NCBI GenBank assembly: GCA_013298595.1
Contig: JAAFIG010000024.1
Coordinates: 1-55,208, forward strand
Direction: 5' to 3'
DNA: 55,208 bases
DNA from: Deinococcales bacterium
Lineage (GTDB): Bacteria; Deinococcota; Deinococci; Deinococcales; JAAFIG01
Of the stretch, positions 1 to 55,208 are shown one piece after another (the first letter of the stretch is position 1; every line of letters starts with the position of its first letter). Below the pieces are notes generated by a model that worked only from the letters and a program-made list of their open reading frames with translations, had not been told where the DNA came from and did not search any database. The position numbers and the translations under genes are program-made.

Positions 1-117
1 TGGTTGACTCGTTGTCGGCGTTTAACGAGGGACTTTGAGGGTTTGCCGAGTACCACGGAATCTTGGGCTTATTTGGCAAATATTCAGTTGATTTTGAGGA
101 GACTCGACCCTTTATAA
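1..117 (+). CDS. IS5-like transposase, C-terminal end only (cut by window edge)
   Basis: Frame 1 is open from the first base to a TAA at 115-117 and reads W-L-T-R-C-R-R-L-T-R-D-F-E, then ...WAYLANIQLILRRL. The order Trp-Leu-x-Arg-x-Arg-Arg-Leu, then Asp-(Phe/Tyr)-Glu, then a hydrophobic helix is typical of the extreme C-terminus of IS5-family DDE transposases, just after the catalytic Glu segment. Only 38 codons lie in the window, so completeness cannot be judged. The right inverted repeat of the element should lie shortly after the stop; I could not define it. The only transposase sequence seen in this window. Confidence 0.6.
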   Translation, partial: WLTRCRRLTRDFEGLPSTTESWAYLANIQLILRRLDPL

Positions 118-316
118 ACACGCTCTAAGAAGTATCTAACTTGACCTCTCGATCAAAAGTGGATTAACTATATGTTAAGAATAGTCGTAATTTGAGTAGC
201 TAACAAATACTCCTATTTTTATAACCACTTCATAACCTCGAGTTCGTTATCCTATGCCATCGCATCAGACCACATTGCAAAATGTGCCTCGAGAACATGC
301 GAAATAGGAGATTATC
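118..316. other. Intergenic stretch after the transposase end
   Basis: About 200 bases without a convincing gene. It should contain the right end of the insertion sequence, whose boundary I cannot place, and the promoter of the WD40 gene. A possible -35-like TTGACC lies at 141-146, but no well spaced -10 follows. Two CTCGAG copies (237-242 and 288-293) lie here. AGGAG at 306-310 is the ribosome binding site of the next gene. Confidence 0.4.
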
Positions 317-1273
317 ATGTCAAAACGAATTGTTGTAGCAGTAAGTGGTTTGGCAATACTGGGCATTGCCTTTGGACAAGGAACAGGCTTTGATGCTAAG
401 AAAGCCACAGAAATTCTCGAGTTGATTGGTCCTGATTCACCTATTCTCGATATGGTTTTTAGTGCCGATGGTAAGCGTTTAGTCGTGGCAGCCGACGACC
501 CTGTTGGACGAGTTTGGGATGTTTCTAATGGGCGTGTGTCTATGCAGCTCACAGGACATCAAAATGGTATTTCAGGTGTGACTTATAACACTGATAACAA
601 GACGTTAATTACTTTGGGTTCAGATGGATATTTAAAAACGTGGGATGCAGTTTCGGGTAAAGCAAACTCGAGTTATAACCTGAAATGCAACGGTAGCCAC
701 GGTGATGTTGTTGCCTTAAAAGATAACCGAGTGGTAGCGGCTTGTGCTGGTTTAAAAATGGTGGCTTTGCAAAATGGTAAAATTATGGGTTCGTTTAAGA
801 ATGCGCCTTTGGTGTATAAGTTAGCACTTTCGCCCGATCAGCAAACTGTTTTTGGCAGCGTTGGTTATCCAGAATTTACCATGTGGGATACCAAGAGTTT
901 TGATTCCTTTAGACAATTAAAAGGTCATGCTTCACAAGGTTTTGCTGTTTCGTATAGTGCTGATGGTAAATTCGTGGCAACGGGTGCATCTGATAATACG
1001 GCTCGTATTTGGAATGCTGCAACAGGTAAAGAAATCCGCGTTTTAAAAGGGCATGATAATAGTGTGGCAGATGTGGCATTTAGTCCGAACAGCAAAATTT
1101 TAGCTACAGCATCTGCGGATTTAACCGTTAAACTCTGGGATGTTGCTACGGGCGAAGAAATTATTACGCTCGAGGGGCATAAAGAATACATTCGTCAACT
1201 TGCTTGGAGTAAGGATGGCAAATTCCTTGCTAGTGGCGACGAGGGCGGCATTATCAAACTTTGGGGTAACTGA
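317..1273 (+). CDS. Secreted WD40-repeat beta-propeller protein
   Basis: 318 aa. Residues 1-20 form a signal peptide (basic Lys-Arg, then a hydrophobic core ending Ala-Phe-Gly-Gln). The rest is about seven WD40 blades: most end in a Trp-Asp-like strand (RVWD, KTWD, TMWD, RIWN, KLWD, KLWG) and several have the preceding Gly-His, as in LKGH and LEGH. One blade near residues 110-145 is degenerate and lacks the WD signature. Seven blades make a closed propeller, a protein-interaction platform, so the binding partner rather than a reaction defines the role, and this is unknown. Start ATG at 317 has AGGAG six bases upstream. The next gene, also secreted, follows 35 bases later and may be co-transcribed. 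Confidence 0.85.
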   Translation: MSKRIVVAVSGLAILGIAFGQGTGFDAKKATEILELIGPDSPILDMVFSADGKRLVVAADDPVGRVWDVSNGRVSMQLTGHQNGISGVTYNTDNKTLITLGSDGYLKTWDAVSGKANSSYNLKCNGSHGDVVALKDNRVVAACAGLKMVALQNGKIMGSFKNAPLVYKLALSPDQQTVFGSVGYPEFTMWDTKSFDSFRQLKGHASQGFAVSYSADGKFVATGASDNTARIWNAATGKEIRVLKGHDNSVADVAFSPNSKILATASADLTVKLWDVATGEEIITLEGHKEYIRQLAWSKDGKFLASGDEGGIIKLWGN

Positions 1274-1308
1274 CTTTCTTTCAAAGGATTTTGTTAAAAG
1301 AGGTGAGA

Positions 1309-1833
1309 ATGAAAGCCGTATCTCGAGCGTATTTGATGATGGTGCTGTTGCTGAGTGCAGCGTTAGCGCAAAGTAGTCTTGGCAGTTTTCAATATGTCAA
1401 ACAGACCGACCCACTGAACGATGCTGAACGCAGTTATATTCTGACCACAGAAAGCCGAAATGCACAACGGGCTGCACAGTTGCAATTTCGTTGTCAAGAA
1501 AATAATCGCAGTAAACAAACAGATTTGTATGTTGTCTTAAAACACAACCTCAAACTCCCAGCGTATTACTCGAGTTATGGCAGGGTGTTTTGGCAGTACC
1601 GTTTTGATAGTAAAACTGCGTCGGCAGAGTGGACATCGTATTTTTCTCGAGATCAATCTCTGATTTACTTAACCGATGATGCTCGAGCCAGTTTTATCGA
1701 ACAAGCCAAAGTTTCTCAGCGTTTAGTTGTGGTGATTACGGGTGATGAAATAGACGCACAAACGTACCAGTTTAATCTCGAGAAATTCTCTGAGGCATTG
1801 GCTAAACTCAAATGTAAAGTACAGCCTCAGTAA
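1309..1833 (+). CDS. Small secreted protein of unknown function
   Basis: 174 aa. I chose ATG 1309, not the upstream TTG at 1291, because AGAGGTGAG directly precedes it and the protein then begins with a clean signal peptide (MKAVSRAYLMMVLLLSAALAQ). The mature part has a pattern of spaced Asp, Trp and two Cys: an Asp-Pro...Asp segment near the start, Arg-Cys in the middle, an RFD...W...S block, and a C-terminal Leu-x-Cys. This loosely resembles the VasI/EvfG type of secreted domain, but that is a weak impression only. The two cysteines could form a disulfide. It may be co-transcribed with the WD40 gene. Convergent with the methyltransferase gene, 13 bases between stops. Confidence 0.6.
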   Translation: MKAVSRAYLMMVLLLSAALAQSSLGSFQYVKQTDPLNDAERSYILTTESRNAQRAAQLQFRCQENNRSKQTDLYVVLKHNLKLPAYYSSYGRVFWQYRFDSKTASAEWTSYFSRDQSLIYLTDDARASFIEQAKVSQRLVVVITGDEIDAQTYQFNLEKFSEALAKLKCKVQPQ

Positions 1834-1836
1834 TAC

Positions 1837-1865
1837 TGTGCTCGGGTTATGAAAGCTCGAGCACA
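1837..1865. terminator. Possible bidirectional hairpin between convergent genes
   Basis: TGTGCTCG (1837-1844) and CGAGCACA (1858-1865) form an 8-bp perfect stem with a 13-base loop. It lies just after the stop of the small secreted protein gene and covers the last codons of the convergent methyltransferase gene. There is no strong T-run on either side, so it is a weak terminator candidate. The right arm also contains a CTCGAG copy. Confidence 0.3.
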
Positions 1866-3085
1866 CTAAACACTTCGACATGGCTGGTTTGTGGATAAAA
1901 ATCCCAAGGTTGTACAGTTGTCAGTTTATAACCCGCTCGAGTCAGTTTGCCTATATCCCTTGCCCAAGTTGCTGGGTCGCAAGAGACATAAATAATTTTT
2001 GGCGCTCGAGCCACTACAACAGCCTCAAGTACATCTTTGGATAAACCTGCCCGAGGTGGGTCTAAGGCGATACAATCAGTAAAGATGCCTTCAAGTCTCG
2101 AGGCATCACCGCGTTTAAATTGCAGATTGGCTAACCCTAAGCGTTTGGCATCTGATTCGCCTCGAGTCACAGCTTCTGGGGATATTTCGATAACGGTAAC
2201 TTGCTCGAATTGTTTGCTTAAATGAAACCCAAGTGTGCCGCTGCCACCGTATAAATCTATGGCACTTTTGCCACTGCCCGCAGCTTGAGCTACAGCTTGG
2301 TATAATTCTGAGGCTGCTAATGGATTGACTTGAGCAAAACTCGAGGCGGTTACAGACATGGCATAATCACCGTATTGCTCGAGAATAGATTCTTGCCCCC
2401 AAAGTTGTTCGATACCAGCTCGGAAGCGCCCTTCAAGTGAAGCAAAGGCGTAACTAATACCTGCTACGCCAAGTTCTTTGAGGTGATACACCGCTTTTTT
2501 ATAAGCAGCGGGTTCGCTTTTACCAATCAGACATGCCAGAACATCGCCAGTGGCAAAACTGCCGCGCAACGCAATTTCAAGGCTAGGCTCGAGTTTTGCT
2601 GTGTTGATATCGCCTAAGCCCTCGGATACAGCTTCCAGTAACAATGGGTCGTTGCTCAGTAACCATGCCCGGTGTGTGTTGGGTTGCCGATACCCAACAC
2701 CACCAGGTGTGACCATATACTGTGCACCATTGCGGTAACGCCATTCGAGCGGACTGGGTTTGGTGGGTAATACCTCAGCTTCGACTTTGGCAATACGCTC
2801 GAGTGATTCTGAAACAAAACCTTGCTTAAATTCGAGTTGGGCAGCGTAACTGGCATGGGCTAAATCGGCAGTAGGTGGCGTGCCACGTTTGGGTTGCACT
2901 CGAGTTTCGGCAGGTTGAATGACTCGTACCAGTGTTCCCTCGAGTGCACCTCGTTTTTTGCGAAGTTCCACTTCGACCAACTCGCTGGGTAATGCCCCTG
3001 CAACCAGTACCACACCGCTTTCAGTTCGAGCTAAGCCCAAACCACCTGCCACCATTTTTTCGATTCGCACGCGAACAAGATTCAT
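1847..3085 (-). CDS. rRNA/tRNA uracil-5-methyltransferase, RlmD/TrmA family
   Basis: 412 aa. N-terminal TRAM RNA-binding domain (about residues 1-55), then the class I SAM methyltransferase fold: SAM motif [10 protein letters not shown] (277-286), DPPRAG (342-347), and the nucleophilic Cys369 in SCDP. The family makes 5-methyluridine in rRNA or tRNA. The region around residues 68-82, where RlmD carries the cysteines of its iron-sulfur cluster, has no cysteine here ([14 protein letters not shown]), so this member should lack the cluster. I therefore do not choose between rlmC, rlmD and trmA. It starts 5 bases after the stop of the quinone oxidoreductase gene, so the two likely form one transcript. 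Confidence 0.85.
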
Positions 3086-3090
3086 TACGC

Positions 3091-4056
3091 TTAGTTTAAG
3101 GCAATAGATAACAGCACTTTGCCTTTGGTTTGTCGGGCTTCGATATACGCATGTGCTGCTGCCACTTCCGATAATGGGAAAACCTTGTCAATCTCGAGTT
3201 TAAGTTGCCCAGAAGCCAGCCAGTCAAATAACTCTGTGGTGCGCCACTCGAGTTCGTCCCGTTCAGCAATGTAATGCCCTAAACTTGGACGGGTCACAAA
3301 TAAACTGCCTTTCGCACTGAGCACTTGTAAATCTAGCGGGTCTACTTGACCACTCGAGCCACCATACAAAACCATCATGCCTCTGGGTTTGAGTAAATCT
3401 AAACCTTTGGTAAACGTATCCTTACCAACTGAATCGTAAATTACCTCAAGACCATCGGGCGCAAGTTCCTTGGTTTTGGCAGCAAAATCTTGTTGAGTAT
3501 AAATAATCACTTCGTCTGCACCGAGTGCTTTGACAATCTCAGCTTTTTCGGAGTTACCAACAGTGGCAATTACCCTTGCCCCAAAACGCTTGGCAATTTG
3601 TACCAATAACTGCCCAACGCCACCCGCTGCCGCATGAATAAGTGCTGTATCACCAGCCTCGAGTTTATAGGTACTTAATGCCAAGTAATGCGCTGTCATA
3701 CCTTGCAGCATCACAGCAGCGGCTGTTTGGCTCGAGATACGCCGAGGAATTTTAACCAAGTTTTTGGCTGGCACAACAGCAAATTCAGCATAACTGCCTC
3801 GAGTCATGGTGTATGCTACGCGTTGCCCAAGCTCGAAATCTGTTACGCCATCACCAACAGCATCCACAACACCAGCACCTTCCATACCCAAGGTAAACGG
3901 CATTGGTACGTTATAGACACCACTGCGTTGATAAATATCAATGTAATTTAAACCCGAGAACTCGAGTTTAACCCGAACTTCACCAGCGGCAGGGGAGGGC
4001 ATTGGAATTTCCTCGAGCTGCATTTGATTGATTGCAGAAACACGAATGGCTTTCAT
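3091..4056 (-). CDS. NADPH:quinone oxidoreductase, zinc-independent MDR family
   Basis: 321 aa from ATG 4056 ([13 protein letters not shown]). Longer in-frame starts exist at 4065 and 4113 but would only add a non-conserved tail. It has the GroES-like N-terminal domain ([14 protein letters not shown], the quinone oxidoreductase signature region) and a Rossmann domain with [10 protein letters not shown] near residues 147-156 for NADPH. Zinc ligands of alcohol dehydrogenases are absent, as expected for the QOR branch. It probably reduces quinones or enones in the cytoplasm. GATAAT lies 7 bases upstream of ATG 4056, suggesting a leaderless start. First gene of a two-gene unit with the methyltransferase. 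Confidence 0.85.
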
Positions 4057-4141
4057 GCAAAGCATTATCGGTGTTCTTGGGGTGCGGATGTTGTGCTGAA
4101 AATAACACGCCACTTTGCGTATTGAGATTACTCAAGCCTCC

Positions 4142-4693
4142 ATGCACAATAAGGTTATGGAAAAACTGATTCAAGAATTACTCGAGCAGGCAGTTCTTGA
4201 TGGTCAGTTATTAGGTCAGAGATTTGCACAAATGCCACTTCGTGAAATTCTGGCTGTCCGCACCCATACCCTCGAGACAAACACGTTTTCTAATCTTGTA
4301 GATGGATTATTACGAGGCTGCATTCATCCCGAACCTCGAGTTCGTTTTGATTGTGCGATGGCACTTGACCACATGGCAGATGAACGCAGCACCCCTATGC
4401 TAAAAAAACTGATGCAAGACCCCGTTCCTCGAGTCCGCCGAGCGGCTATTCATGCCATTTCTTGTGATGCTTGTAAAATCTCGAGCTTATTCAACCGAGA
4501 TGATTTAATCCCCGATTTAATACAAATTGCACTCGGGGATGCTAATACCAAAGTGCGTTTTGCTGCGATTCATGCCCTGACCAAAACATGCACTGATGCT
4601 CGAGCTAAACCTGTTTTTGAACTGGCTTTGACTATGAAAATAGATGCGGTGTTCAGGAAAAACATCACTCGAGCGCTGGAAAATTTAGTATAA
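4142..4693 (+). CDS. HEAT-repeat protein
   Basis: 183 aa from ATG 4142. ATG 4157 (MEKLIQELLEQ) is an equally likely start and TTG 4115 is possible; no site has a clear ribosome binding site. From about residue 50 it has tandem HEAT/PBS-lyase-like repeats, recognisable by the Pro-x-Val-Arg-x-x-(Ala/Cys)-Ala pattern: PEPRVRFDCAMAL, PVPRVRRAAIHAI, ANTKVRFAAIHAL. Such alpha-solenoids act as scaffolds or as partners of modifying enzymes. No catalytic residues are visible and the target is unknown. Cytoplasmic, no signal peptide. It is followed by the PadR operator; a separate terminator is not evident. Confidence 0.65.
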   Translation: MHNKVMEKLIQELLEQAVLDGQLLGQRFAQMPLREILAVRTHTLETNTFSNLVDGLLRGCIHPEPRVRFDCAMALDHMADERSTPMLKKLMQDPVPRVRRAAIHAISCDACKISSLFNRDDLIPDLIQIALGDANTKVRFAAIHALTKTCTDARAKPVFELALTMKIDAVFRKNITRALENLV

Positions 4694-4696
4694 ACT

Positions 4697-4734
4697 TATA
4701 CCTCAGATTGCAATGCCTCGAAATCTGAGGTATA
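4697..4734. promoter_or_regulatory. Perfect 13-bp inverted repeat, likely PadR operator
   Basis: TATACCTCAGATT (4697-4709) and AATCTGAGGTATA (4722-4734) are perfect inverted arms with a 12-base spacer. The right arm runs into the -10 box of the padR-like gene (TATACT, 4731-4736) and the left arm covers the first bases of the -35 (TTGCAA, 4708-4713). A repressor bound here would block RNA polymerase, and PadR proteins commonly repress their own promoters. It could instead act as a terminator hairpin of the HEAT-repeat gene, but there is no T-run. Confidence 0.7.
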
Positions 4735-4736
4735 CT
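4708..4736 (+). promoter_or_regulatory. Sigma-70 promoter of the padR-like gene, leaderless
   Basis: TTGCAA (4708-4713), 17-base spacer, TATACT (4731-4736). The ATG starts 6 bases after the -10, so transcription should begin at or next to the start codon. A CTCGAG copy (4735-4740) overlaps the end of the -10. This is the clearest full promoter in the window. Confidence 0.75.
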
Positions 4737-4742
4737 CGAGCT

Positions 4743-5057
4743 ATGAACCTCAAAGGTAGCCTTTCAACCTTGATTTTGCAAATCCTCAGTTACGACATGA
4801 GTCACGGCTACGACATTGCCCAGCGCATCAAACGCCAATCCGAAGGTGTCCTCGATTTCAAGGATGGCACCCTTTACCCAACCCTGCATTTGCTCGAGCG
4901 AGACGGTTTTCTAACTTCCGATGAAATAACCGAGAATGGCAGAGTGCGGCGGTATTACAAAATAACTGAAAAAGGTTTAAAAGAATTGGCTTCGCAAAAA
5001 AATACGTGGCAGAAAATGTCAGGAGCAATTAACACCATTCTCGAGGGAGCAAGATAA
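4743..5057 (+). CDS. PadR-family transcriptional regulator
   Basis: 104 aa. Winged-helix domain typical of PadR: LILQILSYDMSHGYDIAQRI, then the wing segment GTLYPTLHLLERDGFL and RRYYKITEKGLKEL. It is short, lacking the long C-terminal dimer helix of large PadR members, which fits the PadR-s1 subgroup. Start ATG 4743 is preferred over the upstream in-frame start at 4713 because TATACT sits exactly 6 bases ahead. The stop overlaps the next gene by one base (TAATG), so the two are translationally coupled. It probably represses this two-gene unit through the inverted repeat at 4697-4734. The inducer is unknown. Confidence 0.9.
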   Translation: MNLKGSLSTLILQILSYDMSHGYDIAQRIKRQSEGVLDFKDGTLYPTLHLLERDGFLTSDEITENGRVRRYYKITEKGLKELASQKNTWQKMSGAINTILEGAR

Positions 5058-5737
5058 TGTGGTTTCAGAAAAAATCTGAACCAAAAAATCTCGAGGAATG
5101 GCTCGAGATTGCAACAAAAGGAATTGTGCCGCTCGAGGCTGAGGCAATTGCGAGAGAAATTAGAAGCCATTACCAAGACGAACTCGAATTTCAAATGAGT
5201 TATGGGAAAACACAGTTGGAATCTGAAAGAATTGCATTACTAGATTTAGGGGATTCCAATAAAGCAAAGCAAAAATTCTACGAAAGCCATATCACTGTAT
5301 ATGAATTGGAAAACTTAAAGGATTCAAAAGCGGATCTTTTCTTCGAGATATTTTGCTCACTTATAGTTTTGTACTCAATATTTTATGGTTTTCAATGGCA
5401 ACTGTTTGTGTTTTATAAAGTTTTCATCGAAATGATTTCAAAGCAAGTTAAGGTATATTTTCTTAAAAATAACCAGCCACTTAGAGCGTTGCAATTCACT
5501 CAGAGGATTAATTTTTTCTGCTATCCGTTAGCGATTATTTTTGCTGTGCAAGGACTTTTCATTTTTAAAGATTTTTATACCTTTCAGTTTTACTTTTTTG
5601 TTTTTCTAATTGTGGTTACCGTTTTTGATACTGTTGTATCTATCAGAAAGCAAAACGAGAAAATTTGGAAATTTAAACGCTATTTTTCAGAGTATGCTTT
5701 ACGCAGTTACTCGGTTAATTGGAAGTCAAAAAGTTAG
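5057..5737 (+). CDS. PadR-linked membrane protein of unknown function
   Basis: 226 aa. Residues 1-90 are soluble and charged, with a pattern (LEEWLEIATKGI...IAREIRSHYQDEL...ALLDLGD) like the helical prefix found on PadR-linked permeases and DUF1700-type proteins. Residues about 95-125 and 150-200 are strongly hydrophobic and aromatic, giving about three membrane segments. The start overlaps the padR stop (TAATG). Base composition is more AT-rich than the neighbours, and CTCGAG is absent from 5138 to 5762 after being present in the first 27 codons, so most of the gene looks unlike its surroundings. A PadR plus membrane protein pair usually means a stress-responsive membrane function; nothing more specific can be said. 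Confidence 0.7.
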   Translation: MWFQKKSEPKNLEEWLEIATKGIVPLEAEAIAREIRSHYQDELEFQMSYGKTQLESERIALLDLGDSNKAKQKFYESHITVYELENLKDSKADLFFEIFCSLIVLYSIFYGFQWQLFVFYKVFIEMISKQVKVYFLKNNQPLRALQFTQRINFFCYPLAIIFAVQGLFIFKDFYTFQFYFFVFLIVVTVFDTVVSIRKQNEKIWKFKRYFSEYALRSYSVNWKSKS

Positions 5738-5822
5738 TGGGAATCTTCAAGTTTTGATGAAGCTCGAGCTATCTGCCATTTTGCTAGTTGACTCGAGCCG
5801 CAAAACACGCGAAACTGTAAGT

Positions 5823-6239
5823 ATGACCAAGACTGAAACGTATATGGCATGGCTCACCGAACAAGGGTATCGCCCAGAACTTGATAACGATCAAGATATT
5901 GCTTTTAAGCATGAACGTATTAACTTTGTGCTTTTTGCAAACGAGAAAGATGAAACTTTTTTTCGTTTGATGGTGCCGTTTTTCTGGGAACTCGAGACCG
6001 AAGAAGAAACTCAGAAAGCTACTCAGGTTATCATGAAACTCAATACCGATTATAAAGCAGCTAAGTTTTATATCATGCAGAACGATGTTTGTGTGGCAAT
6101 AGAGAATTTCTATGGTAAAATTGAGGATGTTTTTCCTGTGCTAGGGCGGCAAATTGATTTGCTTGCCAGTGCAATGCGGGAATTTCGGCAGACCATGCGT
6201 GAAGAAGCAGCTCCTAAACCACCAATGGCACAAGCATAA
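5823..6239 (+). CDS. YbjN-domain protein
   Basis: 138 aa from ATG 5823 (MTKTETYMAWLTEQGY). A longer frame reaching back to 5610 overlaps the preceding gene and is not conserved-looking. The sequence fits the YbjN/type III chaperone-like fold: an N-terminal helix, a strand-rich block (IAFKHERINFVLFANEKDETFFRLMVPFFW), a helix of Glu-Lys-Thr residues, and NTDYKAAKFYI...VCVAIENF. YbjN proteins are cytoplasmic and act as small adaptor or chaperone-like folds; the partner is unknown. The C-terminus is a short Ala/Pro tail. No clear ribosome binding site. Confidence 0.7.
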   Translation: MTKTETYMAWLTEQGYRPELDNDQDIAFKHERINFVLFANEKDETFFRLMVPFFWELETEEETQKATQVIMKLNTDYKAAKFYIMQNDVCVAIENFYGKIEDVFPVLGRQIDLLASAMREFRQTMREEAAPKPPMAQA

Positions 6240-6452
6240 GTGTTTACTGGCTCGAGCTTTTGCTTTAATATTTGTTGGCTACGCCATTCAGACATTGCAG
6301 GTTCAGCTGTTTTTAGGGTAATTTGTTTGTAACGCTCAAGAATTGGCTTGGGTGTTTTGGTTTTTTGTTCTTGTAAAGGATTTTACTGCATGACACGTTT
6401 GCGCTAATCACCAAAGGGTAATTCGTTTTTCACCTTTTCTTTGGAGGTTCGC

Positions 6453-8054
6453 GTGAGCTTAGTTTTGCGTGCAGCGTGTAAGCGCTTTGCAGATATTCTT
6501 ATTTTTGATGATGTTACCCTCGAGGTTCATGCGGGTGATCGTGTGGCTTTGTTGGGGCGTAATGGTAGTGGTAAAACCACATTATTGAAGGTTCTGGCTG
6601 GTTTGGAATTCTTAGATGCGGGTTCGTGTAGTGTTACTGGTCGTGTCGCGTATTTGGCTCAACGCGATTCGCTCGAGGCTGGTTTGTTACGCGATGTGGT
6701 ACTGCCTGATGCCTTAAAAGTGCTCAGAGCTAAACTCGAGTTGGCACAAGCTGCCCTTGAGCAGCCTACACCAGAAAATCTTGAGCGGTACGCACTTCTC
6801 GAGGAGGAATTTCGGGTAGCTGGTGGATACGATCTCGAGGTTCGAGCTGAGGAAATTCTGGCTGGGTTGGGTTTAGATGGTTCGCGCTCGAGTCTGGCTT
6901 TGTCGGGTGGGCAAGAACGGCGGGCTTTACTGGCGCGGTTACTGATTCAACCTGCCGATTTTTACTTGCTGGATGAACCGACCAATCACTTGGATTTAGA
7001 GAGTTTAGCTTGGCTCGAGCACTGGATTTTAGCTCAGGATGCTGGTTTTATCATTGTTTCGCACGATAGAGCTTTTTTGGATGTCACAGTGCAACGTTGT
7101 TACGAACTCGAGCGGCAAAAGGTGACAGCGTATTTTGGTAATTTTACGGAGGCAATGGCATTGAAAAAAGCCTTACGGGAAAATCAACTCGAGGCATTTG
7201 TGGCGCATCAACGCAAAGTTAAACAATTGTATCTTGAGCAGCAAGCTGCTATTGCCCAAGCTTCGAGAAGCGAAAATAAGCATCGTATGGGCAATCGAGA
7301 CGCAACCACTGCCAGCCATTTGATGAATCGGGCTTCGCATAAGCAAGGACGGCGTGCTTTGGCTTTAGAAAAACGTATTGAGCACATGGGTGAACTTGAG
7401 AAACCTTTTGAAGATTCGTTTTTGACAAAAATCCAACTGGGTCAAGTGCCTGTTGGCGCGTCAGAAGTCTTAAAACTCGAGGATTTAACTGTGCAGCGTG
7501 GCGAGAATCTGATTCTCGAGAAACTTAATTTGTTTGTGCGGCGCGGTGAACGGGTGGCACTTATTGGTACTAATGGTAGTGGCAAAAGCAGTTTAATCAA
7601 AACGGTCCTTGGGCAACTCGAGCCAGCTTCAGGCAATGTTATTCTGGGGCAAAATGTGTCTGTTTACTGGGCAGCTCAAAACACCGAGGAACTCAATCAG
7701 TACGGCACACTCGAGGATGCTTTACTCTCGGCAAATGCAAATTTGCAAACCAAAGAAGTTTATGCCTTACTTGCCAGTCTGGGCTTACCCAAAGAACCTT
7801 CTCGAGCAATTACCACGTTATCTGGTGGTCAACGGACTCGTTTGACACTGGCTCGGTTATCTGTCACTCGAGCTTCGTTGCTGATTCTGGACGAACCAAC
7901 CAATAATTTGGATACCGATGCGATTGTAGCGCTCGAGAAATTGTTGCTTGGGTATACTGGAACAGTGTTGTTTGCTTCGCATGACCGACGTTTACTTGAG
8001 GTTGTGGCGACTCGGCGCATTTTGCTGCAAGATAAGCAACTTCTCGAGAATTAA
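6453..8054 (+). CDS. ABC-F family ATPase (ribosome-associated, EttA/Uup type)
   Basis: 533 aa, two ABC domains in one chain and no membrane segments, the hallmark of ABC-F. Domain 1 has GRNGSGKTTL, signature LSGGQERRALL and Walker B YLLDEPTNHLDL. Domain 2 has GTNGSGKSSL, LSGGQRTRL and LILDEPTNNLD. Between them, about residues 245-310, is a charged linker (P-site tRNA interaction motif region) rich in Arg, Lys and Gln. The family acts on ribosomes, in translation control or antibiotic protection. GTG 6453 is chosen because GGAGG (6443-6447) lies five bases upstream; TTG 6441 would place that site inside the gene. Which ABC-F subfamily cannot be decided here. Confidence 0.9.
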   Translation: MSLVLRAACKRFADILIFDDVTLEVHAGDRVALLGRNGSGKTTLLKVLAGLEFLDAGSCSVTGRVAYLAQRDSLEAGLLRDVVLPDALKVLRAKLELAQAALEQPTPENLERYALLEEEFRVAGGYDLEVRAEEILAGLGLDGSRSSLALSGGQERRALLARLLIQPADFYLLDEPTNHLDLESLAWLEHWILAQDAGFIIVSHDRAFLDVTVQRCYELERQKVTAYFGNFTEAMALKKALRENQLEAFVAHQRKVKQLYLEQQAAIAQASRSENKHRMGNRDATTASHLMNRASHKQGRRALALEKRIEHMGELEKPFEDSFLTKIQLGQVPVGASEVLKLEDLTVQRGENLILEKLNLFVRRGERVALIGTNGSGKSSLIKTVLGQLEPASGNVILGQNVSVYWAAQNTEELNQYGTLEDALLSANANLQTKEVYALLASLGLPKEPSRAITTLSGGQRTRLTLARLSVTRASLLILDEPTNNLDTDAIVALEKLLLGYTGTVLFASHDRRLLEVVATRRILLQDKQLLEN

Positions 8055-8065
8055 TGCAGGTCGTG

Positions 8066-8071
8066 TATGAT
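8066..8071 (+). promoter_or_regulatory. Leaderless -10 box, secreted FG-GAP-like gene
   Basis: TATGAT ends 6 bases before ATG 8078. No ribosome binding site is present and the protein N-terminus at that ATG is a signal peptide. Confidence 0.6.
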
Positions 8072-8077
8072 TTTGTT

Positions 8078-8923
8078 ATGAAAAAATTACTGCCATTGTT
8101 ACTGGTTATGGGGATGGGTGTGGCGGCTGCGCCCAGTGGAGCTGTGTTTTTGATTGGCTTTCCCTCTAACGAGCCTGGGGATAGTACTGATTTTGAAGTA
8201 TTAGGTGGTTTTCAGAATCAAAAATGGCAGAGTAGTAAAAGTGCCGAAGTCAAAGACAAAGATGTTTATGCCTTATGGAGTTTAGCGGGTAAAACCAAAG
8301 CAACGGCTGTGGGAGAAACCAAAAAATCGTATGAAGAACCTTGCCCAGATACGTATAGTGTGAAATTATTGCCATTGCCAAAACGCATAAGTTGGCTGGT
8401 TGCCACAAATGCCTCGTGGAATTTGCATCCTCGAGCAGTGACACGTTTACCTAACTCCAATGCCACTTATCAAAAAGTGGTCAAGGATTTCCTCGAGCAA
8501 GCTGGACTAAAAAACCCTGTAATTAAAATAAGTACGATTATCAAAACCGATTTAGATAACGATAAACAAGATGAGATTATTGTTGCCGCCACGAATGTTA
8601 ATCGTGTGACATATTTTCCAGATAGTGCGGCTCGAGCAGGAGATTACAGTGTTTTATTGGTTAGGAAAGTCATTGCAGGCAAAGTACAAACCCTTGTGCT
8701 TGGACAAGAAGTGCATTTAAAAGGCACCACAGAAGCTGATGTCACAGCTGGAACACAAAACAATCCAGATGTCTGGGATGTGGTGAATGTGCTTGATCTG
8801 AACGGCGATGGCAAACTCGAGATTCTGTTTTTTAATGCGATTTACGAAGATTATGCTGTTTCGGCAGTTGAATGGAATGGACAAAAATTTGTTGAACGCT
8901 TAATCAGTGGTTGTGGTGCCTAA
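8078..8923 (+). CDS. Secreted protein with FG-GAP/EF-hand-like Asp motifs
   Basis: 281 aa. ATG 8078 gives a clean signal peptide (MKKLLPLLLVMGMGVAAA); the in-frame ATG 8054, overlapping the ABC-F stop, would add eight residues in front of it. The mature protein has two calcium-site-like loops, DLDNDKQDEI (about residue 165) and DLNGDGKLEI (about residue 242), as in FG-GAP/VCBS repeat proteins, which bind calcium in extracellular beta-propellers. With only two such loops this is a partial or divergent propeller. Function unknown. The leaderless promoter at 8066 suggests it is transcribed independently of the ABC-F gene. Confidence 0.7.
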   Translation: MKKLLPLLLVMGMGVAAAPSGAVFLIGFPSNEPGDSTDFEVLGGFQNQKWQSSKSAEVKDKDVYALWSLAGKTKATAVGETKKSYEEPCPDTYSVKLLPLPKRISWLVATNASWNLHPRAVTRLPNSNATYQKVVKDFLEQAGLKNPVIKISTIIKTDLDNDKQDEIIVAATNVNRVTYFPDSAARAGDYSVLLVRKVIAGKVQTLVLGQEVHLKGTTEADVTAGTQNNPDVWDVVNVLDLNGDGKLEILFFNAIYEDYAVSAVEWNGQKFVERLISGCGA

Positions 8924-8967
8924 GGTTTTTTGGGTGTTTGGGTTGTTTTGACCTTTGTGCTTTACGT

Positions 8968-8973
8968 TAGACT
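8968..8973 (+). promoter_or_regulatory. Leaderless -10 box of the ccm operon
   Basis: TAGACT ends 7 bases before GTG 8981 of ccmA. A TTGACC lies at 8948-8953, with a short 14-base spacer. This would be the main promoter of the cytochrome c maturation operon. Confidence 0.6.
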
Positions 8974-8980
8974 ATCGACT

Positions 8981-9622
8981 GTGAACGCGTTGTCTTTGCA
9001 AGGTTTGGTACATCGGTATCAGCGTTCATATGTGCTACGAGGCACAAGTTTAGAATTACCAAGCAACGAGATTCTGGCATTGTATGGCTCGAATGGCGCG
9101 GGTAAAACCACGTTGCTTAAAATCATTGCCTCAAGTTTAGTGCCAACCCGAGGCAAGGGAGAGGTACTTGGTTTTGACTTAGCCAATCGTCTCGAGATTC
9201 GTAAACGAGTGCTGATTGTTTCGCATAGCCTTGGATTTTACCCCGATTTAACAGGCAAAGAAAATCTCGAGTTTGCTCTAAAAATGCACGGTAAAACTGG
9301 TAATATTGCTGCTGCGCTCGAGCAAGTTGGTTTAGCAACCGAAAACCGAGTGCGTGGTTTTTCAAGTGGTATGCGTAAACGTTTAGCTTTGGCTAAAATG
9401 GTCTTACTCGAGCCGACCTTAATCTTATTAGACGAACCTTTTGCTGCCCTAGACCCTGAAGGTAAAAACCTTGTCGAAAACATTATCCTCGAGCAGAAAA
9501 AACGTGGAGCTACTCTCATTATTACTTCTCATGAACCTGAACGAACCAATAAAATTGCTACTTTAACAGTCAATCTCGAGCATGGTGAAATCTCTAAACC
9601 TATTGTCCCCGAGGTTGCCTGA
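8981..9622 (+). CDS. ccmA: Cytochrome c maturation ABC ATPase CcmA
   Basis: 213 aa. ABC ATPase with Walker A GSNGAGKTTL (about residues 32-41), signature FSSGMRKRLALAK and Walker B LILLDEPFAALDPEG. CcmA drives the CcmABCD complex that releases holo-CcmE loaded with heme. GTG 8981 is chosen because TAGACT sits 7 bases ahead; the in-frame start at 8930 would add 17 hydrophobic residues not expected in CcmA. The position directly before ccmB, ccmC, ccmD and ccmE supports the assignment over a generic ABC ATPase. First gene of the operon. Confidence 0.93.
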   Translation: MNALSLQGLVHRYQRSYVLRGTSLELPSNEILALYGSNGAGKTTLLKIIASSLVPTRGKGEVLGFDLANRLEIRKRVLIVSHSLGFYPDLTGKENLEFALKMHGKTGNIAAALEQVGLATENRVRGFSSGMRKRLALAKMVLLEPTLILLDEPFAALDPEGKNLVENIILEQKKRGATLIITSHEPERTNKIATLTVNLEHGEISKPIVPEVA

Positions 9623-9695
9623 TGAACCACGCCAAAAACAAATTCCTAACGATTGTCTTTTTTCCTTCCTTTTACCTTCTTTCTTCGGAGTCTCG

Positions 9696-10370
9696 ATGAA
9701 CCCGTGGCATATCATTTGGGCAATCGCTGTCAAAGATTGGCGTGTCGAGGGTCGTGCTCGAGATGTGTTGGCAGCTACTTTGTTTTTTGCGGTTTTGGTA
9801 GTCACCATTCTGGCATTTGCCTTTGGTCCTGAAAGTGCAAAATTACGGGAAGCTGCCCCGGGAATTCTTTGGGTAGCTATTGCTTTTGCTAGTATTTTAG
9901 CGGCATCTCGAGCTTTTGCTGCCGAATCCGAAGATGGTGCCCTCGAGGCATTGTTATTGTACCCTGTTCCACACGAACTTATTTATTTGGGTAAGCTTCT
10001 TGGCAATCTTGGTTTGATGTTGCTAATAGCTGTTGTGATTACACCTTTTACCCTGATTATTTATGGAGTGGACATTTCAGGACGTGAATTACCTTTTGGG
10101 CTAGCTGTTTTGCTGGGTGTGACAGGTTTTAGTATTGTCTCGAGTTTTCAAAGTGCTTTAACCATTAATCTGCGCTCGAGAGAGAGTTTACTGCCTGTTT
10201 TAATCTTTCCTGTGGTAGTTCCTGTAATTATTGCCAGTGTCAAAGCTACAGTGGGCATTATTACCAAAGACCCCAGTATTGACGTGCAAAGTTGGTTGCA
10301 GTTGTTGCTGGGCTTTAATTTAGTGTATTTGGTGGTTTGTACTCTAGCGTTTCCGTATGCAGTCGAGTAG
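9696..10370 (+). CDS. ccmB: Heme exporter permease CcmB
   Basis: 224 aa, six predicted membrane helices, length typical of CcmB. Family features include a cytoplasmic KDWRVEGRAR segment near the N-terminus, AFAAESEDGALEALLLYP (about residues 70-90), and LINLRSRESLLPVLIFPVVVP-like text in the second half. ATG 9696 has CGGAG five bases upstream; the long upstream frame from 9582 overlaps ccmA and is not real. With CcmA it forms the ABC part of the heme handling complex in the cytoplasmic membrane. Confidence 0.93.
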   Translation: MNPWHIIWAIAVKDWRVEGRARDVLAATLFFAVLVVTILAFAFGPESAKLREAAPGILWVAIAFASILAASRAFAAESEDGALEALLLYPVPHELIYLGKLLGNLGLMLLIAVVITPFTLIIYGVDISGRELPFGLAVLLGVTGFSIVSSFQSALTINLRSRESLLPVLIFPVVVPVIIASVKATVGIITKDPSIDVQSWLQLLLGFNLVYLVVCTLAFPYAVE

Positions 10371-10472
10371 AATTTTCTAACTGCTTCATCGTGCTGGACT
10401 CCCTCAATCGGGGGAGGACTTATGTTCAAACCAGTTTCACCTTTGTTGCGTACAATAAGGCATGGAGGTCTT

Positions 10473-11204
10473 ATGTTGACCCAGAAAAAACTATTTGATG
10501 CGCCGTGGCTAACACCTGCATTAGGTTTACTCAGTGTTGTTGTGATATCAGTTTCCTTGTTTTTTACATTCACAGCTCAACCTGATGTATTGCAAGGCTA
10601 TTTGACACGAATTCTGCCAATTCATGTTGGAGCTTCGTGGTTAGCTTATTTAGCCTTTGGTTTAACAGCTGTGTTTGGTTTAACCTACTTAATTACGCGA
10701 AATTACCACTGGGATCGACTATCGGCAGCCAGCAGTGAAATCGGTGTGGTTTTCATTGTGTTGTCACTGTTTAGTGGTGCCTTATGGGGTCGTCCTGCTT
10801 GGGGTGCATACTGGTCTTGGGGCGATGCTCGTCTGACCACCACTGCTTTAATGCTCATGGTTTACGTTGGCATGCTCATGGTGCGTGGCATGATCGAAGA
10901 TACTGGTCGGCGTGCTCGAGTCAGTGCTGTGATTGGCATTGTGGCGAGTGTGGGTGTACCAATCAATTATCTTAGTGTCTACTGGTGGAGTACCCTACAT
11001 CAAAGCCCAACACTTTCGATTGTTGAGAGGCGAAGTGCTTTACAAAATTCTGGTATTTTAATTGGTTTTTTAGTTGGTTTGCTCGGCTTTACAATTCTGT
11101 ATGTGTATTTATTGCGTTTGCGTGGACAACTGGCTTTACAACAAGCTCGTCTCGAGGAACACGAACTCGAACTCGAACTAAAAGGAGTATTGGCTCATGA
11201 CTGA
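10473..11204 (+). CDS. ccmC: Heme delivery protein CcmC
   Basis: 243 aa, six membrane helices, with the heme-handling tryptophan-rich motif in the form WGAYWSWGDARLTTT (about residues 112-126). CcmC passes heme to CcmE on the periplasmic side. Two in-frame starts have equally good ribosome binding sites: ATG 10422 (GGGGAGG ahead) and ATG 10473 (GGAGG ahead). I use 10473, which gives the usual length; 10422 would add 17 residues. The two start regions are near copies of each other, 51 bases apart (see findings). The stop overlaps ccmD by 8 bases. Confidence 0.92.
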   Translation: MLTQKKLFDAPWLTPALGLLSVVVISVSLFFTFTAQPDVLQGYLTRILPIHVGASWLAYLAFGLTAVFGLTYLITRNYHWDRLSAASSEIGVVFIVLSLFSGALWGRPAWGAYWSWGDARLTTTALMLMVYVGMLMVRGMIEDTGRRARVSAVIGIVASVGVPINYLSVYWWSTLHQSPTLSIVERRSALQNSGILIGFLVGLLGFTILYVYLLRLRGQLALQQARLEEHELELELKGVLAHD

Positions 11205-11364
11205 AGTTTTAGGTAGCCCAAATCAATGGGATGTCTTTGTTTTTTGGGTGTATGGTGCAGCCTTTTTTCTTCTTGGCGGCTACGCTTTATATTTGATTCG
11301 TTTTAATCAACGATTAAAAATGCAAGAAAAAAATCTCGTACAACCATCTCGAGAGCGATCATGA
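11197..11364 (+). CDS. ccmD: CcmD, small heme exporter subunit
   Basis: 55 aa. It starts within the end of ccmC (ATG 11197) and its TGA overlaps the ATG of ccmE (ATGA at 11361-11364). One membrane helix (VFVFWVYGAAFFLLGGYALYL, split here as VFVFWVYGAA then FFLLGGYALYL) is followed by a basic cytoplasmic tail rich in Arg, Lys and Gln, the standard CcmD plan. CcmD stabilises CcmABC and assists holo-CcmE release. Position between ccmC and ccmE is the canonical one. Confidence 0.9.
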   Translation: MTEVLGSPNQWDVFVFWVYGAAFFLLGGYALYLIRFNQRLKMQEKNLVQPSRERS

Positions 11365-11801
11365 AAGCCAATACTAAGTACATCATCGGAGCTGTGGTGG
11401 TGCTGATTGGTATCGCTGTCATTCTTACTTCGAGTTTACAAAACAATTTAGTGTTCTTTATTACCCCATCGGAATTTGCTCGTGATCAAGAAAAATTGGG
11501 TAACCGCACAATTCGACTGGGTGGGGTGGTCGAGCCAGGCAGTGTAAAATTTAATCGTGACACCATCGAAGTGAGTTTTAAAATTTCGGATGGTACAACT
11601 GTGTTACCCATTAGTCATAAAGGTACGCCACCAGATTTATTTCGTGAAGGTATGGGTGTGACGGTGCAAGGTAGGCTCGAGAATGGTGTTTTTAAAGGCG
11701 AGGAGTTACTGGTGCGTCATTCTGAGGAGTACAAAGCCCCAAAGCCAGGTGAAAAACTCGATTATCGTCGAATTGTGGCTGCTATCAAGGATTCACAATG
11801 A
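11361..11801 (+). CDS. ccmE: Heme chaperone CcmE
   Basis: 146 aa. One N-terminal membrane anchor (residues 7-25) and a periplasmic OB-fold: FFITPSEF, IRLGGVV.PGSV, VSFKISDG, VTVQGRL. The covalent heme-binding His is His120 in VRHSEEY, with Tyr124 as the conserved partner. CcmE is thus the His-type heme chaperone, not the Cys variant of some archaea and sulfate reducers. Overlaps ccmD upstream and the Uma2-like gene downstream by ATGA. Confidence 0.95.
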   Translation: MKANTKYIIGAVVVLIGIAVILTSSLQNNLVFFITPSEFARDQEKLGNRTIRLGGVVEPGSVKFNRDTIEVSFKISDGTTVLPISHKGTPPDLFREGMGVTVQGRLENGVFKGEELLVRHSEEYKAPKPGEKLDYRRIVAAIKDSQ

Positions 11802-12367
11802 CTCAACTGCTCGAGCCACCCAAGGAAGGCAAACTCAAATTTGCTCTTTCGGATTTTGAGTGGTTGTCTGAGCAAGGTTTCTTTAACGATTGGCATGTTG
11901 AACTACTAAATGGAGAAATTTTTGTGAAAGGTCAGCAAGGGTTTCGTCATGCTCAAGCCATTAGAGAAATAAACCAGCAATTTGTTATTGCTTTACAAAG
12001 TAAAGCCTATGCTTCGAGTCAGTGTCCAATGGTGTTAATCAATCCACCACCAGATTTTGTTGAACCCGATTTGGCTTTACTGCATTTACCTAAAGAACAA
12101 TACGCCCAACGAGATGTTACGAACACCGATGCTTACTTAGTGATAGAAGTTTCGGATAGCACTTTGGTACGTGACCAAAACGAGAAACTCGAGGCATATG
12201 CCCGTAATTACTTACCTGAATACTGGATTTATAACCTCAATGCTAATTGGCTTGAGGTGTACCGTCAACCAAATGGCAAAACCTATGATGTCATACAAAA
12301 ATTTACTATTGGGCAAGTTGTTGCACCGCTCGAGTTTCCAGATGTACTTGTGCAGTGGTGGGTTTAA
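11798..12367 (+). CDS. Uma2-family (DUF820) nuclease-fold protein inside the ccm operon
   Basis: 189 aa. It has the Uma2 layout: HVELLNGEIF, then GFRHAQAIREI, EPDLALL (acidic active-site strand), YLVIEVSDST and EKLEAYARNYLPEYWI. This is a PD-(D/E)xK-like fold with candidate residues Asp of EPDL, Glu of IEVS and Lys of EKLE. The function of Uma2 proteins is not established; they are common in cyanobacteria and Deinococcota and often spread horizontally. It overlaps ccmE by 4 bases and ends 24 bases before ccmF, so it is co-transcribed with ccm genes although it has no known part in heme handling. Confidence 0.88.
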   Translation: MTQLLEPPKEGKLKFALSDFEWLSEQGFFNDWHVELLNGEIFVKGQQGFRHAQAIREINQQFVIALQSKAYASSQCPMVLINPPPDFVEPDLALLHLPKEQYAQRDVTNTDAYLVIEVSDSTLVRDQNEKLEAYARNYLPEYWIYNLNANWLEVYRQPNGKTYDVIQKFTIGQVVAPLEFPDVLVQWWV

Positions 12368-12391
12368 GTTGAACAAAGTCTCGAGGTATAT

Positions 12392-14353
12392 ATGAGTTGG
12401 TTAGGTGAATCTGCGGTTTTAATTGCATTAATCTTTTGTGTGTTTGGCGCTGTAACTGCGTGGCGAGCTGGGCAAACATTGGATGCACGGCTCGAGTTAG
12501 TGGCACGGCGCACAGCAGGTATCACTTGGTTGTTCTCGAGCCTAGGTATGGCGGTGTTATGGGTGGCATTGCTGCAAAACGATACTTCGGTGCGTTATGT
12601 AGCAAACCATAGTGTCAGTACTAGCCCTTTATGGGTCAAAATTGTCAGTTTATGGGGTGCGCTCGAGGGTAGTATTTTGCTTTGGGCTTGGATTTTAGCT
12701 GGTTTTGTTGCCTTGCTGGCTTGGGTTGCAAAACCTGATATTTTGCGTCCTTATGCCTTGGCAGTGATGTTTTTTGTTTTGGCTTTTTTTCTCGGGGTCA
12801 ATGCCAGTGTGGGTAGCCCATTTATCGAAGTGCCAATTCCTCCTCCTGATGGTCGTGGTCCAAATGCGTTACTGCAAAACCATTGGATGATGGCGGTGCA
12901 TCCGATGCTGATGTACATTGGTGTGGTTGGATTGAGTGTGCCTTTTGCGTATGCAATGGCAGCCTTATTAACAGGTCAGGTTGGTGAGACTTGGTTACAA
13001 CAGACGCGTCGTTGGACAGTAACAGCCTGGATTTTTTTATCCGCCGCTATTATTTCGGGTGGTTGGTGGAGTTATGAAGTGCTTGGTTGGGGCGGTTACT
13101 GGGCATGGGATCCAGTTGAAAATGCCAGTATTATACCTTGGTTTTTTGCAACTGCTTTTTTACATAGTCTACAAATCCAAGAACGTCGCCGTATGCTGGT
13201 TGGCTGGAATTTAGGGCTAATTGTGGCAGCCTTTACCAGCACCTTATTGGGCACTTTTTTAACCCGCAGTGGCATTGTGCAAAGCGTTCATGCTTTTGCG
13301 GCGGGTGCAATAGGACCTGTGTTCTTTGGATTTTTAGTAGTAACCATCGTTTTAGTACTTGGTATCGCTTATCAAAAACTGCATCTGATTCGTGATGAAC
13401 ACCAACTTGATAGCCCAGCATCTCGAGAAGGTGCGTTTTTAATGGGCAATTTATTATTCTCGAGTTTTGCTGCAACAGTGCTGATTGGTACGTTATTCCC
13501 AGTTTTTGTTGAAGCTTTTACAGGGGCGAAATCCTCGGTTGGAGCGCCTTTTTTTAATGCAGTTGGTGTGCCGTTGGGCTTAGCTATTTTGGCATTACAA
13601 GCAATTGGTCCAGCTTTGTCGTGGCGACGTGCCACAGGAGATAGCTTGCGCCAAAGTCTGACAGTGCCAGCCATACTCGCAGTCATCATGGCAGTGGTTG
13701 GTTTTGTCTTGGGTGCTCGAGAGTGGTCTGTGGTTTTAACAGTGTTGTTTGCATTTTTTAATATTTTTGTGATGGTGCGTTTGACCGATAAAGCCATTCT
13801 TGCGCGGCAAAAAGCTGTTGGGCAATCGTGGTTAGCAGCTATCGGCGATTTGGTCAATGCTTTTCCACGTCGGTATGGGGCATATATTGCACATTTTGGG
13901 GTGCTGGTTGTGAGTTTAGGCATTGCTTTTAGTGGTGCTTATAAATCCGAACAAGAACTGAGTTTTAAAATTGGACAAAGCCATATGGTGCAAGGGCATG
14001 AAATTACCTATTTACGTTTGGTTGGTGAAGAAAAACCAGAACGTATTGTGCAAGCTGCCGAGATTCTTCTTGATGGCGAGAGTTTCTTTCCTGCCCAAAA
14101 TCAGTATAAAACGCAGCAGATGAATGTCGCTACACCCGCTGTGCAATACAACTTCCTTGGCGATTTTTACGTGATTTTTCTTGAGTCTGATGCCAAGGGC
14201 ACACAAGTCTCACTGAAATTTATTAATAGTCCACTGGTTTCTTGGATTTGGTTTGGTGGTTTAATCATCATTATTGGTGCGGGTTTAACCCTGATTCCAG
14301 CGGTTCAAATCCAAAGCTCGAGAAACAAAACCGAATTTGTTGCAGCTGATTAA
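12392..14353 (+). CDS. ccmF: Heme lyase CcmF
   Basis: 653 aa, about 14-15 membrane helices. It has the WWD heme-binding motif in GWGGYWAWDPVENASIIPW (about residues 231-249) and the flanking conserved His residues, for example in QNHWMMAVHPMLMYIG. CcmF ligates heme from CcmE to apocytochrome CxxCH thiols with CcmG and CcmH. GAGG lies upstream of ATG 12392. CTCGAG is missing from 12668 to 13421, the stretch encoding the most conserved helices. Confidence 0.95.
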   Translation: MSWLGESAVLIALIFCVFGAVTAWRAGQTLDARLELVARRTAGITWLFSSLGMAVLWVALLQNDTSVRYVANHSVSTSPLWVKIVSLWGALEGSILLWAWILAGFVALLAWVAKPDILRPYALAVMFFVLAFFLGVNASVGSPFIEVPIPPPDGRGPNALLQNHWMMAVHPMLMYIGVVGLSVPFAYAMAALLTGQVGETWLQQTRRWTVTAWIFLSAAIISGGWWSYEVLGWGGYWAWDPVENASIIPWFFATAFLHSLQIQERRRMLVGWNLGLIVAAFTSTLLGTFLTRSGIVQSVHAFAAGAIGPVFFGFLVVTIVLVLGIAYQKLHLIRDEHQLDSPASREGAFLMGNLLFSSFAATVLIGTLFPVFVEAFTGAKSSVGAPFFNAVGVPLGLAILALQAIGPALSWRRATGDSLRQSLTVPAILAVIMAVVGFVLGAREWSVVLTVLFAFFNIFVMVRLTDKAILARQKAVGQSWLAAIGDLVNAFPRRYGAYIAHFGVLVVSLGIAFSGAYKSEQELSFKIGQSHMVQGHEITYLRLVGEEKPERIVQAAEILLDGESFFPAQNQYKTQQMNVATPAVQYNFLGDFYVIFLESDAKGTQVSLKFINSPLVSWIWFGGLIIIIGAGLTLIPAVQIQSSRNKTEFVAAD

Positions 14354-14357
14354 GGGG

Positions 14358-14363
14358 TAATGT
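14358..14363 (+). promoter_or_regulatory. Possible internal leaderless -10 box before ccmG
   Basis: TAATGT ends 6 bases before ATG 14370, within the 16-base gap after ccmF. It may add transcription of ccmG onward; a chance match is possible. Confidence 0.35.
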
Positions 14364-14369
14364 AAAGAT

Positions 14370-14933
14370 ATGAAACCATCAGAATTAAAACCAAATAGCA
14401 CTTTGCGTAATATTATTGTGATTGGTAGTGTTGTTGCTATTCTTGGTGTCTTGGCTGCTGGGTTGTTAAAACCAGCTCAGGAGGGCAATAAAAGTACAGC
14501 CTTACTCGAGGGTAAAGCAGCCCCAGTTTTTGATCTTGCCATGATTAATGGTGGTCGGATTCAACTCGAGCAATTTAAGGGTAAACCTGTGGTGCTGAAT
14601 TTCTTTGCTTCATGGTGTGTGCCTTGTAAAGACGAAGCGCCAATGCTTTCGCAAGCAGCCGTGGAGTACAGTAAAAAAGGTGTGGTTTTTTTAGGGATTG
14701 CTTATAACGACAAAGAAGATAAAGCTCGAGAATTTGCTAATACCTATGATCTCGGTTTCCCAATTCTGATGGATGACTCGAGTGATGCGGGTCGGACAAG
14801 TGTGAAGTACGCGCTTTTTGGTGTGCCTGAAACATTCTTTATTGATAAGGATGGCATTGTACAAAAGCACCATCCCGAGCCAATTACTCGAGCTAAGCTC
14901 GAGGCTGGTTTGAAACGTATTGGGGTTGAATGA
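14370..14933 (+). CDS. ccmG: Thiol:disulfide oxidoreductase CcmG (TlpA/ResA-like)
   Basis: 187 aa. N-terminal membrane anchor (residues 14-32) and a thioredoxin fold with active site WCVPC (Cys83, Cys86) and the cis-Pro segment GVPETFFID. It reduces the cysteines of apocytochrome c or of CcmH before heme attachment. It ends ATGA-overlapped with ccmH, which fixes the ccm role rather than a general TlpA role. Confidence 0.92.
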   Translation: MKPSELKPNSTLRNIIVIGSVVAILGVLAAGLLKPAQEGNKSTALLEGKAAPVFDLAMINGGRIQLEQFKGKPVVLNFFASWCVPCKDEAPMLSQAAVEYSKKGVVFLGIAYNDKEDKAREFANTYDLGFPILMDDSSDAGRTSVKYALFGVPETFFIDKDGIVQKHHPEPITRAKLEAGLKRIGVE

Positions 14934-15370
14934 TGAAATTGGTGTGTGTGTTGTTGCTGTTTTTTGCTTCGATTGGCTTGGCACAGTCTTCACTTGAGAA
15001 CCAAGCGCGTTTAATTGGTAACGAGTTGCGTTGTCCTGTTTGCGACGGGGCAGCTATTACCGAAAGTCCATCAGATTTTGCCCGTAGTATGCTGGCAGAA
15101 GTGACTGCACAGTTAAAAGCAGGGAAATCCAAATCAGATATTCTGACTTTTTTTACGAGTAGATATGGCGATTCGGTATTATTAAAACCGCCATTTTCGG
15201 GGCTTGGTTTGCTGGTCTGGTTATTGCCATTGCTTGTGTTTATTGGTGGCGCATTTTTGCTGATCAATTACTTGCGCCGCTCGAGTTCTCAACCGCTCGA
15301 AACTGCCGACCCTGTTTTGCTTGAGCGGGTTAAAGCGCAACTTGAAACTTCAAATCAGGTGCACTCATGA
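14930..15370 (+). CDS. ccmH: Cytochrome c maturation protein CcmH (CcmL/CycL type)
   Basis: 146 aa. Signal peptide (to about residue 19), then the redox motif LRCPVC (Cys35, Cys38) and the conserved helical block SDILTFFTSRYGDSVLLKPP, followed by one membrane helix (GLLVWLLPLLVFIGGAFLLI). It presents apocytochrome thiols to CcmF. Two tandem ATGs (14930, 14933) both work; the first overlaps the ccmG stop. Confidence 0.93.
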   Translation: MMKLVCVLLLFFASIGLAQSSLENQARLIGNELRCPVCDGAAITESPSDFARSMLAEVTAQLKAGKSKSDILTFFTSRYGDSVLLKPPFSGLGLLVWLLPLLVFIGGAFLLINYLRRSSSQPLETADPVLLERVKAQLETSNQVHS

Positions 15371-16500
15371 TTCCGTGGTTGATCGCATTGGCAGTTCTCG
15401 CGGTTTTATTGACTTTTTTTGTTTTACTGCCATTGCGCGGTCGTACAGCCGAAATTCGGGTCAGAACCCCTCAAGACGAATTGCAAAACGAATTAGATTT
15501 GTTGTACACCCAAATTCGTCAACTCGAGCAGCAGCATACAAATAGCGAAGTTACCACTGCCGATTACGAGCGTTTTCGTTTACGCGATGAAATCCGAGCA
15601 GCAAAGTTACTCGAGCGTATCGAAAAAACACCTAAAATTGTTGCACTACAAAAACCGCCTGCAACCTTAGGCAGTGGATTCATTTGGTTCGTGGGTATTT
15701 TTGTGGTTTTGGGCGGACTGAGTGCTTTGGCAGTACCGAGTCTCGAGTCTTTAGCTTTGCGCCCAGCCGAACGAGAATTATTTGCTAATCAAAAATCTTT
15801 GATTGCTTTGGGGGCAGAACTCAATACTTTTGCCCAAGCCAACAAAGATAAACCCCAAGTGCTTTTTCCTGTGGATTTATTGATGCGTTACGCCGATGTT
15901 GCTTGGAAACTTGAGGATTACACCGATGCCGAAAAAGGTTACAGTTCGGTGATTCGTCAATTTACAGATGCAGCTCAAAAAGATAAAACCCTGAAACCAG
16001 ATGCCAAAGTGGTTCATGCGCTCTCGAGATATGGTCAAATTTTATTTTTTAATGGTAAAAATGATGAAGCTTTACAGTTACTACAAACCGCTGCCCAATT
16101 TAAAAACGCTGAAGCCTATTTAACAATTGGTAATATTTTATTCAGTGTCAAAAACAACCCTCAAGGGGCAATCAAAGCCTGGGAAACGTTTCAAAAACTG
16201 AACACCGACAAAGAATTTGGTGCTCGAGTACCTGATTTAATTGCAGCTGCTAAAACCCGAATTCGGGCGGCTAATCCTGCTGCCGAGCTATTCGCACAAA
16301 ATTGTGCGGCTTGCCACGGTGCCCAAGCCCAAGGTTTGGTTGGACCTAATTTAAAAACCTCCAGTAAAGCCAAAGATGCCGAATTTGTCAAATTGCAACT
16401 TGCTAATGGCTCGAGAAATCAGCAAATGCCTGCTTTTAAGAAAATTCAAGGTAAAGCCCTCGAGCAACTGATTGTGTACGTTACTAACTTAAAACCATGA
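15367..16500 (+). CDS. CcmI-like TPR protein fused to a cytochrome c domain
   Basis: 377 aa. Residues 1-25 and about 100-118 are membrane helices around a charged loop with QNELDLLYTQIRQLEQQ, the CcmI N-terminal plan. A TPR-like region follows (about residues 175-290: VAWKLEDYTDAEKGYSSVI, ALSRYGQILFFNGKNDEAL, AYLTIGNILFSVKNNPQGAI). The C-terminus is a class I cytochrome c domain with CAACH (313-317) and a probable Met ligand in QQMPAF. CcmI holds apocytochrome c for heme ligation; here it carries a substrate-like domain of its own. Overlaps ccmH and the Rieske gene by ATGA. Confidence 0.85.
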   Translation: MIPWLIALAVLAVLLTFFVLLPLRGRTAEIRVRTPQDELQNELDLLYTQIRQLEQQHTNSEVTTADYERFRLRDEIRAAKLLERIEKTPKIVALQKPPATLGSGFIWFVGIFVVLGGLSALAVPSLESLALRPAERELFANQKSLIALGAELNTFAQANKDKPQVLFPVDLLMRYADVAWKLEDYTDAEKGYSSVIRQFTDAAQKDKTLKPDAKVVHALSRYGQILFFNGKNDEALQLLQTAAQFKNAEAYLTIGNILFSVKNNPQGAIKAWETFQKLNTDKEFGARVPDLIAAAKTRIRAANPAAELFAQNCAACHGAQAQGLVGPNLKTSSKAKDAEFVKLQLANGSRNQQMPAFKKIQGKALEQLIVYVTNLKP

Positions 16501-17039
16501 ATCAGACACGGCGTAAAATCCTCGAGCATTGGTGGTTATTGCCACTAGCGGGGGTGGCAGCTTTTTTTGCGTGGCTTGGTGTGCGTTCATGGAGCATTCT
16601 GCTTGGTAAACCTGCACCCAATCCACTACCACGTTTCAAAGCAGGTGCCCGAGTCAGAATTGCAGCAATTTCGGATTTGCCAAAAGTTTGGGATGCAATA
16701 CCGTTTCAATTTGGTACCACTCCTGCTATTTTAGTGCGAGTTCAAGCCCCTCAAGCGGGTGGCATTACCATTGCAGGACAGCATTTTATTGGACTCTCGA
16801 GAAAATGTACCCATTTACAATGCTTATGCGAGTACATCAAAAATCCTGAAATTGCCGCCATGGCATATAAATACCGACCAGAATTTGCTCATCCTGTACT
16901 GGGTTGCGCTTGCCACTTTAGTGCTTTTGACCCAGAAGAAGCGGGGAAAAGTATGTCTGGACCTGCACTCGAGCCGTTACCAAGGGTGCAATTAGCTGCC
17001 AGTGGGCGCAATATATTTGCTATTGGACTCGAGACGTAA
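16497..17039 (+). CDS. Rieske [2Fe-2S] protein, membrane anchored
   Basis: 180 aa. One N-terminal membrane helix (about residues 13-30), then a Rieske domain: box I CTHLQC (104-109) and box II CACH (137-140). By family rules Cys104, His106, Cys137 and His140 bind the cluster and Cys109-Cys139 form the disulfide. The insert between the boxes (about 27 residues) is longer than in some, and the usual Gly-Ser after box II is Phe-Ser. It could be the Rieske subunit of a quinol:cytochrome c reductase, but no cytochrome b gene is adjacent. Last gene of the ccm unit, coupled to the CcmI-cytochrome fusion by ATGA. Confidence 0.88.
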   Translation: MNQTRRKILEHWWLLPLAGVAAFFAWLGVRSWSILLGKPAPNPLPRFKAGARVRIAAISDLPKVWDAIPFQFGTTPAILVRVQAPQAGGITIAGQHFIGLSRKCTHLQCLCEYIKNPEIAAMAYKYRPEFAHPVLGCACHFSAFDPEEAGKSMSGPALEPLPRVQLAASGRNIFAIGLET

Positions 17040-17044
17040 CATGG

Positions 17045-17050
17045 TATTAT
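17045..17050 (+). promoter_or_regulatory. Leaderless -10 box of purE-purK
   Basis: TATTAT ends 7 bases before GTG 17058 of purE. No ribosome binding site is seen. It overlaps only the short gap after the Rieske gene. Confidence 0.6.
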
Positions 17051-17057
17051 CGCGCTC

Positions 17058-17549
17058 GTGAGCATCCTAGTTGGCATTATCATGGGCAGTCAATCCGATC
17101 TCGAGACGATGCAGCACACTGCAAATATCTTGCGTGATCTCGAGATACCATTTGAAATGCGGGTGGTGAGTGCTCATCGCACCCCAGATTTGATGTTTGA
17201 ATACGCGAAAACTGCCGAAACTCGAGGTTTAGAAGTGATTATTGCTGGTGCTGGTGGAGCTGCACATTTGCCCGGAATGGTGGCGAGTCAAACGGCTGTA
17301 CCCGTGCTTGGTGTACCTGTGCAAAGCCAAGCTCTGAATGGCATGGATAGTCTACTGAGCATTGTGCAAATGCCTGGCGGTATTCCTGTTGGCACGCTGG
17401 CAATTGGTAAAGCAGGGGCGACCAATGCAGCCTTACTTGCTGCTGCAATTCTTGGTAATAAATACCCAAAAATCCGAGAAAACCATCAAGCGTATCGCAA
17501 AGCATTAACCCAAAAAGTCCTTGAGCAACCACTATTGGAGCGTGCATGA
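17058..17549 (+). CDS. purE: N5-carboxyaminoimidazole ribonucleotide mutase PurE
   Basis: 163 aa, class I PurE. Contains [20 protein letters not shown] and [15 protein letters not shown], the substrate-binding and catalytic segments, and a near full-length fold. It converts N5-CAIR to CAIR in purine synthesis. GTG start in a leaderless context. Overlaps purK by ATGA (17546-17549). Confidence 0.95.
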
Positions 17550-18646
17550 AACCCATTTTGCCAGGGAGCACCATTGGTATTCTAGGTGGTGGGCAATTAG
17601 CACGAATGCTGGCATTAGCTGCTAAACCAATGGGTTATAACGTGATTGTGTTAGACCCAGACCCAGATTGTCCTGCCTCGAGTGTGGTTGATGAAGTGAT
17701 CATTGGAGCATTTAACGACCCTAATGCATATGCACAATTGGCTCAGGTTTGTGATGTTGTCACACTTGAATTTGAAAACGTTGCCACTGAATATCTCGAG
17801 GTATTAGCAAAAAGTGTACCATTGCGTCCCAGTCAGCATATCTTAGCAAAAACCCGAGATCGTTTATTGGAAAAAGATTTTATTAATAAAACGGGAGTGC
17901 GAGTCGCACCATACCAAGCCATTGAAAAACTCGAGGATTTAGCAGCAGCTCGGTTTCCAGGTATTCTCAAAACCGCGACCCTTGGTTATGACGGTAAAGG
18001 TCAAGCCAAAGTGTATTCCAAAGTCGAAGCTGAAAAAGCTTTTCTGCGGTTTGGTTCGGTGCCTTGTGTACTCGAGGGTATCGTGGATTTTTTTCTTGAA
18101 ATCAGTGTGATTGTGGCACGTTCGGGTTTAGGGGTGCAGTGTTTCCCTATTTTTGAAAATCAACACAAAGATGGCATTCTGGATTTAACTATTGTCCCAG
18201 CCAGAATCTCTGAAACCACTGCCAAACAGGCGCAGGATGCTGCTGTTAAAATCGCTAAAGCCCTCGAGTTACGCGGGTTGTTGTGTGTTGAAATGTTTGT
18301 CATGAGTGGTGGACAAATTGTGGTCAACGAACTTGCGCCACGCCCACACAACAGTGGACATATCACCATCGAAGCATGCCAAACCAGCCAATTTGAACAA
18401 GCCATCCGAGCCGTCTGCAACTTACCATTTGGTAGTACAGAACTGTACTCGAGTGGTGCTATGGCAAATCTCCTTGGTGACCACTGGGAAAAAGGCACAC
18501 CCAACTGGAAAAAAGCCCTCGAGAGCGGAGTTAAACTGCATCTTTATGGCAAAAAAGAACCTCGAGCTGCCCGAAAAATGGGACATCTCACAGCCCTCGG
18601 AGATGATGCCCTCGAGATTGTCAAACGAGCAAGGGAAGTACTCTAA
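17546..18646 (+). CDS. purK: N5-carboxyaminoimidazole ribonucleotide synthase PurK
   Basis: 366 aa, ATP-grasp enzyme. It begins with the nucleotide-fold loop [12 protein letters not shown] (about residues 10-21) and contains [12 protein letters not shown] (ATP-grasp core) and [15 protein letters not shown] (metal-binding Glu and Asn). It makes N5-CAIR from AIR, bicarbonate and ATP, the substrate of PurE, and is translationally coupled to purE. Confidence 0.95.
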
Positions 18647-18680
18647 AGGCGCGTCTTTCCTCTTTTCTGCGCCCTCAGGT

Positions 18681-18686
18681 TATGCT
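18681..18686 (+). promoter_or_regulatory. Leaderless -10 box of the M20 peptidase gene
   Basis: TATGCT ends 6 bases before ATG 18693. As at padR, a CTCGAG copy (18685-18690) overlaps the end of the box, giving the same order of box, CTCGAG and ATG. Confidence 0.6.
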
Positions 18687-18692
18687 CGAGCT

Positions 18693-19817
18693 ATGATTGC
18701 TTTTCTTCAAGAAATTCTGCGAATCGAAAGTCGTACTTATGCCGAACAACACTTAGCAACTCGAGTGTTGCAAGAGATGCAAACTCGAGGTTTTGATGCA
18801 GCTTGGATTGATTCGGCTGGCAATGCCTTAGGGCTGGTGCGTGGACTCGAGTCTGGAGTAGCCACCATGCTTTTAACGCATTTAGACCATATTGATGTTG
18901 GCGATACTACACTGTGGCAACATCCGCCATTTGCTGGGGTGCTCGAGGAAGGTGTACTTCATGGGCGTGGGGCAGTGGATATCAAAGGTCCGTTAGCGGC
19001 GCAATTGTTTGCCTTAGCGGGTTTACTCGAGCAAGGTTTACGACCAAAGCATGACGTAATTCTAGCAATGCCTGTCGAAGAAGAAGTTGGCGGGCGTGGC
19101 ATGGCAGAAATGATGGCACAATTACCACTACCAACCCCATTAGGCGCACTCGAGATTGGAGCATGTCTGGTTGGCGAACCCAGCAGCAACCGCATCATGT
19201 TAGGGCATCGGGGAGTGTGCCGTTGCACAGTGCGTTTTCATGGGCGGGCGCACCATGCGAGCCTAGCCATCCACGCGGAAAATCCGCACTTTGCCTACGC
19301 TGTTTTTCTCGAGCGACTCAGCAAACTCGAGTTACCAGAACACAGTATTCTTGGACGCTCAAGTATCTCACCAACCGTGATTCATGCCGATACCAGCAGC
19401 AATAACCTCACGCCAAACACCATTACTCTAACAATCGATTGGCGTACCACTTCCGAAGATGGCGCTGAGGTAAGGCGAATTCTCGAGCAATTAACTACTG
19501 GTTTACCATGTACTTTTGTTTCGTTCGACGATTGGCAAGCAGGCAAAGATGGTGTCAAAAACCCAGGCTTTGTGACTGCGCCAGATCACCCATTGGTCAC
19601 AGCATTACATCAGACTCGAGATCACCTACTTGGCTCGAGTCAAACTGGAATTTGGCAATTTGCTACTGATGGACGATGGGCACACAAAGTTGGTATTCCC
19701 TGTGTTGGCTTTGGACCGGGTGATGAGCACTTGGCACACACCACTAAAGAACGCATTGCTGTTGCCGAACTCGAGCAGCACGTACAAGTTTTACAAGCAT
19801 TTTTGCAAACGTACTGA
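18693..19817 (+). CDS. M20-family metallopeptidase / deacylase
   Basis: 374 aa from ATG 18693; a longer frame back to 18306 only shadows purK. The metal and catalytic residues of M20 are visible: His of LLTHLDHID, Asp of GRGAVDIKGP, the Glu pair of MPVEEEVGGRG, Glu of LVGEPSSN and the C-terminal His of GDEHLAHTTKE. The dimerisation domain starts near residue 170 (LGHRGVCRCTVRFHGRAHHAS). The family hydrolyses N-acylated amino acids or peptides (ArgE, DapE, LysK, YgeY). Substrate cannot be fixed; an acyl-ornithine or acyl-lysine hydrolase like LysK is one option. Confidence 0.85.
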   Translation: MIAFLQEILRIESRTYAEQHLATRVLQEMQTRGFDAAWIDSAGNALGLVRGLESGVATMLLTHLDHIDVGDTTLWQHPPFAGVLEEGVLHGRGAVDIKGPLAAQLFALAGLLEQGLRPKHDVILAMPVEEEVGGRGMAEMMAQLPLPTPLGALEIGACLVGEPSSNRIMLGHRGVCRCTVRFHGRAHHASLAIHAENPHFAYAVFLERLSKLELPEHSILGRSSISPTVIHADTSSNNLTPNTITLTIDWRTTSEDGAEVRRILEQLTTGLPCTFVSFDDWQAGKDGVKNPGFVTAPDHPLVTALHQTRDHLLGSSQTGIWQFATDGRWAHKVGIPCVGFGPGDEHLAHTTKERIAVAELEQHVQVLQAFLQTY

Positions 19818-19868
19818 TCAATGATTCAGAACATTTTTAAGGACAAATCCAAATTATGCTGTCCTAGA

Positions 19869-19890
19869 GGGCGAACACAAGGTTCGCCCC
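19869..19890. repeat. Dispersed palindromic repeat, copy a (AACACAAGGTT centre)
   Basis: GGGCGAA..., centre CACAAGG, ...TTCGCCC: an imperfect palindrome in the gap after the M20 gene. Its centre is the reverse complement of the one in copies c and d. Confidence 0.7.
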
Positions 19891-19993
19891 AACGAAACTC
19901 AAACGCGTCACAGATGCGAAAAATCAAAAACTTTCCGAACTATTGTTGATAATACTTCTAAGATATTTCACAGCCTATTCAAGCGATTCAGAC

Positions 19994-19999
19994 TACACT
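19994..19999 (+). promoter_or_regulatory. Leaderless -10 box of the cytochrome c lipoprotein gene
   Basis: TACACT ends 6 bases before ATG 20006, where the signal peptide begins. No ribosome binding site. Confidence 0.6.
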
Positions 20000-20005
20000 G
20001 CACCA

Positions 20006-22123
20006 ATGAAACAAAGTCTGTCTGGCTTGTTGGTTGCTACTTTGTTGCTGATAAGTTGCAATACGCCAATGACAAAAGCGATTGAAATCACTCAATCCAC
20101 GCTTGCATTGCCACTCGAGGTGCTCGGTGCGGAAGGTTATACAGTCACCGCGAAAATAAATATTGCTCGAGGTTCAACAGCTCGAACTTTGTGGTTGCAA
20201 GTCAATAATTTGTCTTACGATAACAAGGCAAGCGTGCAAATCAACGATGCTGCATGGATTGGTTTACGCAACGACAACACCGATATCGAAGCGGCTGGCA
20301 AAGCGTATGGCGGTATTGGGGGTGGGTACAGTACCTTGCGTTTGCGAGTCCCGATTGTAGGTGCGATGGATGGCGAGAACACCATTCGTTTCCGCTTTAA
20401 TCAATCCGATGGAGTCAGTATTGGCTACCGTGTACTGGCACTGAATTTGTACGACGAAAACTCGAGTCCACTGATACCATCCACTGCTTTTAGCAAAACC
20501 AAACCCATCGATTGGATACCGACGCGCAACACACCTCAAGACATTGCCAAAGGTAAAGCATTGTGGTCTGAAGCTGGCTTAAAAGCATCGTATCTCAGCA
20601 ATGCCAAAGCGATCAAAGCCAACTGTGCAGATTGTCATACTCAAGATGGGCGCGACCTGCACCAATTTAATTACTCGAGTTATTCGATTGTTGAACGCTC
20701 GAAATTTCATGGTTTAAGCCAAATCGAAGGTGAGCAAATTGCCAGTTATATCCGCAGTTTGCAACAAACCCTCGGCACGCCCAGCGAGCGATGCCGCCCG
20801 TGGAACCCACCGTACCAACCGGGGGCTGGATTAGATGCCGAAAAAGATTGGACATGTGGTGCTGGCTTAGATGCCGTACTCGAGAACGATGCCGACAGCT
20901 TACAATCCGTTTTTCCTAATGGCTACAACAAAGCAGCCATTGCCACCACAGGTTTACTGAATGCTCGAGAAATTCCTGTGGCATTTCAACTCCCAGATTG
21001 GAAACGCTGGTTGCCTCGAGTTCATCCAATGGATGCGTGGGGCGATGAATTTACCAACAGTAGCCTCAACAAACGCTACGCTGGAGAGGGTACAGGGTCG
21101 GACAAAACCGTGTTGCGTGACCTGCTCAAAACCAGAGGTCAAGATTATATTCTTGGTAAAAATGGTGATTTCTGGACGGATTCGTATTATTGGGGTGTTG
21201 AATGGGGCGAACGCTGGAAACCAAGCACACCCATAGACCGCAATAATCTCGAGCATCAAGCGGCTTTGTACAGTACAGCCCAATGGTTACTGGTCAAAAA
21301 CTGGGAACTCGCTCAAGAATTTAATCTTGAAGAGCACTGCCCAGCCTTGTACCGTGCTCGAGTGGCAAAAAACCCAGCCATAAAAGCCAGTAAAGTTGAG
21401 GCACGCAGTTGGTGTGGGCATTGGCGATTTATCTTTGATGTTTCACCACACATCCTGAAAATCCCAGAAAACAACAATATTTTTGGCAGCAACAAAGCCC
21501 GAACTTACTTTGCCAACGCGTGGTACTACCTGCAACTGCTAATCAATCCTGGTTCGGGAATACACAACGTTCATTTACCCACCGATTGGCAATACGCGTA
21601 TGGTTTACTCAACGATCTCGAAGATGTCAGCCAGCGTTTAGAACCCGCTCGAGGACTGATTTACATTGTCAAAGGCAGCCAAGAAATGGCAAATGGTATA
21701 GGTGTTCACGATGTCGAAAGAGGTTGGAATTTCCGCGATGCCACACCGCTGGATGTCTGGACAGAAGGCAAAACAGGCAGATGGAAAAACATGCCAGATG
21801 CCACCAGAATTGCTGTGGTCAACGCCTACCTCGAGACATGGTTAGATCAAAGCGAACAATACCCAGAAACCCAGTGGCAACGCATCGACGGTGCAGATGG
21901 CGATAATTGGTGTGGCTGGAGTCAGCGTCGCCTCTGCTGGAAAGATTACCAACCAGGCACACTGCGCGGCACCAATCCAACTCGAGAAAACTTTGCCACT
22001 TGGAGTTTTGAAGCCATTCCTAACATGCGAGCAGATGGAATTAACGGTGCTTTACTTAATCGTTACGCAGATCTGATGCACAAGTTGTATCCAAACGCTG
22101 AATATTTAGCTTTAAAACGCTGA
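20006..22123 (+). CDS. Large cytochrome c lipoprotein
   Basis: 705 aa. Lipoprotein signal peptide with lipobox Leu-Ile-Ser-Cys (Cys18). Residues about 30-165 look like a beta-rich carbohydrate-binding-like domain (WLQVNNLSY, AAWIGLRND). A heme motif CADCH lies at 207-211, followed by a helix-rich cytochrome domain ending in ASYIRSLQQTLG. Residues about 330-700 are Trp- and Tyr-rich (VHPMDAWGDE, YYWGVEWGERW, NAWYYLQLLINPGSG) with no domain I can name. ATG 20006 is chosen over 19943 for the signal peptide and the promoter box. The heme must be attached by the Ccm system encoded upstream. Probable role in periplasmic electron transfer, or a heme-dependent enzyme; substrate unknown. Confidence 0.75.
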   Translation: MKQSLSGLLVATLLLISCNTPMTKAIEITQSTLALPLEVLGAEGYTVTAKINIARGSTARTLWLQVNNLSYDNKASVQINDAAWIGLRNDNTDIEAAGKAYGGIGGGYSTLRLRVPIVGAMDGENTIRFRFNQSDGVSIGYRVLALNLYDENSSPLIPSTAFSKTKPIDWIPTRNTPQDIAKGKALWSEAGLKASYLSNAKAIKANCADCHTQDGRDLHQFNYSSYSIVERSKFHGLSQIEGEQIASYIRSLQQTLGTPSERCRPWNPPYQPGAGLDAEKDWTCGAGLDAVLENDADSLQSVFPNGYNKAAIATTGLLNAREIPVAFQLPDWKRWLPRVHPMDAWGDEFTNSSLNKRYAGEGTGSDKTVLRDLLKTRGQDYILGKNGDFWTDSYYWGVEWGERWKPSTPIDRNNLEHQAALYSTAQWLLVKNWELAQEFNLEEHCPALYRARVAKNPAIKASKVEARSWCGHWRFIFDVSPHILKIPENNNIFGSNKARTYFANAWYYLQLLINPGSGIHNVHLPTDWQYAYGLLNDLEDVSQRLEPARGLIYIVKGSQEMANGIGVHDVERGWNFRDATPLDVWTEGKTGRWKNMPDATRIAVVNAYLETWLDQSEQYPETQWQRIDGADGDNWCGWSQRRLCWKDYQPGTLRGTNPTRENFATWSFEAIPNMRADGINGALLNRYADLMHKLYPNAEYLALKR

Positions 22124-22124
22124 T

Positions 22125-22541
22125 TTAAGAGGTAGCATTACCTGCTTTAAAATTTTGGTACAACTTTGCAATGATGGCTTCGAGCACATCCAGATTGACA
22201 TCTGCGAGCTTTTTGATGTACAAACAAGACCCTTGGCTCATGGTGTATTTGCCCAATTGAGAAAATTCCTCGAGCGGTGAGAACCCACAACTTAAATACA
22301 GCGTCAAACCAGTTTTACGCGCAGCAAAACCAAGCTCGAAGGTATAACCAGAATGCCCCGATTTATATTTGTAGTGCCATGTGCCAAAGCCAATCATATT
22401 ACCAGTCCAAATTTTAGGTTCGGACTTACTGACACGTTGCATCATCACTGCGAGAATCGCGGCATCGCGGCGTTGGGTATCTGGTAAGGCTGCCAGATAC
22501 GACTCAAAAGTCTGTTCGACTGGTACCGTTTTCTGCCCCAT
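22125..22541 (-). CDS. DUF1801 domain protein
   Basis: 138 aa, cytoplasmic. It has the DUF1801/YdhG-like features: a helical start, then KIWTGNMIGFGTWHYKYKSG, FELGFAARKTGLTLYL and SCLYIKKLADVNLDVL. The fold is small alpha/beta, and biochemical function is not established for this family. Convergent with the cytochrome lipoprotein gene with one base between stops. Confidence 0.8.
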   Translation of the reverse strand: MGQKTVPVEQTFESYLAALPDTQRRDAAILAVMMQRVSKSEPKIWTGNMIGFGTWHYKYKSGHSGYTFELGFAARKTGLTLYLSCGFSPLEEFSQLGKYTMSQGSCLYIKKLADVNLDVLEAIIAKLYQNFKAGNATS

Positions 22542-22650
22542 GCTAATAAGCTAAAACAAATTCTGGCAATTGTCTAGCCTCAAGAATTCCAGACAGATGA
22601 TTAAAAATTGGTTGTTTTGTTTGTGGCTCATCCAGAGCACTGTCCAACAT

Positions 22651-22672
22651 GGGGCGAGGCATGCCTTGCCCC
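22651..22672. repeat. Dispersed palindromic repeat, copy b
   Basis: GGGGCGAGGCATGCCTTGCC plus CC; imperfect palindrome with centre AGGCATGCCT, between the divergent genes at 22541 and 22744. Confidence 0.7.
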
Positions 22673-22743
22673 GACGATTTGTTCTCACTGTCATTTGAGT
22701 CTCGAGCAACGTTTCGCATCGCAAAAACCAGCAGAATACCAAC

Positions 22744-23184
22744 ATGGAAAAACTGGTTTTACTCGCAAACTTGGTGGTTGGTGCTTACCTAACAGGGTTA
22801 ATCTGGACGATTCAAATGGTGCACTACCCACTGTTTAACATGGCAGATCGTAATACCTTTACAGCTTTTGAAAGCGAACATGGTTTACGAATCTCGAGTA
22901 TTGTGCTGCTGCCAATGCTGATCGAACTTGTGCTCAGTGGGATATTCCTAGGTTCAAAACTTGAGACTACACCCAATTGGATTCCACTGCTTTGTGCTGC
23001 ACTGGTCGGTATTATTTGGCTGAGCACATTTTTTGTACAAGTACCACAACACAATATTCTCTCGAGTGGCTTTGACGAAAAAGCCTACCAGTCATTGGTC
23101 TCGAGTAACTGGATACGTACTATCGCTTGGAGTGCCAAAACAGCTTTATTGGCATGGGCAATCTGGCTCGAGTTAAGCAAATGA
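22744..23184 (+). CDS. Four-helix membrane protein of unknown function
   Basis: 146 aa with four predicted membrane helices (about residues 3-20, 50-70, 80-98 and 125-143). The segment between helices 1 and 2 contains WTIQMVHYPLF and a conserved-looking His and Glu (FESEHGLRIS), and helix 3 is followed by VPQHNILSSGFDE. These His positions recall DUF1772-type integral membrane proteins, but I do not claim the family. No ribosome binding site or promoter box is obvious at ATG 22744. Confidence 0.65.
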   Translation: MEKLVLLANLVVGAYLTGLIWTIQMVHYPLFNMADRNTFTAFESEHGLRISSIVLLPMLIELVLSGIFLGSKLETTPNWIPLLCAALVGIIWLSTFFVQVPQHNILSSGFDEKAYQSLVSSNWIRTIAWSAKTALLAWAIWLELSK

Positions 23185-23211
23185 AAATCCCCTACTTTTT
23201 GTAGGGGATTT
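23185..23211 (-). terminator. Strong hairpin terminator after tRNA-Trp
   Basis: AAATCCCCTAC (23185-23195), loop TTTTT, GTAGGGGATTT (23201-23211): an 11-bp perfect stem. On the minus strand it lies 3 bases after the CCA end of the tRNA and runs into TTTTC. It can also end the plus-strand gene whose stop is at 23184. Confidence 0.8.
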
Positions 23212-23214
23212 ACT

Positions 23215-23290
23215 TGGCGGGTTGTGAGAGGCTCGAACTCCCGACCTACGGTTTTGGAGACCGTCGCTCTACCGACTGAACTAACAACCC
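23215..23290 (-). tRNA. tRNA-Trp (anticodon CCA)
   Basis: 76 bases on the minus strand. The acceptor stem GGGTTGT pairs with ACAACCC, discriminator G, and the 3' CCA is encoded. The anticodon stem ACGGT/ACCGT holds the loop CTCCAAA, anticodon CCA. The T arm has GGGAG, TTCGAGC, CTCTC with one G-U pair. All four arms fold normally. It stands alone, with pyrG upstream on the same strand and the terminator directly after. Confidence 0.95.
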
Positions 23291-23331
23291 ATCGGCGCAG
23301 GATTGTATCAGACAGCGGCAAAGGTTGCAAG

Positions 23332-24951
23332 TCAGGCTTTTCGATGCTCGAGCGCAGCGACAATAAATGCCTTGAACGGCGGTGAAACCCGCATTGGGCG
23401 GGACTTAAATTCTGGGTGGGCTTGCAATGCCACAAAAAATGGATGATTCGGTAATTCGATGGCTTCGACCAAACCTGCGCCACGTTGCGCTTTACCGGGT
23501 GTCACCGCACTAACAATTAACCCAGCTGCTTCTAAACGCTGCACATAATCTGGGTTGACCTCATATCTGTGCCGATGCCGCTCGAGGACTGTGCCAGATG
23601 TGCCATAAACCTTCTCGAGTAACGTGCTTGGCTTGATGTTCATCTCCCAATCCCCAAGCCGCATCGTGCCACCTAAATCCTCAGTCTCGAGTTGTTCTGG
23701 CATGATGCCAATCACAGGATGTTTAGCGTACTGATCAAATTCGGTGCTGTTAGCACCCTCGAGATTTGCCATGTGCCGCGCAAATTCAATGACAGCAATT
23801 TGTAAACCAAGACAAATCCCAAAATAGGGTTTGTTATGCGTCCGAGCAAATTTTGCAGCCCGAATTTTGCCTTCGATACCACGCATCCCAAAGCCTGGTC
23901 CGACCAGCACACCGTCTAAATGCTCGAGGGCGGTTTTGGCATCCTCGTCGGAATCCAGTGTTTCGGCATTGACCCAATGTACATTGACTCGCGCATCGGC
24001 TGCGATACCTGCATGACGCAAACCCTCGAGAATGGATAAGTAACTATCACCCATTGCCACGTACTTACCAACAAAACCAATGTTGACTTCAAAGGTTGGG
24101 CTTTTGAGTTTCTTCACGGCATCGTGCCAAAACGATAAGGCTGGCGGGATCGTCTCGAGTTTCAAGCGCTTCTCGACTTCGCGCCCCAAGCCTTGTTCTT
24201 CAAACGCCAATGGTACTTCGTACAAATACTCAACATTAAAACTCGAGTAAACCCGTTCAGGTTCGACACTGGTGAACAAAGCAATTTTGCGGCGCATTTC
24301 GTCGGAAACTGGGGTGCTCGAGCGCACGACAATAAAATCTGGACTGATACCTGTGCTTCGCAGTTGTGCCACGCTGTGTTGTGTTGGCTTGGTTTTGATT
24401 TCACCCGTACTGACTTCGGGTGCAAGTGTCACATGCAAATAAGCTGTGTTTTCGTAAGCCTCATCAAAACGCATGGTACGAATCGCCTCGAGAAACGGCA
24501 GCGATTCAATATCGCCAACGGTGCCACCAACTTCAACCACTGTAATATCGGCATTGGCAGCCTGAGCCACAGCTCGAATCCGATTTTTTATTTCATCGGT
24601 AATATGCGGAATCACTTGCACTGTCTGCGATAAATACTCGCCTTTACGTTCCCGCTCGATGACTGTTCGATACACCTGCCCAGTGGTGATATTGCTGCCT
24701 CGAGACGTATCAATATTCAAAAAACGCTCATAATTGCCCAAATCTAAATCGGTTTCGGCACCATCACCCGTCACAAAAACTTCGCCATGCTCGTAAGGAC
24801 GCATCGTACCAGCATCCAAATTGATATACGGATCTATCTTGACAGCTGCCACCCGATGCCCACGCGCCCGCAGCAACGCACCTAAGCTACTAGCCGTAAT
24901 TCCTTTACCAAGACTTGAGACCACGCCACCAGTAACAAAAATATATTTCAT
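23332..24951 (-). CDS. pyrG: CTP synthase PyrG
   Basis: 539 aa. The N-terminal synthetase domain starts with FVTGGVVSSLGKG (P-loop), and the C-terminal glutaminase domain has the nucleophile Cys in GICLGLQ and His-Glu in AHPEFKSRP. It makes CTP from UTP, ATP and glutamine. ATG 24951 has GGAG seven bases ahead; the longer frame from 25011 is not conserved. Length is normal. It ends 41 bases before tRNA-Trp on the same strand. Confidence 0.97.
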   Translation of the reverse strand: MKYIFVTGGVVSSLGKGITASSLGALLRARGHRVAAVKIDPYINLDAGTMRPYEHGEVFVTGDGAETDLDLGNYERFLNIDTSRGSNITTGQVYRTVIERERKGEYLSQTVQVIPHITDEIKNRIRAVAQAANADITVVEVGGTVGDIESLPFLEAIRTMRFDEAYENTAYLHVTLAPEVSTGEIKTKPTQHSVAQLRSTGISPDFIVVRSSTPVSDEMRRKIALFTSVEPERVYSSFNVEYLYEVPLAFEEQGLGREVEKRLKLETIPPALSFWHDAVKKLKSPTFEVNIGFVGKYVAMGDSYLSILEGLRHAGIAADARVNVHWVNAETLDSDEDAKTALEHLDGVLVGPGFGMRGIEGKIRAAKFARTHNKPYFGICLGLQIAVIEFARHMANLEGANSTEFDQYAKHPVIGIMPEQLETEDLGGTMRLGDWEMNIKPSTLLEKVYGTSGTVLERHRHRYEVNPDYVQRLEAAGLIVSAVTPGKAQRGAGLVEAIELPNHPFFVALQAHPEFKSRPMRVSPPFKAFIVAALEHRKA

Positions 24952-25041
24952 AAAAACTCCTAGCCTAAAAAGCCAATGACTCGAGACAGACGAATGAAAT
25001 TGCAACAACAAAGGTTATTAGCTCGGAGTGAAACTCAATCC

Positions 25042-25073
25042 AAAAAAATACCCGCAGGCTTTCGCCCCACGGG
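25042..25073 (-). terminator. Rho-independent terminator of rph
   Basis: On the minus strand CCCGTGGGGC, GAAA loop region, GCCTGCGGG fold into a GC-rich hairpin with two wobble pairs, followed by TATTTTTTT. It begins 34 bases after the rph stop. Confidence 0.8.
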
Positions 25074-25107
25074 ATTTAAGAATACGCTTTTACCGCCCGA
25101 GAATCAA

Positions 25108-25848
25108 CTAGCGCAACTGTGGCTTCATTTGCTCGAGCAAACCCCTCACGCCATCTATACCCACGGTCAGCATCTCGAGAAATTGTGGATGCTCGATACT
25201 CTCGCCACCCTCAGAGCCGCCTTGCACTTCAACGATTTTGCCTGTGTTGGTGGCAATAATATTGATATCGGCTTGTGCACTTGAGTCTTCGATGTAATCC
25301 AAATCCAAACGAATTTCGTTATCCACTAAGCCCACACTGACCGCACCTATTTCACCACGCAAAGCCCAATCATCCAGTGTACCAGCTCGAGTCATCCGAT
25401 CACAAAGGTCGTGCAATGCAGCATAACCTGCCAGCACACTGGTCACTCGAGTCCCACCATCGGCTTGCAGCACATCACAATCAATCACCAAGGTTTTATT
25501 TTTAAACAAATCCAAATCCACAGTCGCCCGAAACGCCCGACCCAACAAACGCTGAATTTCCTGAGTCCGCCCACCCAACTTCTGACGTTCCCGTTGCGTC
25601 CGATCATGCGTTGCTCGAGGCAACAAATTGTACTCCGCCATCAACCAACCCGTTGGCGGCAACTTCTTACCATTGGCATCGCGCCGATCCATCAAATGCC
25701 GAGGCACTTGATGCTCCAATGTAATCGTACAAAGCACATGCGTATGACCAAGTTTCACAATACTCGAGCCTTCGGCATACCGATTCACATTACGACGAAC
25801 TTCTAACGGACGACACTCGAGATTAGTACGATTTTGACGTTGAGCCAT
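25108..25848 (-). CDS. rph: Ribonuclease PH
   Basis: 246 aa. Contains the RNase PH signatures RPLEVRRNVNRYAEGSS, EYNLLPRATHDRTQRER, GRTQEIQRLLGRAFRA and CDVLQADGGTRVTS, with the phosphate-binding Arg and Asp residues. It trims tRNA 3' ends phosphorolytically. AAGGA lies upstream of ATG 25848. In Deinococcus-Thermus genomes rph and murI often sit together, as here, although a repeat-filled gap of 379 bases separates them. Confidence 0.96.
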   Translation of the reverse strand: MAQRQNRTNLECRPLEVRRNVNRYAEGSSIVKLGHTHVLCTITLEHQVPRHLMDRRDANGKKLPPTGWLMAEYNLLPRATHDRTQRERQKLGGRTQEIQRLLGRAFRATVDLDLFKNKTLVIDCDVLQADGGTRVTSVLAGYAALHDLCDRMTRAGTLDDWALRGEIGAVSVGLVDNEIRLDLDYIEDSSAQADINIIATNTGKIVEVQGGSEGGESIEHPQFLEMLTVGIDGVRGLLEQMKPQLR

Positions 25849-26033
25849 GGGAATCCTTAATAAGCTGTTAGCGACAAGCTATGAGCTTCTTGCTTTTGTA
25901 GTATGCCTGTGTCCACTTAACAGGATAAAAGGCGGTGCTGGGTGAACATTGTAACCTCAAGAATGCGTTTTTGTTTTTGTCAAAGACAATTTTTGTATTC
26001 GTCCTGTGACCACCAACGTTTTTGCGTTTCGTA

Positions 26034-26056
26034 GGGTGCGAACCTTGTGTTCGCCC
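26034..26056. repeat. Dispersed palindromic repeat, copy c
   Basis: GGGTGCGAACCTTGTG then TTCGCCC; imperfect palindrome, first half of the tandem pair. Confidence 0.7.
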
Positions 26057-26084
26057 AATATTAACCAACGATTCACATTTTGTA

Positions 26085-26107
26085 GGGCGCGACCCTTGTG
26101 GTCGCCC
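26085..26107. repeat. Dispersed palindromic repeat, copy d
   Basis: GGGCGCGACCCTTGTG then GTCGCCC; second half of the tandem pair, with compensating changes in both arms relative to copy c (AA/TT to AC/GT). Confidence 0.7.
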
Positions 26108-26168
26108 AGTGTTAACCAACGTTCTTAAATTTCCTCGAGAATGCTTTTGAATTTTGCTTTGGCTAGTT

Positions 26169-26188
26169 AGGCGAGGCAAGCCCCGCCT
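26169..26188. repeat. Dispersed palindromic repeat, copy e
   Basis: AGGCGAGGCAAGCCCCGCCT, followed by CTACGGTT, the same outer flank as copy g. Confidence 0.7.
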
Positions 26189-26205
26189 CTACGGTTTATT
26201 TTGGG

Positions 26206-26227
26206 CTTGGGCGAGGCATGCCTCGGG
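26206..26227. repeat. Dispersed palindromic repeat, copy f, abutting the murI stop
   Basis: Contains the perfect 14-bp palindrome CGAGGCATGCCTCG (26212-26225). It ends directly at the murI stop codon and could act as a 3' hairpin for murI mRNA. Confidence 0.7.
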
Positions 26228-27043
26228 TTAGGTTGGTTGCAATCTTTTATGCCCAGCAGCCAGTAATGCTTCGATCTCGAGGTGGTGCATTTCTCCGTCC
26301 ACACCTCCGATCACATTGGCGGTGTGTTGGTAGCTTTGTGGGTCGCCAGTTATAAAGTGGGTAACGCTACCTCGAGTGGTTTGATGGGTTTGTAGTGCTT
26401 TTGTCTCGAGGGATTTTTTGACCACATTGGCTGTGGCAAAGGCGCTATCCACTACTGATATGGTGTCGCCAAGGTGAGCTGCGATGGCGTTTTTTAAGAC
26501 AGGGTAATGGGTACAACCAAGAATCAGGGCATCCAAGTTTTTCGGACGGGTTTTTAAGTAATGCTCGATTAAAATTTGTGCCTCGAGCGAATCGGATAAG
26601 CCTTCTTCAACCAGCGGTGCCAGCATCGGGCAACTTTGCGCCCAAACTTCATGCCCTGCTGCCTCGAGACGGCTTTGGTACGCCCCACTGGCAATGGTGC
26701 CTCGAGTGGCGATTACACCTATTACACCACCGCTGCTGGCTGCACTGGCTGCCATGACACCGGGTTCGATGACACCAATGACTGGCACAGTCGCGGTGCT
26801 CGAGTCAGCACAAGTACTGGCGGTGTTGCAGGCAATGACGATCATTTTTGCCCCTTGGGATTCAAGGAAGACTGCGTTTTCCTTGGCAAAACCTCGAATC
26901 ATTTCTCGAGGTTTACGTCCGTATGGGAAGCGGGCAGTATCGCCGAGGTAAACAAAATCCTCGCAAGGTAACAGTTCTCGCATGGCGCGTAGAACTGTTA
27001 AACCACCGACTCCTGAATCAAAAACACCAATGGGTCTGGTCAT
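26228..27043 (-). CDS. murI: Glutamate racemase MurI
   Basis: 271 aa. Both catalytic cysteines are present: ACNTAS and GCTHYP. The N-terminal DSGVGGLTVL segment binds the substrate. It supplies D-glutamate for peptidoglycan. Start ATG 27043 is preferred over the longer frame from 27136; a -10-like TAGAAT ends 10 bases upstream. Divergent from the alkyltransferase-like gene with 42 bases between starts. Confidence 0.96.
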   Translation of the reverse strand: MTRPIGVFDSGVGGLTVLRAMRELLPCEDFVYLGDTARFPYGRKPREMIRGFAKENAVFLESQGAKMIVIACNTASTCADSSTATVPVIGVIEPGVMAASAASSGGVIGVIATRGTIASGAYQSRLEAAGHEVWAQSCPMLAPLVEEGLSDSLEAQILIEHYLKTRPKNLDALILGCTHYPVLKNAIAAHLGDTISVVDSAFATANVVKKSLETKALQTHQTTRGSVTHFITGDPQSYQHTANVIGGVDGEMHHLEIEALLAAGHKRLQPT

Positions 27044-27085
27044 GCCGCCCAAGATTCTACGCTGTTCTGTGAGAGAATAACCAGT

Positions 27086-27409
27086 ATGAAACTCGAGGCG
27101 GATTTCCGAGACAAAGTTCTGGCAATTGTGGCACAAATTCCGTATGGTCGGGTTGCCACGTATGGCAGCGTTGCCTTAATGTCTGGTTATCCGCGCCGAG
27201 CACGACATGTCGGGCATTTGCTACGAGGGATATCTGAAGCTACCGCCGATGTTATTCCGTGGCAAAGAGTGGTTAACTCGAGCGGAAAGTTATCTACGTA
27301 CAAAATAGGTACAGGAGATTTGCAAAAAACCTTGCTCGAGGCTGAAGGGATTACGTTTACCAAAACAGGTGGCTTGAAACTTAAACAACTCGAATGGTGG
27401 CTCGAGTAA
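27086..27409 (+). CDS. Alkyltransferase-like (ATL) DNA-binding protein
   Basis: 107 aa, only the C-terminal DNA-binding domain of O6-methylguanine methyltransferases. The helix-turn-helix region reads RVATYGSVALMSGYPRRARHVGHLL. Where active Ogt/MGMT has Pro-Cys-His-Arg, this protein has Pro-Trp-Gln-Arg (IPWQRVV), so the acceptor Cys is Trp, the mark of ATL proteins. These bind O6-alkylguanine and hand it to nucleotide excision repair. The downstream LLEAEGI...GGLKL segment is intact. Followed by repeat copy g. Confidence 0.9.
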   Translation: MKLEADFRDKVLAIVAQIPYGRVATYGSVALMSGYPRRARHVGHLLRGISEATADVIPWQRVVNSSGKLSTYKIGTGDLQKTLLEAEGITFTKTGGLKLKQLEWWLE

Positions 27410-27443
27410 TTGCTTACAACAAAAGAATCAAAAATGTTGTCTG

Positions 27444-27475
27444 GTAGGGGCGAGGCATGCCTCGCCTCTACGGTT
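27444..27475. repeat. Dispersed palindromic repeat, copy g (most complete)
   Basis: Order: GTAGGGGCGAGGC, ATGCCTCGCC, TCTACGGTT. The arms pair over almost the full length, including outer GTAG/CTAC, which makes this the best example of the family. Confidence 0.8.
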
Positions 27476-27481
27476 AGGTCG

Positions 27482-28201
27482 TTATTTGCAATTAGGTTCG
27501 GCTGCGGCTTTGGCATCAGCAATCAATTTTTTCAATGGTGGCACGCCAAACTCGGCGCGTTCAGCATCGGTGGTGCGCGGGTCGGTCACATAAACTCGAT
27601 TACATTGATTCATCCAACTCGAGGCTTGGGTGCCAAATTTCTGGGCTTTACCCGAGAACATCAAAGAGCGGTCAAGAGTAACAGCAAACAAATTAGCTGT
27701 CCTAGAAGTTTTTGATGGTATTTGTTTTTGTTTCTCGAGACTCATGGCAAAAGCTGCAAGTGCATTAGCTAATCTGAAATGTGGTACACAATTACCATGT
27801 TGAAAAATAAGACCAATATTGATGAAATCTTCGATGGTCACTGCTTTCGCAAGCAGCACTAATGCCTTTTCACGACGAATTTGGTCACCATTTGCACCAT
27901 CTGGATCAGGTTTACCTGTGCGGGGTGCTTGGTCGGCTGCAACTAAAGCGGCTAATTGTTTTGTCACGGTTAGGCTTGCTTTGGCATTGGAGACATCGGT
28001 TGGAATCATCAGCCCTTTGAGTGATGGAAGACAACTCCCACCCATCGAAACGCCTCGAGGAAAATCCATCATGGTTTTTGGAATTGGATTTGGTTTGATT
28101 GTTTCAGGCAAAGGTGCTGGTTTGAATGGCTCGAGAACCGCTCCAGATTGCGCTAAAACTAAGCTAGTCAATGCCAGCACCATAACCAAAGCTCGAGTCA
28201 T
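27482..28201 (-). CDS. Secreted protein of unknown function
   Basis: 239 aa. Signal peptide (MTRALVMVLALTSLVLAQ), then a Pro-rich stretch (about residues 20-50). The rest is mostly helical, with four Cys in the mature part (SCLP, GNCVPH, NQCNRV, C-terminal Pro-Asn-Cys), likely disulfides. No family recognised. TACGGT ends 6 bases before the ATG, suggesting a leaderless start. It lies 44 bases after the guaB stop on the same strand and is read away from it. Confidence 0.6.
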   Translation of the reverse strand: MTRALVMVLALTSLVLAQSGAVLEPFKPAPLPETIKPNPIPKTMMDFPRGVSMGGSCLPSLKGLMIPTDVSNAKASLTVTKQLAALVAADQAPRTGKPDPDGANGDQIRREKALVLLAKAVTIEDFINIGLIFQHGNCVPHFRLANALAAFAMSLEKQKQIPSKTSRTANLFAVTLDRSLMFSGKAQKFGTQASSWMNQCNRVYVTDPRTTDAERAEFGVPPLKKLIADAKAAAEPNCK

Positions 28202-28207
28202 GGCGCA

Positions 28208-28213
28208 ACCGTA
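28208..28213 (-). promoter_or_regulatory. Leaderless -10 box of the secreted protein gene
   Basis: TACGGT on the minus strand, 6 bases before ATG 28201. The box is less canonical than the others. Confidence 0.4.
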
Positions 28214-28245
28214 CCGGTGTTTTATGAAGCAAGCATGAACCGCGT

Positions 28246-30147
<1,902 letters not shown>

Positions 30148-30176
30148 AACGATTTGGCGTATAGCAACGTATTAAG

Positions 30177-30656
30177 ATGGGTATGACTATGCAACGACTT
30201 TCAACTCGCTTAACGACGTTTATGCCCTTGATCGGCACTATTTTTCTGGCATTTGCCATTTATTTTGCAACTACACCTGTTCTAATGATAGGACGTGGTT
30301 ATGCAAGACACAATGCCAGTCCGACAGAGCGGCTATTCGCAGTGTTATTTATGCTTGCTTTTATGGCGTTTACCTTCTGGCAAACATTGATTTTGTACCA
30401 TGTCAGCCGTGGCAAAGACGGTTTTCTGGTCAGTCGGTTCGGTAAGCAACACACCATTGCTTTTAAGGATGTAACTGCCATTCAATTAACGTTTTTTGGA
30501 AGATGGGGTTTAGGGGCATTGAATCGAAACAAAACCGTTTATATTCAATATCTTGGCGATGATGGTAGAACTCAGAAGATTATTTTTCAAGTTGCCCAAA
30601 GTGTTTCAAAGCAATCCATGTGGCTCGAGGAGTTACAAGAAATTTTGTACACATGA
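30177..30656 (+). CDS. Two-helix membrane protein with a PH-like C-terminal part
   Basis: 159 aa from ATG 30177; ATGs at 30183 and 30189 are in frame and equally possible. Two membrane helices (about residues 15-38 and 52-73) are followed by a soluble beta-rich segment (GFLVSRFGKQHTIAFKDVTAIQLTFFG..., KTVYIQYLGDDGRTQKIIFQ) like bacterial PH domains of the YdbT/DUF304 kind. That reading rests on pattern only. Probably follows the preceding small gene in one transcript. Confidence 0.55.
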   Translation: MGMTMQRLSTRLTTFMPLIGTIFLAFAIYFATTPVLMIGRGYARHNASPTERLFAVLFMLAFMAFTFWQTLILYHVSRGKDGFLVSRFGKQHTIAFKDVTAIQLTFFGRWGLGALNRNKTVYIQYLGDDGRTQKIIFQVAQSVSKQSMWLEELQEILYT

Positions 30657-30738
30657 ACTCAAGTCGCTAAAGCACACCTCGAGACATATCCGCAATATAA
30701 ATTCGCTTTTGATGATCTCAAATAAATGGTTTCTACAG

Positions 30739-30744
30739 TACAAT
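30739..30744 (+). promoter_or_regulatory. Possible leaderless -10 box of the GNAT gene
   Basis: TACAAT ends 5 bases before ATG 30750, pointing to that start rather than ATG 30726. Confidence 0.45.
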
Positions 30745-30749
30745 CGTTT

Positions 30750-31490
30750 ATGACTTTACAACGCCTTGAAGGCAGTTTGAAACGTATTGGTTTGCTGGAA
30801 CGCCAGCATTTTGTTACAACGGGTTTTGATGTTTTTATATCCTCAGACCCAACCGAGTACATGAGTTTCGCTATGCCGCACACAAATCTCGAGGATTGGG
30901 GTGCAGCTATTCTCGAGTTGCAAAGTGTTTTTGGCAGTCATCAGCGACGGGTACGGCTTGAGTATTTTCATGAGTTGTACCCGAATTTACGGGCAGCTCT
31001 CGAGCAGGCAAAGTTTATGTTGGATATGTCTGCACCTGTGATGGTGATTGAACCACAACAATTAGTGGTTGCTTCTGGTGGTTGGGTGCGTGTTTTGCAA
31101 CCCGATAAACTCGAGATTGAACGTTTTTTACGTGGTCAAAGTGTGGCTTTTGGTGGCACTAGTGGCGATGACAGTTTGGGTTGGCTCGAGAGTATCTTGG
31201 TGGGTCTTAAAAGTGGTGCTGCGCGTGGAATGTGGCTCGAGGTTAATAATCAAATGGTTTCTGGGGCAATTATTCAAGGTGCAGAGGATGGTGAATTAGC
31301 AGGGGTTTGGACTGCACCTGAACATCAAGGCAAAGGGTTTGCTTTTGCAGTCTGTCATGCTTTGCTCGAGGGATATTTTGCTTCTGGGCAAAGTCTTTGT
31401 TGGTTGTCAGCAGCAGTTGGTGCTCAGCAGTTATATACAAAACTTGGCTTCCAGGTTGTTGGTACGCAACTTAATATGCGTTTGGGTTAA
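30750..31490 (+). CDS. GNAT-family N-acetyltransferase
   Basis: 246 aa from ATG 30750; ATG 30726 is in frame and would add eight residues. The C-terminal part is a GNAT domain: GVWTAPEHQGKGFAFAVCHA holds the acetyl-CoA loop (Gln-Gly-Lys-Gly), and the end LYTKLGFQVVGTQLNMRLG is the usual last motif. The N-terminal half (to about residue 140) is a divergent repeat or substrate domain. Substrate unknown. Its last 20 bases overlap the convergent aat gene. Confidence 0.8.
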   Translation: MTLQRLEGSLKRIGLLERQHFVTTGFDVFISSDPTEYMSFAMPHTNLEDWGAAILELQSVFGSHQRRVRLEYFHELYPNLRAALEQAKFMLDMSAPVMVIEPQQLVVASGGWVRVLQPDKLEIERFLRGQSVAFGGTSGDDSLGWLESILVGLKSGAARGMWLEVNNQMVSGAIIQGAEDGELAGVWTAPEHQGKGFAFAVCHALLEGYFASGQSLCWLSAAVGAQQLYTKLGFQVVGTQLNMRLG

Positions 31491-32061
31491 ATTGCCGCTC
31501 GAGTTTAACAGCTTGGGCAAGTAATTTCTTAAATTCACGCTCTGGTACTTGGTACGCACCGAATCGCTCGAGGTGCGGGTTCTGAATTTGTGCATCGAAG
31601 AGAGTAAAGCTGTTGTTTGCAAGGTGCTGGGCTAAGCGTACCAAGGCAATTTTGCCGCACTCTGGCACAATGGTAAACATGCTTTCACCAATGAAGGCTG
31701 CGCCAATCACTAAACCCAGTACGCCACCAGCTAATTTGTCATCCAGCCATGTTTCAAAACTATAAGCAATACCAGCAGCGTTTAACTCGAGATAAATTTG
31801 GTGTAATTCTGGGGTAATCCAAGTTTCTTCTCGGTCGGCACAACCTTCGACAACAGCTTCAAAGTCGGCATTGATTCGGGATTCATAAAGGCTTGAGTTG
31901 AGTTTGCGTTTTAAGCTCGAGGGAATATGTAAGCGTGAATCTAATGGAATCAAGGCATGAACCCGACTCGAGTACCAATTAAGTCCGTCGCCGTTATCCA
32001 TCAAAAAGTACCCTTCGCGGTACGCGGCGACAATGCTGGCAGGGTCGAAGATTGGGTTCAT
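31471..32061 (-). CDS. aat: Leucyl/phenylalanyl-tRNA-protein transferase
   Basis: 196 aa. Family text: REGYFLM, then LNWYSSRVHALIPLDS, SFETWLDDKLAGGVLGLVIGAAFIGESMF, and LFDAQIQNPHLERFGAYQVPEREF. It attaches Leu or Phe to N-terminal Lys/Arg for the N-end rule (ClpS/ClpAP) pathway. Slightly shorter than the E. coli enzyme, as usual outside enterics. The 3' end overlaps the convergent GNAT gene by 20 bases. Confidence 0.93.
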   Translation of the reverse strand: MNPIFDPASIVAAYREGYFLMDNGDGLNWYSSRVHALIPLDSRLHIPSSLKRKLNSSLYESRINADFEAVVEGCADREETWITPELHQIYLELNAAGIAYSFETWLDDKLAGGVLGLVIGAAFIGESMFTIVPECGKIALVRLAQHLANNSFTLFDAQIQNPHLERFGAYQVPEREFKKLLAQAVKLERQFNPNAY

Positions 32062-32083
32062 GTGTTACTGCTTAATGGTTGTT

Positions 32084-32350
32084 TTAAGCGTCTGGTTGTT
32101 GTTGAATGACCAGAGCAGGGGCGTTTTCATCGGTGCGGTATAAACTAAAACCTTCGATTTCTGAGGGTACAACCCAGTAGACTGCACCTTCAAAGTTCAT
32201 AATGAGGGCGTGGTGTTGCTCGGTTGCCACTTTGATACCAGCGTACATGCGGCTAACAGCTTCTGTGAGTACTTTGGCTTCTTCTTCTGTGTTGGCACGC
32301 CCAATGACGATTTCCCGTCCCGATTTTAAGAGTAGTAATAATTCGTACAT
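32084..32350 (-). CDS. Small protein of unknown function
   Basis: 88 aa from ATG 32350 (MYELLLLLKSGREIVIGRAN); an upstream ATG at 32368 would add six residues. TACATT ends 8 bases before the chosen start. The sequence alternates strand and helix: ELLLLLKSGREIVIG, a helix AKVLTEAVSRMYAG, then ALIMNFEGAVYWVVPSEIEGFSLYR. No family recognised. Lies 22 bases upstream of aat on the same strand, so co-transcription with aat is likely. Divergent from def. Confidence 0.6.
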   Translation of the reverse strand: MYELLLLLKSGREIVIGRANTEEEAKVLTEAVSRMYAGIKVATEQHHALIMNFEGAVYWVVPSEIEGFSLYRTDENAPALVIQQQPDA

Positions 32351-32358
32351 GACCAAAG

Positions 32359-32364
32359 AATGTA
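32359..32364 (-). promoter_or_regulatory. -10 box of the small gene upstream of aat
   Basis: TACATT on the minus strand, 8 bases before ATG 32350; the divergent def promoter lies 22 bases further along. Confidence 0.4.
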
Positions 32365-32385
32365 CCATGAAAAACGAAAATTAGG

Positions 32386-32391
32386 TAAAGT
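32386..32391 (+). promoter_or_regulatory. Leaderless -10 box of def
   Basis: TAAAGT ends 6 bases before ATG 32398. A second box-like TACAAT (32391-32396) is too close to the start to serve. Confidence 0.5.
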
Positions 32392-32397
32392 ACAATT

Positions 32398-32961
32398 ATG
32401 GTTTTACCGATTCGACTCTATGGCGACCCCGTACTTCGCACCAAAGCCAGACCAGTAAAGGATTTTAGTACCATTCCTCAACTGGCTGCCGATATGCTCG
32501 AGACCATGTATGAAGCCAAAGGCGTTGGGCTTGCAGCTCCGCAAGTTGGTTTATCGCAACGCGTTTTTGTTTGGGCAGAATATGATGATGAAGTTGAAGA
32601 AGGCGAGGATTCACCTGCAAAAATTCTTAACGAGTACGTTGTGGTTAATCCTTGCCTCGAGATCATCGAGAAAACCATTGTTGAAGGTACAGAAGGCTGC
32701 CTCAGTATTCCCAGTATTTATATCGAAGGTGTGCCGCGTCCTCGAGTGGTGCGCCTTCATTATCAGAATGAACGCGGCGAGCCGCAAAGTATGGAACTCG
32801 AGGATTTTAATGCCAGAGTTGTGCAGCACGAATTTGATCATCTCGAGAGTAAATTGTTCTTGGATTTGTTGCCACGTAGTGTGCTTGACGAGCATCGGGC
32901 GGAGCTTGCCAAAATGCAACGTGATGCCAAGGCGTTCTTAAAGGAATTAAAACAAAAGTAG
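32398..32961 (+). CDS. def: Peptide deformylase
   Basis: 187 aa with all three motifs: GVGLAAPQVG, EGCLSIP and the metal site QHEFDH (HExxH type). It removes the formyl group from new proteins in the cytoplasm. A short acidic insert (EYDDEVEEGEDSPAK) lies between motifs 1 and 2. Next to fmt, which adds the formyl group to the initiator tRNA, the classical pairing. Confidence 0.97.
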   Translation: MVLPIRLYGDPVLRTKARPVKDFSTIPQLAADMLETMYEAKGVGLAAPQVGLSQRVFVWAEYDDEVEEGEDSPAKILNEYVVVNPCLEIIEKTIVEGTEGCLSIPSIYIEGVPRPRVVRLHYQNERGEPQSMELEDFNARVVQHEFDHLESKLFLDLLPRSVLDEHRAELAKMQRDAKAFLKELKQK

Positions 32962-32993
32962 TGTATGGTGCTGGCAGAGTTAGGGGTGGGTTT

Positions 32994-33914
32994 ATGATTC
33001 CTCGAGTTGCGTTTTTTGGTTCTCCTGCGTTTGCTTTGCCTGTACTCGAGGCTATCCGAGCTAAGTTTGATGTTGTGCTGGTGGTTGCCCAGCCCGATAA
33101 ACCCGCTGGACGTGGTTTGAAATTAACCCCGCCTGCGGTTGCAATTCGAGCTGTGCAATTGGGTTTGCCACTCGAGCAACCCGTTAAACTAAGAAAAAAT
33201 GAGGTTTTTGCTGAAAGCTTACGTGCCAGTGGTGCAGATGTTTGTGTGACTTGTGCATATGGCAAAATTTTGCCACAACATATTCTTGAGATTCCCAAGT
33301 TTGGTTTTCTCAATGTGCATACCAGTTTATTACCTAAGTACCGTGGTGCAGCCCCAATTCAATGGGCGATTATTGAAGGTGAAACCGAAACAGGTGTCAC
33401 CATCATGAAAACCGATGTTGGTATGGACACAGGCGATATTGCCTTGGTAGGTAAGCTCGAGATTGGCGCATCGGAAACCAGTCTCGAGTTAGCCCCAAGA
33501 CTTTCGATTTTAGGCGCGGATTTAATTGTGCAGGCACTGGAAAACCTCGAGCGGCTTGTGTTTACAGTGCAAAACCACGAGGCAGCAACCCATGCCCGAA
33601 TGCTCGAGAAAGAAGATGGTCGGATTGATTGGAGTAAAAGTGCGATCTCGAGTTTTAATCTGTTCCGAGGGGTGGCTGGTTGGCCCGGTTCATTTGCATT
33701 CCTGAATAACAAACTCCTTAAAGTTCATGCAATGCGCCTCGCAACTGGGCAGGGGAGAGCAGGCGAAATCCTGCGGCTCGAGGATGGTGTAGTCGTTGCG
33801 ACGGCTGATGGTGCGTTGGAATTACTCGAGGTACAACCCGAAGGCAAAGCGAAAATGTCTGCGCTCGAGTGGGTCAAGGGTTTCCAGATTAAAATCGGTA
33901 CAATCCTGTCATGA
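32994..33914 (+). CDS. fmt: Methionyl-tRNA formyltransferase
   Basis: 306 aa from ATG 32994, with AGGGGTGGG upstream; the longer frame from 32961 adds a non-conserved tail. Formyl-transferase core FLNVHTSLLPKYRGAAPIQW and GVTIMKTDVGMDTGDI (10-formyl-THF binding and catalysis), then the C-terminal domain from about residue 205. The stop overlaps the first queG start (ATGA at 33911-33914). Confidence 0.96.
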   Translation: MIPRVAFFGSPAFALPVLEAIRAKFDVVLVVAQPDKPAGRGLKLTPPAVAIRAVQLGLPLEQPVKLRKNEVFAESLRASGADVCVTCAYGKILPQHILEIPKFGFLNVHTSLLPKYRGAAPIQWAIIEGETETGVTIMKTDVGMDTGDIALVGKLEIGASETSLELAPRLSILGADLIVQALENLERLVFTVQNHEAATHARMLEKEDGRIDWSKSAISSFNLFRGVAGWPGSFAFLNNKLLKVHAMRLATGQGRAGEILRLEDGVVVATADGALELLEVQPEGKAKMSALEWVKGFQIKIGTILS

Positions 33915-33941
33915 ACGTTGACAAGTCCAATCCTGTCATGA
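33902..33941 (+). repeat. 27-bp direct duplication of the fmt/queG junction
   Basis: AATCCTGTCATGA occurs at 33902-33914 and again at 33929-33941. The first copy contains the fmt stop and queG ATG 33911; the second contains an in-frame ATG 33938. The offset is 27 bases, nine codons. Confidence 0.85.
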
Positions 33942-35095
33942 TCCAAACCGTAGGGGCGGGGCTTGCCTCGCCCAACAAAGCCGATGCCCTGAAAAATGCT
34001 GCGCTCGAGCTTGGTTTCGACGCTGCCGAATGGGTCAGTGCAGCTGTACCAACTTCCGATGTGCAAGGTTTCTCGAGTTGGTTAGATGCTGGTCATCAGG
34101 CTGGTATGGATTATCTCGAAAAAAGTGTTTCAAGACGGGCTGATGTCAGAACCACTTTCGCACTTGCACAGTCTGCTTTGGTGTTGCTCGTTTCGCATAA
34201 TCATGTTGCTCCTGAAAAACCAAGTGGTGGTACTCGAGTTGGGCGTGTGGCTCGGTATGCTTGGAGTTTTGATTATCACACGGTTTTAAAACCTGTGTTG
34301 CAAAAACTCGAGGCTGTGGCAGCTGATTTAGGCATCCAAGCCAAAGCTTGTGTAGATCATGCGCCGATTCTTGAACGTGGTTTTGCGGCTCGAGCAGGTA
34401 TTGGTTGGCAAGGTCGCTCGAGTCAGTTAATTCATACAAAACTTGGGGCGTTGACAACATTGGCAGTTTTGTTAACAGACGCTGAGCCACCTGAAATCCT
34501 CGAGCCGCATGCAGATCGTTGTGGGAAGTGTGTGGCTTGTGTAACTGCTTGCCCAACTGATGCGATTTTGCCGAATCGAATTGTGGATTCTAGGCGCTGC
34601 ATCGCTTATTACACTGTCGAGCATCGCGGAGCTGTGCCACTCGAGTTACGCGCAAAATTTGGCGATCATCTTTTTGGTTGTGATGATTGCCTTGATATTT
34701 GCCCTTGGACAACGCATGCTGGCAAATTCTCAAAGCTGCTCGAGCCAATTCCAGAGTTGGTCTATCCAAATCTCGAGCCGTGGTTTTTAGAATCTGGAAC
34801 ATGGTTTGAAAAGCATTTCACCAACACTGCTTTCTCGAGGGCACGCCGTAAAGGTATGGCGCGAAATGCAGCGATTGTGCTGGGGAATCTGCGAGACGAA
34901 AATCATTTGTGGTTGCTTGGACAAGGCTTAACAGATATTGGCTGGGAGGTGCGAGAAGCTTGTGCTTGGGCACTTGGTTGTTTTGCCACACCAACGGCTT
35001 TGAATTTCCTCGAGCGAGCCAGAACGGACTTGGATGCTCGAGTGCAAACCACTGTTATTCGGGCTTTAAAACTCGAGTTTGCTCAGGTGACATAA
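33911..35095 (+). CDS. queG: Epoxyqueuosine reductase QueG
   Basis: 394 aa from ATG 33911. Has the cobalamin-binding N-terminal region, then two [4Fe-4S] cluster motifs, CGKCVACVTACPTDAI and CDDCLDICPW, and C-terminal HEAT-like helices (ARVQTTVIRALKL). It does the last step of queuosine synthesis in tRNA. The first 20 codons are odd: a duplicated junction gives two starts (33911, 33938), and a copy of the dispersed palindrome (33950-33973) is translated as VGAGLASPNKA before family similarity starts (about LKNAALELGFDAAEW). Confidence 0.93.
   Translation: MNVDKSNPVMIQTVGAGLASPNKADALKNAALELGFDAAEWVSAAVPTSDVQGFSSWLDAGHQAGMDYLEKSVSRRADVRTTFALAQSALVLLVSHNHVAPEKPSGGTRVGRVARYAWSFDYHTVLKPVLQKLEAVAADLGIQAKACVDHAPILERGFAARAGIGWQGRSSQLIHTKLGALTTLAVLLTDAEPPEILEPHADRCGKCVACVTACPTDAILPNRIVDSRRCIAYYTVEHRGAVPLELRAKFGDHLFGCDDCLDICPWTTHAGKFSKLLEPIPELVYPNLEPWFLESGTWFEKHFTNTAFSRARRKGMARNAAIVLGNLRDENHLWLLGQGLTDIGWEVREACAWALGCFATPTALNFLERARTDLDARVQTTVIRALKLEFAQVT
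33950..33973. repeat. Dispersed palindromic repeat, copy h, inside queG
   Basis: GTAGGGGCGGGG, centre CTTG, CCTCGCCC, followed by AACAAAG. It lies within the N-terminal coding part of queG. Confidence 0.75.
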
Positions 35096-35555
35096 CTGTT
35101 TTTGCAGAGCGCCGTTTTGCCTGATGTGCCAGTAATCGTTCACCTTTGGCACTATGGGTAACAACGGGTATAAGTTTTTTTGCACCAGCTACCCAAGCAG
35201 TCACTTCCTCGAGTGTTGGGTCGCGGCGGGCAAGGTTTTTAGCGGCATTCACCTCGAGTAATTTGCTGTGTAAATTCTCTGGAATACGGTTGCGTAATTC
35301 TTTGACAGTATCCACCCCAGCTGCCTCGAGTAAATCTGAGAACTGCGTACCGATTCTTGGTACACGCATTAAATCGGCTCGGTTAACCCAAGCTAAAATG
35401 CGTTTCTCAGTGATGCCAAGGTCGGCGGCTAAGTCTTTACGTCCACGCAGATGCGCCGCTTTTTTTAACAACCCAGCCGTGGTTTTTAACCCCAATGCCT
35501 CGAGTTTAGCTGCGTATGTTTTACCAATGCCTTCGATGTCAATCAGTTTTGCCAT
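35055..35555 (-). CDS. DUF4332 helix-hairpin-helix protein
   Basis: 166 aa. Two helix-hairpin-helix-like units: IEGIGKTYAAKLEALGLKT (about residues 7-25) and VPRIGTQFSDLLEAAGVDT (about residues 64-82), as in the DUF4332 family. These folds bind DNA non-specifically or act as interaction modules. The C-terminus is basic. AGGAG lies 8 bases before ATG 35555. The last 41 bases overlap the 3' end of convergent queG. Confidence 0.8.
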   Translation of the reverse strand: MAKLIDIEGIGKTYAAKLEALGLKTTAGLLKKAAHLRGRKDLAADLGITEKRILAWVNRADLMRVPRIGTQFSDLLEAAGVDTVKELRNRIPENLHSKLLEVNAAKNLARRDPTLEEVTAWVAGAKKLIPVVTHSAKGERLLAHQAKRRSAKTVMSPEQTRVLKPE

Positions 35556-35679
35556 ACAGTGGCTCCTAAGTAGATTTTAGATTTTTCAAATAGCGGCAAA
35601 TCTGTCCTTGCTTGTGGAAATAGCACTACTCGTGTTCATTTCAGCAGTGGATACGCTGTCCTGACTCCTGCTAATCGCA

Positions 35680-35710
35680 AAATGTTTTAGGTGTTTTTCC
35701 TAAAACATTT
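35680..35710 (-). terminator. Hairpin terminator of the HAD phosphatase gene
   Basis: AAATGTTTTAGG (35680-35691) and CCTAAAACATTT (35699-35710) form a 12-bp perfect stem with a 7-base loop. It sits 11 bases after the HAD stop on the minus strand, ending in TTTTGC. Confidence 0.7.
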
Positions 35711-35721
35711 CGGGGAAGTCC

Positions 35722-36516
35722 TTAGTTTTTGGCTAAGAACTGCTCGAGCCATGTGGCTACCCCGAATTCTTCAGGCGCGGGAATGGTTTCTTGGGCGACT
35801 CCGCTGTGGTGTGCTTCGACTTCTCCGACAGCCACACCATGACCTGCCCACTCGAGCATGGTCAGGTCATTGTTACCATCACCAAAAGCAATGGTGTCTT
35901 TTTGGGCAATACCAAGGTGATTTGCAATCAACTCGAGCGCTGCACCTTTATGGGCACCTTCAGGAGCAATTTCAAGATAGTAATCACCCCAAGGGTACAA
36001 GGTAAATGTTGGGTATTGCTGACGAATTTCTGGAATGAATTTGTAAACTTCATCCGAGTGCAATGTCAGTTTAGCGGGTTCGGCATTGGGAAAAGTTGCA
36101 AAGAACTCATGTACATTTCTGCCTTCGCTGCGAATCCAATCCCAATACGGTTTGCCATCGTTGCGAAGTCCATGCGGATTTTTCACATAAACATCCATTT
36201 CATGAGGCACAAAAAACTCGGTCACAAGTGGCGCATACCGTTCAATCATGGCTCGAGTATCAGCGTGGGTTAAGCGCAAATCTCGCATCAGACTGCCATC
36301 TGGTGCTGTCACACAACCACCTTGAGCTGTGCCAATCGGAGTCTCGAGTTTAAGTTGGTCTAAGTATGGTTTTGCACTGGCATGAACTCGACCTGTGATG
36401 ACTGTAACAAGATGTCCTGCCTCTCGAGCTGCTTGAATGGCAGCGATGATCGGTTCGGTCAGTTCATATTTGTGGTTGACAATAGTGCCGTCTAAATCAA
36501 AAGCAAGTAACTTCAT
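35722..36516 (-). CDS. Cof-type HAD phosphatase
   Basis: 264 aa. HAD motif I DLDGTIV (about residues 6-12), motif II ITGR, and motif IV GDGNNDLTML, with a large C2 cap between them. Cof-type enzymes dephosphorylate small sugar or cofactor phosphates; the substrate cannot be told. TACCCT ends 7 bases before ATG 36516, suggesting a leaderless start. Confidence 0.9.
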   Translation of the reverse strand: MKLLAFDLDGTIVNHKYELTEPIIAAIQAAREAGHLVTVITGRVHASAKPYLDQLKLETPIGTAQGGCVTAPDGSLMRDLRLTHADTRAMIERYAPLVTEFFVPHEMDVYVKNPHGLRNDGKPYWDWIRSEGRNVHEFFATFPNAEPAKLTLHSDEVYKFIPEIRQQYPTFTLYPWGDYYLEIAPEGAHKGAALELIANHLGIAQKDTIAFGDGNNDLTMLEWAGHGVAVGEVEAHHSGVAQETIPAPEEFGVATWLEQFLAKN

Positions 36517-36523
36517 TGCGTAT

Positions 36524-36529
36524 AGGGTA
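36524..36529 (-). promoter_or_regulatory. -10 box of the HAD phosphatase gene
   Basis: TACCCT on the minus strand, 7 bases before ATG 36516. Confidence 0.4.
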
Positions 36530-36770
36530 TCACGACCTCGAGAGGCATCTGTCAGTTGGGATGCTCGGCTCGAGATGGAAAAAGCAAAATGTAAAAATAA
36601 ATTTCAAAGATCGAGTCGCTCGAGACGTATTATACGCTACCCTTTGCTAAAAACGGTGCAGAGAGTTGTTTTGCTTCAAAAACCGTAAATTTTATCGCTA
36701 AAACAAGTCGCATCTTTATCCTTTTTGCTTTTGTCAGCATTCTACCTTCGTCCTTCCTCTGCTTTTCTGG

Positions 36771-36776
36771 TAGCAT
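36771..36776 (+). promoter_or_regulatory. Leaderless -10 box of gatA
   Basis: TAGCAT ends 6 bases before ATG 36783. No ribosome binding site is present. The 266-base gap before it (36517-36782) shows no gene. Confidence 0.55.
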
Positions 36777-36782
36777 CCTCGC

Positions 36783-38240
36783 ATGACTTTGGCGTTATCT
36801 AAACAAGTGCAATCAGGTGCGGTTCAAGCGGTGGATGTGGCAAAAGCAAGTCTCGAGGCTGTGCGTTCCGAGACATTGAATGCGTTTATTTCGGTGAATG
36901 ATGCAGTGCTTGAAGCAGCAGCCTTGGTCGATGCTCGAGTGGCTGCTGGTGAGGTTTTACCATTGGCGGGTTATCCATTGGCAGTGAAGGATAATATTGT
37001 TTTGCGTGGTTTAGGTGCAACGGCTGGCTCGAGGATTTTAGAGAAATTTGTTTCGCCGTATACCAGTTCGGCACTGCAAAAATTGATCAATGCAGGTGCT
37101 GTGGTGATTGGTAAAGCCAATTGCGATGAATTCGGCATGGGTTCTAGTGGCGAAAATAGTGCGTATGGTGTCACCAAAAATCCGCGAGATCATGCTCGAG
37201 TGCCTGGTGGTAGCAGTTCGGGTTCGGCTGCGGCTGTGGCAGAAGGTTTAGTGTCTGGGGCATTGGGTACGGATACGGGTGGCAGTATTCGTTTGCCAGC
37301 GGCGTTTTGTGGGTGCCTGGGCTTAAAACCAACGTACGGGCGAGTCTCGAGGTACGGTGTGATTGCTTATGCCAGTAGCCTTGACCAAGTTGGACCGTTA
37401 GCACGAAATACTGCCGATTTGACAGCCCTACTCGAGGTGATGTCTGGGTATGATCCAATGGATGCCACCTCTTTACAAACCCAAACCAATTTCTCGAGTG
37501 CTCAGGATATTAAAGGTTGGAAAATTGGTCTGGTCAAAGAAGGCATGGGTAGTGGCAACAGCGCTGGTGTGGTTGGAGCGATGCAGGCAACCCAAGAAGC
37601 CCTCGAGAAACTTGGGGCAACGGTGGTTGAAATCAGTCTGCCCAGCCTCGAGAATGCTTTAGCTGCTTATTACTTAATTGCTTGTCCAGAAGCCAGCAGC
37701 AACCTTGCGCGTTACGATGGCATGGTTTACTCGCACCGCGCCGAAGGTGCAGATTTACTCGAGGTAATGGCAAAATCTCGAGGGGAGGGTTTTGGTGCAG
37801 AAGTTAAACGCCGCATCTTAATGGGAACCTATGCGTTATCCAGTGGTTATTACGATGCGTTTTACAGTAAAGCTTTACGTGCTCGAGCCATGATAGCTGC
37901 TGATTTTGCTCGAGTTTTTGCCGAGGTAGATGCGCTACTGATGCCAACAGCCCCAAGTCCAGCATTTCTTTTGGGCGCGAAAGCCGACCCATTAGAAATG
38001 TACTTAACTGATGTGGATACCGTAGCTGTTAATTTAGCTGGTTTACCTGCCATCAGTATTCCTTTTGGCTTCGAGCAAAACGGACAATTTAGTACCAGTG
38101 CGGGCTTACCAATTGGTGTGCAATTTATTGCCCCAACCCTCGAGGATGCTCGGTTGCTGACGATTTCGGCACAACTTGAGCAATTTACAGTTGGAGCATT
38201 CCTGAAACCAGTACAAGATTGGGTTTCGCGGTTCTTATGA
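36783..38240 (+). CDS. gatA: Glutamyl-tRNA(Gln) amidotransferase subunit A
   Basis: 485 aa. Amidase signature: catalytic Lys in AVKDNI, then the Gly/Ser-rich run PGGSSSGSAAAVAEG with the cis-Ser, and the Ser nucleophile in DTGGSIRLPAAFCG. It releases ammonia from glutamine for GatB to amidate Glu-tRNA(Gln). Full length for GatA. gatB and gatC are not in this window. The stop overlaps the next gene (ATGA). Confidence 0.94.
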   Translation: MTLALSKQVQSGAVQAVDVAKASLEAVRSETLNAFISVNDAVLEAAALVDARVAAGEVLPLAGYPLAVKDNIVLRGLGATAGSRILEKFVSPYTSSALQKLINAGAVVIGKANCDEFGMGSSGENSAYGVTKNPRDHARVPGGSSSGSAAAVAEGLVSGALGTDTGGSIRLPAAFCGCLGLKPTYGRVSRYGVIAYASSLDQVGPLARNTADLTALLEVMSGYDPMDATSLQTQTNFSSAQDIKGWKIGLVKEGMGSGNSAGVVGAMQATQEALEKLGATVVEISLPSLENALAAYYLIACPEASSNLARYDGMVYSHRAEGADLLEVMAKSRGEGFGAEVKRRILMGTYALSSGYYDAFYSKALRARAMIAADFARVFAEVDALLMPTAPSPAFLLGAKADPLEMYLTDVDTVAVNLAGLPAISIPFGFEQNGQFSTSAGLPIGVQFIAPTLEDARLLTISAQLEQFTVGAFLKPVQDWVSRFL

Positions 38241-39379
38241 GCGCTGAGCGTGTTATTTACGCTGCTGATGTTGTTTATAACGGTGTTGGCTTACCACTCG
38301 AGAATGCTGGTGTGCTGGTCTCAAGTACAAATACTATTGTGGCATTTGGTAAACTTGCAGCCTTACAAATTCAGTTCCCCGAAGTAAAAACACAGCGCCT
38401 AGGGCAAGCTATTTTGCCACGCCCGGTCAATGCACATACGCATCTGGATTTATCCCAAGTTCCATTTAAGGCTTTGCCGTATCCGCGTTGGATCCCTGAA
38501 CATATTATATCCAACCAAGCTTTACGCGGACTCGAGGGCGCGAAGATTGGTTTAGAGGTTTTGCGTCAAAGTGGCATTGGTACTTTTGGTGACATTGTTT
38601 ATTCAGAAGAAGTCATGAAGTTTGTGTTATCCGAATCCGAATTGGCTGGCGTGGCATATTGGGAAGTGCTCAATCCAATGCCAGACCAAGCCACAGACAT
38701 CATGACCCAAACCATCGAACGTATCAAAGGCTGGCGTAAACTCGAGAACAACATCAAAATTGGTTTATCACCCCATGCCCCTTTCACTGTCTCGAGTCTG
38801 CTCCTTAAACAATTATCTGGTTTTGCCAAACTCGAGGGTCTACCAATGCAAATCCATGTTGCTGAACACCCGTCTGAACTCGAGTTGTTTCGCACAGGCA
38901 CAGGCACACTTGCCAAGTCAGTACAAAAAAGTGGTTTCCCAGCCTTCGAGACTTCATGGGGGCGTAAACCCGACCCAGATTTAACCCCAGTTAAATACCT
39001 TGCCGAACTGGGTGTGCTTGAGGCAAAACCGACCCTAATTCACATGGTTAACGTCACTGAAGAAGATGTCAAAATCATTGCCCAATATGGTTGCAGTGTG
39101 GTTTCTTGTCCACGCAGCAACTTTAACCTCGAATGTGGCAATATCCCTTGGAAACTCTATGCTAAATATGGTGTTGAACTGGCACTAGGCACAGACTCGA
39201 GTGCCAGTGGCGAAACCTTAAATATCCGAGAAGAAGCCAATGCTGCCCTCAAATACCTCGAGATAGACTTAAAACACGTGGTTCGTTGGGCAGTCAAAGG
39301 TGGTTATCGCGCCCTTGGCATCAAAGCTCCAATTATCCAACGCGGCGATGATTTCTCGAGCTTAATCGTTTGGGAGTGA
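38237..39379 (+). CDS. Amidohydrolase, MTA/SAH or aminofutalosine deaminase-like
   Basis: 380 aa from ATG 38237, overlapping the gatA stop. Metal site His-x-His in NAHTHLD, further His in HVAEHPSE and IHMVN, and the Asp of ALGTDSSAS. These fit the ATZ/TRZ branch (5'-methylthioadenosine, S-adenosylhomocysteine or aminodeoxyfutalosine deaminases). If the menaquinone futalosine pathway is used by this host, aminofutalosine deaminase is a natural guess, but no other mqn gene is nearby. Confidence 0.8.
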   Translation: MSAERVIYAADVVYNGVGLPLENAGVLVSSTNTIVAFGKLAALQIQFPEVKTQRLGQAILPRPVNAHTHLDLSQVPFKALPYPRWIPEHIISNQALRGLEGAKIGLEVLRQSGIGTFGDIVYSEEVMKFVLSESELAGVAYWEVLNPMPDQATDIMTQTIERIKGWRKLENNIKIGLSPHAPFTVSSLLLKQLSGFAKLEGLPMQIHVAEHPSELELFRTGTGTLAKSVQKSGFPAFETSWGRKPDPDLTPVKYLAELGVLEAKPTLIHMVNVTEEDVKIIAQYGCSVVSCPRSNFNLECGNIPWKLYAKYGVELALGTDSSASGETLNIREEANAALKYLEIDLKHVVRWAVKGGYRALGIKAPIIQRGDDFSSLIVWE

Positions 39380-39385
39380 AGAACC

Positions 39386-39415
39386 AAAAAAGGACAAAAG
39401 ATTTACCTTTTGCCC
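39386..39415 (-). terminator. Rho-independent terminator, secreted protein gene
   Basis: On the minus strand GGGCAAAAG, loop GTAAAT, CTTTTGTCC, then six T. Located 25 bases after the stop of the gene at 39441-39812. Confidence 0.8.
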
Positions 39416-39440
39416 TTCCTCCTTAAACCTTCCTCTGCTT

Positions 39441-39812
39441 TTACGGTGCTTTCCACTCGAGTTTAACGTTATAGGCTTCGCGTAACAGTGTGGCAAAAGA
39501 TATTTTTTCGCCTTTGATCTCGAGGTGGCAATCTTTACCATCTTTGCTGACAACAACTTTAAAACTACGGGTTTCTTCGTTCGGTACACCTATCCAGAGG
39601 TGAACTGTTTCATTGGCAGGCAAGCGAGCATTTTCGGCGGTCAGAATAAGTGTGTTTCTACGAATGATACCTGTAGCGTAATTGCTGGTTAAATCCTGAC
39701 TAATCATTTTGACAACAGTGTTGTCTGGTAGTACTGGAATACCTGTTAATGGTGTTAGTGGGGCTGCGAGCGCCCACCCAAAAATGAAAAGTAAAAATAC
39801 GAACCGCTTCAT
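39441..39812 (-). CDS. Small secreted protein of unknown function
   Basis: 123 aa. Signal peptide MKRFVFLLFIFGWALAA. The mature part is strand-rich (TVVKMISQDLTSNYATGIIRRNTLILTA split by turns, then VHLWIGVPNEETRSFKVVVSKDG). It has a single Cys. No family recognised. TAGATT ends 6 bases before the ATG and a terminator follows, so it is a single-gene unit. Confidence 0.6.
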   Translation of the reverse strand: MKRFVFLLFIFGWALAAPLTPLTGIPVLPDNTVVKMISQDLTSNYATGIIRRNTLILTAENARLPANETVHLWIGVPNEETRSFKVVVSKDGKDCHLEIKGEKISFATLLREAYNVKLEWKAP

Positions 39813-39818
39813 GTCTAT

Positions 39819-39824
39819 AATCTA
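39819..39824 (-). promoter_or_regulatory. Leaderless -10 box, small secreted protein gene
   Basis: TAGATT on the minus strand, 6 bases before ATG 39812. Confidence 0.5.
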
Positions 39825-39902
39825 TCAATTTTTTTTCAAAGCAACGGTGGGAATTACCCTAATGCTTCTTAATGATTGGGCTACAATTTTACCGACGATT
39901 CG

Positions 39903-41663
39903 TTACTCGTGGCGATCTAACCGAGTCCAGCCATACCAAAGTGGCAAGATCGTACCAAGTACACCCAGTACCAGCATTGTGCCAAGAATAATCATGCCTT
40001 CGCTGGTAGCAAAATACTCGAGTCCTTGGGCGTAACGTGCGTCAGTTAAGCTGATATAGGTTGGTCGAGCTGCCAGTACTGTCAGAATGCCACTAAAAAT
40101 AATCGATGCGCTCATGTAAATAAAACCACCGGCGCTGACTGCGACTTCGGCAGGGTTATCGAATTTAAAACGCGGCACAGCTGCACCAATACCAACACCT
40201 AACCCAGTCATGACAAAAGCACTCGAGATAGCAACTATCACGCTCATGGTGGTAATCACAGGAGTGAGATTCAAACTGGTTGCTGCAAACCAACCCAAGC
40301 AAAATGCAAGGATTAAAGTGGCAGGCAGTGCCCCCCAGAATTTAGCAATCACAATATTTTTTGTAGATAACGGCGAGGTACGAAGTAACCAATACCCATA
40401 TCCTTCAAAGGAAATACTTGGGAATGCCATACGAACACCAACACCAGCAATCACAAAACCTTGAAAGGCAATGGTCAGAAAACCAAGCGCATTGCGGTAC
40501 AGTTTGGCTTGTTCGGCATTCACCGAATCCAGTCCTGGCACAGCCCGTACCGAAACCACATAAACCCCACCAAGGGCAACCAGAATCAGCAATTGCGACC
40601 ACTGCGTGGCATCGCGGAATAACAATCGAACATCTTTGGTAATCAAATGCCCAGCCGCACCAAAATGTGCCATTAAATTTTCAAACCAACTGGCTCGGCG
40701 TTTGGTTGGGTCTAAACGCACTTGAGAACTCTCTAAACCACGCACCCAACCCTCGAGATACGCTTTGGTAGCCAGAAAATGAGCCATTAGCATTAACACA
40801 ACCGCTAAGCCTGTTAAGAGAATAATCCCATTGGTAAAATCACCTCGAGCACTGCTCCAAATAAAATCACTCGCCCAGCTCGAGGGCAGTAACGGATTGC
40901 TCGGATTGCCAAATTGTTCAACCAGTTTGTCTATGGAATTCCCTTCGCCATTGGAAGCATTGAGTTGTTTGAGCAATTCCTCAGGTTTAGCTGCTCGAAT
41001 CAGGTAAACCAGACCTGCTGATAAAATAATGCCAACACCTGTGGCAACTTCACGCACCCGCCCAGCAGGGGAGAGACGCATTAAAGCAATGGCAATGGTT
41101 GCACCTAACCCAACAGGTAAAACAAAGGTGATAAAGGCTGCCAGAATCGCTAATGGGAAATACCACCAAGCTGCTTGAAAATGCACCCCTAAGCCAATCA
41201 GTGGCGCAACCAGTAACAAACTTGGTACACCTGCTGCTGAAAGGTATGTATCAAAAAGTTTTAAAGCAAACACTCGAGCACTGGGAATGGGTTGCGCCAG
41301 TAAAAAATTGAGATCTTCGGAAGTGTAAAGGGTTGTAATTGCCGTGGTTACAGCACTAAAAGTGACACCAGCTCCCAGCACCAACAAACCATTCTCGAGC
41401 ACCCGCGAAGCAATCGAAGTGCCAACAATACTGCACTTTCGGGTGAAGTCTAAAAATCCCCGACCAGTATCACAAACATACTCGAGAGCACGCAAAGTAC
41501 CAACATATTCGCCCCAAGCAACCAGCAGCACAAAGATCAGCACAACCACATAATTCCAGCGATTACCACGCAGAATTGTATTTTTTAAGGACAACCATTT
41601 TGCCGTAAATAACGAACTCGAGTAATGCCGAGTTGGTTGAGTTTGACTCGAAACTAAACTCAT
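39903..41663 (-). CDS. ABC-2 type exporter permease
   Basis: 586 aa, about 12 membrane helices and no ATPase motif. Between them are cytoplasmic loops such as SSQVRLDPTKRRASWFENLMAHFGAAGHLITKDVRLLFRDATQW, typical of putative ABC exporters with KD(V/L)RLLFRD. It pairs with the ATPase gene directly upstream (ATGA overlap at 41660). Substrate unknown. An N-terminal half-duplication is possible: both halves end in a similar hydrophobic array. Confidence 0.8.
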   Translation of the reverse strand: MSLVSSQTQPTRHYSSSLFTAKWLSLKNTILRGNRWNYVVVLIFVLLVAWGEYVGTLRALEYVCDTGRGFLDFTRKCSIVGTSIASRVLENGLLVLGAGVTFSAVTTAITTLYTSEDLNFLLAQPIPSARVFALKLFDTYLSAAGVPSLLLVAPLIGLGVHFQAAWWYFPLAILAAFITFVLPVGLGATIAIALMRLSPAGRVREVATGVGIILSAGLVYLIRAAKPEELLKQLNASNGEGNSIDKLVEQFGNPSNPLLPSSWASDFIWSSARGDFTNGIILLTGLAVVLMLMAHFLATKAYLEGWVRGLESSQVRLDPTKRRASWFENLMAHFGAAGHLITKDVRLLFRDATQWSQLLILVALGGVYVVSVRAVPGLDSVNAEQAKLYRNALGFLTIAFQGFVIAGVGVRMAFPSISFEGYGYWLLRTSPLSTKNIVIAKFWGALPATLILAFCLGWFAATSLNLTPVITTMSVIVAISSAFVMTGLGVGIGAAVPRFKFDNPAEVAVSAGGFIYMSASIIFSGILTVLAARPTYISLTDARYAQGLEYFATSEGMIILGTMLVLGVLGTILPLWYGWTRLDRHE

Positions 41664-42427
41664 GCGGCTGCCTTGGCACGTTCACGCTCGAGGGCTTCTT
41701 CTTCGACCAGCTTAAAGAAAATTCGCTCGAGGGTGTTGCCTTCAACACCGCTACGTTCTTCGTTGGTACGGTTTTGTAATTGCTCGAGGGTGCCTTCTGC
41801 CAAAATCACACCTCGGTCGAGCACTGCTATCCGATGAGCTACCGCTTCGGCAACAGGTAAACTATGGGTGGTGAGCAAAACAGTATTGCCTTTAGCCGCG
41901 TAATCAGACAGCAATTCTCTAGCTTGCTTGGCTGCTTTTGGATCTAAACCCACCATCGGTTCATCCACAATCAGCACTGGTGGTTCTGGCAGCATGGCGC
42001 AAATAATGGTCAGTTTTTGTTTCATGCCATGTGAGTACGTTTCGATTAATTCATTGGCAAAGTTTTCCAAGGCAAAAAACTCGAGCCAACGATCAATCTC
42101 GGATTCAATCGATTTTAATTTGTGCAACCCAGCAATAAACCGTAGCAATTCTCGAGCCGTTAACTTGCCATATAAATAAGGTCGGTCTGGAATATAGCCA
42201 AATGCCGCTTTAGCTTTGACAGGGTCTTTCCAAACATCGAACCCTGCCACTCGAACAGTGCCACTCGAGGGACGAGTCAAACCCGTAATTGCCCGAATTG
42301 TGGTGGTTTTACCAGCCCCATTAGGTCCAAGCAACCCAAAAACTTGTCCTGTTGGTACGGAGAAGCTGACATTTTGTACCGCAGCCACCTTACCAAATCG
42401 TTTTTCAAAATTGACAACTTCAATCAT
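41660..42427 (-). CDS. ABC transporter ATP-binding protein
   Basis: 255 aa. Walker A GPNGAGKTTT, signature YSHGMKQKL, Walker B VLIVDEPMVGLDP. The preceding in-frame TTG at 42430 is not needed; ATG 42427 has TAGACT exactly 6 bases ahead. Forms a two-gene export unit with the permease. C-terminal tail (LVEEEALERERAKAAA) is charged and possibly helical. Divergent from nurA with 126 bases between starts. Confidence 0.9.
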   Translation of the reverse strand: MIEVVNFEKRFGKVAAVQNVSFSVPTGQVFGLLGPNGAGKTTTIRAITGLTRPSSGTVRVAGFDVWKDPVKAKAAFGYIPDRPYLYGKLTARELLRFIAGLHKLKSIESEIDRWLEFFALENFANELIETYSHGMKQKLTIICAMLPEPPVLIVDEPMVGLDPKAAKQARELLSDYAAKGNTVLLTTHSLPVAEAVAHRIAVLDRGVILAEGTLEQLQNRTNEERSGVEGNTLERIFFKLVEEEALERERAKAAA

Positions 42428-42433
42428 CAAACC

Positions 42434-42439
42434 AGTCTA
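42434..42439 (-). promoter_or_regulatory. Leaderless -10 box of the ABC exporter operon
   Basis: TAGACT on the minus strand, 6 bases before ATG 42427. Confidence 0.55.
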
Positions 42440-42539
42440 GTGGTTTCCTGTCACAAAACTCGTGCAAAAGTAACAATTAGCTTTGAGCTTTTGGGCTTCG
42501 CCGCTACGGTCAACCTTCTTCTTCTCCCGTCCTATCTGT

Positions 42540-42545
42540 TACACT
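42540..42545 (+). promoter_or_regulatory. -10 box of nurA-herA
   Basis: TACACT ends 8 bases before ATG 42554. Confidence 0.45.
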
Positions 42546-42553
42546 CATTACGA

Positions 42554-43579
42554 ATGCAGCGTAATCTCCGTCTTACCCTCGAGCCTTGGAGTCCAGAATA
42601 CGACACCAGTCTCCATGCCGACCCTAGCGAAACCAATTCGCTTGAGGATGTCGAACTCGAGGTCGAATACAGTGTTTGGGGTAAAGTTCACCCAGCCGAT
42701 TACCGAGTGGATTTTAGTCAGATTTACTTTATAGATGGGCGACGTAGGCTCGAGGGACGGGTTTGGAACACCCTTGATGGTGGTGTGATTGCTCCTGGTT
42801 TGCTCGGTACATATGCGGTTGGCGCTGTCACCACCAAGCACGATACCCTCACGCCTGCCAAAGTGGTAGACCGAGTGCTCGAGCGAGTGCTGATTTTATC
42901 GGGTGGAATTGGCGAGGATTTGATTATCGAAAAACGTGGTCATGAGTACGGCGATTTGTACTATAAATTTGAACCACTCAACGATACCCAGAACCTCGAG
43001 AATGCCTTGGTGCAACGCCTACAATTTTTGATGCGAGATGCCGAAGATAAACTGGCAGCAGGTTTGCCGCTCGAGCAAGCTTTACTGATACTTGATGGAC
43101 CCTTACAACGCCGAGCACCAGATCGCAGTTTGGGATACGTCAAATCGATTCACACCATGTACGTTGCAGGCAAAGAACTCGAGGTTTTACGCCAACTCGA
43201 ACGTGGTGAACGCACGCCAATTTTTCGTATTGGCAGCCGAATACTGCCAAGGTACAGTTGGTATGTGCGTCTCGAGAACACTCCAGAGTACATCCAACCA
43301 TTTGCAGGACTGGTGCGCCTCGAAGTCCGCGACAGCATGGGTTTGGAATGGGCTAAAACCATTGCCGATTGGAGTTGCCGAGTGCTACCACGGTATAGCG
43401 CCAAAGCCTTCCGTGACCCTCGAGCACCACAACAACTGATGCCAATAGCCTTCCTCGAGTCTGACCTTGGCAGAAGAATGGGTGATATGAGCATTATTCG
43501 CCGTAGAATTCAAGCGTTCCTTAAAAGCCAAAACACTCGAGAACCAGAAACCTTAGCACCTCGAGAAAATATCAATTAA
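42554..43579 (+). CDS. nurA: NurA-domain nuclease
   Basis: 341 aa. NurA features: [20 protein letters not shown] (metal-binding Asp near residue 65 of the core strand), [14 protein letters not shown] (second Asp motif), and a C-terminal segment with LEVRDSMG and [18 protein letters not shown]. With HerA it forms the end-resection machine in archaea and in Deinococcus-Thermus. Start ATG 42554 is supported by the promoter box; the frame back to 42344 is a shadow. HerA follows 50 bases on. Confidence 0.88.
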
Positions 43580-43580
43580 A

Positions 43581-43605
43581 CCGTAGCGGCGAGGTATGCC
43601 TTGCC
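43581..43605. repeat. Dispersed palindromic repeat, copy i, between nurA and herA
   Basis: CCGTAGCGGCGAGGTATGCC then TTGCC(C), flanked by AACGATTC. It starts one base after the nurA stop and occupies most of the gap. Confidence 0.65.
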
Positions 43606-43629
43606 CAACGATTCAGCGAATGGAGAACC

Positions 43630-45432
43630 ATGAACCCCTTACAACCAGTTGGCATGATACTAGGCACAAAAGATAGCGCTCCACTCGAGTTTTGGGTAGG
43701 GGTTAACGAAGGGCAGATGTTGCAACTCGATGATCTGGTAGTGGTTAAAACCCGTAAACCGCTCGAGGGGACAAATGAATTTATTTCGTTTTATGGTGTC
43801 GTAGATAGTGTGCGTAAACTTCATGAAGGTGTGCAATTTGACTCAGATACCAGACTTGCGCTCGAGGGAACAATTCCAGTCAATGTTTCCTATGCCGCGC
43901 ATGTGATCGTCACCCGAGTTGACCCTGAAGAATTTGTGCCCCCTCACCCAGGCGACGAAGTTTGGCACGCAATTGGTAAAGAACTCGAGATGGCGTTGTA
44001 TCAAGACCGAATGGAATCGGTGATGCCAGCAGGTGTACTTCGCAATGGGCAACCTGCTTACCTCAATTTTGCTTTTCTAAACGGCGAGAACGGCGCACAT
44101 GTCAATATCTCAGGTGTTTCTGGCGTAGCAACCAAAACCAGTTATGCCCTATTTTTGCTATATAGCATTTTTAATTCTGATGCGCTGGGTTTAGAAAAAT
44201 CTAATTCTCGAGCGGTAATTTTTAATGTCAAAGGTGAAGATTTACTGTTTTTAGATCAGGAAAACTCAAAATTTAAAGACCGAGAAGCAAAGCAAAGCGC
44301 GGCTCGAGGTTTACCACATGATCGTTATACCGCCTGTGGTTTACCCGCAACTCCATTTCAAGATGTGCAATTTCTTGCGCCGAATATTGGTACAGAAGGT
44401 GTGATTACCCACGGTTCATCACAACGCGGACAAGGAATTGTGCCTTACCTCTGGACAATCAAACAATTTGCCCTCGAGCGATTACTGCCATATTGTTTTG
44501 CAGACCGTGATGCCAGCCTCAACCTAGGATTTTTAATCGGACAAATCGAAGAGCGATTATTCAAACTGGCAGCCCAACAAGACTCAAGTACCCCGCATAT
44601 TCTGGTAGATGATTGGTCAAGGGAAGACATCGCCGAAATAGACGAGAACATCGAATTTAACAGCCTTGGTAAAGCCAAACTGACCAGTTTTACACAACTA
44701 ATTGCGTACCTCGAGTACAAGCTCATCGAACAAAACGATGGCGAGGGCGACCCGCGCTGGTCGGGCAAACAACCCAGTGGAACGCGTCAAGCTTTTGTCC
44801 GCCGTTTACGTGGTGTGGTCAAGCACCTCAATCCGTTGATACGTGGTGATCTCGAGGCATCTCGAGCCGCAGGGTATCGCCCAGACCCAATGCGAAATCA
44901 GTTATCGGTGGTGGATATTCACGGTTTGCACAGCCATGCTCAAATGTTTGTGGTTGGTGTAATTCTCAAGCAACTATTTGAAGACAAAGAACGCAAAGGG
45001 CGAACACCCTATGTTTTTGTGGTGCTGGATGAGTTAAACAAATACGCGCCTCGAGATGGTGAAAGCCCAATTAAAGATGTGTTGCTCGATATTGCCGAAC
45101 GTGGACGCAGCCTTGGCATAATTCTGATAGGCGCACAGCAAACAGCCTCTGAAGTCGAACGACGCATTGTTTCAAATGCCAGTATTCGCGTGGTGGGGCG
45201 CTTAGACCCCGCCGAAGCCGAACGCCCAGAGTATCGGTTTTTACCCGGCGCTTTTAGAATGCGTTCAGGAATTTTGCAACCCGGTACAATGATTGTTTCT
45301 CAACCAGAAGTGCCAAGCCCTGTGATGGTGACATTCCCATTTCCCGCATGGGCAACCCGCCGCGATGAGGTGAAAGACATGCCAACCACTCGAGAAGAAG
45401 CCGAGAAAAAAGCAGCAGATTGGTTATCGTAA
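43630..45432 (+). CDS. herA: HerA-type hexameric ATPase
   Basis: 600 aa. N-terminal HAS-barrel-like domain (about residues 1-110), then the HerA/FtsK ATPase. The P-loop is unusual, [10 protein letters not shown] instead of GxTGSGKS, yet keeps Lys-Thr. Walker B is [15 protein letters not shown] (about residues 465-479), followed by the arginine-rich sensor region [20 protein letters not shown]. It translocates DNA and activates NurA. GGAGAACC upstream of ATG 43630 gives a weak ribosome site. Confidence 0.88.
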
Positions 45433-45445
45433 CTCGAGAATCGTG

Positions 45446-45451
45446 TAGACT
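45446..45451 (+). promoter_or_regulatory. Leaderless -10 box of the Phd-type antitoxin gene
   Basis: TAGACT ends 6 bases before ATG 45458. Confidence 0.55.
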
Positions 45452-45457
45452 TATTGC

Positions 45458-45718
45458 ATGAACGCTATTACTACCCAAGAAGCTGGCAAAGACCTCGAAG
45501 CCTTGGTGCATTCCGTAATTCAGAGTATTGAGCCAACTATTATAATTGCCCAAGATGGTTCTAAAGTGGTTGTGATGCCTATTGAGGAGTACAATTCGCT
45601 CAGTGAAACGGATTATTTGTTTTCTAACACAAAAACAACTGCTAAACTCCGCCGAGCGCTTGAGCAAGTGCAAAATAACCAAGTTGTGAGCAAAACCCTA
45701 GCCGAACTTGACTTATGA
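45458..45718 (+). CDS. Phd/YefM-family antitoxin
   Basis: 86 aa. Phd/YefM fold: MNAITTQEAGKDLEALV, then EPTIIIAQDGSKVVVMPIEEYNSLSETDYLFS, the typical strand-helix plan with the Glu-Tyr-x-Ser-Leu-x-Glu-Thr segment. Its C-terminal helix would wrap the toxin. The only downstream reading frame is a 45-codon remnant, so it may be an orphan antitoxin. No CTCGAG lies between 45439 and 45956. The usual function is repression of its own operon and neutralising a YoeB/Doc-type toxin. Confidence 0.88.
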   Translation: MNAITTQEAGKDLEALVHSVIQSIEPTIIIAQDGSKVVVMPIEEYNSLSETDYLFSNTKTTAKLRRALEQVQNNQVVSKTLAELDL

Positions 45719-45852
45719 ACTTTGTCGTTACTGATGGCTTGGGTAGCACGTCATGGACTTTCCAGCAACGCAAAAAGAGATTGAGAAAGCCACATCCGAT
45801 TGGCTCAATTCGAGTAACATTCCTTGTTAAACAAGTCCTTTTCATAGTGTAA
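45715..45852 (+). pseudogene. Possible remnant of a YoeB/Txe-type toxin gene
   Basis: 45 codons, ATG 45715 overlapping the antitoxin stop by ATGA exactly as in two-gene toxin-antitoxin units. It reads NFVVTDG, then W-T-F-Q-Q-R-K-K-R-L-R-K. The order Trp...Gln-Gln...Lys-Lys-x-Leu recalls the N-terminal helix of YoeB (W..WQ..DKK.L), but the protein is less than half normal length and diverges after residue 30. I read it as a broken or degraded toxin gene. A chance frame is possible. Confidence 0.4.
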
Positions 45853-46326
45853 ATTGAATCGTTTGCTAATTTTCACTTCATTCCAGCTGTCTATTTTTTC
45901 ATTTACACCTGAATACTCAGCTGCACCCATTTGCTCAGTCATACAGACTCGTAATTCTCGAGATGAAAGCCAGCGAAAGGTAGCAAGTTGAGAATTTGTG
46001 GCATCCACATAAATTTTTGTCTTAGCCATTTCTTTACCCTCTAAAAAACGAGCCAATTCAATCGTATAAATGTAATCTCCAAAGGCACAATAAGTGGCTA
46101 ATTCTCGAGCAGTAAATCTGATTCTAACTTGGCTAGAATCAGGAGAGTAAGCCTCTTTTTCGATATTTGTTCTACAAGATGGCTGTGATGCAAACAAAAA
46201 GATCGGAACTAAAGCAAACAAAACAAAAAACATTACAAATGTTAAAAACCCGCCAACTAAAAAATTTCTGAAACTCTTCCAAGAAATAATCAGAACCGCA
46301 AAAGTTGATTTGCTATGTTTTATCAT
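45805..46326 (-). CDS. Membrane-anchored protein of unknown function
   Basis: 173 aa. One membrane helix (about residues 24-46) after a basic N-terminus, then an extracytoplasmic domain with four Cys (PSCRTN, ATYCAFG, RVCMTEQ, NKECYSN) and SPDSSQVRIRF...YTIELARF. Looks like a small disulfide-stabilised domain; family not recognised. Its 3' end overlaps the toxin remnant by 48 bases on the opposite strand. The composition is AT-rich, like the rest of this island. Confidence 0.6.
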   Translation of the reverse strand: MIKHSKSTFAVLIISWKSFRNFLVGGFLTFVMFFVLFALVPIFLFASQPSCRTNIEKEAYSPDSSQVRIRFTARELATYCAFGDYIYTIELARFLEGKEMAKTKIYVDATNSQLATFRWLSSRELRVCMTEQMGAAEYSGVNEKIDSWNEVKISKRFNLHYEKDLFNKECYSN

Positions 46327-46505
46327 TGTAGTAATGGAATACGAGGCAAGACACAGAATCGTTCCAAGAAGCGTAGTTTGGGCGGGTAAGGCGAGTGTCG
46401 TGTAGCTTTGCCCATCTTTTCAGTATCCACCAAGAACATGAAATCGCCTTAGCATTCTGCCTAATCTATTGCTTGTGCTGTCTTTCAAACCACTTTCGAG
46501 CTTTG

Positions 46506-46913
46506 CTACATCAAGATTGTAAATCCAGCTTGCACAAAATGCTTATCCGAAGTCAGCACTTCTTGAATGCTATCGCTTTCCATAATCACCATGCTCATGC
46601 AATCGGTTAGGCTGTAACCTTTGTCTTGTCTGTCTTCAAATCTCTCTAATCCAAGGTAAAACCAGTATTTCCCATGATAAATAAAGTTAACATCCTTGCG
46701 GTTCATCACAGCTTTGACAAGGGTCAGTGCTTCACGTCGCAAATAGTCGCCACGTTCAGAGTAGTAATTGAGAACTTCGGTCAGAACAGCATCGGTTGTG
46801 ACCAATTGCGCTCCTCGTACACTTTCAAGGGCGTCTCGGGCTTTTTGATGGTTTTGGTCTCGAGGGTTAATCAAAGAAACTAGAAAGGCAGCATCTATAA
46901 ATACTGTCCTCAT
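46506..46913 (-). CDS. PIN-domain toxin (VapC-like)
   Basis: 135 aa. PIN nuclease with acidic residues in order: Asp7 (VFIDAAFLV), Glu45-region (TTDAVLTEVLNYY), Asp near 103 (SLTDCMSM), and Ser-Asp near 121 (LTSDKHFVQAG). PIN toxins cleave RNA. It starts one base inside the stop of the small upstream gene (TAATG), the usual antitoxin-toxin coupling. Full length. CTCGAG is absent from 46110 to 46858. Confidence 0.88.
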   Translation of the reverse strand: MRTVFIDAAFLVSLINPRDQNHQKARDALESVRGAQLVTTDAVLTEVLNYYSERGDYLRREALTLVKAVMNRKDVNFIYHGKYWFYLGLERFEDRQDKGYSLTDCMSMVIMESDSIQEVLTSDKHFVQAGFTILM

Positions 46914-47083
46914 TATTGCTTAGGCGCTCCATAGAGATAGTGGTCTAAGTTCTCTCCACCATCTTGTGGAAGTTTCTCGAGTTCAGCAGCAGGGGCTTCT
47001 CTGGCAATACGGTCTGCCATTTCGAGCAGGAAATCAACAGTGCTTTGCTGGTTCTCTTGGGTTTTGGGTGAAGTTGGAATCAT
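46913..47083 (-). CDS. Short antitoxin-like partner of the PIN toxin
   Basis: 56 aa (MIPTSPKTQENQ...). Overlaps the PIN gene by one base (TAATG). Sequence: an N-terminal Ser/Thr/Gln tail, a helix VDFLLEMADRIAREAP, then AAELEKLPQDGGENLDHYLYG and a Pro-Lys-Gln end. The ending with (H)DHYLYG and a lysine is the pattern of small proteins next to PIN toxins in cyanobacteria. No DNA-binding fold is visible, so it probably blocks the toxin by wrapping its active site. TACAAT 6 bases before the ATG supports this start. Confidence 0.8.
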   Translation of the reverse strand: MIPTSPKTQENQQSTVDFLLEMADRIAREAPAAELEKLPQDGGENLDHYLYGAPKQ

Positions 47084-47089
47084 GCCAAC

Positions 47090-47095
47090 ATTGTA
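47090..47095 (-). promoter_or_regulatory. Leaderless -10 box of the PIN antitoxin-toxin pair
   Basis: TACAAT on the minus strand, 6 bases before ATG 47083. Confidence 0.6.
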
Positions 47096-47106
47096 GCGCT
47101 TCGTAA

Positions 47107-47171
47107 GAAAATCACAAGTAGTACAAAACAGGTTTGCTCGAATACTTCAGTGTTTTGCTACTTGTATTTTC
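47107..47171. repeat. Long imperfect inverted repeat beside the toxin-antitoxin pair
   Basis: GAAAATCACAAGTAGTACAA (47107-47126, continuing AAC) and GTTTTGCTACTTGTATTTTC (47152-47171) are inverted with three small indels. It lies between the promoter of the PIN pair and the stop of the membrane protein gene, so it may terminate the latter, or be the edge of an inserted module. Confidence 0.5.
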
Positions 47172-47202
47172 TCGAGCGTGCCATTGTCCTTCGCGTTCGT
47201 CC

Positions 47203-48123
47203 TCACTTGGTTGTTGCATCTTGCCCATCGGCGAAGCTTTTTGCGCGTTGCCGCGCTTTTTGCAGCACCAACCAGAACATACTTAAAATAATGCCTGCTA
47301 CTAAAAATAATCCTGGGTATTCCACCACGGCTTTCCAAGCGGCTGGCTCGAGTTGAAAAAAAGCTGTTAAGGCTAATGCCCAGCCCGATACAGCAGCAAT
47401 GACCAATGGTGGGACTCGAGGTAAATTTATTTTGGGTAGTGCGTTTGGCTCGAGGGTGGTGAATAAAAAGCCGATGAATAAGATGGTGACGCCGATCATG
47501 CGTCCGATGGCTTCGAGGTAGTCTATGCCGAAGCGGTTGAGGCTCGAGACTCCTGCAAGAATAAACCCTGCAATGGCTATTAGCAGTGTGCCGATGGCGC
47601 GTGGGCGTTGGCTGCGCCAAAGGGCAAGGCTTGAGTAAACTGCGCCGCCGACCAGCCAGAAAGTGCCGTATAAGTTAAAAGGTATTGTCCAGAATCGGGG
47701 GGTGGCAAAGCCAAGTTCTTGAATGTCTGGGAAGGCTGTGCCTTTAGCGGAAAAGGCTGTCTCGAGTAGTTTAAGGTTGATGGGTGCGTTAAGAACGATA
47801 ATGGCACTGATTATCATAGCTACTGTGATAACTTCGAGTAAGCGTTGTGTCCAGACTTGTTTGTTCAGTAGCATCAATGTGCCATGCCCAAGTAGGGTTA
47901 CGCCGTGCATTGCGCCAAAAAAGTACCAGATACGGTAGCCGTTGTCGTTCCAACTGCCTTGTGCTCGAGCGATGGTTTCGGCACTGACAGCAATGGCAAA
48001 ACTGGCGATGCCGAGTGTCCAGAGGAGTTGATGGGTTTTGTTGCGTTCACGGTATTGCTGGTAGGTCAATAGTACAAAGAGCCAACTGATGGCACTGGCT
48101 AGGCTCGAGAAGATCAGTTCCAC
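47203..48123 (-). CDS. Multi-spanning membrane protein of unknown function
   Basis: 306 aa from GTG 48123 (start uncertain; the frame runs open to 48273 without a good start). About nine membrane helices with short loops and few charges. In the second loop a conserved-looking GYRIWYFFGAMHGVTLLGHGTLML contains two His in helix context. The C-terminus (RQRAKSFADGQDATTK) is basic. Function unknown; no family recognised. Confidence 0.55.
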   Translation of the reverse strand: MELIFSSLASAISWLFVLLTYQQYRERNKTHQLLWTLGIASFAIAVSAETIARAQGSWNDNGYRIWYFFGAMHGVTLLGHGTLMLLNKQVWTQRLLEVITVAMIISAIIVLNAPINLKLLETAFSAKGTAFPDIQELGFATPRFWTIPFNLYGTFWLVGGAVYSSLALWRSQRPRAIGTLLIAIAGFILAGVSSLNRFGIDYLEAIGRMIGVTILFIGFLFTTLEPNALPKINLPRVPPLVIAAVSGWALALTAFFQLEPAAWKAVVEYPGLFLVAGIILSMFWLVLQKARQRAKSFADGQDATTK

Positions 48124-48372
48124 AAATTGTATTGTGCTGGTTTTTGAACAGGGAAATGTCCTTATTTTGTATAATCTTTGATGAAAGTTTTGTTGTTGGA
48201 AGCATTCCCATAACAACACATTTTTTGTCATAGCGCAGCCTAGCGCCCAAAGAATTTGTAACCAAGATGACAAGAAAATGAAATTTAGCTTGTCCAGAAC
48301 GTAGGGGAAACGTTTCCAAATTGTAGTCTAAGCCATTGCTAGTAGTGGTATCAAAGCATTATCATTTTAGGC
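48124..48372. other. Intergenic region between divergent genes
   Basis: About 250 bases, AT-rich, no convincing gene. It holds the promoters of the membrane protein (minus) and of the LON-domain gene (plus). Confidence 0.4.
48360..48365 (+). promoter_or_regulatory. Leaderless -10 box of the LON-domain gene
   Basis: TATCAT ends 7 bases before ATG 48373. Confidence 0.5.
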
Positions 48373-48984
48373 ATGGAGATTCCACTTTTTCCGGTTGGAG
48401 AAATCGTGTTGTTGCCGGGCATGGCACTCCCTTTGCATGTCTTTGAATCACGTTATCGTGAACTGCTAGGGCGTGTTCGTCAAACCCGAGAACCATTCGG
48501 TATTCCCTGTGTCTTACCCGCCAATACACCCGCTGGTTTTGGAGGCGCAAGCCGCGAACCAGAAGCCAGAATCGCTCGAGTTGCGACCTTAGCCCATTTG
48601 GTTGATGTCAGTTACAACCCCGATGGCACAGCTGATATTGTTGTGGTTGGTGGCGAACGGGTTAAAATTCTGGATATCAATAACGAAAAATACCCTTACT
48701 CTTGTGCTCAAGCTCAATTAGACCCACTCGAGCCAAGCAATCCGCAATGGACAAAAGCAATTGCTCGAGATGTGCTGGAAAAATTCTTAACCAGAATGCA
48801 AACCAAATTTGGTGATGTTTCCAACGAAGTGCCTGAAGATATGCTCTTAAAAGCTTCGTTTGTAGCTGCTAACTTACGTTTGTCGGGAATGGATGCTCAG
48901 CGTGTGCTCGAGGCTAAGAATTTATTTGAACGTTTTGAAATTTTATCTGAATTTGTTGGTGTGCCAAAGAAATTACTGAACTAA
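48373..48984 (+). CDS. LON-substrate-binding-domain protein
   Basis: 203 aa: only the N-terminal domain of Lon protease. Opening LFPVGEIVLLPGMALPLHVFESRYRELL matches the LON domain start (Phe-Pro...Leu-Pro-Gly...Pro-Leu-x-(Ile/Val)-Phe-Glu-x-Arg-Tyr). It has no ATPase or protease part. Stand-alone LON proteins probably bind unfolded substrates or adaptors. A strong terminator follows, so it is a single-gene unit. Confidence 0.88.
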   Translation: MEIPLFPVGEIVLLPGMALPLHVFESRYRELLGRVRQTREPFGIPCVLPANTPAGFGGASREPEARIARVATLAHLVDVSYNPDGTADIVVVGGERVKILDINNEKYPYSCAQAQLDPLEPSNPQWTKAIARDVLEKFLTRMQTKFGDVSNEVPEDMLLKASFVAANLRLSGMDAQRVLEAKNLFERFEILSEFVGVPKKLLN

Positions 48985-48994
48985 GGATTGACAG

Positions 48995-49031
48995 AAACGG
49001 AGGAAAGCTTTAGTGGCTTTCCTCCGTTTTT
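48995..49031 (+). terminator. Strong rho-independent terminator
   Basis: AAACGGAGGAAAGC (48995-49008), loop TTTAGTG, GCTTTCCTCCGTTT (49016-49029), then T-run: a 14-bp perfect stem after the LON-domain gene. Confidence 0.9.
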
Positions 49032-49048
49032 GTTTTGGCTTTCTCAAG

Positions 49049-49054
49049 TAAGCT
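49049..49054 (+). promoter_or_regulatory. Leaderless -10 box of the acyl-CoA dehydrogenase gene
   Basis: TAAGCT ends 6 bases before ATG 49061. Confidence 0.55.
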
Positions 49055-49060
49055 TTTGAT

Positions 49061-50206
49061 ATGACTTTGACCGACGATCAACGCGCCATTCTCGAGATGG
49101 TAAAAGATTTTTGCAAATCTGAAATTGTGCCATTGGCAGCTGAATATGATCGTAGTGGGCAATATCCGTGGAAACAATTAACAAAACTTGCCGAGATAGG
49201 TTTACTTGGGGCAAGTGTGCCAGAAACATATGGTGGCGCTGGTATAGATGCCGTTACCTATGCCATGTGCTTAGAGGAAATTTGTAAAGCCGATGCTAGT
49301 GTTGGTGTGATTGTTAGTGTTACCAATGGTTTACCGCAACAAATGCTGTTAAATCATGGTTCGGAAACGCAGAAAAAACGTTGGCTTGAGCCTTTAGCCC
49401 AAGGCAAACACATTGGTGCTTTTTGTTTAACCGAAGCCAGTAGTGGTTCAGATGCCGCTAGTTTGCGAAGTATTGCTACTAAGGATGGTAACGATTGGAT
49501 TCTTAATGGACAAAAAGTGTGGATCACTTCTGGAGGACAAGCCCACACCTACCTTGTGATGGCACGTACCAGTGCCGAACGAGGCTCGAGAGGCATTACT
49601 TGTTTTGTCCTCGAGAAAGGTATGAGTGGTTTAACCTTTGGTAAACCCGAAGAAAAAATGGGTTTACATGCCGCTCATACCACCACAGTCAGTATGGATG
49701 ATGTTCGTATCTCCGACGAGCACCGTATTGGTGCCGAAGGACAAGGGTTAATTATTGCCCTCTCGAGTTTAGATGGTGGACGAATCGGTATTGCTATGCA
49801 AGCCATCGGCATTGCCCAAGCAGCCTTTGAAGCAGCCAGAGATTACGCTTTTGCCCGTGAACAATTTGGCTCGAGATTATCTGAATTTGAAGGCATTAGT
49901 TTTAAAATTGCTGATATGGCAACTCGAATTCATGCTAGTCGGTTACTGGCATTAGATGCTGCTAGTCGCAAAGAAGCAGGTTTAAGTTACAGCAAAGAAG
50001 CTAGTATGGCAAAATTATTTGCGTCCGAAACTGCGAATTTTGTGGCAAAAGAAGCCATCCAGATTTTTGGTGGCAACGGATACAGCCGCGAATACCCAGT
50101 TGAACGCCATTACCGCGATGCCAAAATTACGGAAATTTACGAAGGCACCTCAGAAATTCAGCGTTTGGTCATCTCGAGACAAGTCTTTAAGGACTCAAGG
50201 CAGTAA
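49061..50206 (+). CDS. Acyl-CoA dehydrogenase
   Basis: 381 aa, standard length. Signature 1 is AFCLTEASSGSDAASL (about residues 121-136) and signature 2, near the C-terminus, is EIYEGTSEIQRLVISR with the catalytic Glu in YEGTSE. FAD enzyme of fatty or branched-chain acyl-CoA oxidation; the substrate chain length cannot be read from sequence here. Short-chain type (BCAD/SCAD-like) is likely. Confidence 0.95.
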   Translation: MTLTDDQRAILEMVKDFCKSEIVPLAAEYDRSGQYPWKQLTKLAEIGLLGASVPETYGGAGIDAVTYAMCLEEICKADASVGVIVSVTNGLPQQMLLNHGSETQKKRWLEPLAQGKHIGAFCLTEASSGSDAASLRSIATKDGNDWILNGQKVWITSGGQAHTYLVMARTSAERGSRGITCFVLEKGMSGLTFGKPEEKMGLHAAHTTTVSMDDVRISDEHRIGAEGQGLIIALSSLDGGRIGIAMQAIGIAQAAFEAARDYAFAREQFGSRLSEFEGISFKIADMATRIHASRLLALDAASRKEAGLSYSKEASMAKLFASETANFVAKEAIQIFGGNGYSREYPVERHYRDAKITEIYEGTSEIQRLVISRQVFKDSRQ

Positions 50207-50235
50207 TGAGCCATACGTCTTTGTTGGAGGATTTG

Positions 50236-50252
50236 AAGGGGTATGCCTCGCC
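50236..50252. repeat. Degenerate copy j of the dispersed palindrome
   Basis: GAAGGGGTATGCCTCGCC-like text: the right half of the family after the acyl-CoA dehydrogenase stop; the left half is lost. Confidence 0.45.
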
Positions 50253-50275
50253 AAATTGACCAATGACAATTTTTT
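50253..50275 (+). terminator. Weak terminator candidate after the acyl-CoA dehydrogenase gene
   Basis: AAATTG, loop ACCAATGA, CAATTT followed by further T. The stem is only 6 bp. Confidence 0.35.
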
Positions 50276-50301
50276 AATTTGAATTTGACAGGCAAGACTT
50301 A

Positions 50302-50751
50302 TTAGGCAAATTCAAACGATTCTTTGATGATCGGTTTACTCAGCACCACACTGGTGCGAGTTGCACCAAACATTCCAAGTCTTTCTATCCAGCTTTGCAA
50401 TTCGGCAATGTCTTGCATAATCACTCGAGCCACAAAACTCGAATCGCCTGTGACAAAGTAACACTCTCGGATTTGTTGTTGTTGTTTGGCAAACTCAAGG
50501 ACTTTTGGGTACGAAGTTGGGTTGGTTTTGACTTCGATTAATGCCATGACATTAAATCCGAGTTTCTCGAGATCGAGTTTGACACTAAAACCTTGAATAA
50601 TGCCAGCATCCTCGAGTTTGCGAATGCGTTCGATGATGGTTGGTGTGCTCAGTCCGATGCGTCGGGCAAGTTCGTTATAACTAATACGTCCTTCGGTTTG
50701 CAGGATCTCGAGAATTTGGCTGTTGTACTGATCTAAAAGTTCATGAACCAT
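50302..50751 (-). CDS. Lrp/AsnC-family regulator
   Basis: 149 aa. N-terminal helix-turn-helix (ISYNELARRIGLSTPTIIERIRKLEDAGII) and C-terminal RAM/effector domain (ALIEVKTNPTSYPKVLEF, CYFVTGDSSFVARVIMQD). ATG 50751 has TAAAAT seven bases ahead. Divergent from alanine dehydrogenase with 137 bases between starts. In mycobacteria an Lrp-type AldR controls the neighbouring ald, so this one probably senses alanine and controls ald. Confidence 0.9.
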   Translation of the reverse strand: MVHELLDQYNSQILEILQTEGRISYNELARRIGLSTPTIIERIRKLEDAGIIQGFSVKLDLEKLGFNVMALIEVKTNPTSYPKVLEFAKQQQQIRECYFVTGDSSFVARVIMQDIAELQSWIERLGMFGATRTSVVLSKPIIKESFEFA

Positions 50752-50888
50752 AAAACCTATTTTAGCAAACAATCATTAAATTTTTTTGGCTTAACACTTT
50801 ATAAATCTTCTTCTCGAGGAGATACTTCTTTACTATCATAAGATTATCAAAAAGATCATGGCTGACAAAACAGCGCAAAGGAGTTTTT
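50752..50888. promoter_or_regulatory. Divergent promoter region lrp / ald
   Basis: AT-rich gap with TAAAAT (50759-50764, minus, for the regulator) and, for ald, box-like TATCAT or TATAAA sequences. The ald start has AAAGGAG, so unlike many neighbours it is not leaderless. Likely binding sites for the regulator, but no clean operator is seen. One CTCGAG copy is present. Confidence 0.5.
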
Positions 50889-51995
50889 ATGTTGATTGGT
50901 GTTCCTAAAGAAGTCAAAGTCAAAGAAAATCGTGTTTCCATGACCGCCGCTGGTGTCACTGCACTGGTCAAACGAGGGCATCAGGTGATGGTGCAAGCTG
51001 GCGCTGGTGTTGGTAGTGGTATTACCGATCTCGAGTACGAAAAAGCTGGTGCTAAACTGGTCTCGAGTGCATCGGAGGCTTGGTCAGCGCAGATGGTGGT
51101 TAAGGTCAAAGAACCGATTGAAGCTGAGTATGGTTTTTTGCGTGAAGATTTAACCTTGTTTACTTATTTGCATTTGGCTGCCGAGAAGCACCTGACCGAT
51201 GCTTTGCTCAAAGCTGGCACAACTGCAATTGCCTACGAAACCGTGCAAGTCGAAGATGGCAGTTTACCGCTTTTAACACCAATGTCTGAGGTTGCAGGTC
51301 GGCTTGCGCCACAAGTTGGAGCTGCTTGTCTGCTCAAGCCTAATGGCGGTCGTGGTGTGCTGCTGGGTGGAGTTCCTGGGGTGATTCCAGGTCGAGTGGT
51401 GATTATTGGTGGTGGCGTGGTTGGTACAAACTCGGCAAAAATTGCTGTAGGTATGGGCGCTCGAGTGATTATCATGGATGTTTCACATCGTCGTTTAGCG
51501 TACTTAGATGATATCTTTGGTGGTCGTATTCAGACGATGGCTTCAAATGAATCCAATATCCGAGATGTCATACGGGCTGCCGATTTAGTGATTGGCGGAG
51601 TTCTAATTCCGGGTGCAAAAGCGCCACACTTAATTACTAAAGATATGCTTTCGACCATGCCAGAAGGCAGTGTGATTGTGGATGTAGCCGTAGACCAAGG
51701 TGGTTGTGTCGAAACAATTCATGCAACAACTCACGACGACCCCACGTATGTGGTGGATGGTGTGGTGCATTATGGTGTGGCGAACATGCCAGGTAGTGTG
51801 CCACGAACCAGCACTTTTGCTTTAACCAATCAAACCATTGGGTATGCCTTAAAACTGGCAGACAAAGGTCTCGAGGCATTAAAAGCCGACCCTGCTTTAA
51901 TGAAAGGTTTGAATACCCGTAATGGCAAACTGACGTACAAAGCAGTTGGTGAGGCTTTTGGTATTGCAAGTGTTAGCCCAGAAAGCACTTTGTAA
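50889..51995 (+). CDS. ald: Alanine dehydrogenase
   Basis: 368 aa. Substrate residues in NRVSMTAAGV and VVKVKEP, NAD loop VVIIGGGVVGTNSAKIA (about residues 169-186), and catalytic His in YLHLAAEKHL. It interconverts L-alanine with pyruvate and ammonia. AAGGAG seven bases before the ATG. Hairpin terminator after it. Confidence 0.96.
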   Translation: MLIGVPKEVKVKENRVSMTAAGVTALVKRGHQVMVQAGAGVGSGITDLEYEKAGAKLVSSASEAWSAQMVVKVKEPIEAEYGFLREDLTLFTYLHLAAEKHLTDALLKAGTTAIAYETVQVEDGSLPLLTPMSEVAGRLAPQVGAACLLKPNGGRGVLLGGVPGVIPGRVVIIGGGVVGTNSAKIAVGMGARVIIMDVSHRRLAYLDDIFGGRIQTMASNESNIRDVIRAADLVIGGVLIPGAKAPHLITKDMLSTMPEGSVIVDVAVDQGGCVETIHATTHDDPTYVVDGVVHYGVANMPGSVPRTSTFALTNQTIGYALKLADKGLEALKADPALMKGLNTRNGKLTYKAVGEAFGIASVSPESTL

Positions 51996-52004
51996 ATAAA
52001 AGAG

Positions 52005-52040
52005 GCAAGGCTCGCATCTGGGAGGGGGCGCGAGCCTTGC
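52005..52040 (+). terminator. Hairpin after ald
   Basis: GCAAGGCTCGC (52005-52015) and GCGAGCCTTGC (52030-52040), 11-bp perfect stem, 14-base loop, then TT and A-rich DNA. No long T-run, so bidirectional action toward the convergent gene is possible. Confidence 0.6.
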
Positions 52041-52086
52041 TTAAAAATAATGTACTCGCGTTTCATGATTTTCGTGTGAACGCTGG

Positions 52087-52581
52087 CTAAATGTAATCAT
52101 TATCAGTGCTGAGCATAACTCGTGCAGCGGGTAGTAAAGCGATTTCTTGAAAACAATCATTCTCGAGAATGGTTTTGACATATTCTTCCAGTGTTGAATA
52201 GTTACTCAGGTATTCCCAAGTGCCATCTATTTGTAGTAAATATTGTTCGGTAAATAACGCTGCTGCATAAAACCACTCGAGTATGATGCCTTCTTCACGG
52301 CTTTCATTATCGGATATCATGCGTTGAATGGATACTTTAAAACCAGTTATTTGACTTGGTTTGATTTGTTGAAAGAATCCAAGAAAACCACCTGTTTTTT
52401 CTTCTGGAATGATTTCAACATCGATATTAAAAATCAGTTCATCTTCTGTGACCCAAGTAAATTTATGGTCACGGTAATACTCGAGCATGGCTTTGAATCC
52501 TTGCCCAATTGTAGATTGCTCGAGTGGCACAGGTAAATAAGATAAATATGTTTGGCGCATTTCAAGTTCAAAAGCGTTCAT
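52087..52581 (-). CDS. Unknown protein, tandem paralogue 1
   Basis: 164 aa, intact. Shares with the two genes upstream (on this strand) an N-terminal block, here YLSYLPVPLEQSTIGQGFKA then MLEYYRDHKFTWVTEDELIF, and a C-terminal block VKTILENDCFQEIALLPAAR. Middle portion GGFLGFFQQIKPSQITGFKV resembles paralogue 3 (GFLGLQKQLTKKVMGITLE). No signal peptide or membrane helix. No domain recognised; a cytoplasmic immunity or adaptor role is only a guess. TATAAT lies exactly 6 bases before ATG 52581. Confidence 0.65.
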   Translation of the reverse strand: MNAFELEMRQTYLSYLPVPLEQSTIGQGFKAMLEYYRDHKFTWVTEDELIFNIDVEIIPEEKTGGFLGFFQQIKPSQITGFKVSIQRMISDNESREEGIILEWFYAAALFTEQYLLQIDGTWEYLSNYSTLEEYVKTILENDCFQEIALLPAARVMLSTDNDYI

Positions 52582-52587
52582 ACTCGT

Positions 52588-52593
52588 ATTATA
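52588..52593 (-). promoter_or_regulatory. Leaderless -10 box of tandem paralogue 1
   Basis: Perfect TATAAT on the minus strand, 6 bases before ATG 52581. Confidence 0.7.
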
Positions 52594-52736
52594 TGAATTC
52601 CTGTTGGATTATTTGGAATTTGTCAAATGAATGATGGGTACACCGTGGTTTTCTGTAAAGATGGCTTGTTAGTGCTGTTTATAATTGATGATTAACTAAC
52701 TCAGTCCATTTATTTCACCATAACCCATTGTTATGT

Positions 52737-53183
52737 TCAAGAATCGATGAATTTTGCTTGACTGCTTTTTAAAAGAGCTAAACGCACAAACACATCATTA
52801 GAAAAAATAGCTTTCACAAATGCTTCAAGCGATTCATGGTCAGCACTGTCTTCATGAATTCCATCTAAAGTGGAAAAACCAAGATTCAGAAATTCAGCGG
52901 CTGGATAACCAAGTTGCAAACGAATCGTTACTGATTGTGCTTGATTTTGGATTTCTGAATCTTCAAAGCACAAGTCTGCAGTGACTAACACGAAAATAAG
53001 CGATGCACTTTTTGGAACTTCAAGGATTTCTAGTGCAAACAGCACTTCGTTGATGTCTCGACCAAATAGTTGATTACGATTGTACTCGAGTAGTGCTTTG
53101 AAAACTTGACCAAGGGTGATTTGATTTAAACCCGCAGGTAAATACTGAAAATAAGTGGTTTCGTTGGTGTTCTTTTGAGAACT
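52737..53183 (-). pseudogene. Tandem paralogue 2, start lost
   Basis: 148 codons open from a stop at 53184-53186 to the TGA at 52737. Homology to paralogue 1 begins almost at once (TYFQYLPAGLNQITLGQVFK, then ALLEYNRNQLFGRDINEVLF), but no ATG, GTG or TTG precedes it in frame. The first start is a GTG at 53045, after the conserved N-terminal block. An ATG at 53201-53199 lies in another frame and stops at once. The C-terminal block FVKAIFSNDVFVRLALLKSS is intact. It is probably a decaying copy; a sequencing error or frameshift near 53170-53190 is the alternative. Confidence 0.6.
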
Positions 53184-53218
53184 TTAACCTACTTTACTTC
53201 ATGGATTTCATAGCAGTG

Positions 53219-53794
53219 TTACTCGAGAGATTGATCGTTTAATTCAATTGAAAATTGGGTTGGTTGTAATAGTGCCAGTTGTTGAAAGGCAGGATGTTGA
53301 AAAACTTGCTCGAGAAAAGCTTCAATGTTGGGGTAATCGTGGCTGTTGATATTTGGTTGAGAATGTATTCTGTTTTGCTCAGCATCTAATTTTGCGAGTT
53401 CTGTGTTTGAGAAATGACCTTCGGTGGTAAACCAAAAATGAAGGTTTAGCCATTCGTTATGAAATTCGGTGGATTCGAGTGTGTCAGAGTCAAAGATATC
53501 CTCGAGTACTTCGATTGAACGTTCGTCTAACACACGTTCCAAGGTGATGCCCATAACTTTTTTGGTTAATTGTTTTTGTAAACCTAAAAAACCAAGCAGA
53601 GGAATAAACCCTTCTTGGGGGTATGTAACGGTTGAAGTCCAAACACTGAATAACAACACATCAGTCGCAGCCCAATCAAAAGTTTCTTTGTGTTGATATT
53701 GCACTAGGGCTTTGAGAGCTTCACCAATTGTGATTTTCTCAGGTGCAACATTTAAAAACCGTTTAAATTTTTTCTCAGATAAGGACAGATTCAT
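53219..53794 (-). CDS. Unknown protein, tandem paralogue 3
   Basis: 191 aa from ATG 53794, which overlaps the bshB1 stop by ATGA; ATG 53803 (three residues longer) also works. Shared blocks: ITIGEALKALVQYQHKETFD and FLEQVFQHPAFQQLALLQPT. About 25 residues longer than paralogue 1, through an insert near the end rich in Asn and Ser (NRIHSQPNINSHDYP). Coupled to bshB1, it may be read from the plsY promoter. Function unknown. Confidence 0.65.
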   Translation of the reverse strand: MNLSLSEKKFKRFLNVAPEKITIGEALKALVQYQHKETFDWAATDVLLFSVWTSTVTYPQEGFIPLLGFLGLQKQLTKKVMGITLERVLDERSIEVLEDIFDSDTLESTEFHNEWLNLHFWFTTEGHFSNTELAKLDAEQNRIHSQPNINSHDYPNIEAFLEQVFQHPAFQQLALLQPTQFSIELNDQSLE

Positions 53795-54492
53795 GGGTTC
53801 CATAAGAGTGGTACTCGAGATTCAAAAGCTTCGGCGTATTGCACACCAGCAAATGTTCCCCAGTACATTAAACGGGCTTTGCGTCGCTCGAGAATTTCTG
53901 GACTGACAGTTTCTGAGACTTTTTCACCACTAAATTGGCTGTGATGCGCCATGATAGCGGCTTGCCATTGCTCGAGCACTTCGGATACATCCACGAGCAC
54001 ATTGGCGTTGATTGGAGCATTGCCTTGATAATAAAGCACCCGTGTAACTTTATGTGGTGCGCCCTCGAGTTTGGCTTTGCGAAGACTCGCAAAATGCAGT
54101 GCCGAGGTGCATAACTCGGCTGCGCCTGTATGGTCTGGGTGACGATCTGTTTGGTGTGGTAGCAAAATGGTTTCTGGACGCGTATCACGGATGGCTTGGG
54201 CGACTTTTAAGCGGTACTCGAGTGAATCTTGTAATGTGCCATCAGGTAATTGCAAGTTGCCTCGGTAGGTTAATCCTATAATTTTTGCAGCAGTCATGGC
54301 TTCAGCGTCTCGAGTTTCCGGTGTGCCTAGGGTGCCCATTTCACCTCGAGTTAATTCCAGAACCCCAACGTGCTGACCAGTTTTAGCTGCTTTAATCAGT
54401 GTGCCGCCACAACCAATTTCGGCATCATCTGGATGGGGGGCTATGGCAAGAATATGCAGTGGCTCGAGTGAACCATAGATAAGGTGCGACAT
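53791..54492 (-). CDS. bshB1: LmbE/PIG-L deacetylase, probably BshB1
   Basis: 233 aa. Zinc motif AIAPHPDDAEIGCGG (His and two Asp), then ELTRGEMGTLGTPETR and the second His in RHPDHTGA. LmbE proteins of this form deacetylate GlcNAc-malate in bacillithiol synthesis, a pathway known in Deinococcus, or act on mycothiol-type substrates in other lineages. bshA and bshC are not in this window. The plsY stop overlaps its ATG by one base (TAATG). Confidence 0.85.
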   Translation of the reverse strand: MSHLIYGSLEPLHILAIAPHPDDAEIGCGGTLIKAAKTGQHVGVLELTRGEMGTLGTPETRDAEAMTAAKIIGLTYRGNLQLPDGTLQDSLEYRLKVAQAIRDTRPETILLPHQTDRHPDHTGAAELCTSALHFASLRKAKLEGAPHKVTRVLYYQGNAPINANVLVDVSEVLEQWQAAIMAHHSQFSGEKVSETVSPEILERRKARLMYWGTFAGVQYAEAFESRVPLLWNP

Positions 54493-55145
54493 TATTCGGC
54501 TTTCGGTTCAGGTTCAGTGACAGGTTTAGCCGTATCACTTGGGACAGGTGTTGTGTTTTTTTGATTAAATTGGCGTTCATTACCAGCGGCTAGGCGTTGT
54601 AGATTATCGCGGTGACGAAACATAATCAGCGTAAAAATCAGTGCCATCATCAGCACTTCCCACCAAGTGCGTTGCATGGCAATAGCAAGAATAATTGAAC
54701 AAAAAGAAGTAATCATGCTGCCTGCACTCGAGAACCGAGTAATTGCGACAACAGCGATAAAAATGGGTAGTAAGGCTAAGCCAAGCCCGATGTCTGAAAA
54801 GGCAATTACGCCGTAACTGGTGGCAACGCCTTTGCCACCTTTGAATGCCAAGAAAATACTGTAATTATGTCCAACAATGGCAAAGAAACCAACCAAAGCA
54901 ATTTCCCAGTCGGGCATTCCTAAAGCTCGAGCAATCAGCATTGGCACGCCGCCTTTAAGAATATCGGCAAGGGCAACCACCACGCCTGCGCTCCAACCAG
55001 CGGCACGTAACACATTCGTTGCGCCAGTGTTACCACTGCCAACTTTTTGAATGTCTACTTGGTATGTGCGTGCAACCAGCACGCCAAACGGAATTGCTCC
55101 GAAAATATATGCGACCACCGCTACCCACAAGATGTTCAGGTTCAC
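54492..55145 (-). CDS. plsY: Glycerol-3-phosphate acyltransferase PlsY
   Basis: 217 aa, five predicted membrane helices and three conserved motifs: GSGNTGATNVLR (motif 1), HNYSIFLAFKGGKGVATSYG (motif 2, with the GGKGVAT core), and motif 3 near FRHRDNLQRL. It uses acyl-phosphate for phospholipid synthesis. GTG 55145 is chosen because TATGAT ends 7 bases ahead; ATG 55157 lies within that box. C-terminal tail is rich in Pro, Thr and Glu (PVPSDTAKPVTEPEPKAE). Confidence 0.94.
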   Translation of the reverse strand: MNLNILWVAVVAYIFGAIPFGVLVARTYQVDIQKVGSGNTGATNVLRAAGWSAGVVVALADILKGGVPMLIARALGMPDWEIALVGFFAIVGHNYSIFLAFKGGKGVATSYGVIAFSDIGLGLALLPIFIAVVAITRFSSAGSMITSFCSIILAIAMQRTWWEVLMMALIFTLIMFRHRDNLQRLAAGNERQFNQKNTTPVPSDTAKPVTEPEPKAE

Positions 55146-55152
55146 GTTTTCT

Positions 55153-55158
55153 ATCATA
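55153..55158 (-). promoter_or_regulatory. Leaderless -10 box of plsY
   Basis: TATGAT on the minus strand, 7 bases before GTG 55145. Start region of the plsY-bshB1-paralogue 3 unit. Confidence 0.5.
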
Positions 55159-55208
55159 CGCCTAAGCTGTGAAGGCAGTGTGACTCGAGCCATGTAAGTA
55201 TCTCTGAA

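Follow-up and report, generated by a model that had tools for sequence, protein, structure and literature searches.

Genome-wide iteration of the palindrome CTCGAG in a lineage of Deinococcota, possibly as the site of a strict DNA reader

Why should a single six-base palindrome recur throughout a bacterial genome, in genes and in the gaps between them alike? The question is raised by the 55,208-nt stretch of DNA analysed here (its full length is called the window), which the original prediction had described as filled with CTCGAG, in gaps as well as in genes on either strand and in every codon phase, at about 40-fold over the base-composition expectation. Recounting upheld this description: the window holds 380 copies, with 210 sites in plus-strand genes and 122 in minus-strand genes, with 191, 85 and 56 in the three codon phases and 48 outside long ORFs. 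The two regional counts given earlier were reproduced exactly, and the strong excess stood, its value in the window being 34-fold over the mononucleotide expectation. The features concerned are:

1-55,208, unstranded: CTCGAG array of 380 sites, mean gap 145 bp, maximum gap 760 bp
1-10,000, unstranded: CTCGAG subset of 76 sites
33,001-35,000, unstranded: CTCGAG subset of 22 sites
12,662-13,422, unstranded: widest site-to-site gap of the window (760 bp), within a CcmF/NrfE-like gene at 12,392-14,353

The iteration extends to the whole assembly (4.58 Mb in 68 contigs, the window being contig C17), where 27,159 copies amount to 5.9 per kb, or about one per 170 bases (mean gap 165 bp in a genome sample); the mirror hexamer GAGCTC occurs 15 times in the same genome. 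In a 455-kb sample CTCGAG stood at about 30 times its base-composition expectation (30.6-fold) and was the sole strongly enriched hexamer palindrome, the second-ranked one, TTGCAA, reaching 2.4-fold and no other exceeding 2.5-fold. Many hexamers equally enriched, the outcome that the original prediction had set against itself, were therefore not what we found. The comparison with a Markov model that it had proposed conceals the excess at maximum order, where the observed/expected ratio was just 1.19, because the CTCGA and TCGAG 5-mers lie nearly all within CTCGAG (2,720 of the 3,031 CTCGA in the sample). We dropped this test as uninformative, the inner 5-mers being almost entirely site-derived; a trinucleotide expectation calculated after masking the sites was 45.7 copies against 3,192 observed. 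Among 79 control loci from unrelated bacteria and archaea most were near expectation, and a few GC-rich ones reached about 8-fold.

The earlier placement of this DNA in Deinococcota was borne out, the source being an uncultured relative of Thermus and Meiothermus. The only close named match to the window's CTP synthase lies on a Thermaceae MAG contig (66% identity), and the listed relatives include a genome (G030) whose DNA is 92% identical to a plasmid of Meiothermus taiwanensis. The window's own family, f1, is represented by four genomes, namely the source genome G000 and G005, G006 and G007. The same pattern was present in all four and in two genomes of a sister genus, g5, and was weaker in Meiothermus-type genomes and in G096; the named replicons carrying the motif are plasmids of M. 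taiwanensis and Allomeiothermus silvanus. Density per genome was 5.9-7.7 per kb in f1 and g5, 3.6 per kb in G001, mostly 1.3-3.4 per kb in Meiothermus-type genomes, about 0.8 per kb in Thermus-type ones and 0.3 per kb in G004, which belongs to the family of g5. In sampled DNA the log-odds of Leu-Glu being written as the site were 3.9 in G096, 2.4 in G033, 1.4 in Meiothermus-type replicons, -0.6 in Thermus, which lacks the pattern, and -1.7 in D. radiodurans MP1 taken with G004; both G004 and the plasmid DNA sampled from D. radiodurans are depleted. The strength of the force thus varies by degrees across the lineage, and some relatives have lost it or never acquired it. We also looked at viral contigs with three close sites, which reflected mostly GC-rich codon usage or repeats and included no clear phage of these hosts; comparison of a stretch of an A. 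silvanus plasmid with phages gave no match.

A comparable bias in every codon phase and in noncoding DNA indicates that the force acts on DNA and not on translation. In a 541-kb sample, where ORFs of 150 aa or more were counted, the density was 6.0 per kb inside ORFs and 5.5 per kb outside, and 69% of the 2,176 Leu-Glu pairs were written CTC-GAG, where background codon usage would give about 1.5-2%; in the other phases the share of opportunities used was 65% for [SPTA]-Arg-[VADEG] and 38% for x-Ser-[Ser/Arg]. Expressed as log-odds against codon usage, the bias by phase was 4.8, 3.8 and 3.9; noncoding DNA gave 3.5-3.9, and the remaining f1 genomes and G003 ranged from 2.9 to 4.6. The composition of the proteins is affected as well. 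Leu-Glu dipeptides stood at 2.35 times expectation in G000 and Glu-Leu at 0.97 (2.2-2.5 and 0.9-1.1 across f1 and G003), and the ratio of the two was 2.1-2.5 in f1 and G003, whereas control sets gave 0.88 and 1.10, and D. radiodurans taken with G004 gave 0.76; [PTA]R[VADEG] was 1.64 times as frequent as its reverse in G000. This composition points to a motif that altered amino acids and not codons alone, and a 6-bp DNA motif that reshapes proteins genome-wide would bear on how codon usage, dipeptide composition and dN/dS are to be read in these organisms.

The motif is exactly 6 bp long, and no marked flank preference surrounds it; palindromic octamers around it were somewhat avoided, most strongly CCTCGAGG (0.33 of expectation). 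Neighbouring sites interfere with each other at short range. Leu-Glu opportunities were used in 26% of cases when a site lay less than 12 bp away, in 53% at 20-30 bp and in about 80% at 75-200 bp, and pair ratios, calculated against a null in which occupancy was shuffled within the same gene and class, rose from 0.30 at 6-12 bp through 0.50 (12-20 bp), 0.73 (20-30 bp) and 0.84 (30-40 bp) to about 1 beyond. The same exclusion trend appeared below about 25 bp in G005, G006 and G007. Avoidance of hairpins was discarded as the cause of this exclusion, other 6-nt inverted repeats in genes not being depleted at these distances. Exclusion between genes was weak, pairs at 12-50 bp amounting to 0.89 of expectation; several noncoding site pairs resemble the arms of terminator-like hairpins, and such hairpins are perhaps the reason for this weakness. 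With regard to conservation, G000 and G005 have the same leucine codon in just 32% of cases outside sites, yet of the 74 Leu-Glu sites in G000 whose aligned pair in G005 is also Leu-Glu, 61 are CTCGAG there too. Occupancy in G005 being 55% where G000 has no site, this reflects retention together with independent regain.

The original prediction likened CTCGAG to HIP1 (GCGATCGC) of cyanobacteria, whose function has remained unsettled since the 1990s, and in form the likeness was right: CTCGAG is one extreme outlier among palindromes, iterated genome-wide in coding and noncoding DNA and shared within a lineage in which some members, such as G004, lack it (0.3 per kb against about 6-8 in f1 and g5). 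HIP1 and the alternate HIPs of cyanobacteria surveyed by Elhai in 2015 are likewise single palindromes, overrepresented genome-wide, conserved in their lineages and lost in exceptions (PMC4390886). CTCGAG differs in belonging to another phylum, in its sequence, in its exact 6-bp core and in its density, HIP1 reaching about 0.3-2.7 per kb, and its 67% G+C lies below the minimum of 75% found in the HIPs that replace HIP1 (PMC4390886); saturation, the proteome shift and exclusion within 30-40 bp are features measured here for CTCGAG. The prediction had known of no named case in Deinococcota, and the literature that we searched, which took in few subscription journals, contained no earlier report of CTCGAG iteration there. 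CTCGAG iteration is an independent HIP-like case in another phylum, denser than any HIP1 genome of Elhai's survey. Its graded strength over relatives, including named plasmid carriers and relatives without the motif, opens the HIP question to comparative and experimental tests.

What could hold the motif at this density? To account for the data, a fixation bias must act at the DNA level with a strength of about 4 units for each site, must be specific to the exact 6-mer, and must let sites interfere only when they lie less than about 40 bp apart. Our preferred explanation, which we advance tentatively and would not yet call probable, is that CTCGAG is the binding or recognition site of a putative abundant strict reader and is kept by this per-site bias. 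We infer that selection, and not a drive, underlies the bias and that the site is read by a bound protein. A translation-independent fixation bias with a scaled strength of about 3.5-4.8 would hold CTCGAG near saturation, each exact copy being weakly favoured as the site of a putative strictly sequence-specific reader whose footprint would be about 30 bp; candidates would be a protein that organises the chromosome or a domesticated DNA-binding protein of restriction-enzyme type. Ordinary transitions would remove copies, which would then be regained, and another copy no more than about 30-40 bp away would add little benefit. Against this reading stand the weak exclusion between genes and an enrichment of the one-step transition neighbours that departs from a simple reversible mutation-selection equilibrium. 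A strict dimeric reader with such a footprint, acting on bare or modified DNA, fits best, and a role in nucleoid or DNA organisation fits the scale best; nucleoid organisation, one of the causes listed in the original prediction, accordingly survives as a putative role. Mismatch-repair signalling and uptake, also listed there, are functions of kilobase scale and are disfavoured because they would be expected to saturate at far lower density, and they do not predict one site per about 170 bp together with an exclusion confined to distances under about 40 bp. A bolder version, which we consider speculative and on the unlikely side, makes CTCGAG a genome-wide anchor code for a putative architectural or domesticated restriction-like protein, that is, a HIP needing no methyltransferase. 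If it were true, a benefit per site would have rewritten about 70% of Leu-Glu opportunities and doubled the Leu-Glu dipeptides.

The alternative that survives best, although we judge it rather unlikely, is a link to methylation, in which an orphan methyltransferase would modify CTCGAG and the methylated site would serve mismatch repair, replication timing or some other function, with sites building up as a result; this is the model that Elhai put forward for the HIPs of cyanobacteria. A strict, flank-free 6-bp palindrome is typical of restriction-modification enzymes, and every HIP genome of the cyanobacterial survey has a cognate methyltransferase (PMC4390886). Moreover, an orphan CTCGAG methyltransferase with a proposed non-restriction role was reported in Nocardia (Blow 2016, PMC4752239); there the same sequence is clustered beside dnaA, whereas here the sites fill the genome and the search gave no shared enzyme. 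The search covered five families (PF07669, PF00145, PF01555, PF02384 and PF02086) in genomes that are 91-94% complete (58% for G002), and in the comparisons made it yielded no methyltransferase common to G000, G005, G006 and G007, which leaves the orphan enzyme of the original prediction unsupported and is a possible point of difference from HIP1. Of the six methyltransferases found in G000, one lies in a DISARM-like module and one in an R-M-like pair; the others are a probable CCGG enzyme, a CcrM-like gene, a singleton and one weak match to D12. Among them, the C5 enzyme on contig C15, with orthologues in G005 and G003, is probably CCGG-specific, because its closest annotated plasmid relative overlaps an HpaII-family endonuclease annotation and CCGG is avoided; the C66 enzyme is the singleton, the C11 enzyme forms an R-M-like pair with a counterpart on a Klebsiella plasmid, and D12-class enzymes are mostly unrelated between genomes. 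Each genome has several methyltransferases, and a different one may methylate CTCGAG in each.

XhoI-like methyltransferases, which the original prediction had proposed to list, proved sporadic and did not track enrichment. XhoI/PaeR7I-type systems share the target, pairing an endonuclease with an adjacent methyltransferase, and in this phylum the endonuclease is intact only in G012, G013 and G014, which have fewer CTCGAG sites than their sister genomes, and broken in G108; the family (PF04555) is absent from all four f1 genomes and from G001, G002 and G003. The methyltransferase adjoining the broken G108 gene has full or near-full-length homologues (40-53% identity), with no XhoI partner detected, in seven other genomes (G024, G025, G026, G030, G039, G043 and G072), which speaks for the methylation link. 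These enzymes are scattered, however, with no relation to enrichment: no XhoI-type methyltransferase was found in G000, G005, G006 or G003, and G007 has a homologue at 27%. Decay of the motif was equal at C1 and C3, so that neither cytosine stands out as an m5C hot spot.

We consider improbable a molecular drive via natural transformation, in which preferential uptake or recombination would spread CTCGAG with no benefit to the cell, in the manner of DUS and USS. Thermus and Deinococcus are known to undergo natural transformation; no uptake bias is known in the bacteria studied here. Such a drive, by biased uptake or gene conversion, would resemble selection in these data, as it would act alike in and out of genes and could override weak protein constraint, which is what we observed. 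The USS of Haemophilus and the DUS of Neisseria are, like CTCGAG, short motifs present in very high copy in genes and gaps, some of them in intergenic hairpins. Known uptake sequences are nevertheless spaced about 1 kb apart (USS, PMC7811141) and would gain little beyond one per fragment, whereas CTCGAG is palindromic, has no extended or flanking consensus, and lies at about 6 per kb, filling 70-80% of its opportunities with interference only at the short distances described above.

Harder still to credit is a mutational bias, also among the causes first listed, by which a repair or modification process would turn near-matches into CTCGAG or make the site resistant to mutation. It would dispense with a protein reader and agrees with the equal force in genes and gaps. 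Directed conversion should, however, deplete the one-step precursors, and no depletion was found: among one-step neighbours the three transition products alone were enriched, about 2-fold overall and 3.3-3.6-fold among Leu-Glu codings, and transversions were not. Ordinary decay gives such a pattern, and directed conversion would leave the reverse; decayed copies were not closer to intact sites than other non-site forms. Neither is short-range exclusion expected from a process that depends on context only, and amino-acid replacements were carried along genome-wide. Finally, a preference for CTC-GAG as codons or codon pair, or compositional chance, can be dismissed with near certainty, for although phase 0 is the commonest (1,507 of 2,623 sites), noncoding DNA and the remaining phases show equal density and bias, CTC and GAG are elsewhere used as minor codons (8% and 19%), and control genomes show little or no bias.

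Occupancy per gene in G000 was near binomial, with p = 0.69. Some genes of low occupancy resemble recent arrivals, for example a siteless gene of 32% G+C that adjoins a methyltransferase.

In the genome to which the window belongs (G000), the survey of palindromes covered 455 kb of sequence, comprising the stretches L021-L040 and the window itself, and it returned zero copies of GAGCTC, TTCGAA, GACGTC, CCGCGG, AGGCCT, CGGCCG and GGGCCC, with GGCC present in 10 copies, about 1% of expectation. The avoidance of such a wide range of palindromes other than CTCGAG suggests heavy restriction in the past of this genome. GAGCTC was absent (0 copies) from the CTCGAG-rich viral contigs L307, L290 (IMGVR_UViG_3300018422_000001), L228 and L333. 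Methyltransferase and restriction loci included the following:

L058:2629-9224 (contig C9 of G000), DISARM-like module: DrmD-type helicase, then a 1241-aa methyltransferase
L199, L200 and L201 (genomes G012, G013 and G014), intact XhoI-family endonuclease adjoining a PF01555-type methyltransferase of about 340 aa
L011/L202 (genome G108), broken XhoI gene accompanied by a 583-aa PF07669-type enzyme

Among relatives lacking the enrichment, Thermus (L193, L212) presented a Leu-Glu/Glu-Leu ratio of 1.56 even though CTCGAG is not favoured there; because other Leu pairs are skewed too, this excess may reflect composition or be the remnant of a lost CTCGAG bias. In Deinococcus radiodurans MP1 and the CTCGAG-poor genome G004 (L213, L072), CTCGAG encoded 2% of Leu-Glu pairs vs the 13% expected from codon usage, a depletion that looks as if the site were being avoided.

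The window also carries REP-like dispersed repeats, short sequences that are multi-copy in relatives (all positions approximate):

about 26156-26198, REP-like repeat
27444, REP-like repeat
33941-33988, REP-like repeat
35637-35726, REP-like repeat

Many copies of these occur in G005, with fewer recurrences in G006 and G007, all three belonging to the same enriched family as G000. Intergenic DNA of G000 also contains terminator-like hairpins whose arms are paired CTCGAG sites (for example, L030:6628 and L024:625).

Follow-up and report, generated by a model that had tools for sequence, protein, structure and literature searches.

A family of small acidic proteins forming an old and rapidly diverging tail to a presumed plsY-bshB1 operon in Deinococcales, with one member lacking its start

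Three adjacent reading frames on the minus strand of contig JAAFIG010000024.1 of a Deinococcales bacterium (assembly GCA_013298595.1; by "the window" we mean the whole analyzed stretch of 55,208 nucleotides) raise the questions of (i) whether they form a single protein family that existing profiles do not recognize; (ii) whether they arose by recent duplication and turn over as immunity or defence-associated genes do, as the original prediction proposed; and (iii) how the middle frame came to be without a start. Here, the frames are called P3, P2 and P1, in the order of transcription, and the locus comprises the following features:

54492–55193, minus strand: plsY, glycerol-3-phosphate acyltransferase (NCBIfam TIGR00023, 173.7 bits, cut-off 137.2; PF02660), the most upstream gene seen in the presumed operon
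53791–54492, minus strand: bshB1, bacillithiol biosynthesis deacetylase (NCBIfam TIGR04001, 224.9 bits, cut-off 182.5; PF02585)
53219–53794, minus strand: P3, family member of 191 amino acids (open reading frame; an alternative ATG at 53803 gives the frame 53219–53803)
53198–53228, minus strand: 31-nucleotide copy, 84% identical, of 53790–53820 (bshB1 tail and P3 start), lying before P2 (direct-repeat scan)
52737–53183, minus strand: P2, family member whose conserved N-terminus is preceded by no in-frame start (stop-to-stop frame, 148 codons open)
52087–52581, minus strand: P1, family member of 164 amino acids with an ATG start and a pI of 4.2 (open reading frame)
52006–52041, no strand assigned: strong terminator-like hairpin in the gap where P1 and the convergent ald gene end (RNA fold)

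P3, P2 and P1 are thus encoded directly behind plsY and bshB1, both of which were named from curated NCBIfam equivalog models that scored above cut-off, and this arrangement is found in one bacterial family of Deinococcales. On the minus strand, transcription runs from plsY through bshB1, P3 and P2 to P1. The bshB1 gene overlaps plsY by one base, and the P3 ATG at 53794 forms an ATGA overlap with the bshB1 stop codon. Overlaps of this type are a common sign of translational coupling; P3 would be coupled to bshB1 in this way, and the spacing of the genes suggests that all three frames are co-transcribed with plsY-bshB1. The hairpin at 52006–52041 (RNA fold, −22.2 kcal/mol, z −4.6) separates P1 from the convergent alanine dehydrogenase gene (ald); the consensus terminator scan, which permits only shorter loops, does not list it.

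Pairwise comparison shows that the three frames encode members of one family of small acidic proteins. By BLASTP, P1 and P2 are 31% identical (E 1.3e-17, over 145 alignment columns with no internal stop), P1 and P3 24% (E 1.2e-10), and P2 and P3 21% (E 1.4e-5), and each of these pairwise scores exceeded those of all 500 shuffles. The frames share a block that reads IGQGFKAML, LGQVFKALL and IGEALKALV, and a C-terminal block (IALL, LALL and LALL), while only L16, G26 and F144 are invariant in the family alignment. The proteins have pI values of 4.1–4.8 and no strongly hydrophobic segment. All three frames are coding-like in their codon usage (scores of 0.139 for P1, 0.153 for P2 and 0.161 for P3), and the genes, at 37–38% GC, are AT-richer than nearly all of the larger genes in the window. 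Neither Pfam, NCBIfam, PADLOC nor PHROGs yielded a match above the curated cut-off or with an E-value below 1e-3; the best profile match, of P2 to PF06227 (E 0.054; 13.7 bits, where the cut-off is 23.6), was taken as chance, and a hand-made family consensus likewise gave only a chance-level match to Pfam. The PDB, too, yielded no member of the family. The original description of a tandem, unrecognized family with shared blocks is borne out by these results, with BLASTP E-values from 1e-5 to 1e-17 and no profile match.

AlphaFold2 models built from five sequences gave a pLDDT of 83.6 for P1 and 68.9 for P3, and the secondary structure elements follow one another alike in both models: a pair of helices, a meander of three strands, further helices and a last strand. 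The best Foldseek match to the PDB had an E-value of 0.47. VIA-align repeatedly returned the polycystin/TRPML luminal domain as the best match (P1: Z 4.7, rmsd 6.7, 114 residues aligned; P3: Z 5.3, rmsd 4.9, 111 residues aligned), in both cases below the level to be trusted, and these matches were not used.

A search with alignment A1 identified the family in two of 111 Deinococcota genomes: the source genome, which contains only these three members, and a Deinococcales MAG of a second genus (JANYHH01) of the same bacterial family. In the latter (contig JANYHH010000038.1), two members, Q2 and Q1, lie in the gene order plsY-bshB1-Q2-Q1, and hence in the same position and order as in the source locus; P1 matches its homolog there with an E-value of 6.7e-14. 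The lack of homologs beyond this locus, which had been named in advance as grounds for abandoning the proposal, was therefore not what we found. The search did not recover the family from any of the remaining 109 Deinococcota genomes; matches in other genomes with E-values of 0.006–0.2, mostly inside much larger open frames, were taken as chance. Nor was it recovered from 396 genomes of one other phylum (that of a Terriglobia MAG, locus L040), a search that had no positive control. No relatives were found in genome contigs (query P1), viral contigs (queries P1, P3 and Q1), plasmids (query P1) or phages (query Q1). On these sequence searches, the family looks restricted to one bacterial family of Deinococcales, a very narrow distribution.

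Conversely, bshB1 has no family member behind it in a genome of the genus JANXTZ01 (locus L011), at locus L026, in Calidithermus (L027) or in a Truepera MAG (L028); plsY was seen upstream of bshB1 in all of these except L026, which is on a short contig. Since the plsY-bshB1 pair stands without the family in three of these loci, the family was probably added later, behind an older gene pair. The only other genome of the same genus in the set searched gave no good match to plsY or bshB1 and is therefore uninformative about the locus. Two further observations concern the neighborhood: in the JANXTZ01 genome, a protein without an NCBIfam match (L011, 3701–4402) is encoded behind bshB1, where the family sits in the two genera that have it; and in the JANYHH01 genome, a gene resembling DpgA, a type III polyketide synthase-like gene (L012, 5816–7111; NF042429 match below cut-off), is convergent with the family, at the place that ald occupies in the window.

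That the array is recent was part of the original prediction, and here the data point the other way. The codon-aligned nucleotide identity of P1, P2 and P3 is 47–49%, their protein identity is 21–31%, and the array is common to another genus, so that recent tandem duplication was rejected. Because the second genus contains two members in the same place and order, and because members of the family share only about 17–31% protein identity, we consider the array to be the old and fast-diverging tail of the presumed plsY-bshB1 operon. P1 and Q1 are 29% identical, compared to 64–66% for the neighboring BshB1 proteins, and the family thus diverges far faster than its neighbor; as P1 is about as similar to P2 as it is to Q1, the copies are either about as old as the split between the genera or evolve very fast. 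A tree of the five proteins is saturated and unresolved, with P1 and P2 weakly joined (82/90). The orthology of P3 with Q2 is a matter of position: compared directly by BLAST, the two score no higher than shuffles do, and the only link between them runs through Q1 and P1.

The claim that the middle paralog lacks an in-frame start before its conserved N-terminus was confirmed: the P2 frame is open from 53183, and no ATG, GTG or TTG occurs until the GTG at 53045, which lies past the conserved N-terminus. If pseudogenes are defined as genes that lack a usable start codon or whose frame is broken within the conserved part, P2 qualifies as one. Immediately before it lies the copy at 53198–53228, the only direct-repeat family of at least 14 nucleotides found in the region; its alignment score is 37, whereas 300 dinucleotide shuffles reached 23 at most. 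This copy starts beside the CTCGAG that forms the last two codons of P3 and extends roughly to the point at which the frame breaks off. Its ATGs (53211 and 53202) are out of the P2 frame and run into a stop ending at 53194; the start region of P2 therefore resembles that of P3 and no longer leads into the P2 body. The simplest reading of the break, drawn from a single repeat that was noticed post hoc, would be a local rearrangement or a small copied segment; alternatively, the copy may be an older duplicated start region that has been retained. P2 would accordingly be a pseudogene inactivated by this local rearrangement, and its siblings would remain functional.

P2 might nevertheless be translated, its body being made from a non-AUG start, by reinitiation after the 5-codon frame 53211–53194, or as a short form from the GTG at 53045. 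The 148 open codons, a codon usage like that of P1 and P3, and the uninterrupted alignment to P1 speak for translation. However, no ordinary start precedes the conserved N-terminus, the short form would lack the two N-terminal helices, and the 5-codon frame has already terminated where the P2 frame opens. The two do not overlap, and a programmed frameshift, which could not join them, was rejected for this reason. The open body is itself a weak sign of continued translation, since shortly after inactivation neutral change would leave it stop-free with a probability of 0.73 at 2% and 0.30 at 8%. We consider translation of P2 unlikely. An intact gene disguised by an assembly or sequencing error is suggested by the draft state of the source genome (68 contigs) and the otherwise intact P2 body, but one simple slip would be insufficient to restore a frame whose ATG-led part ends before the P2 frame opens, and the break falls just at the border of the copied segment; we regard such an error as quite unlikely.

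A broken copy among tandem, acidic, fast-diverging small proteins with no conserved polar residues and a narrow distribution is also what an immunity or defence array would present, in which paralogs with fast turnover neutralize toxins or act against phages. Yet the proteins have no match in PADLOC, Pfam or PHROGs, the searches of viral contigs, phages and plasmids brought up no relative, and the second genus has them at the identical housekeeping position. Moreover, the neighbors examined in the annotated part of the window (ald, bshB1, plsY, an AsnC-type regulator, an acyl-CoA dehydrogenase and a pyrophosphatase) are housekeeping genes, among which no toxin, phage or defence gene was recognized. 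The proposed association with immunity or defence thus finds no footing at this plsY-bshB1 locus, and we hold it to be distinctly improbable.

The palindrome CTCGAG is extremely over-represented in the window as a whole, with 380 sites compared to 11 predicted from base composition. It had been described as sparse at the array; the 1717-bp P1–P3 region does contain 8 sites where the window mean is 11.9, but 15% of equal-length stretches have 8 or fewer, so that the deficit is within the normal spread and not notable. Other loci show the same over-representation, with 56 sites in 9 kb (L011), 67 in 12 kb (L012), 44 in 4.1 kb (L026), 35 in the 10.7 kb from Calidithermus (L027) and 22 in the 10.7 kb from the Truepera MAG (L028), where 1–4 would be expected in each. 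This resembles cyanobacterial HIP1. The main text of a review of HIP (PMC4390886) contains no mention of CTCGAG, Deinococcus or Thermus, and we found no literature linking CTCGAG with the term "highly iterated palindrome". Sites are present at 53222–53227, the CTCGAG that forms the last two codons of P3 and at which the 31-nucleotide copy starts, and at 53814–53819. The iterated palindrome may serve as a recombination point.

As only a leucine, a glycine and a phenylalanine are invariant, and as the proteins are acidic and without strongly hydrophobic segments, they would be soluble, non-enzymatic binding or regulatory proteins rather than enzymes. Their most plausible service would be in the pathway of the shared operon or in a lineage-specific stress response. 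Most of the bshB1 loci read here lack the family, so that bacillithiol and phospholipid synthesis do not require it, and PlsY and BshB1 must be able to work without it. We therefore favor, as somewhat probable, an old operon-tail family of putative accessory binding proteins produced together with PlsY and BshB1, in which P2 was broken locally. A bolder version seems quite improbable to us: a new family whose members, perhaps of an uncommon alpha+beta fold, act in one Deinococcales lineage as modulators of bacillithiol or phospholipid synthesis. Its paralogs would have diversified inside the operon, and a short copied segment with the genome's iterated CTCGAG palindrome at its borders would have rebuilt or broken one of them.

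The family is real, old and lineage-restricted, with one broken member, and represents ordinary ORFan-type biology. Its constant position behind a conserved gene pair in two genera makes some role there probable, and it presents a well-defined object of study in a bacterial family of Deinococcota that has received little attention. The corrected reading is one of old, divergent paralogs with one decayed start instead of recent, immune-type turnover. Arrays of polymorphic-toxin immunity genes, as a general class, likewise encode small acidic proteins that lie in tandem and have diverged, one copy being in decay; they differ from the present array, which has no recognized toxin gene, no known immunity profile, and a stable housekeeping locus in two genera. 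The closest point of reference is the plsY-bshB1 pair of Deinococcota (TIGR00023, TIGR04001) itself. Other loci have the pair without the family, and the family has no sequence match to PlsY or BshB1; it is nevertheless to this pair, which we read in the window, two sister genera, Calidithermus and a Truepera MAG, that the family is appended.
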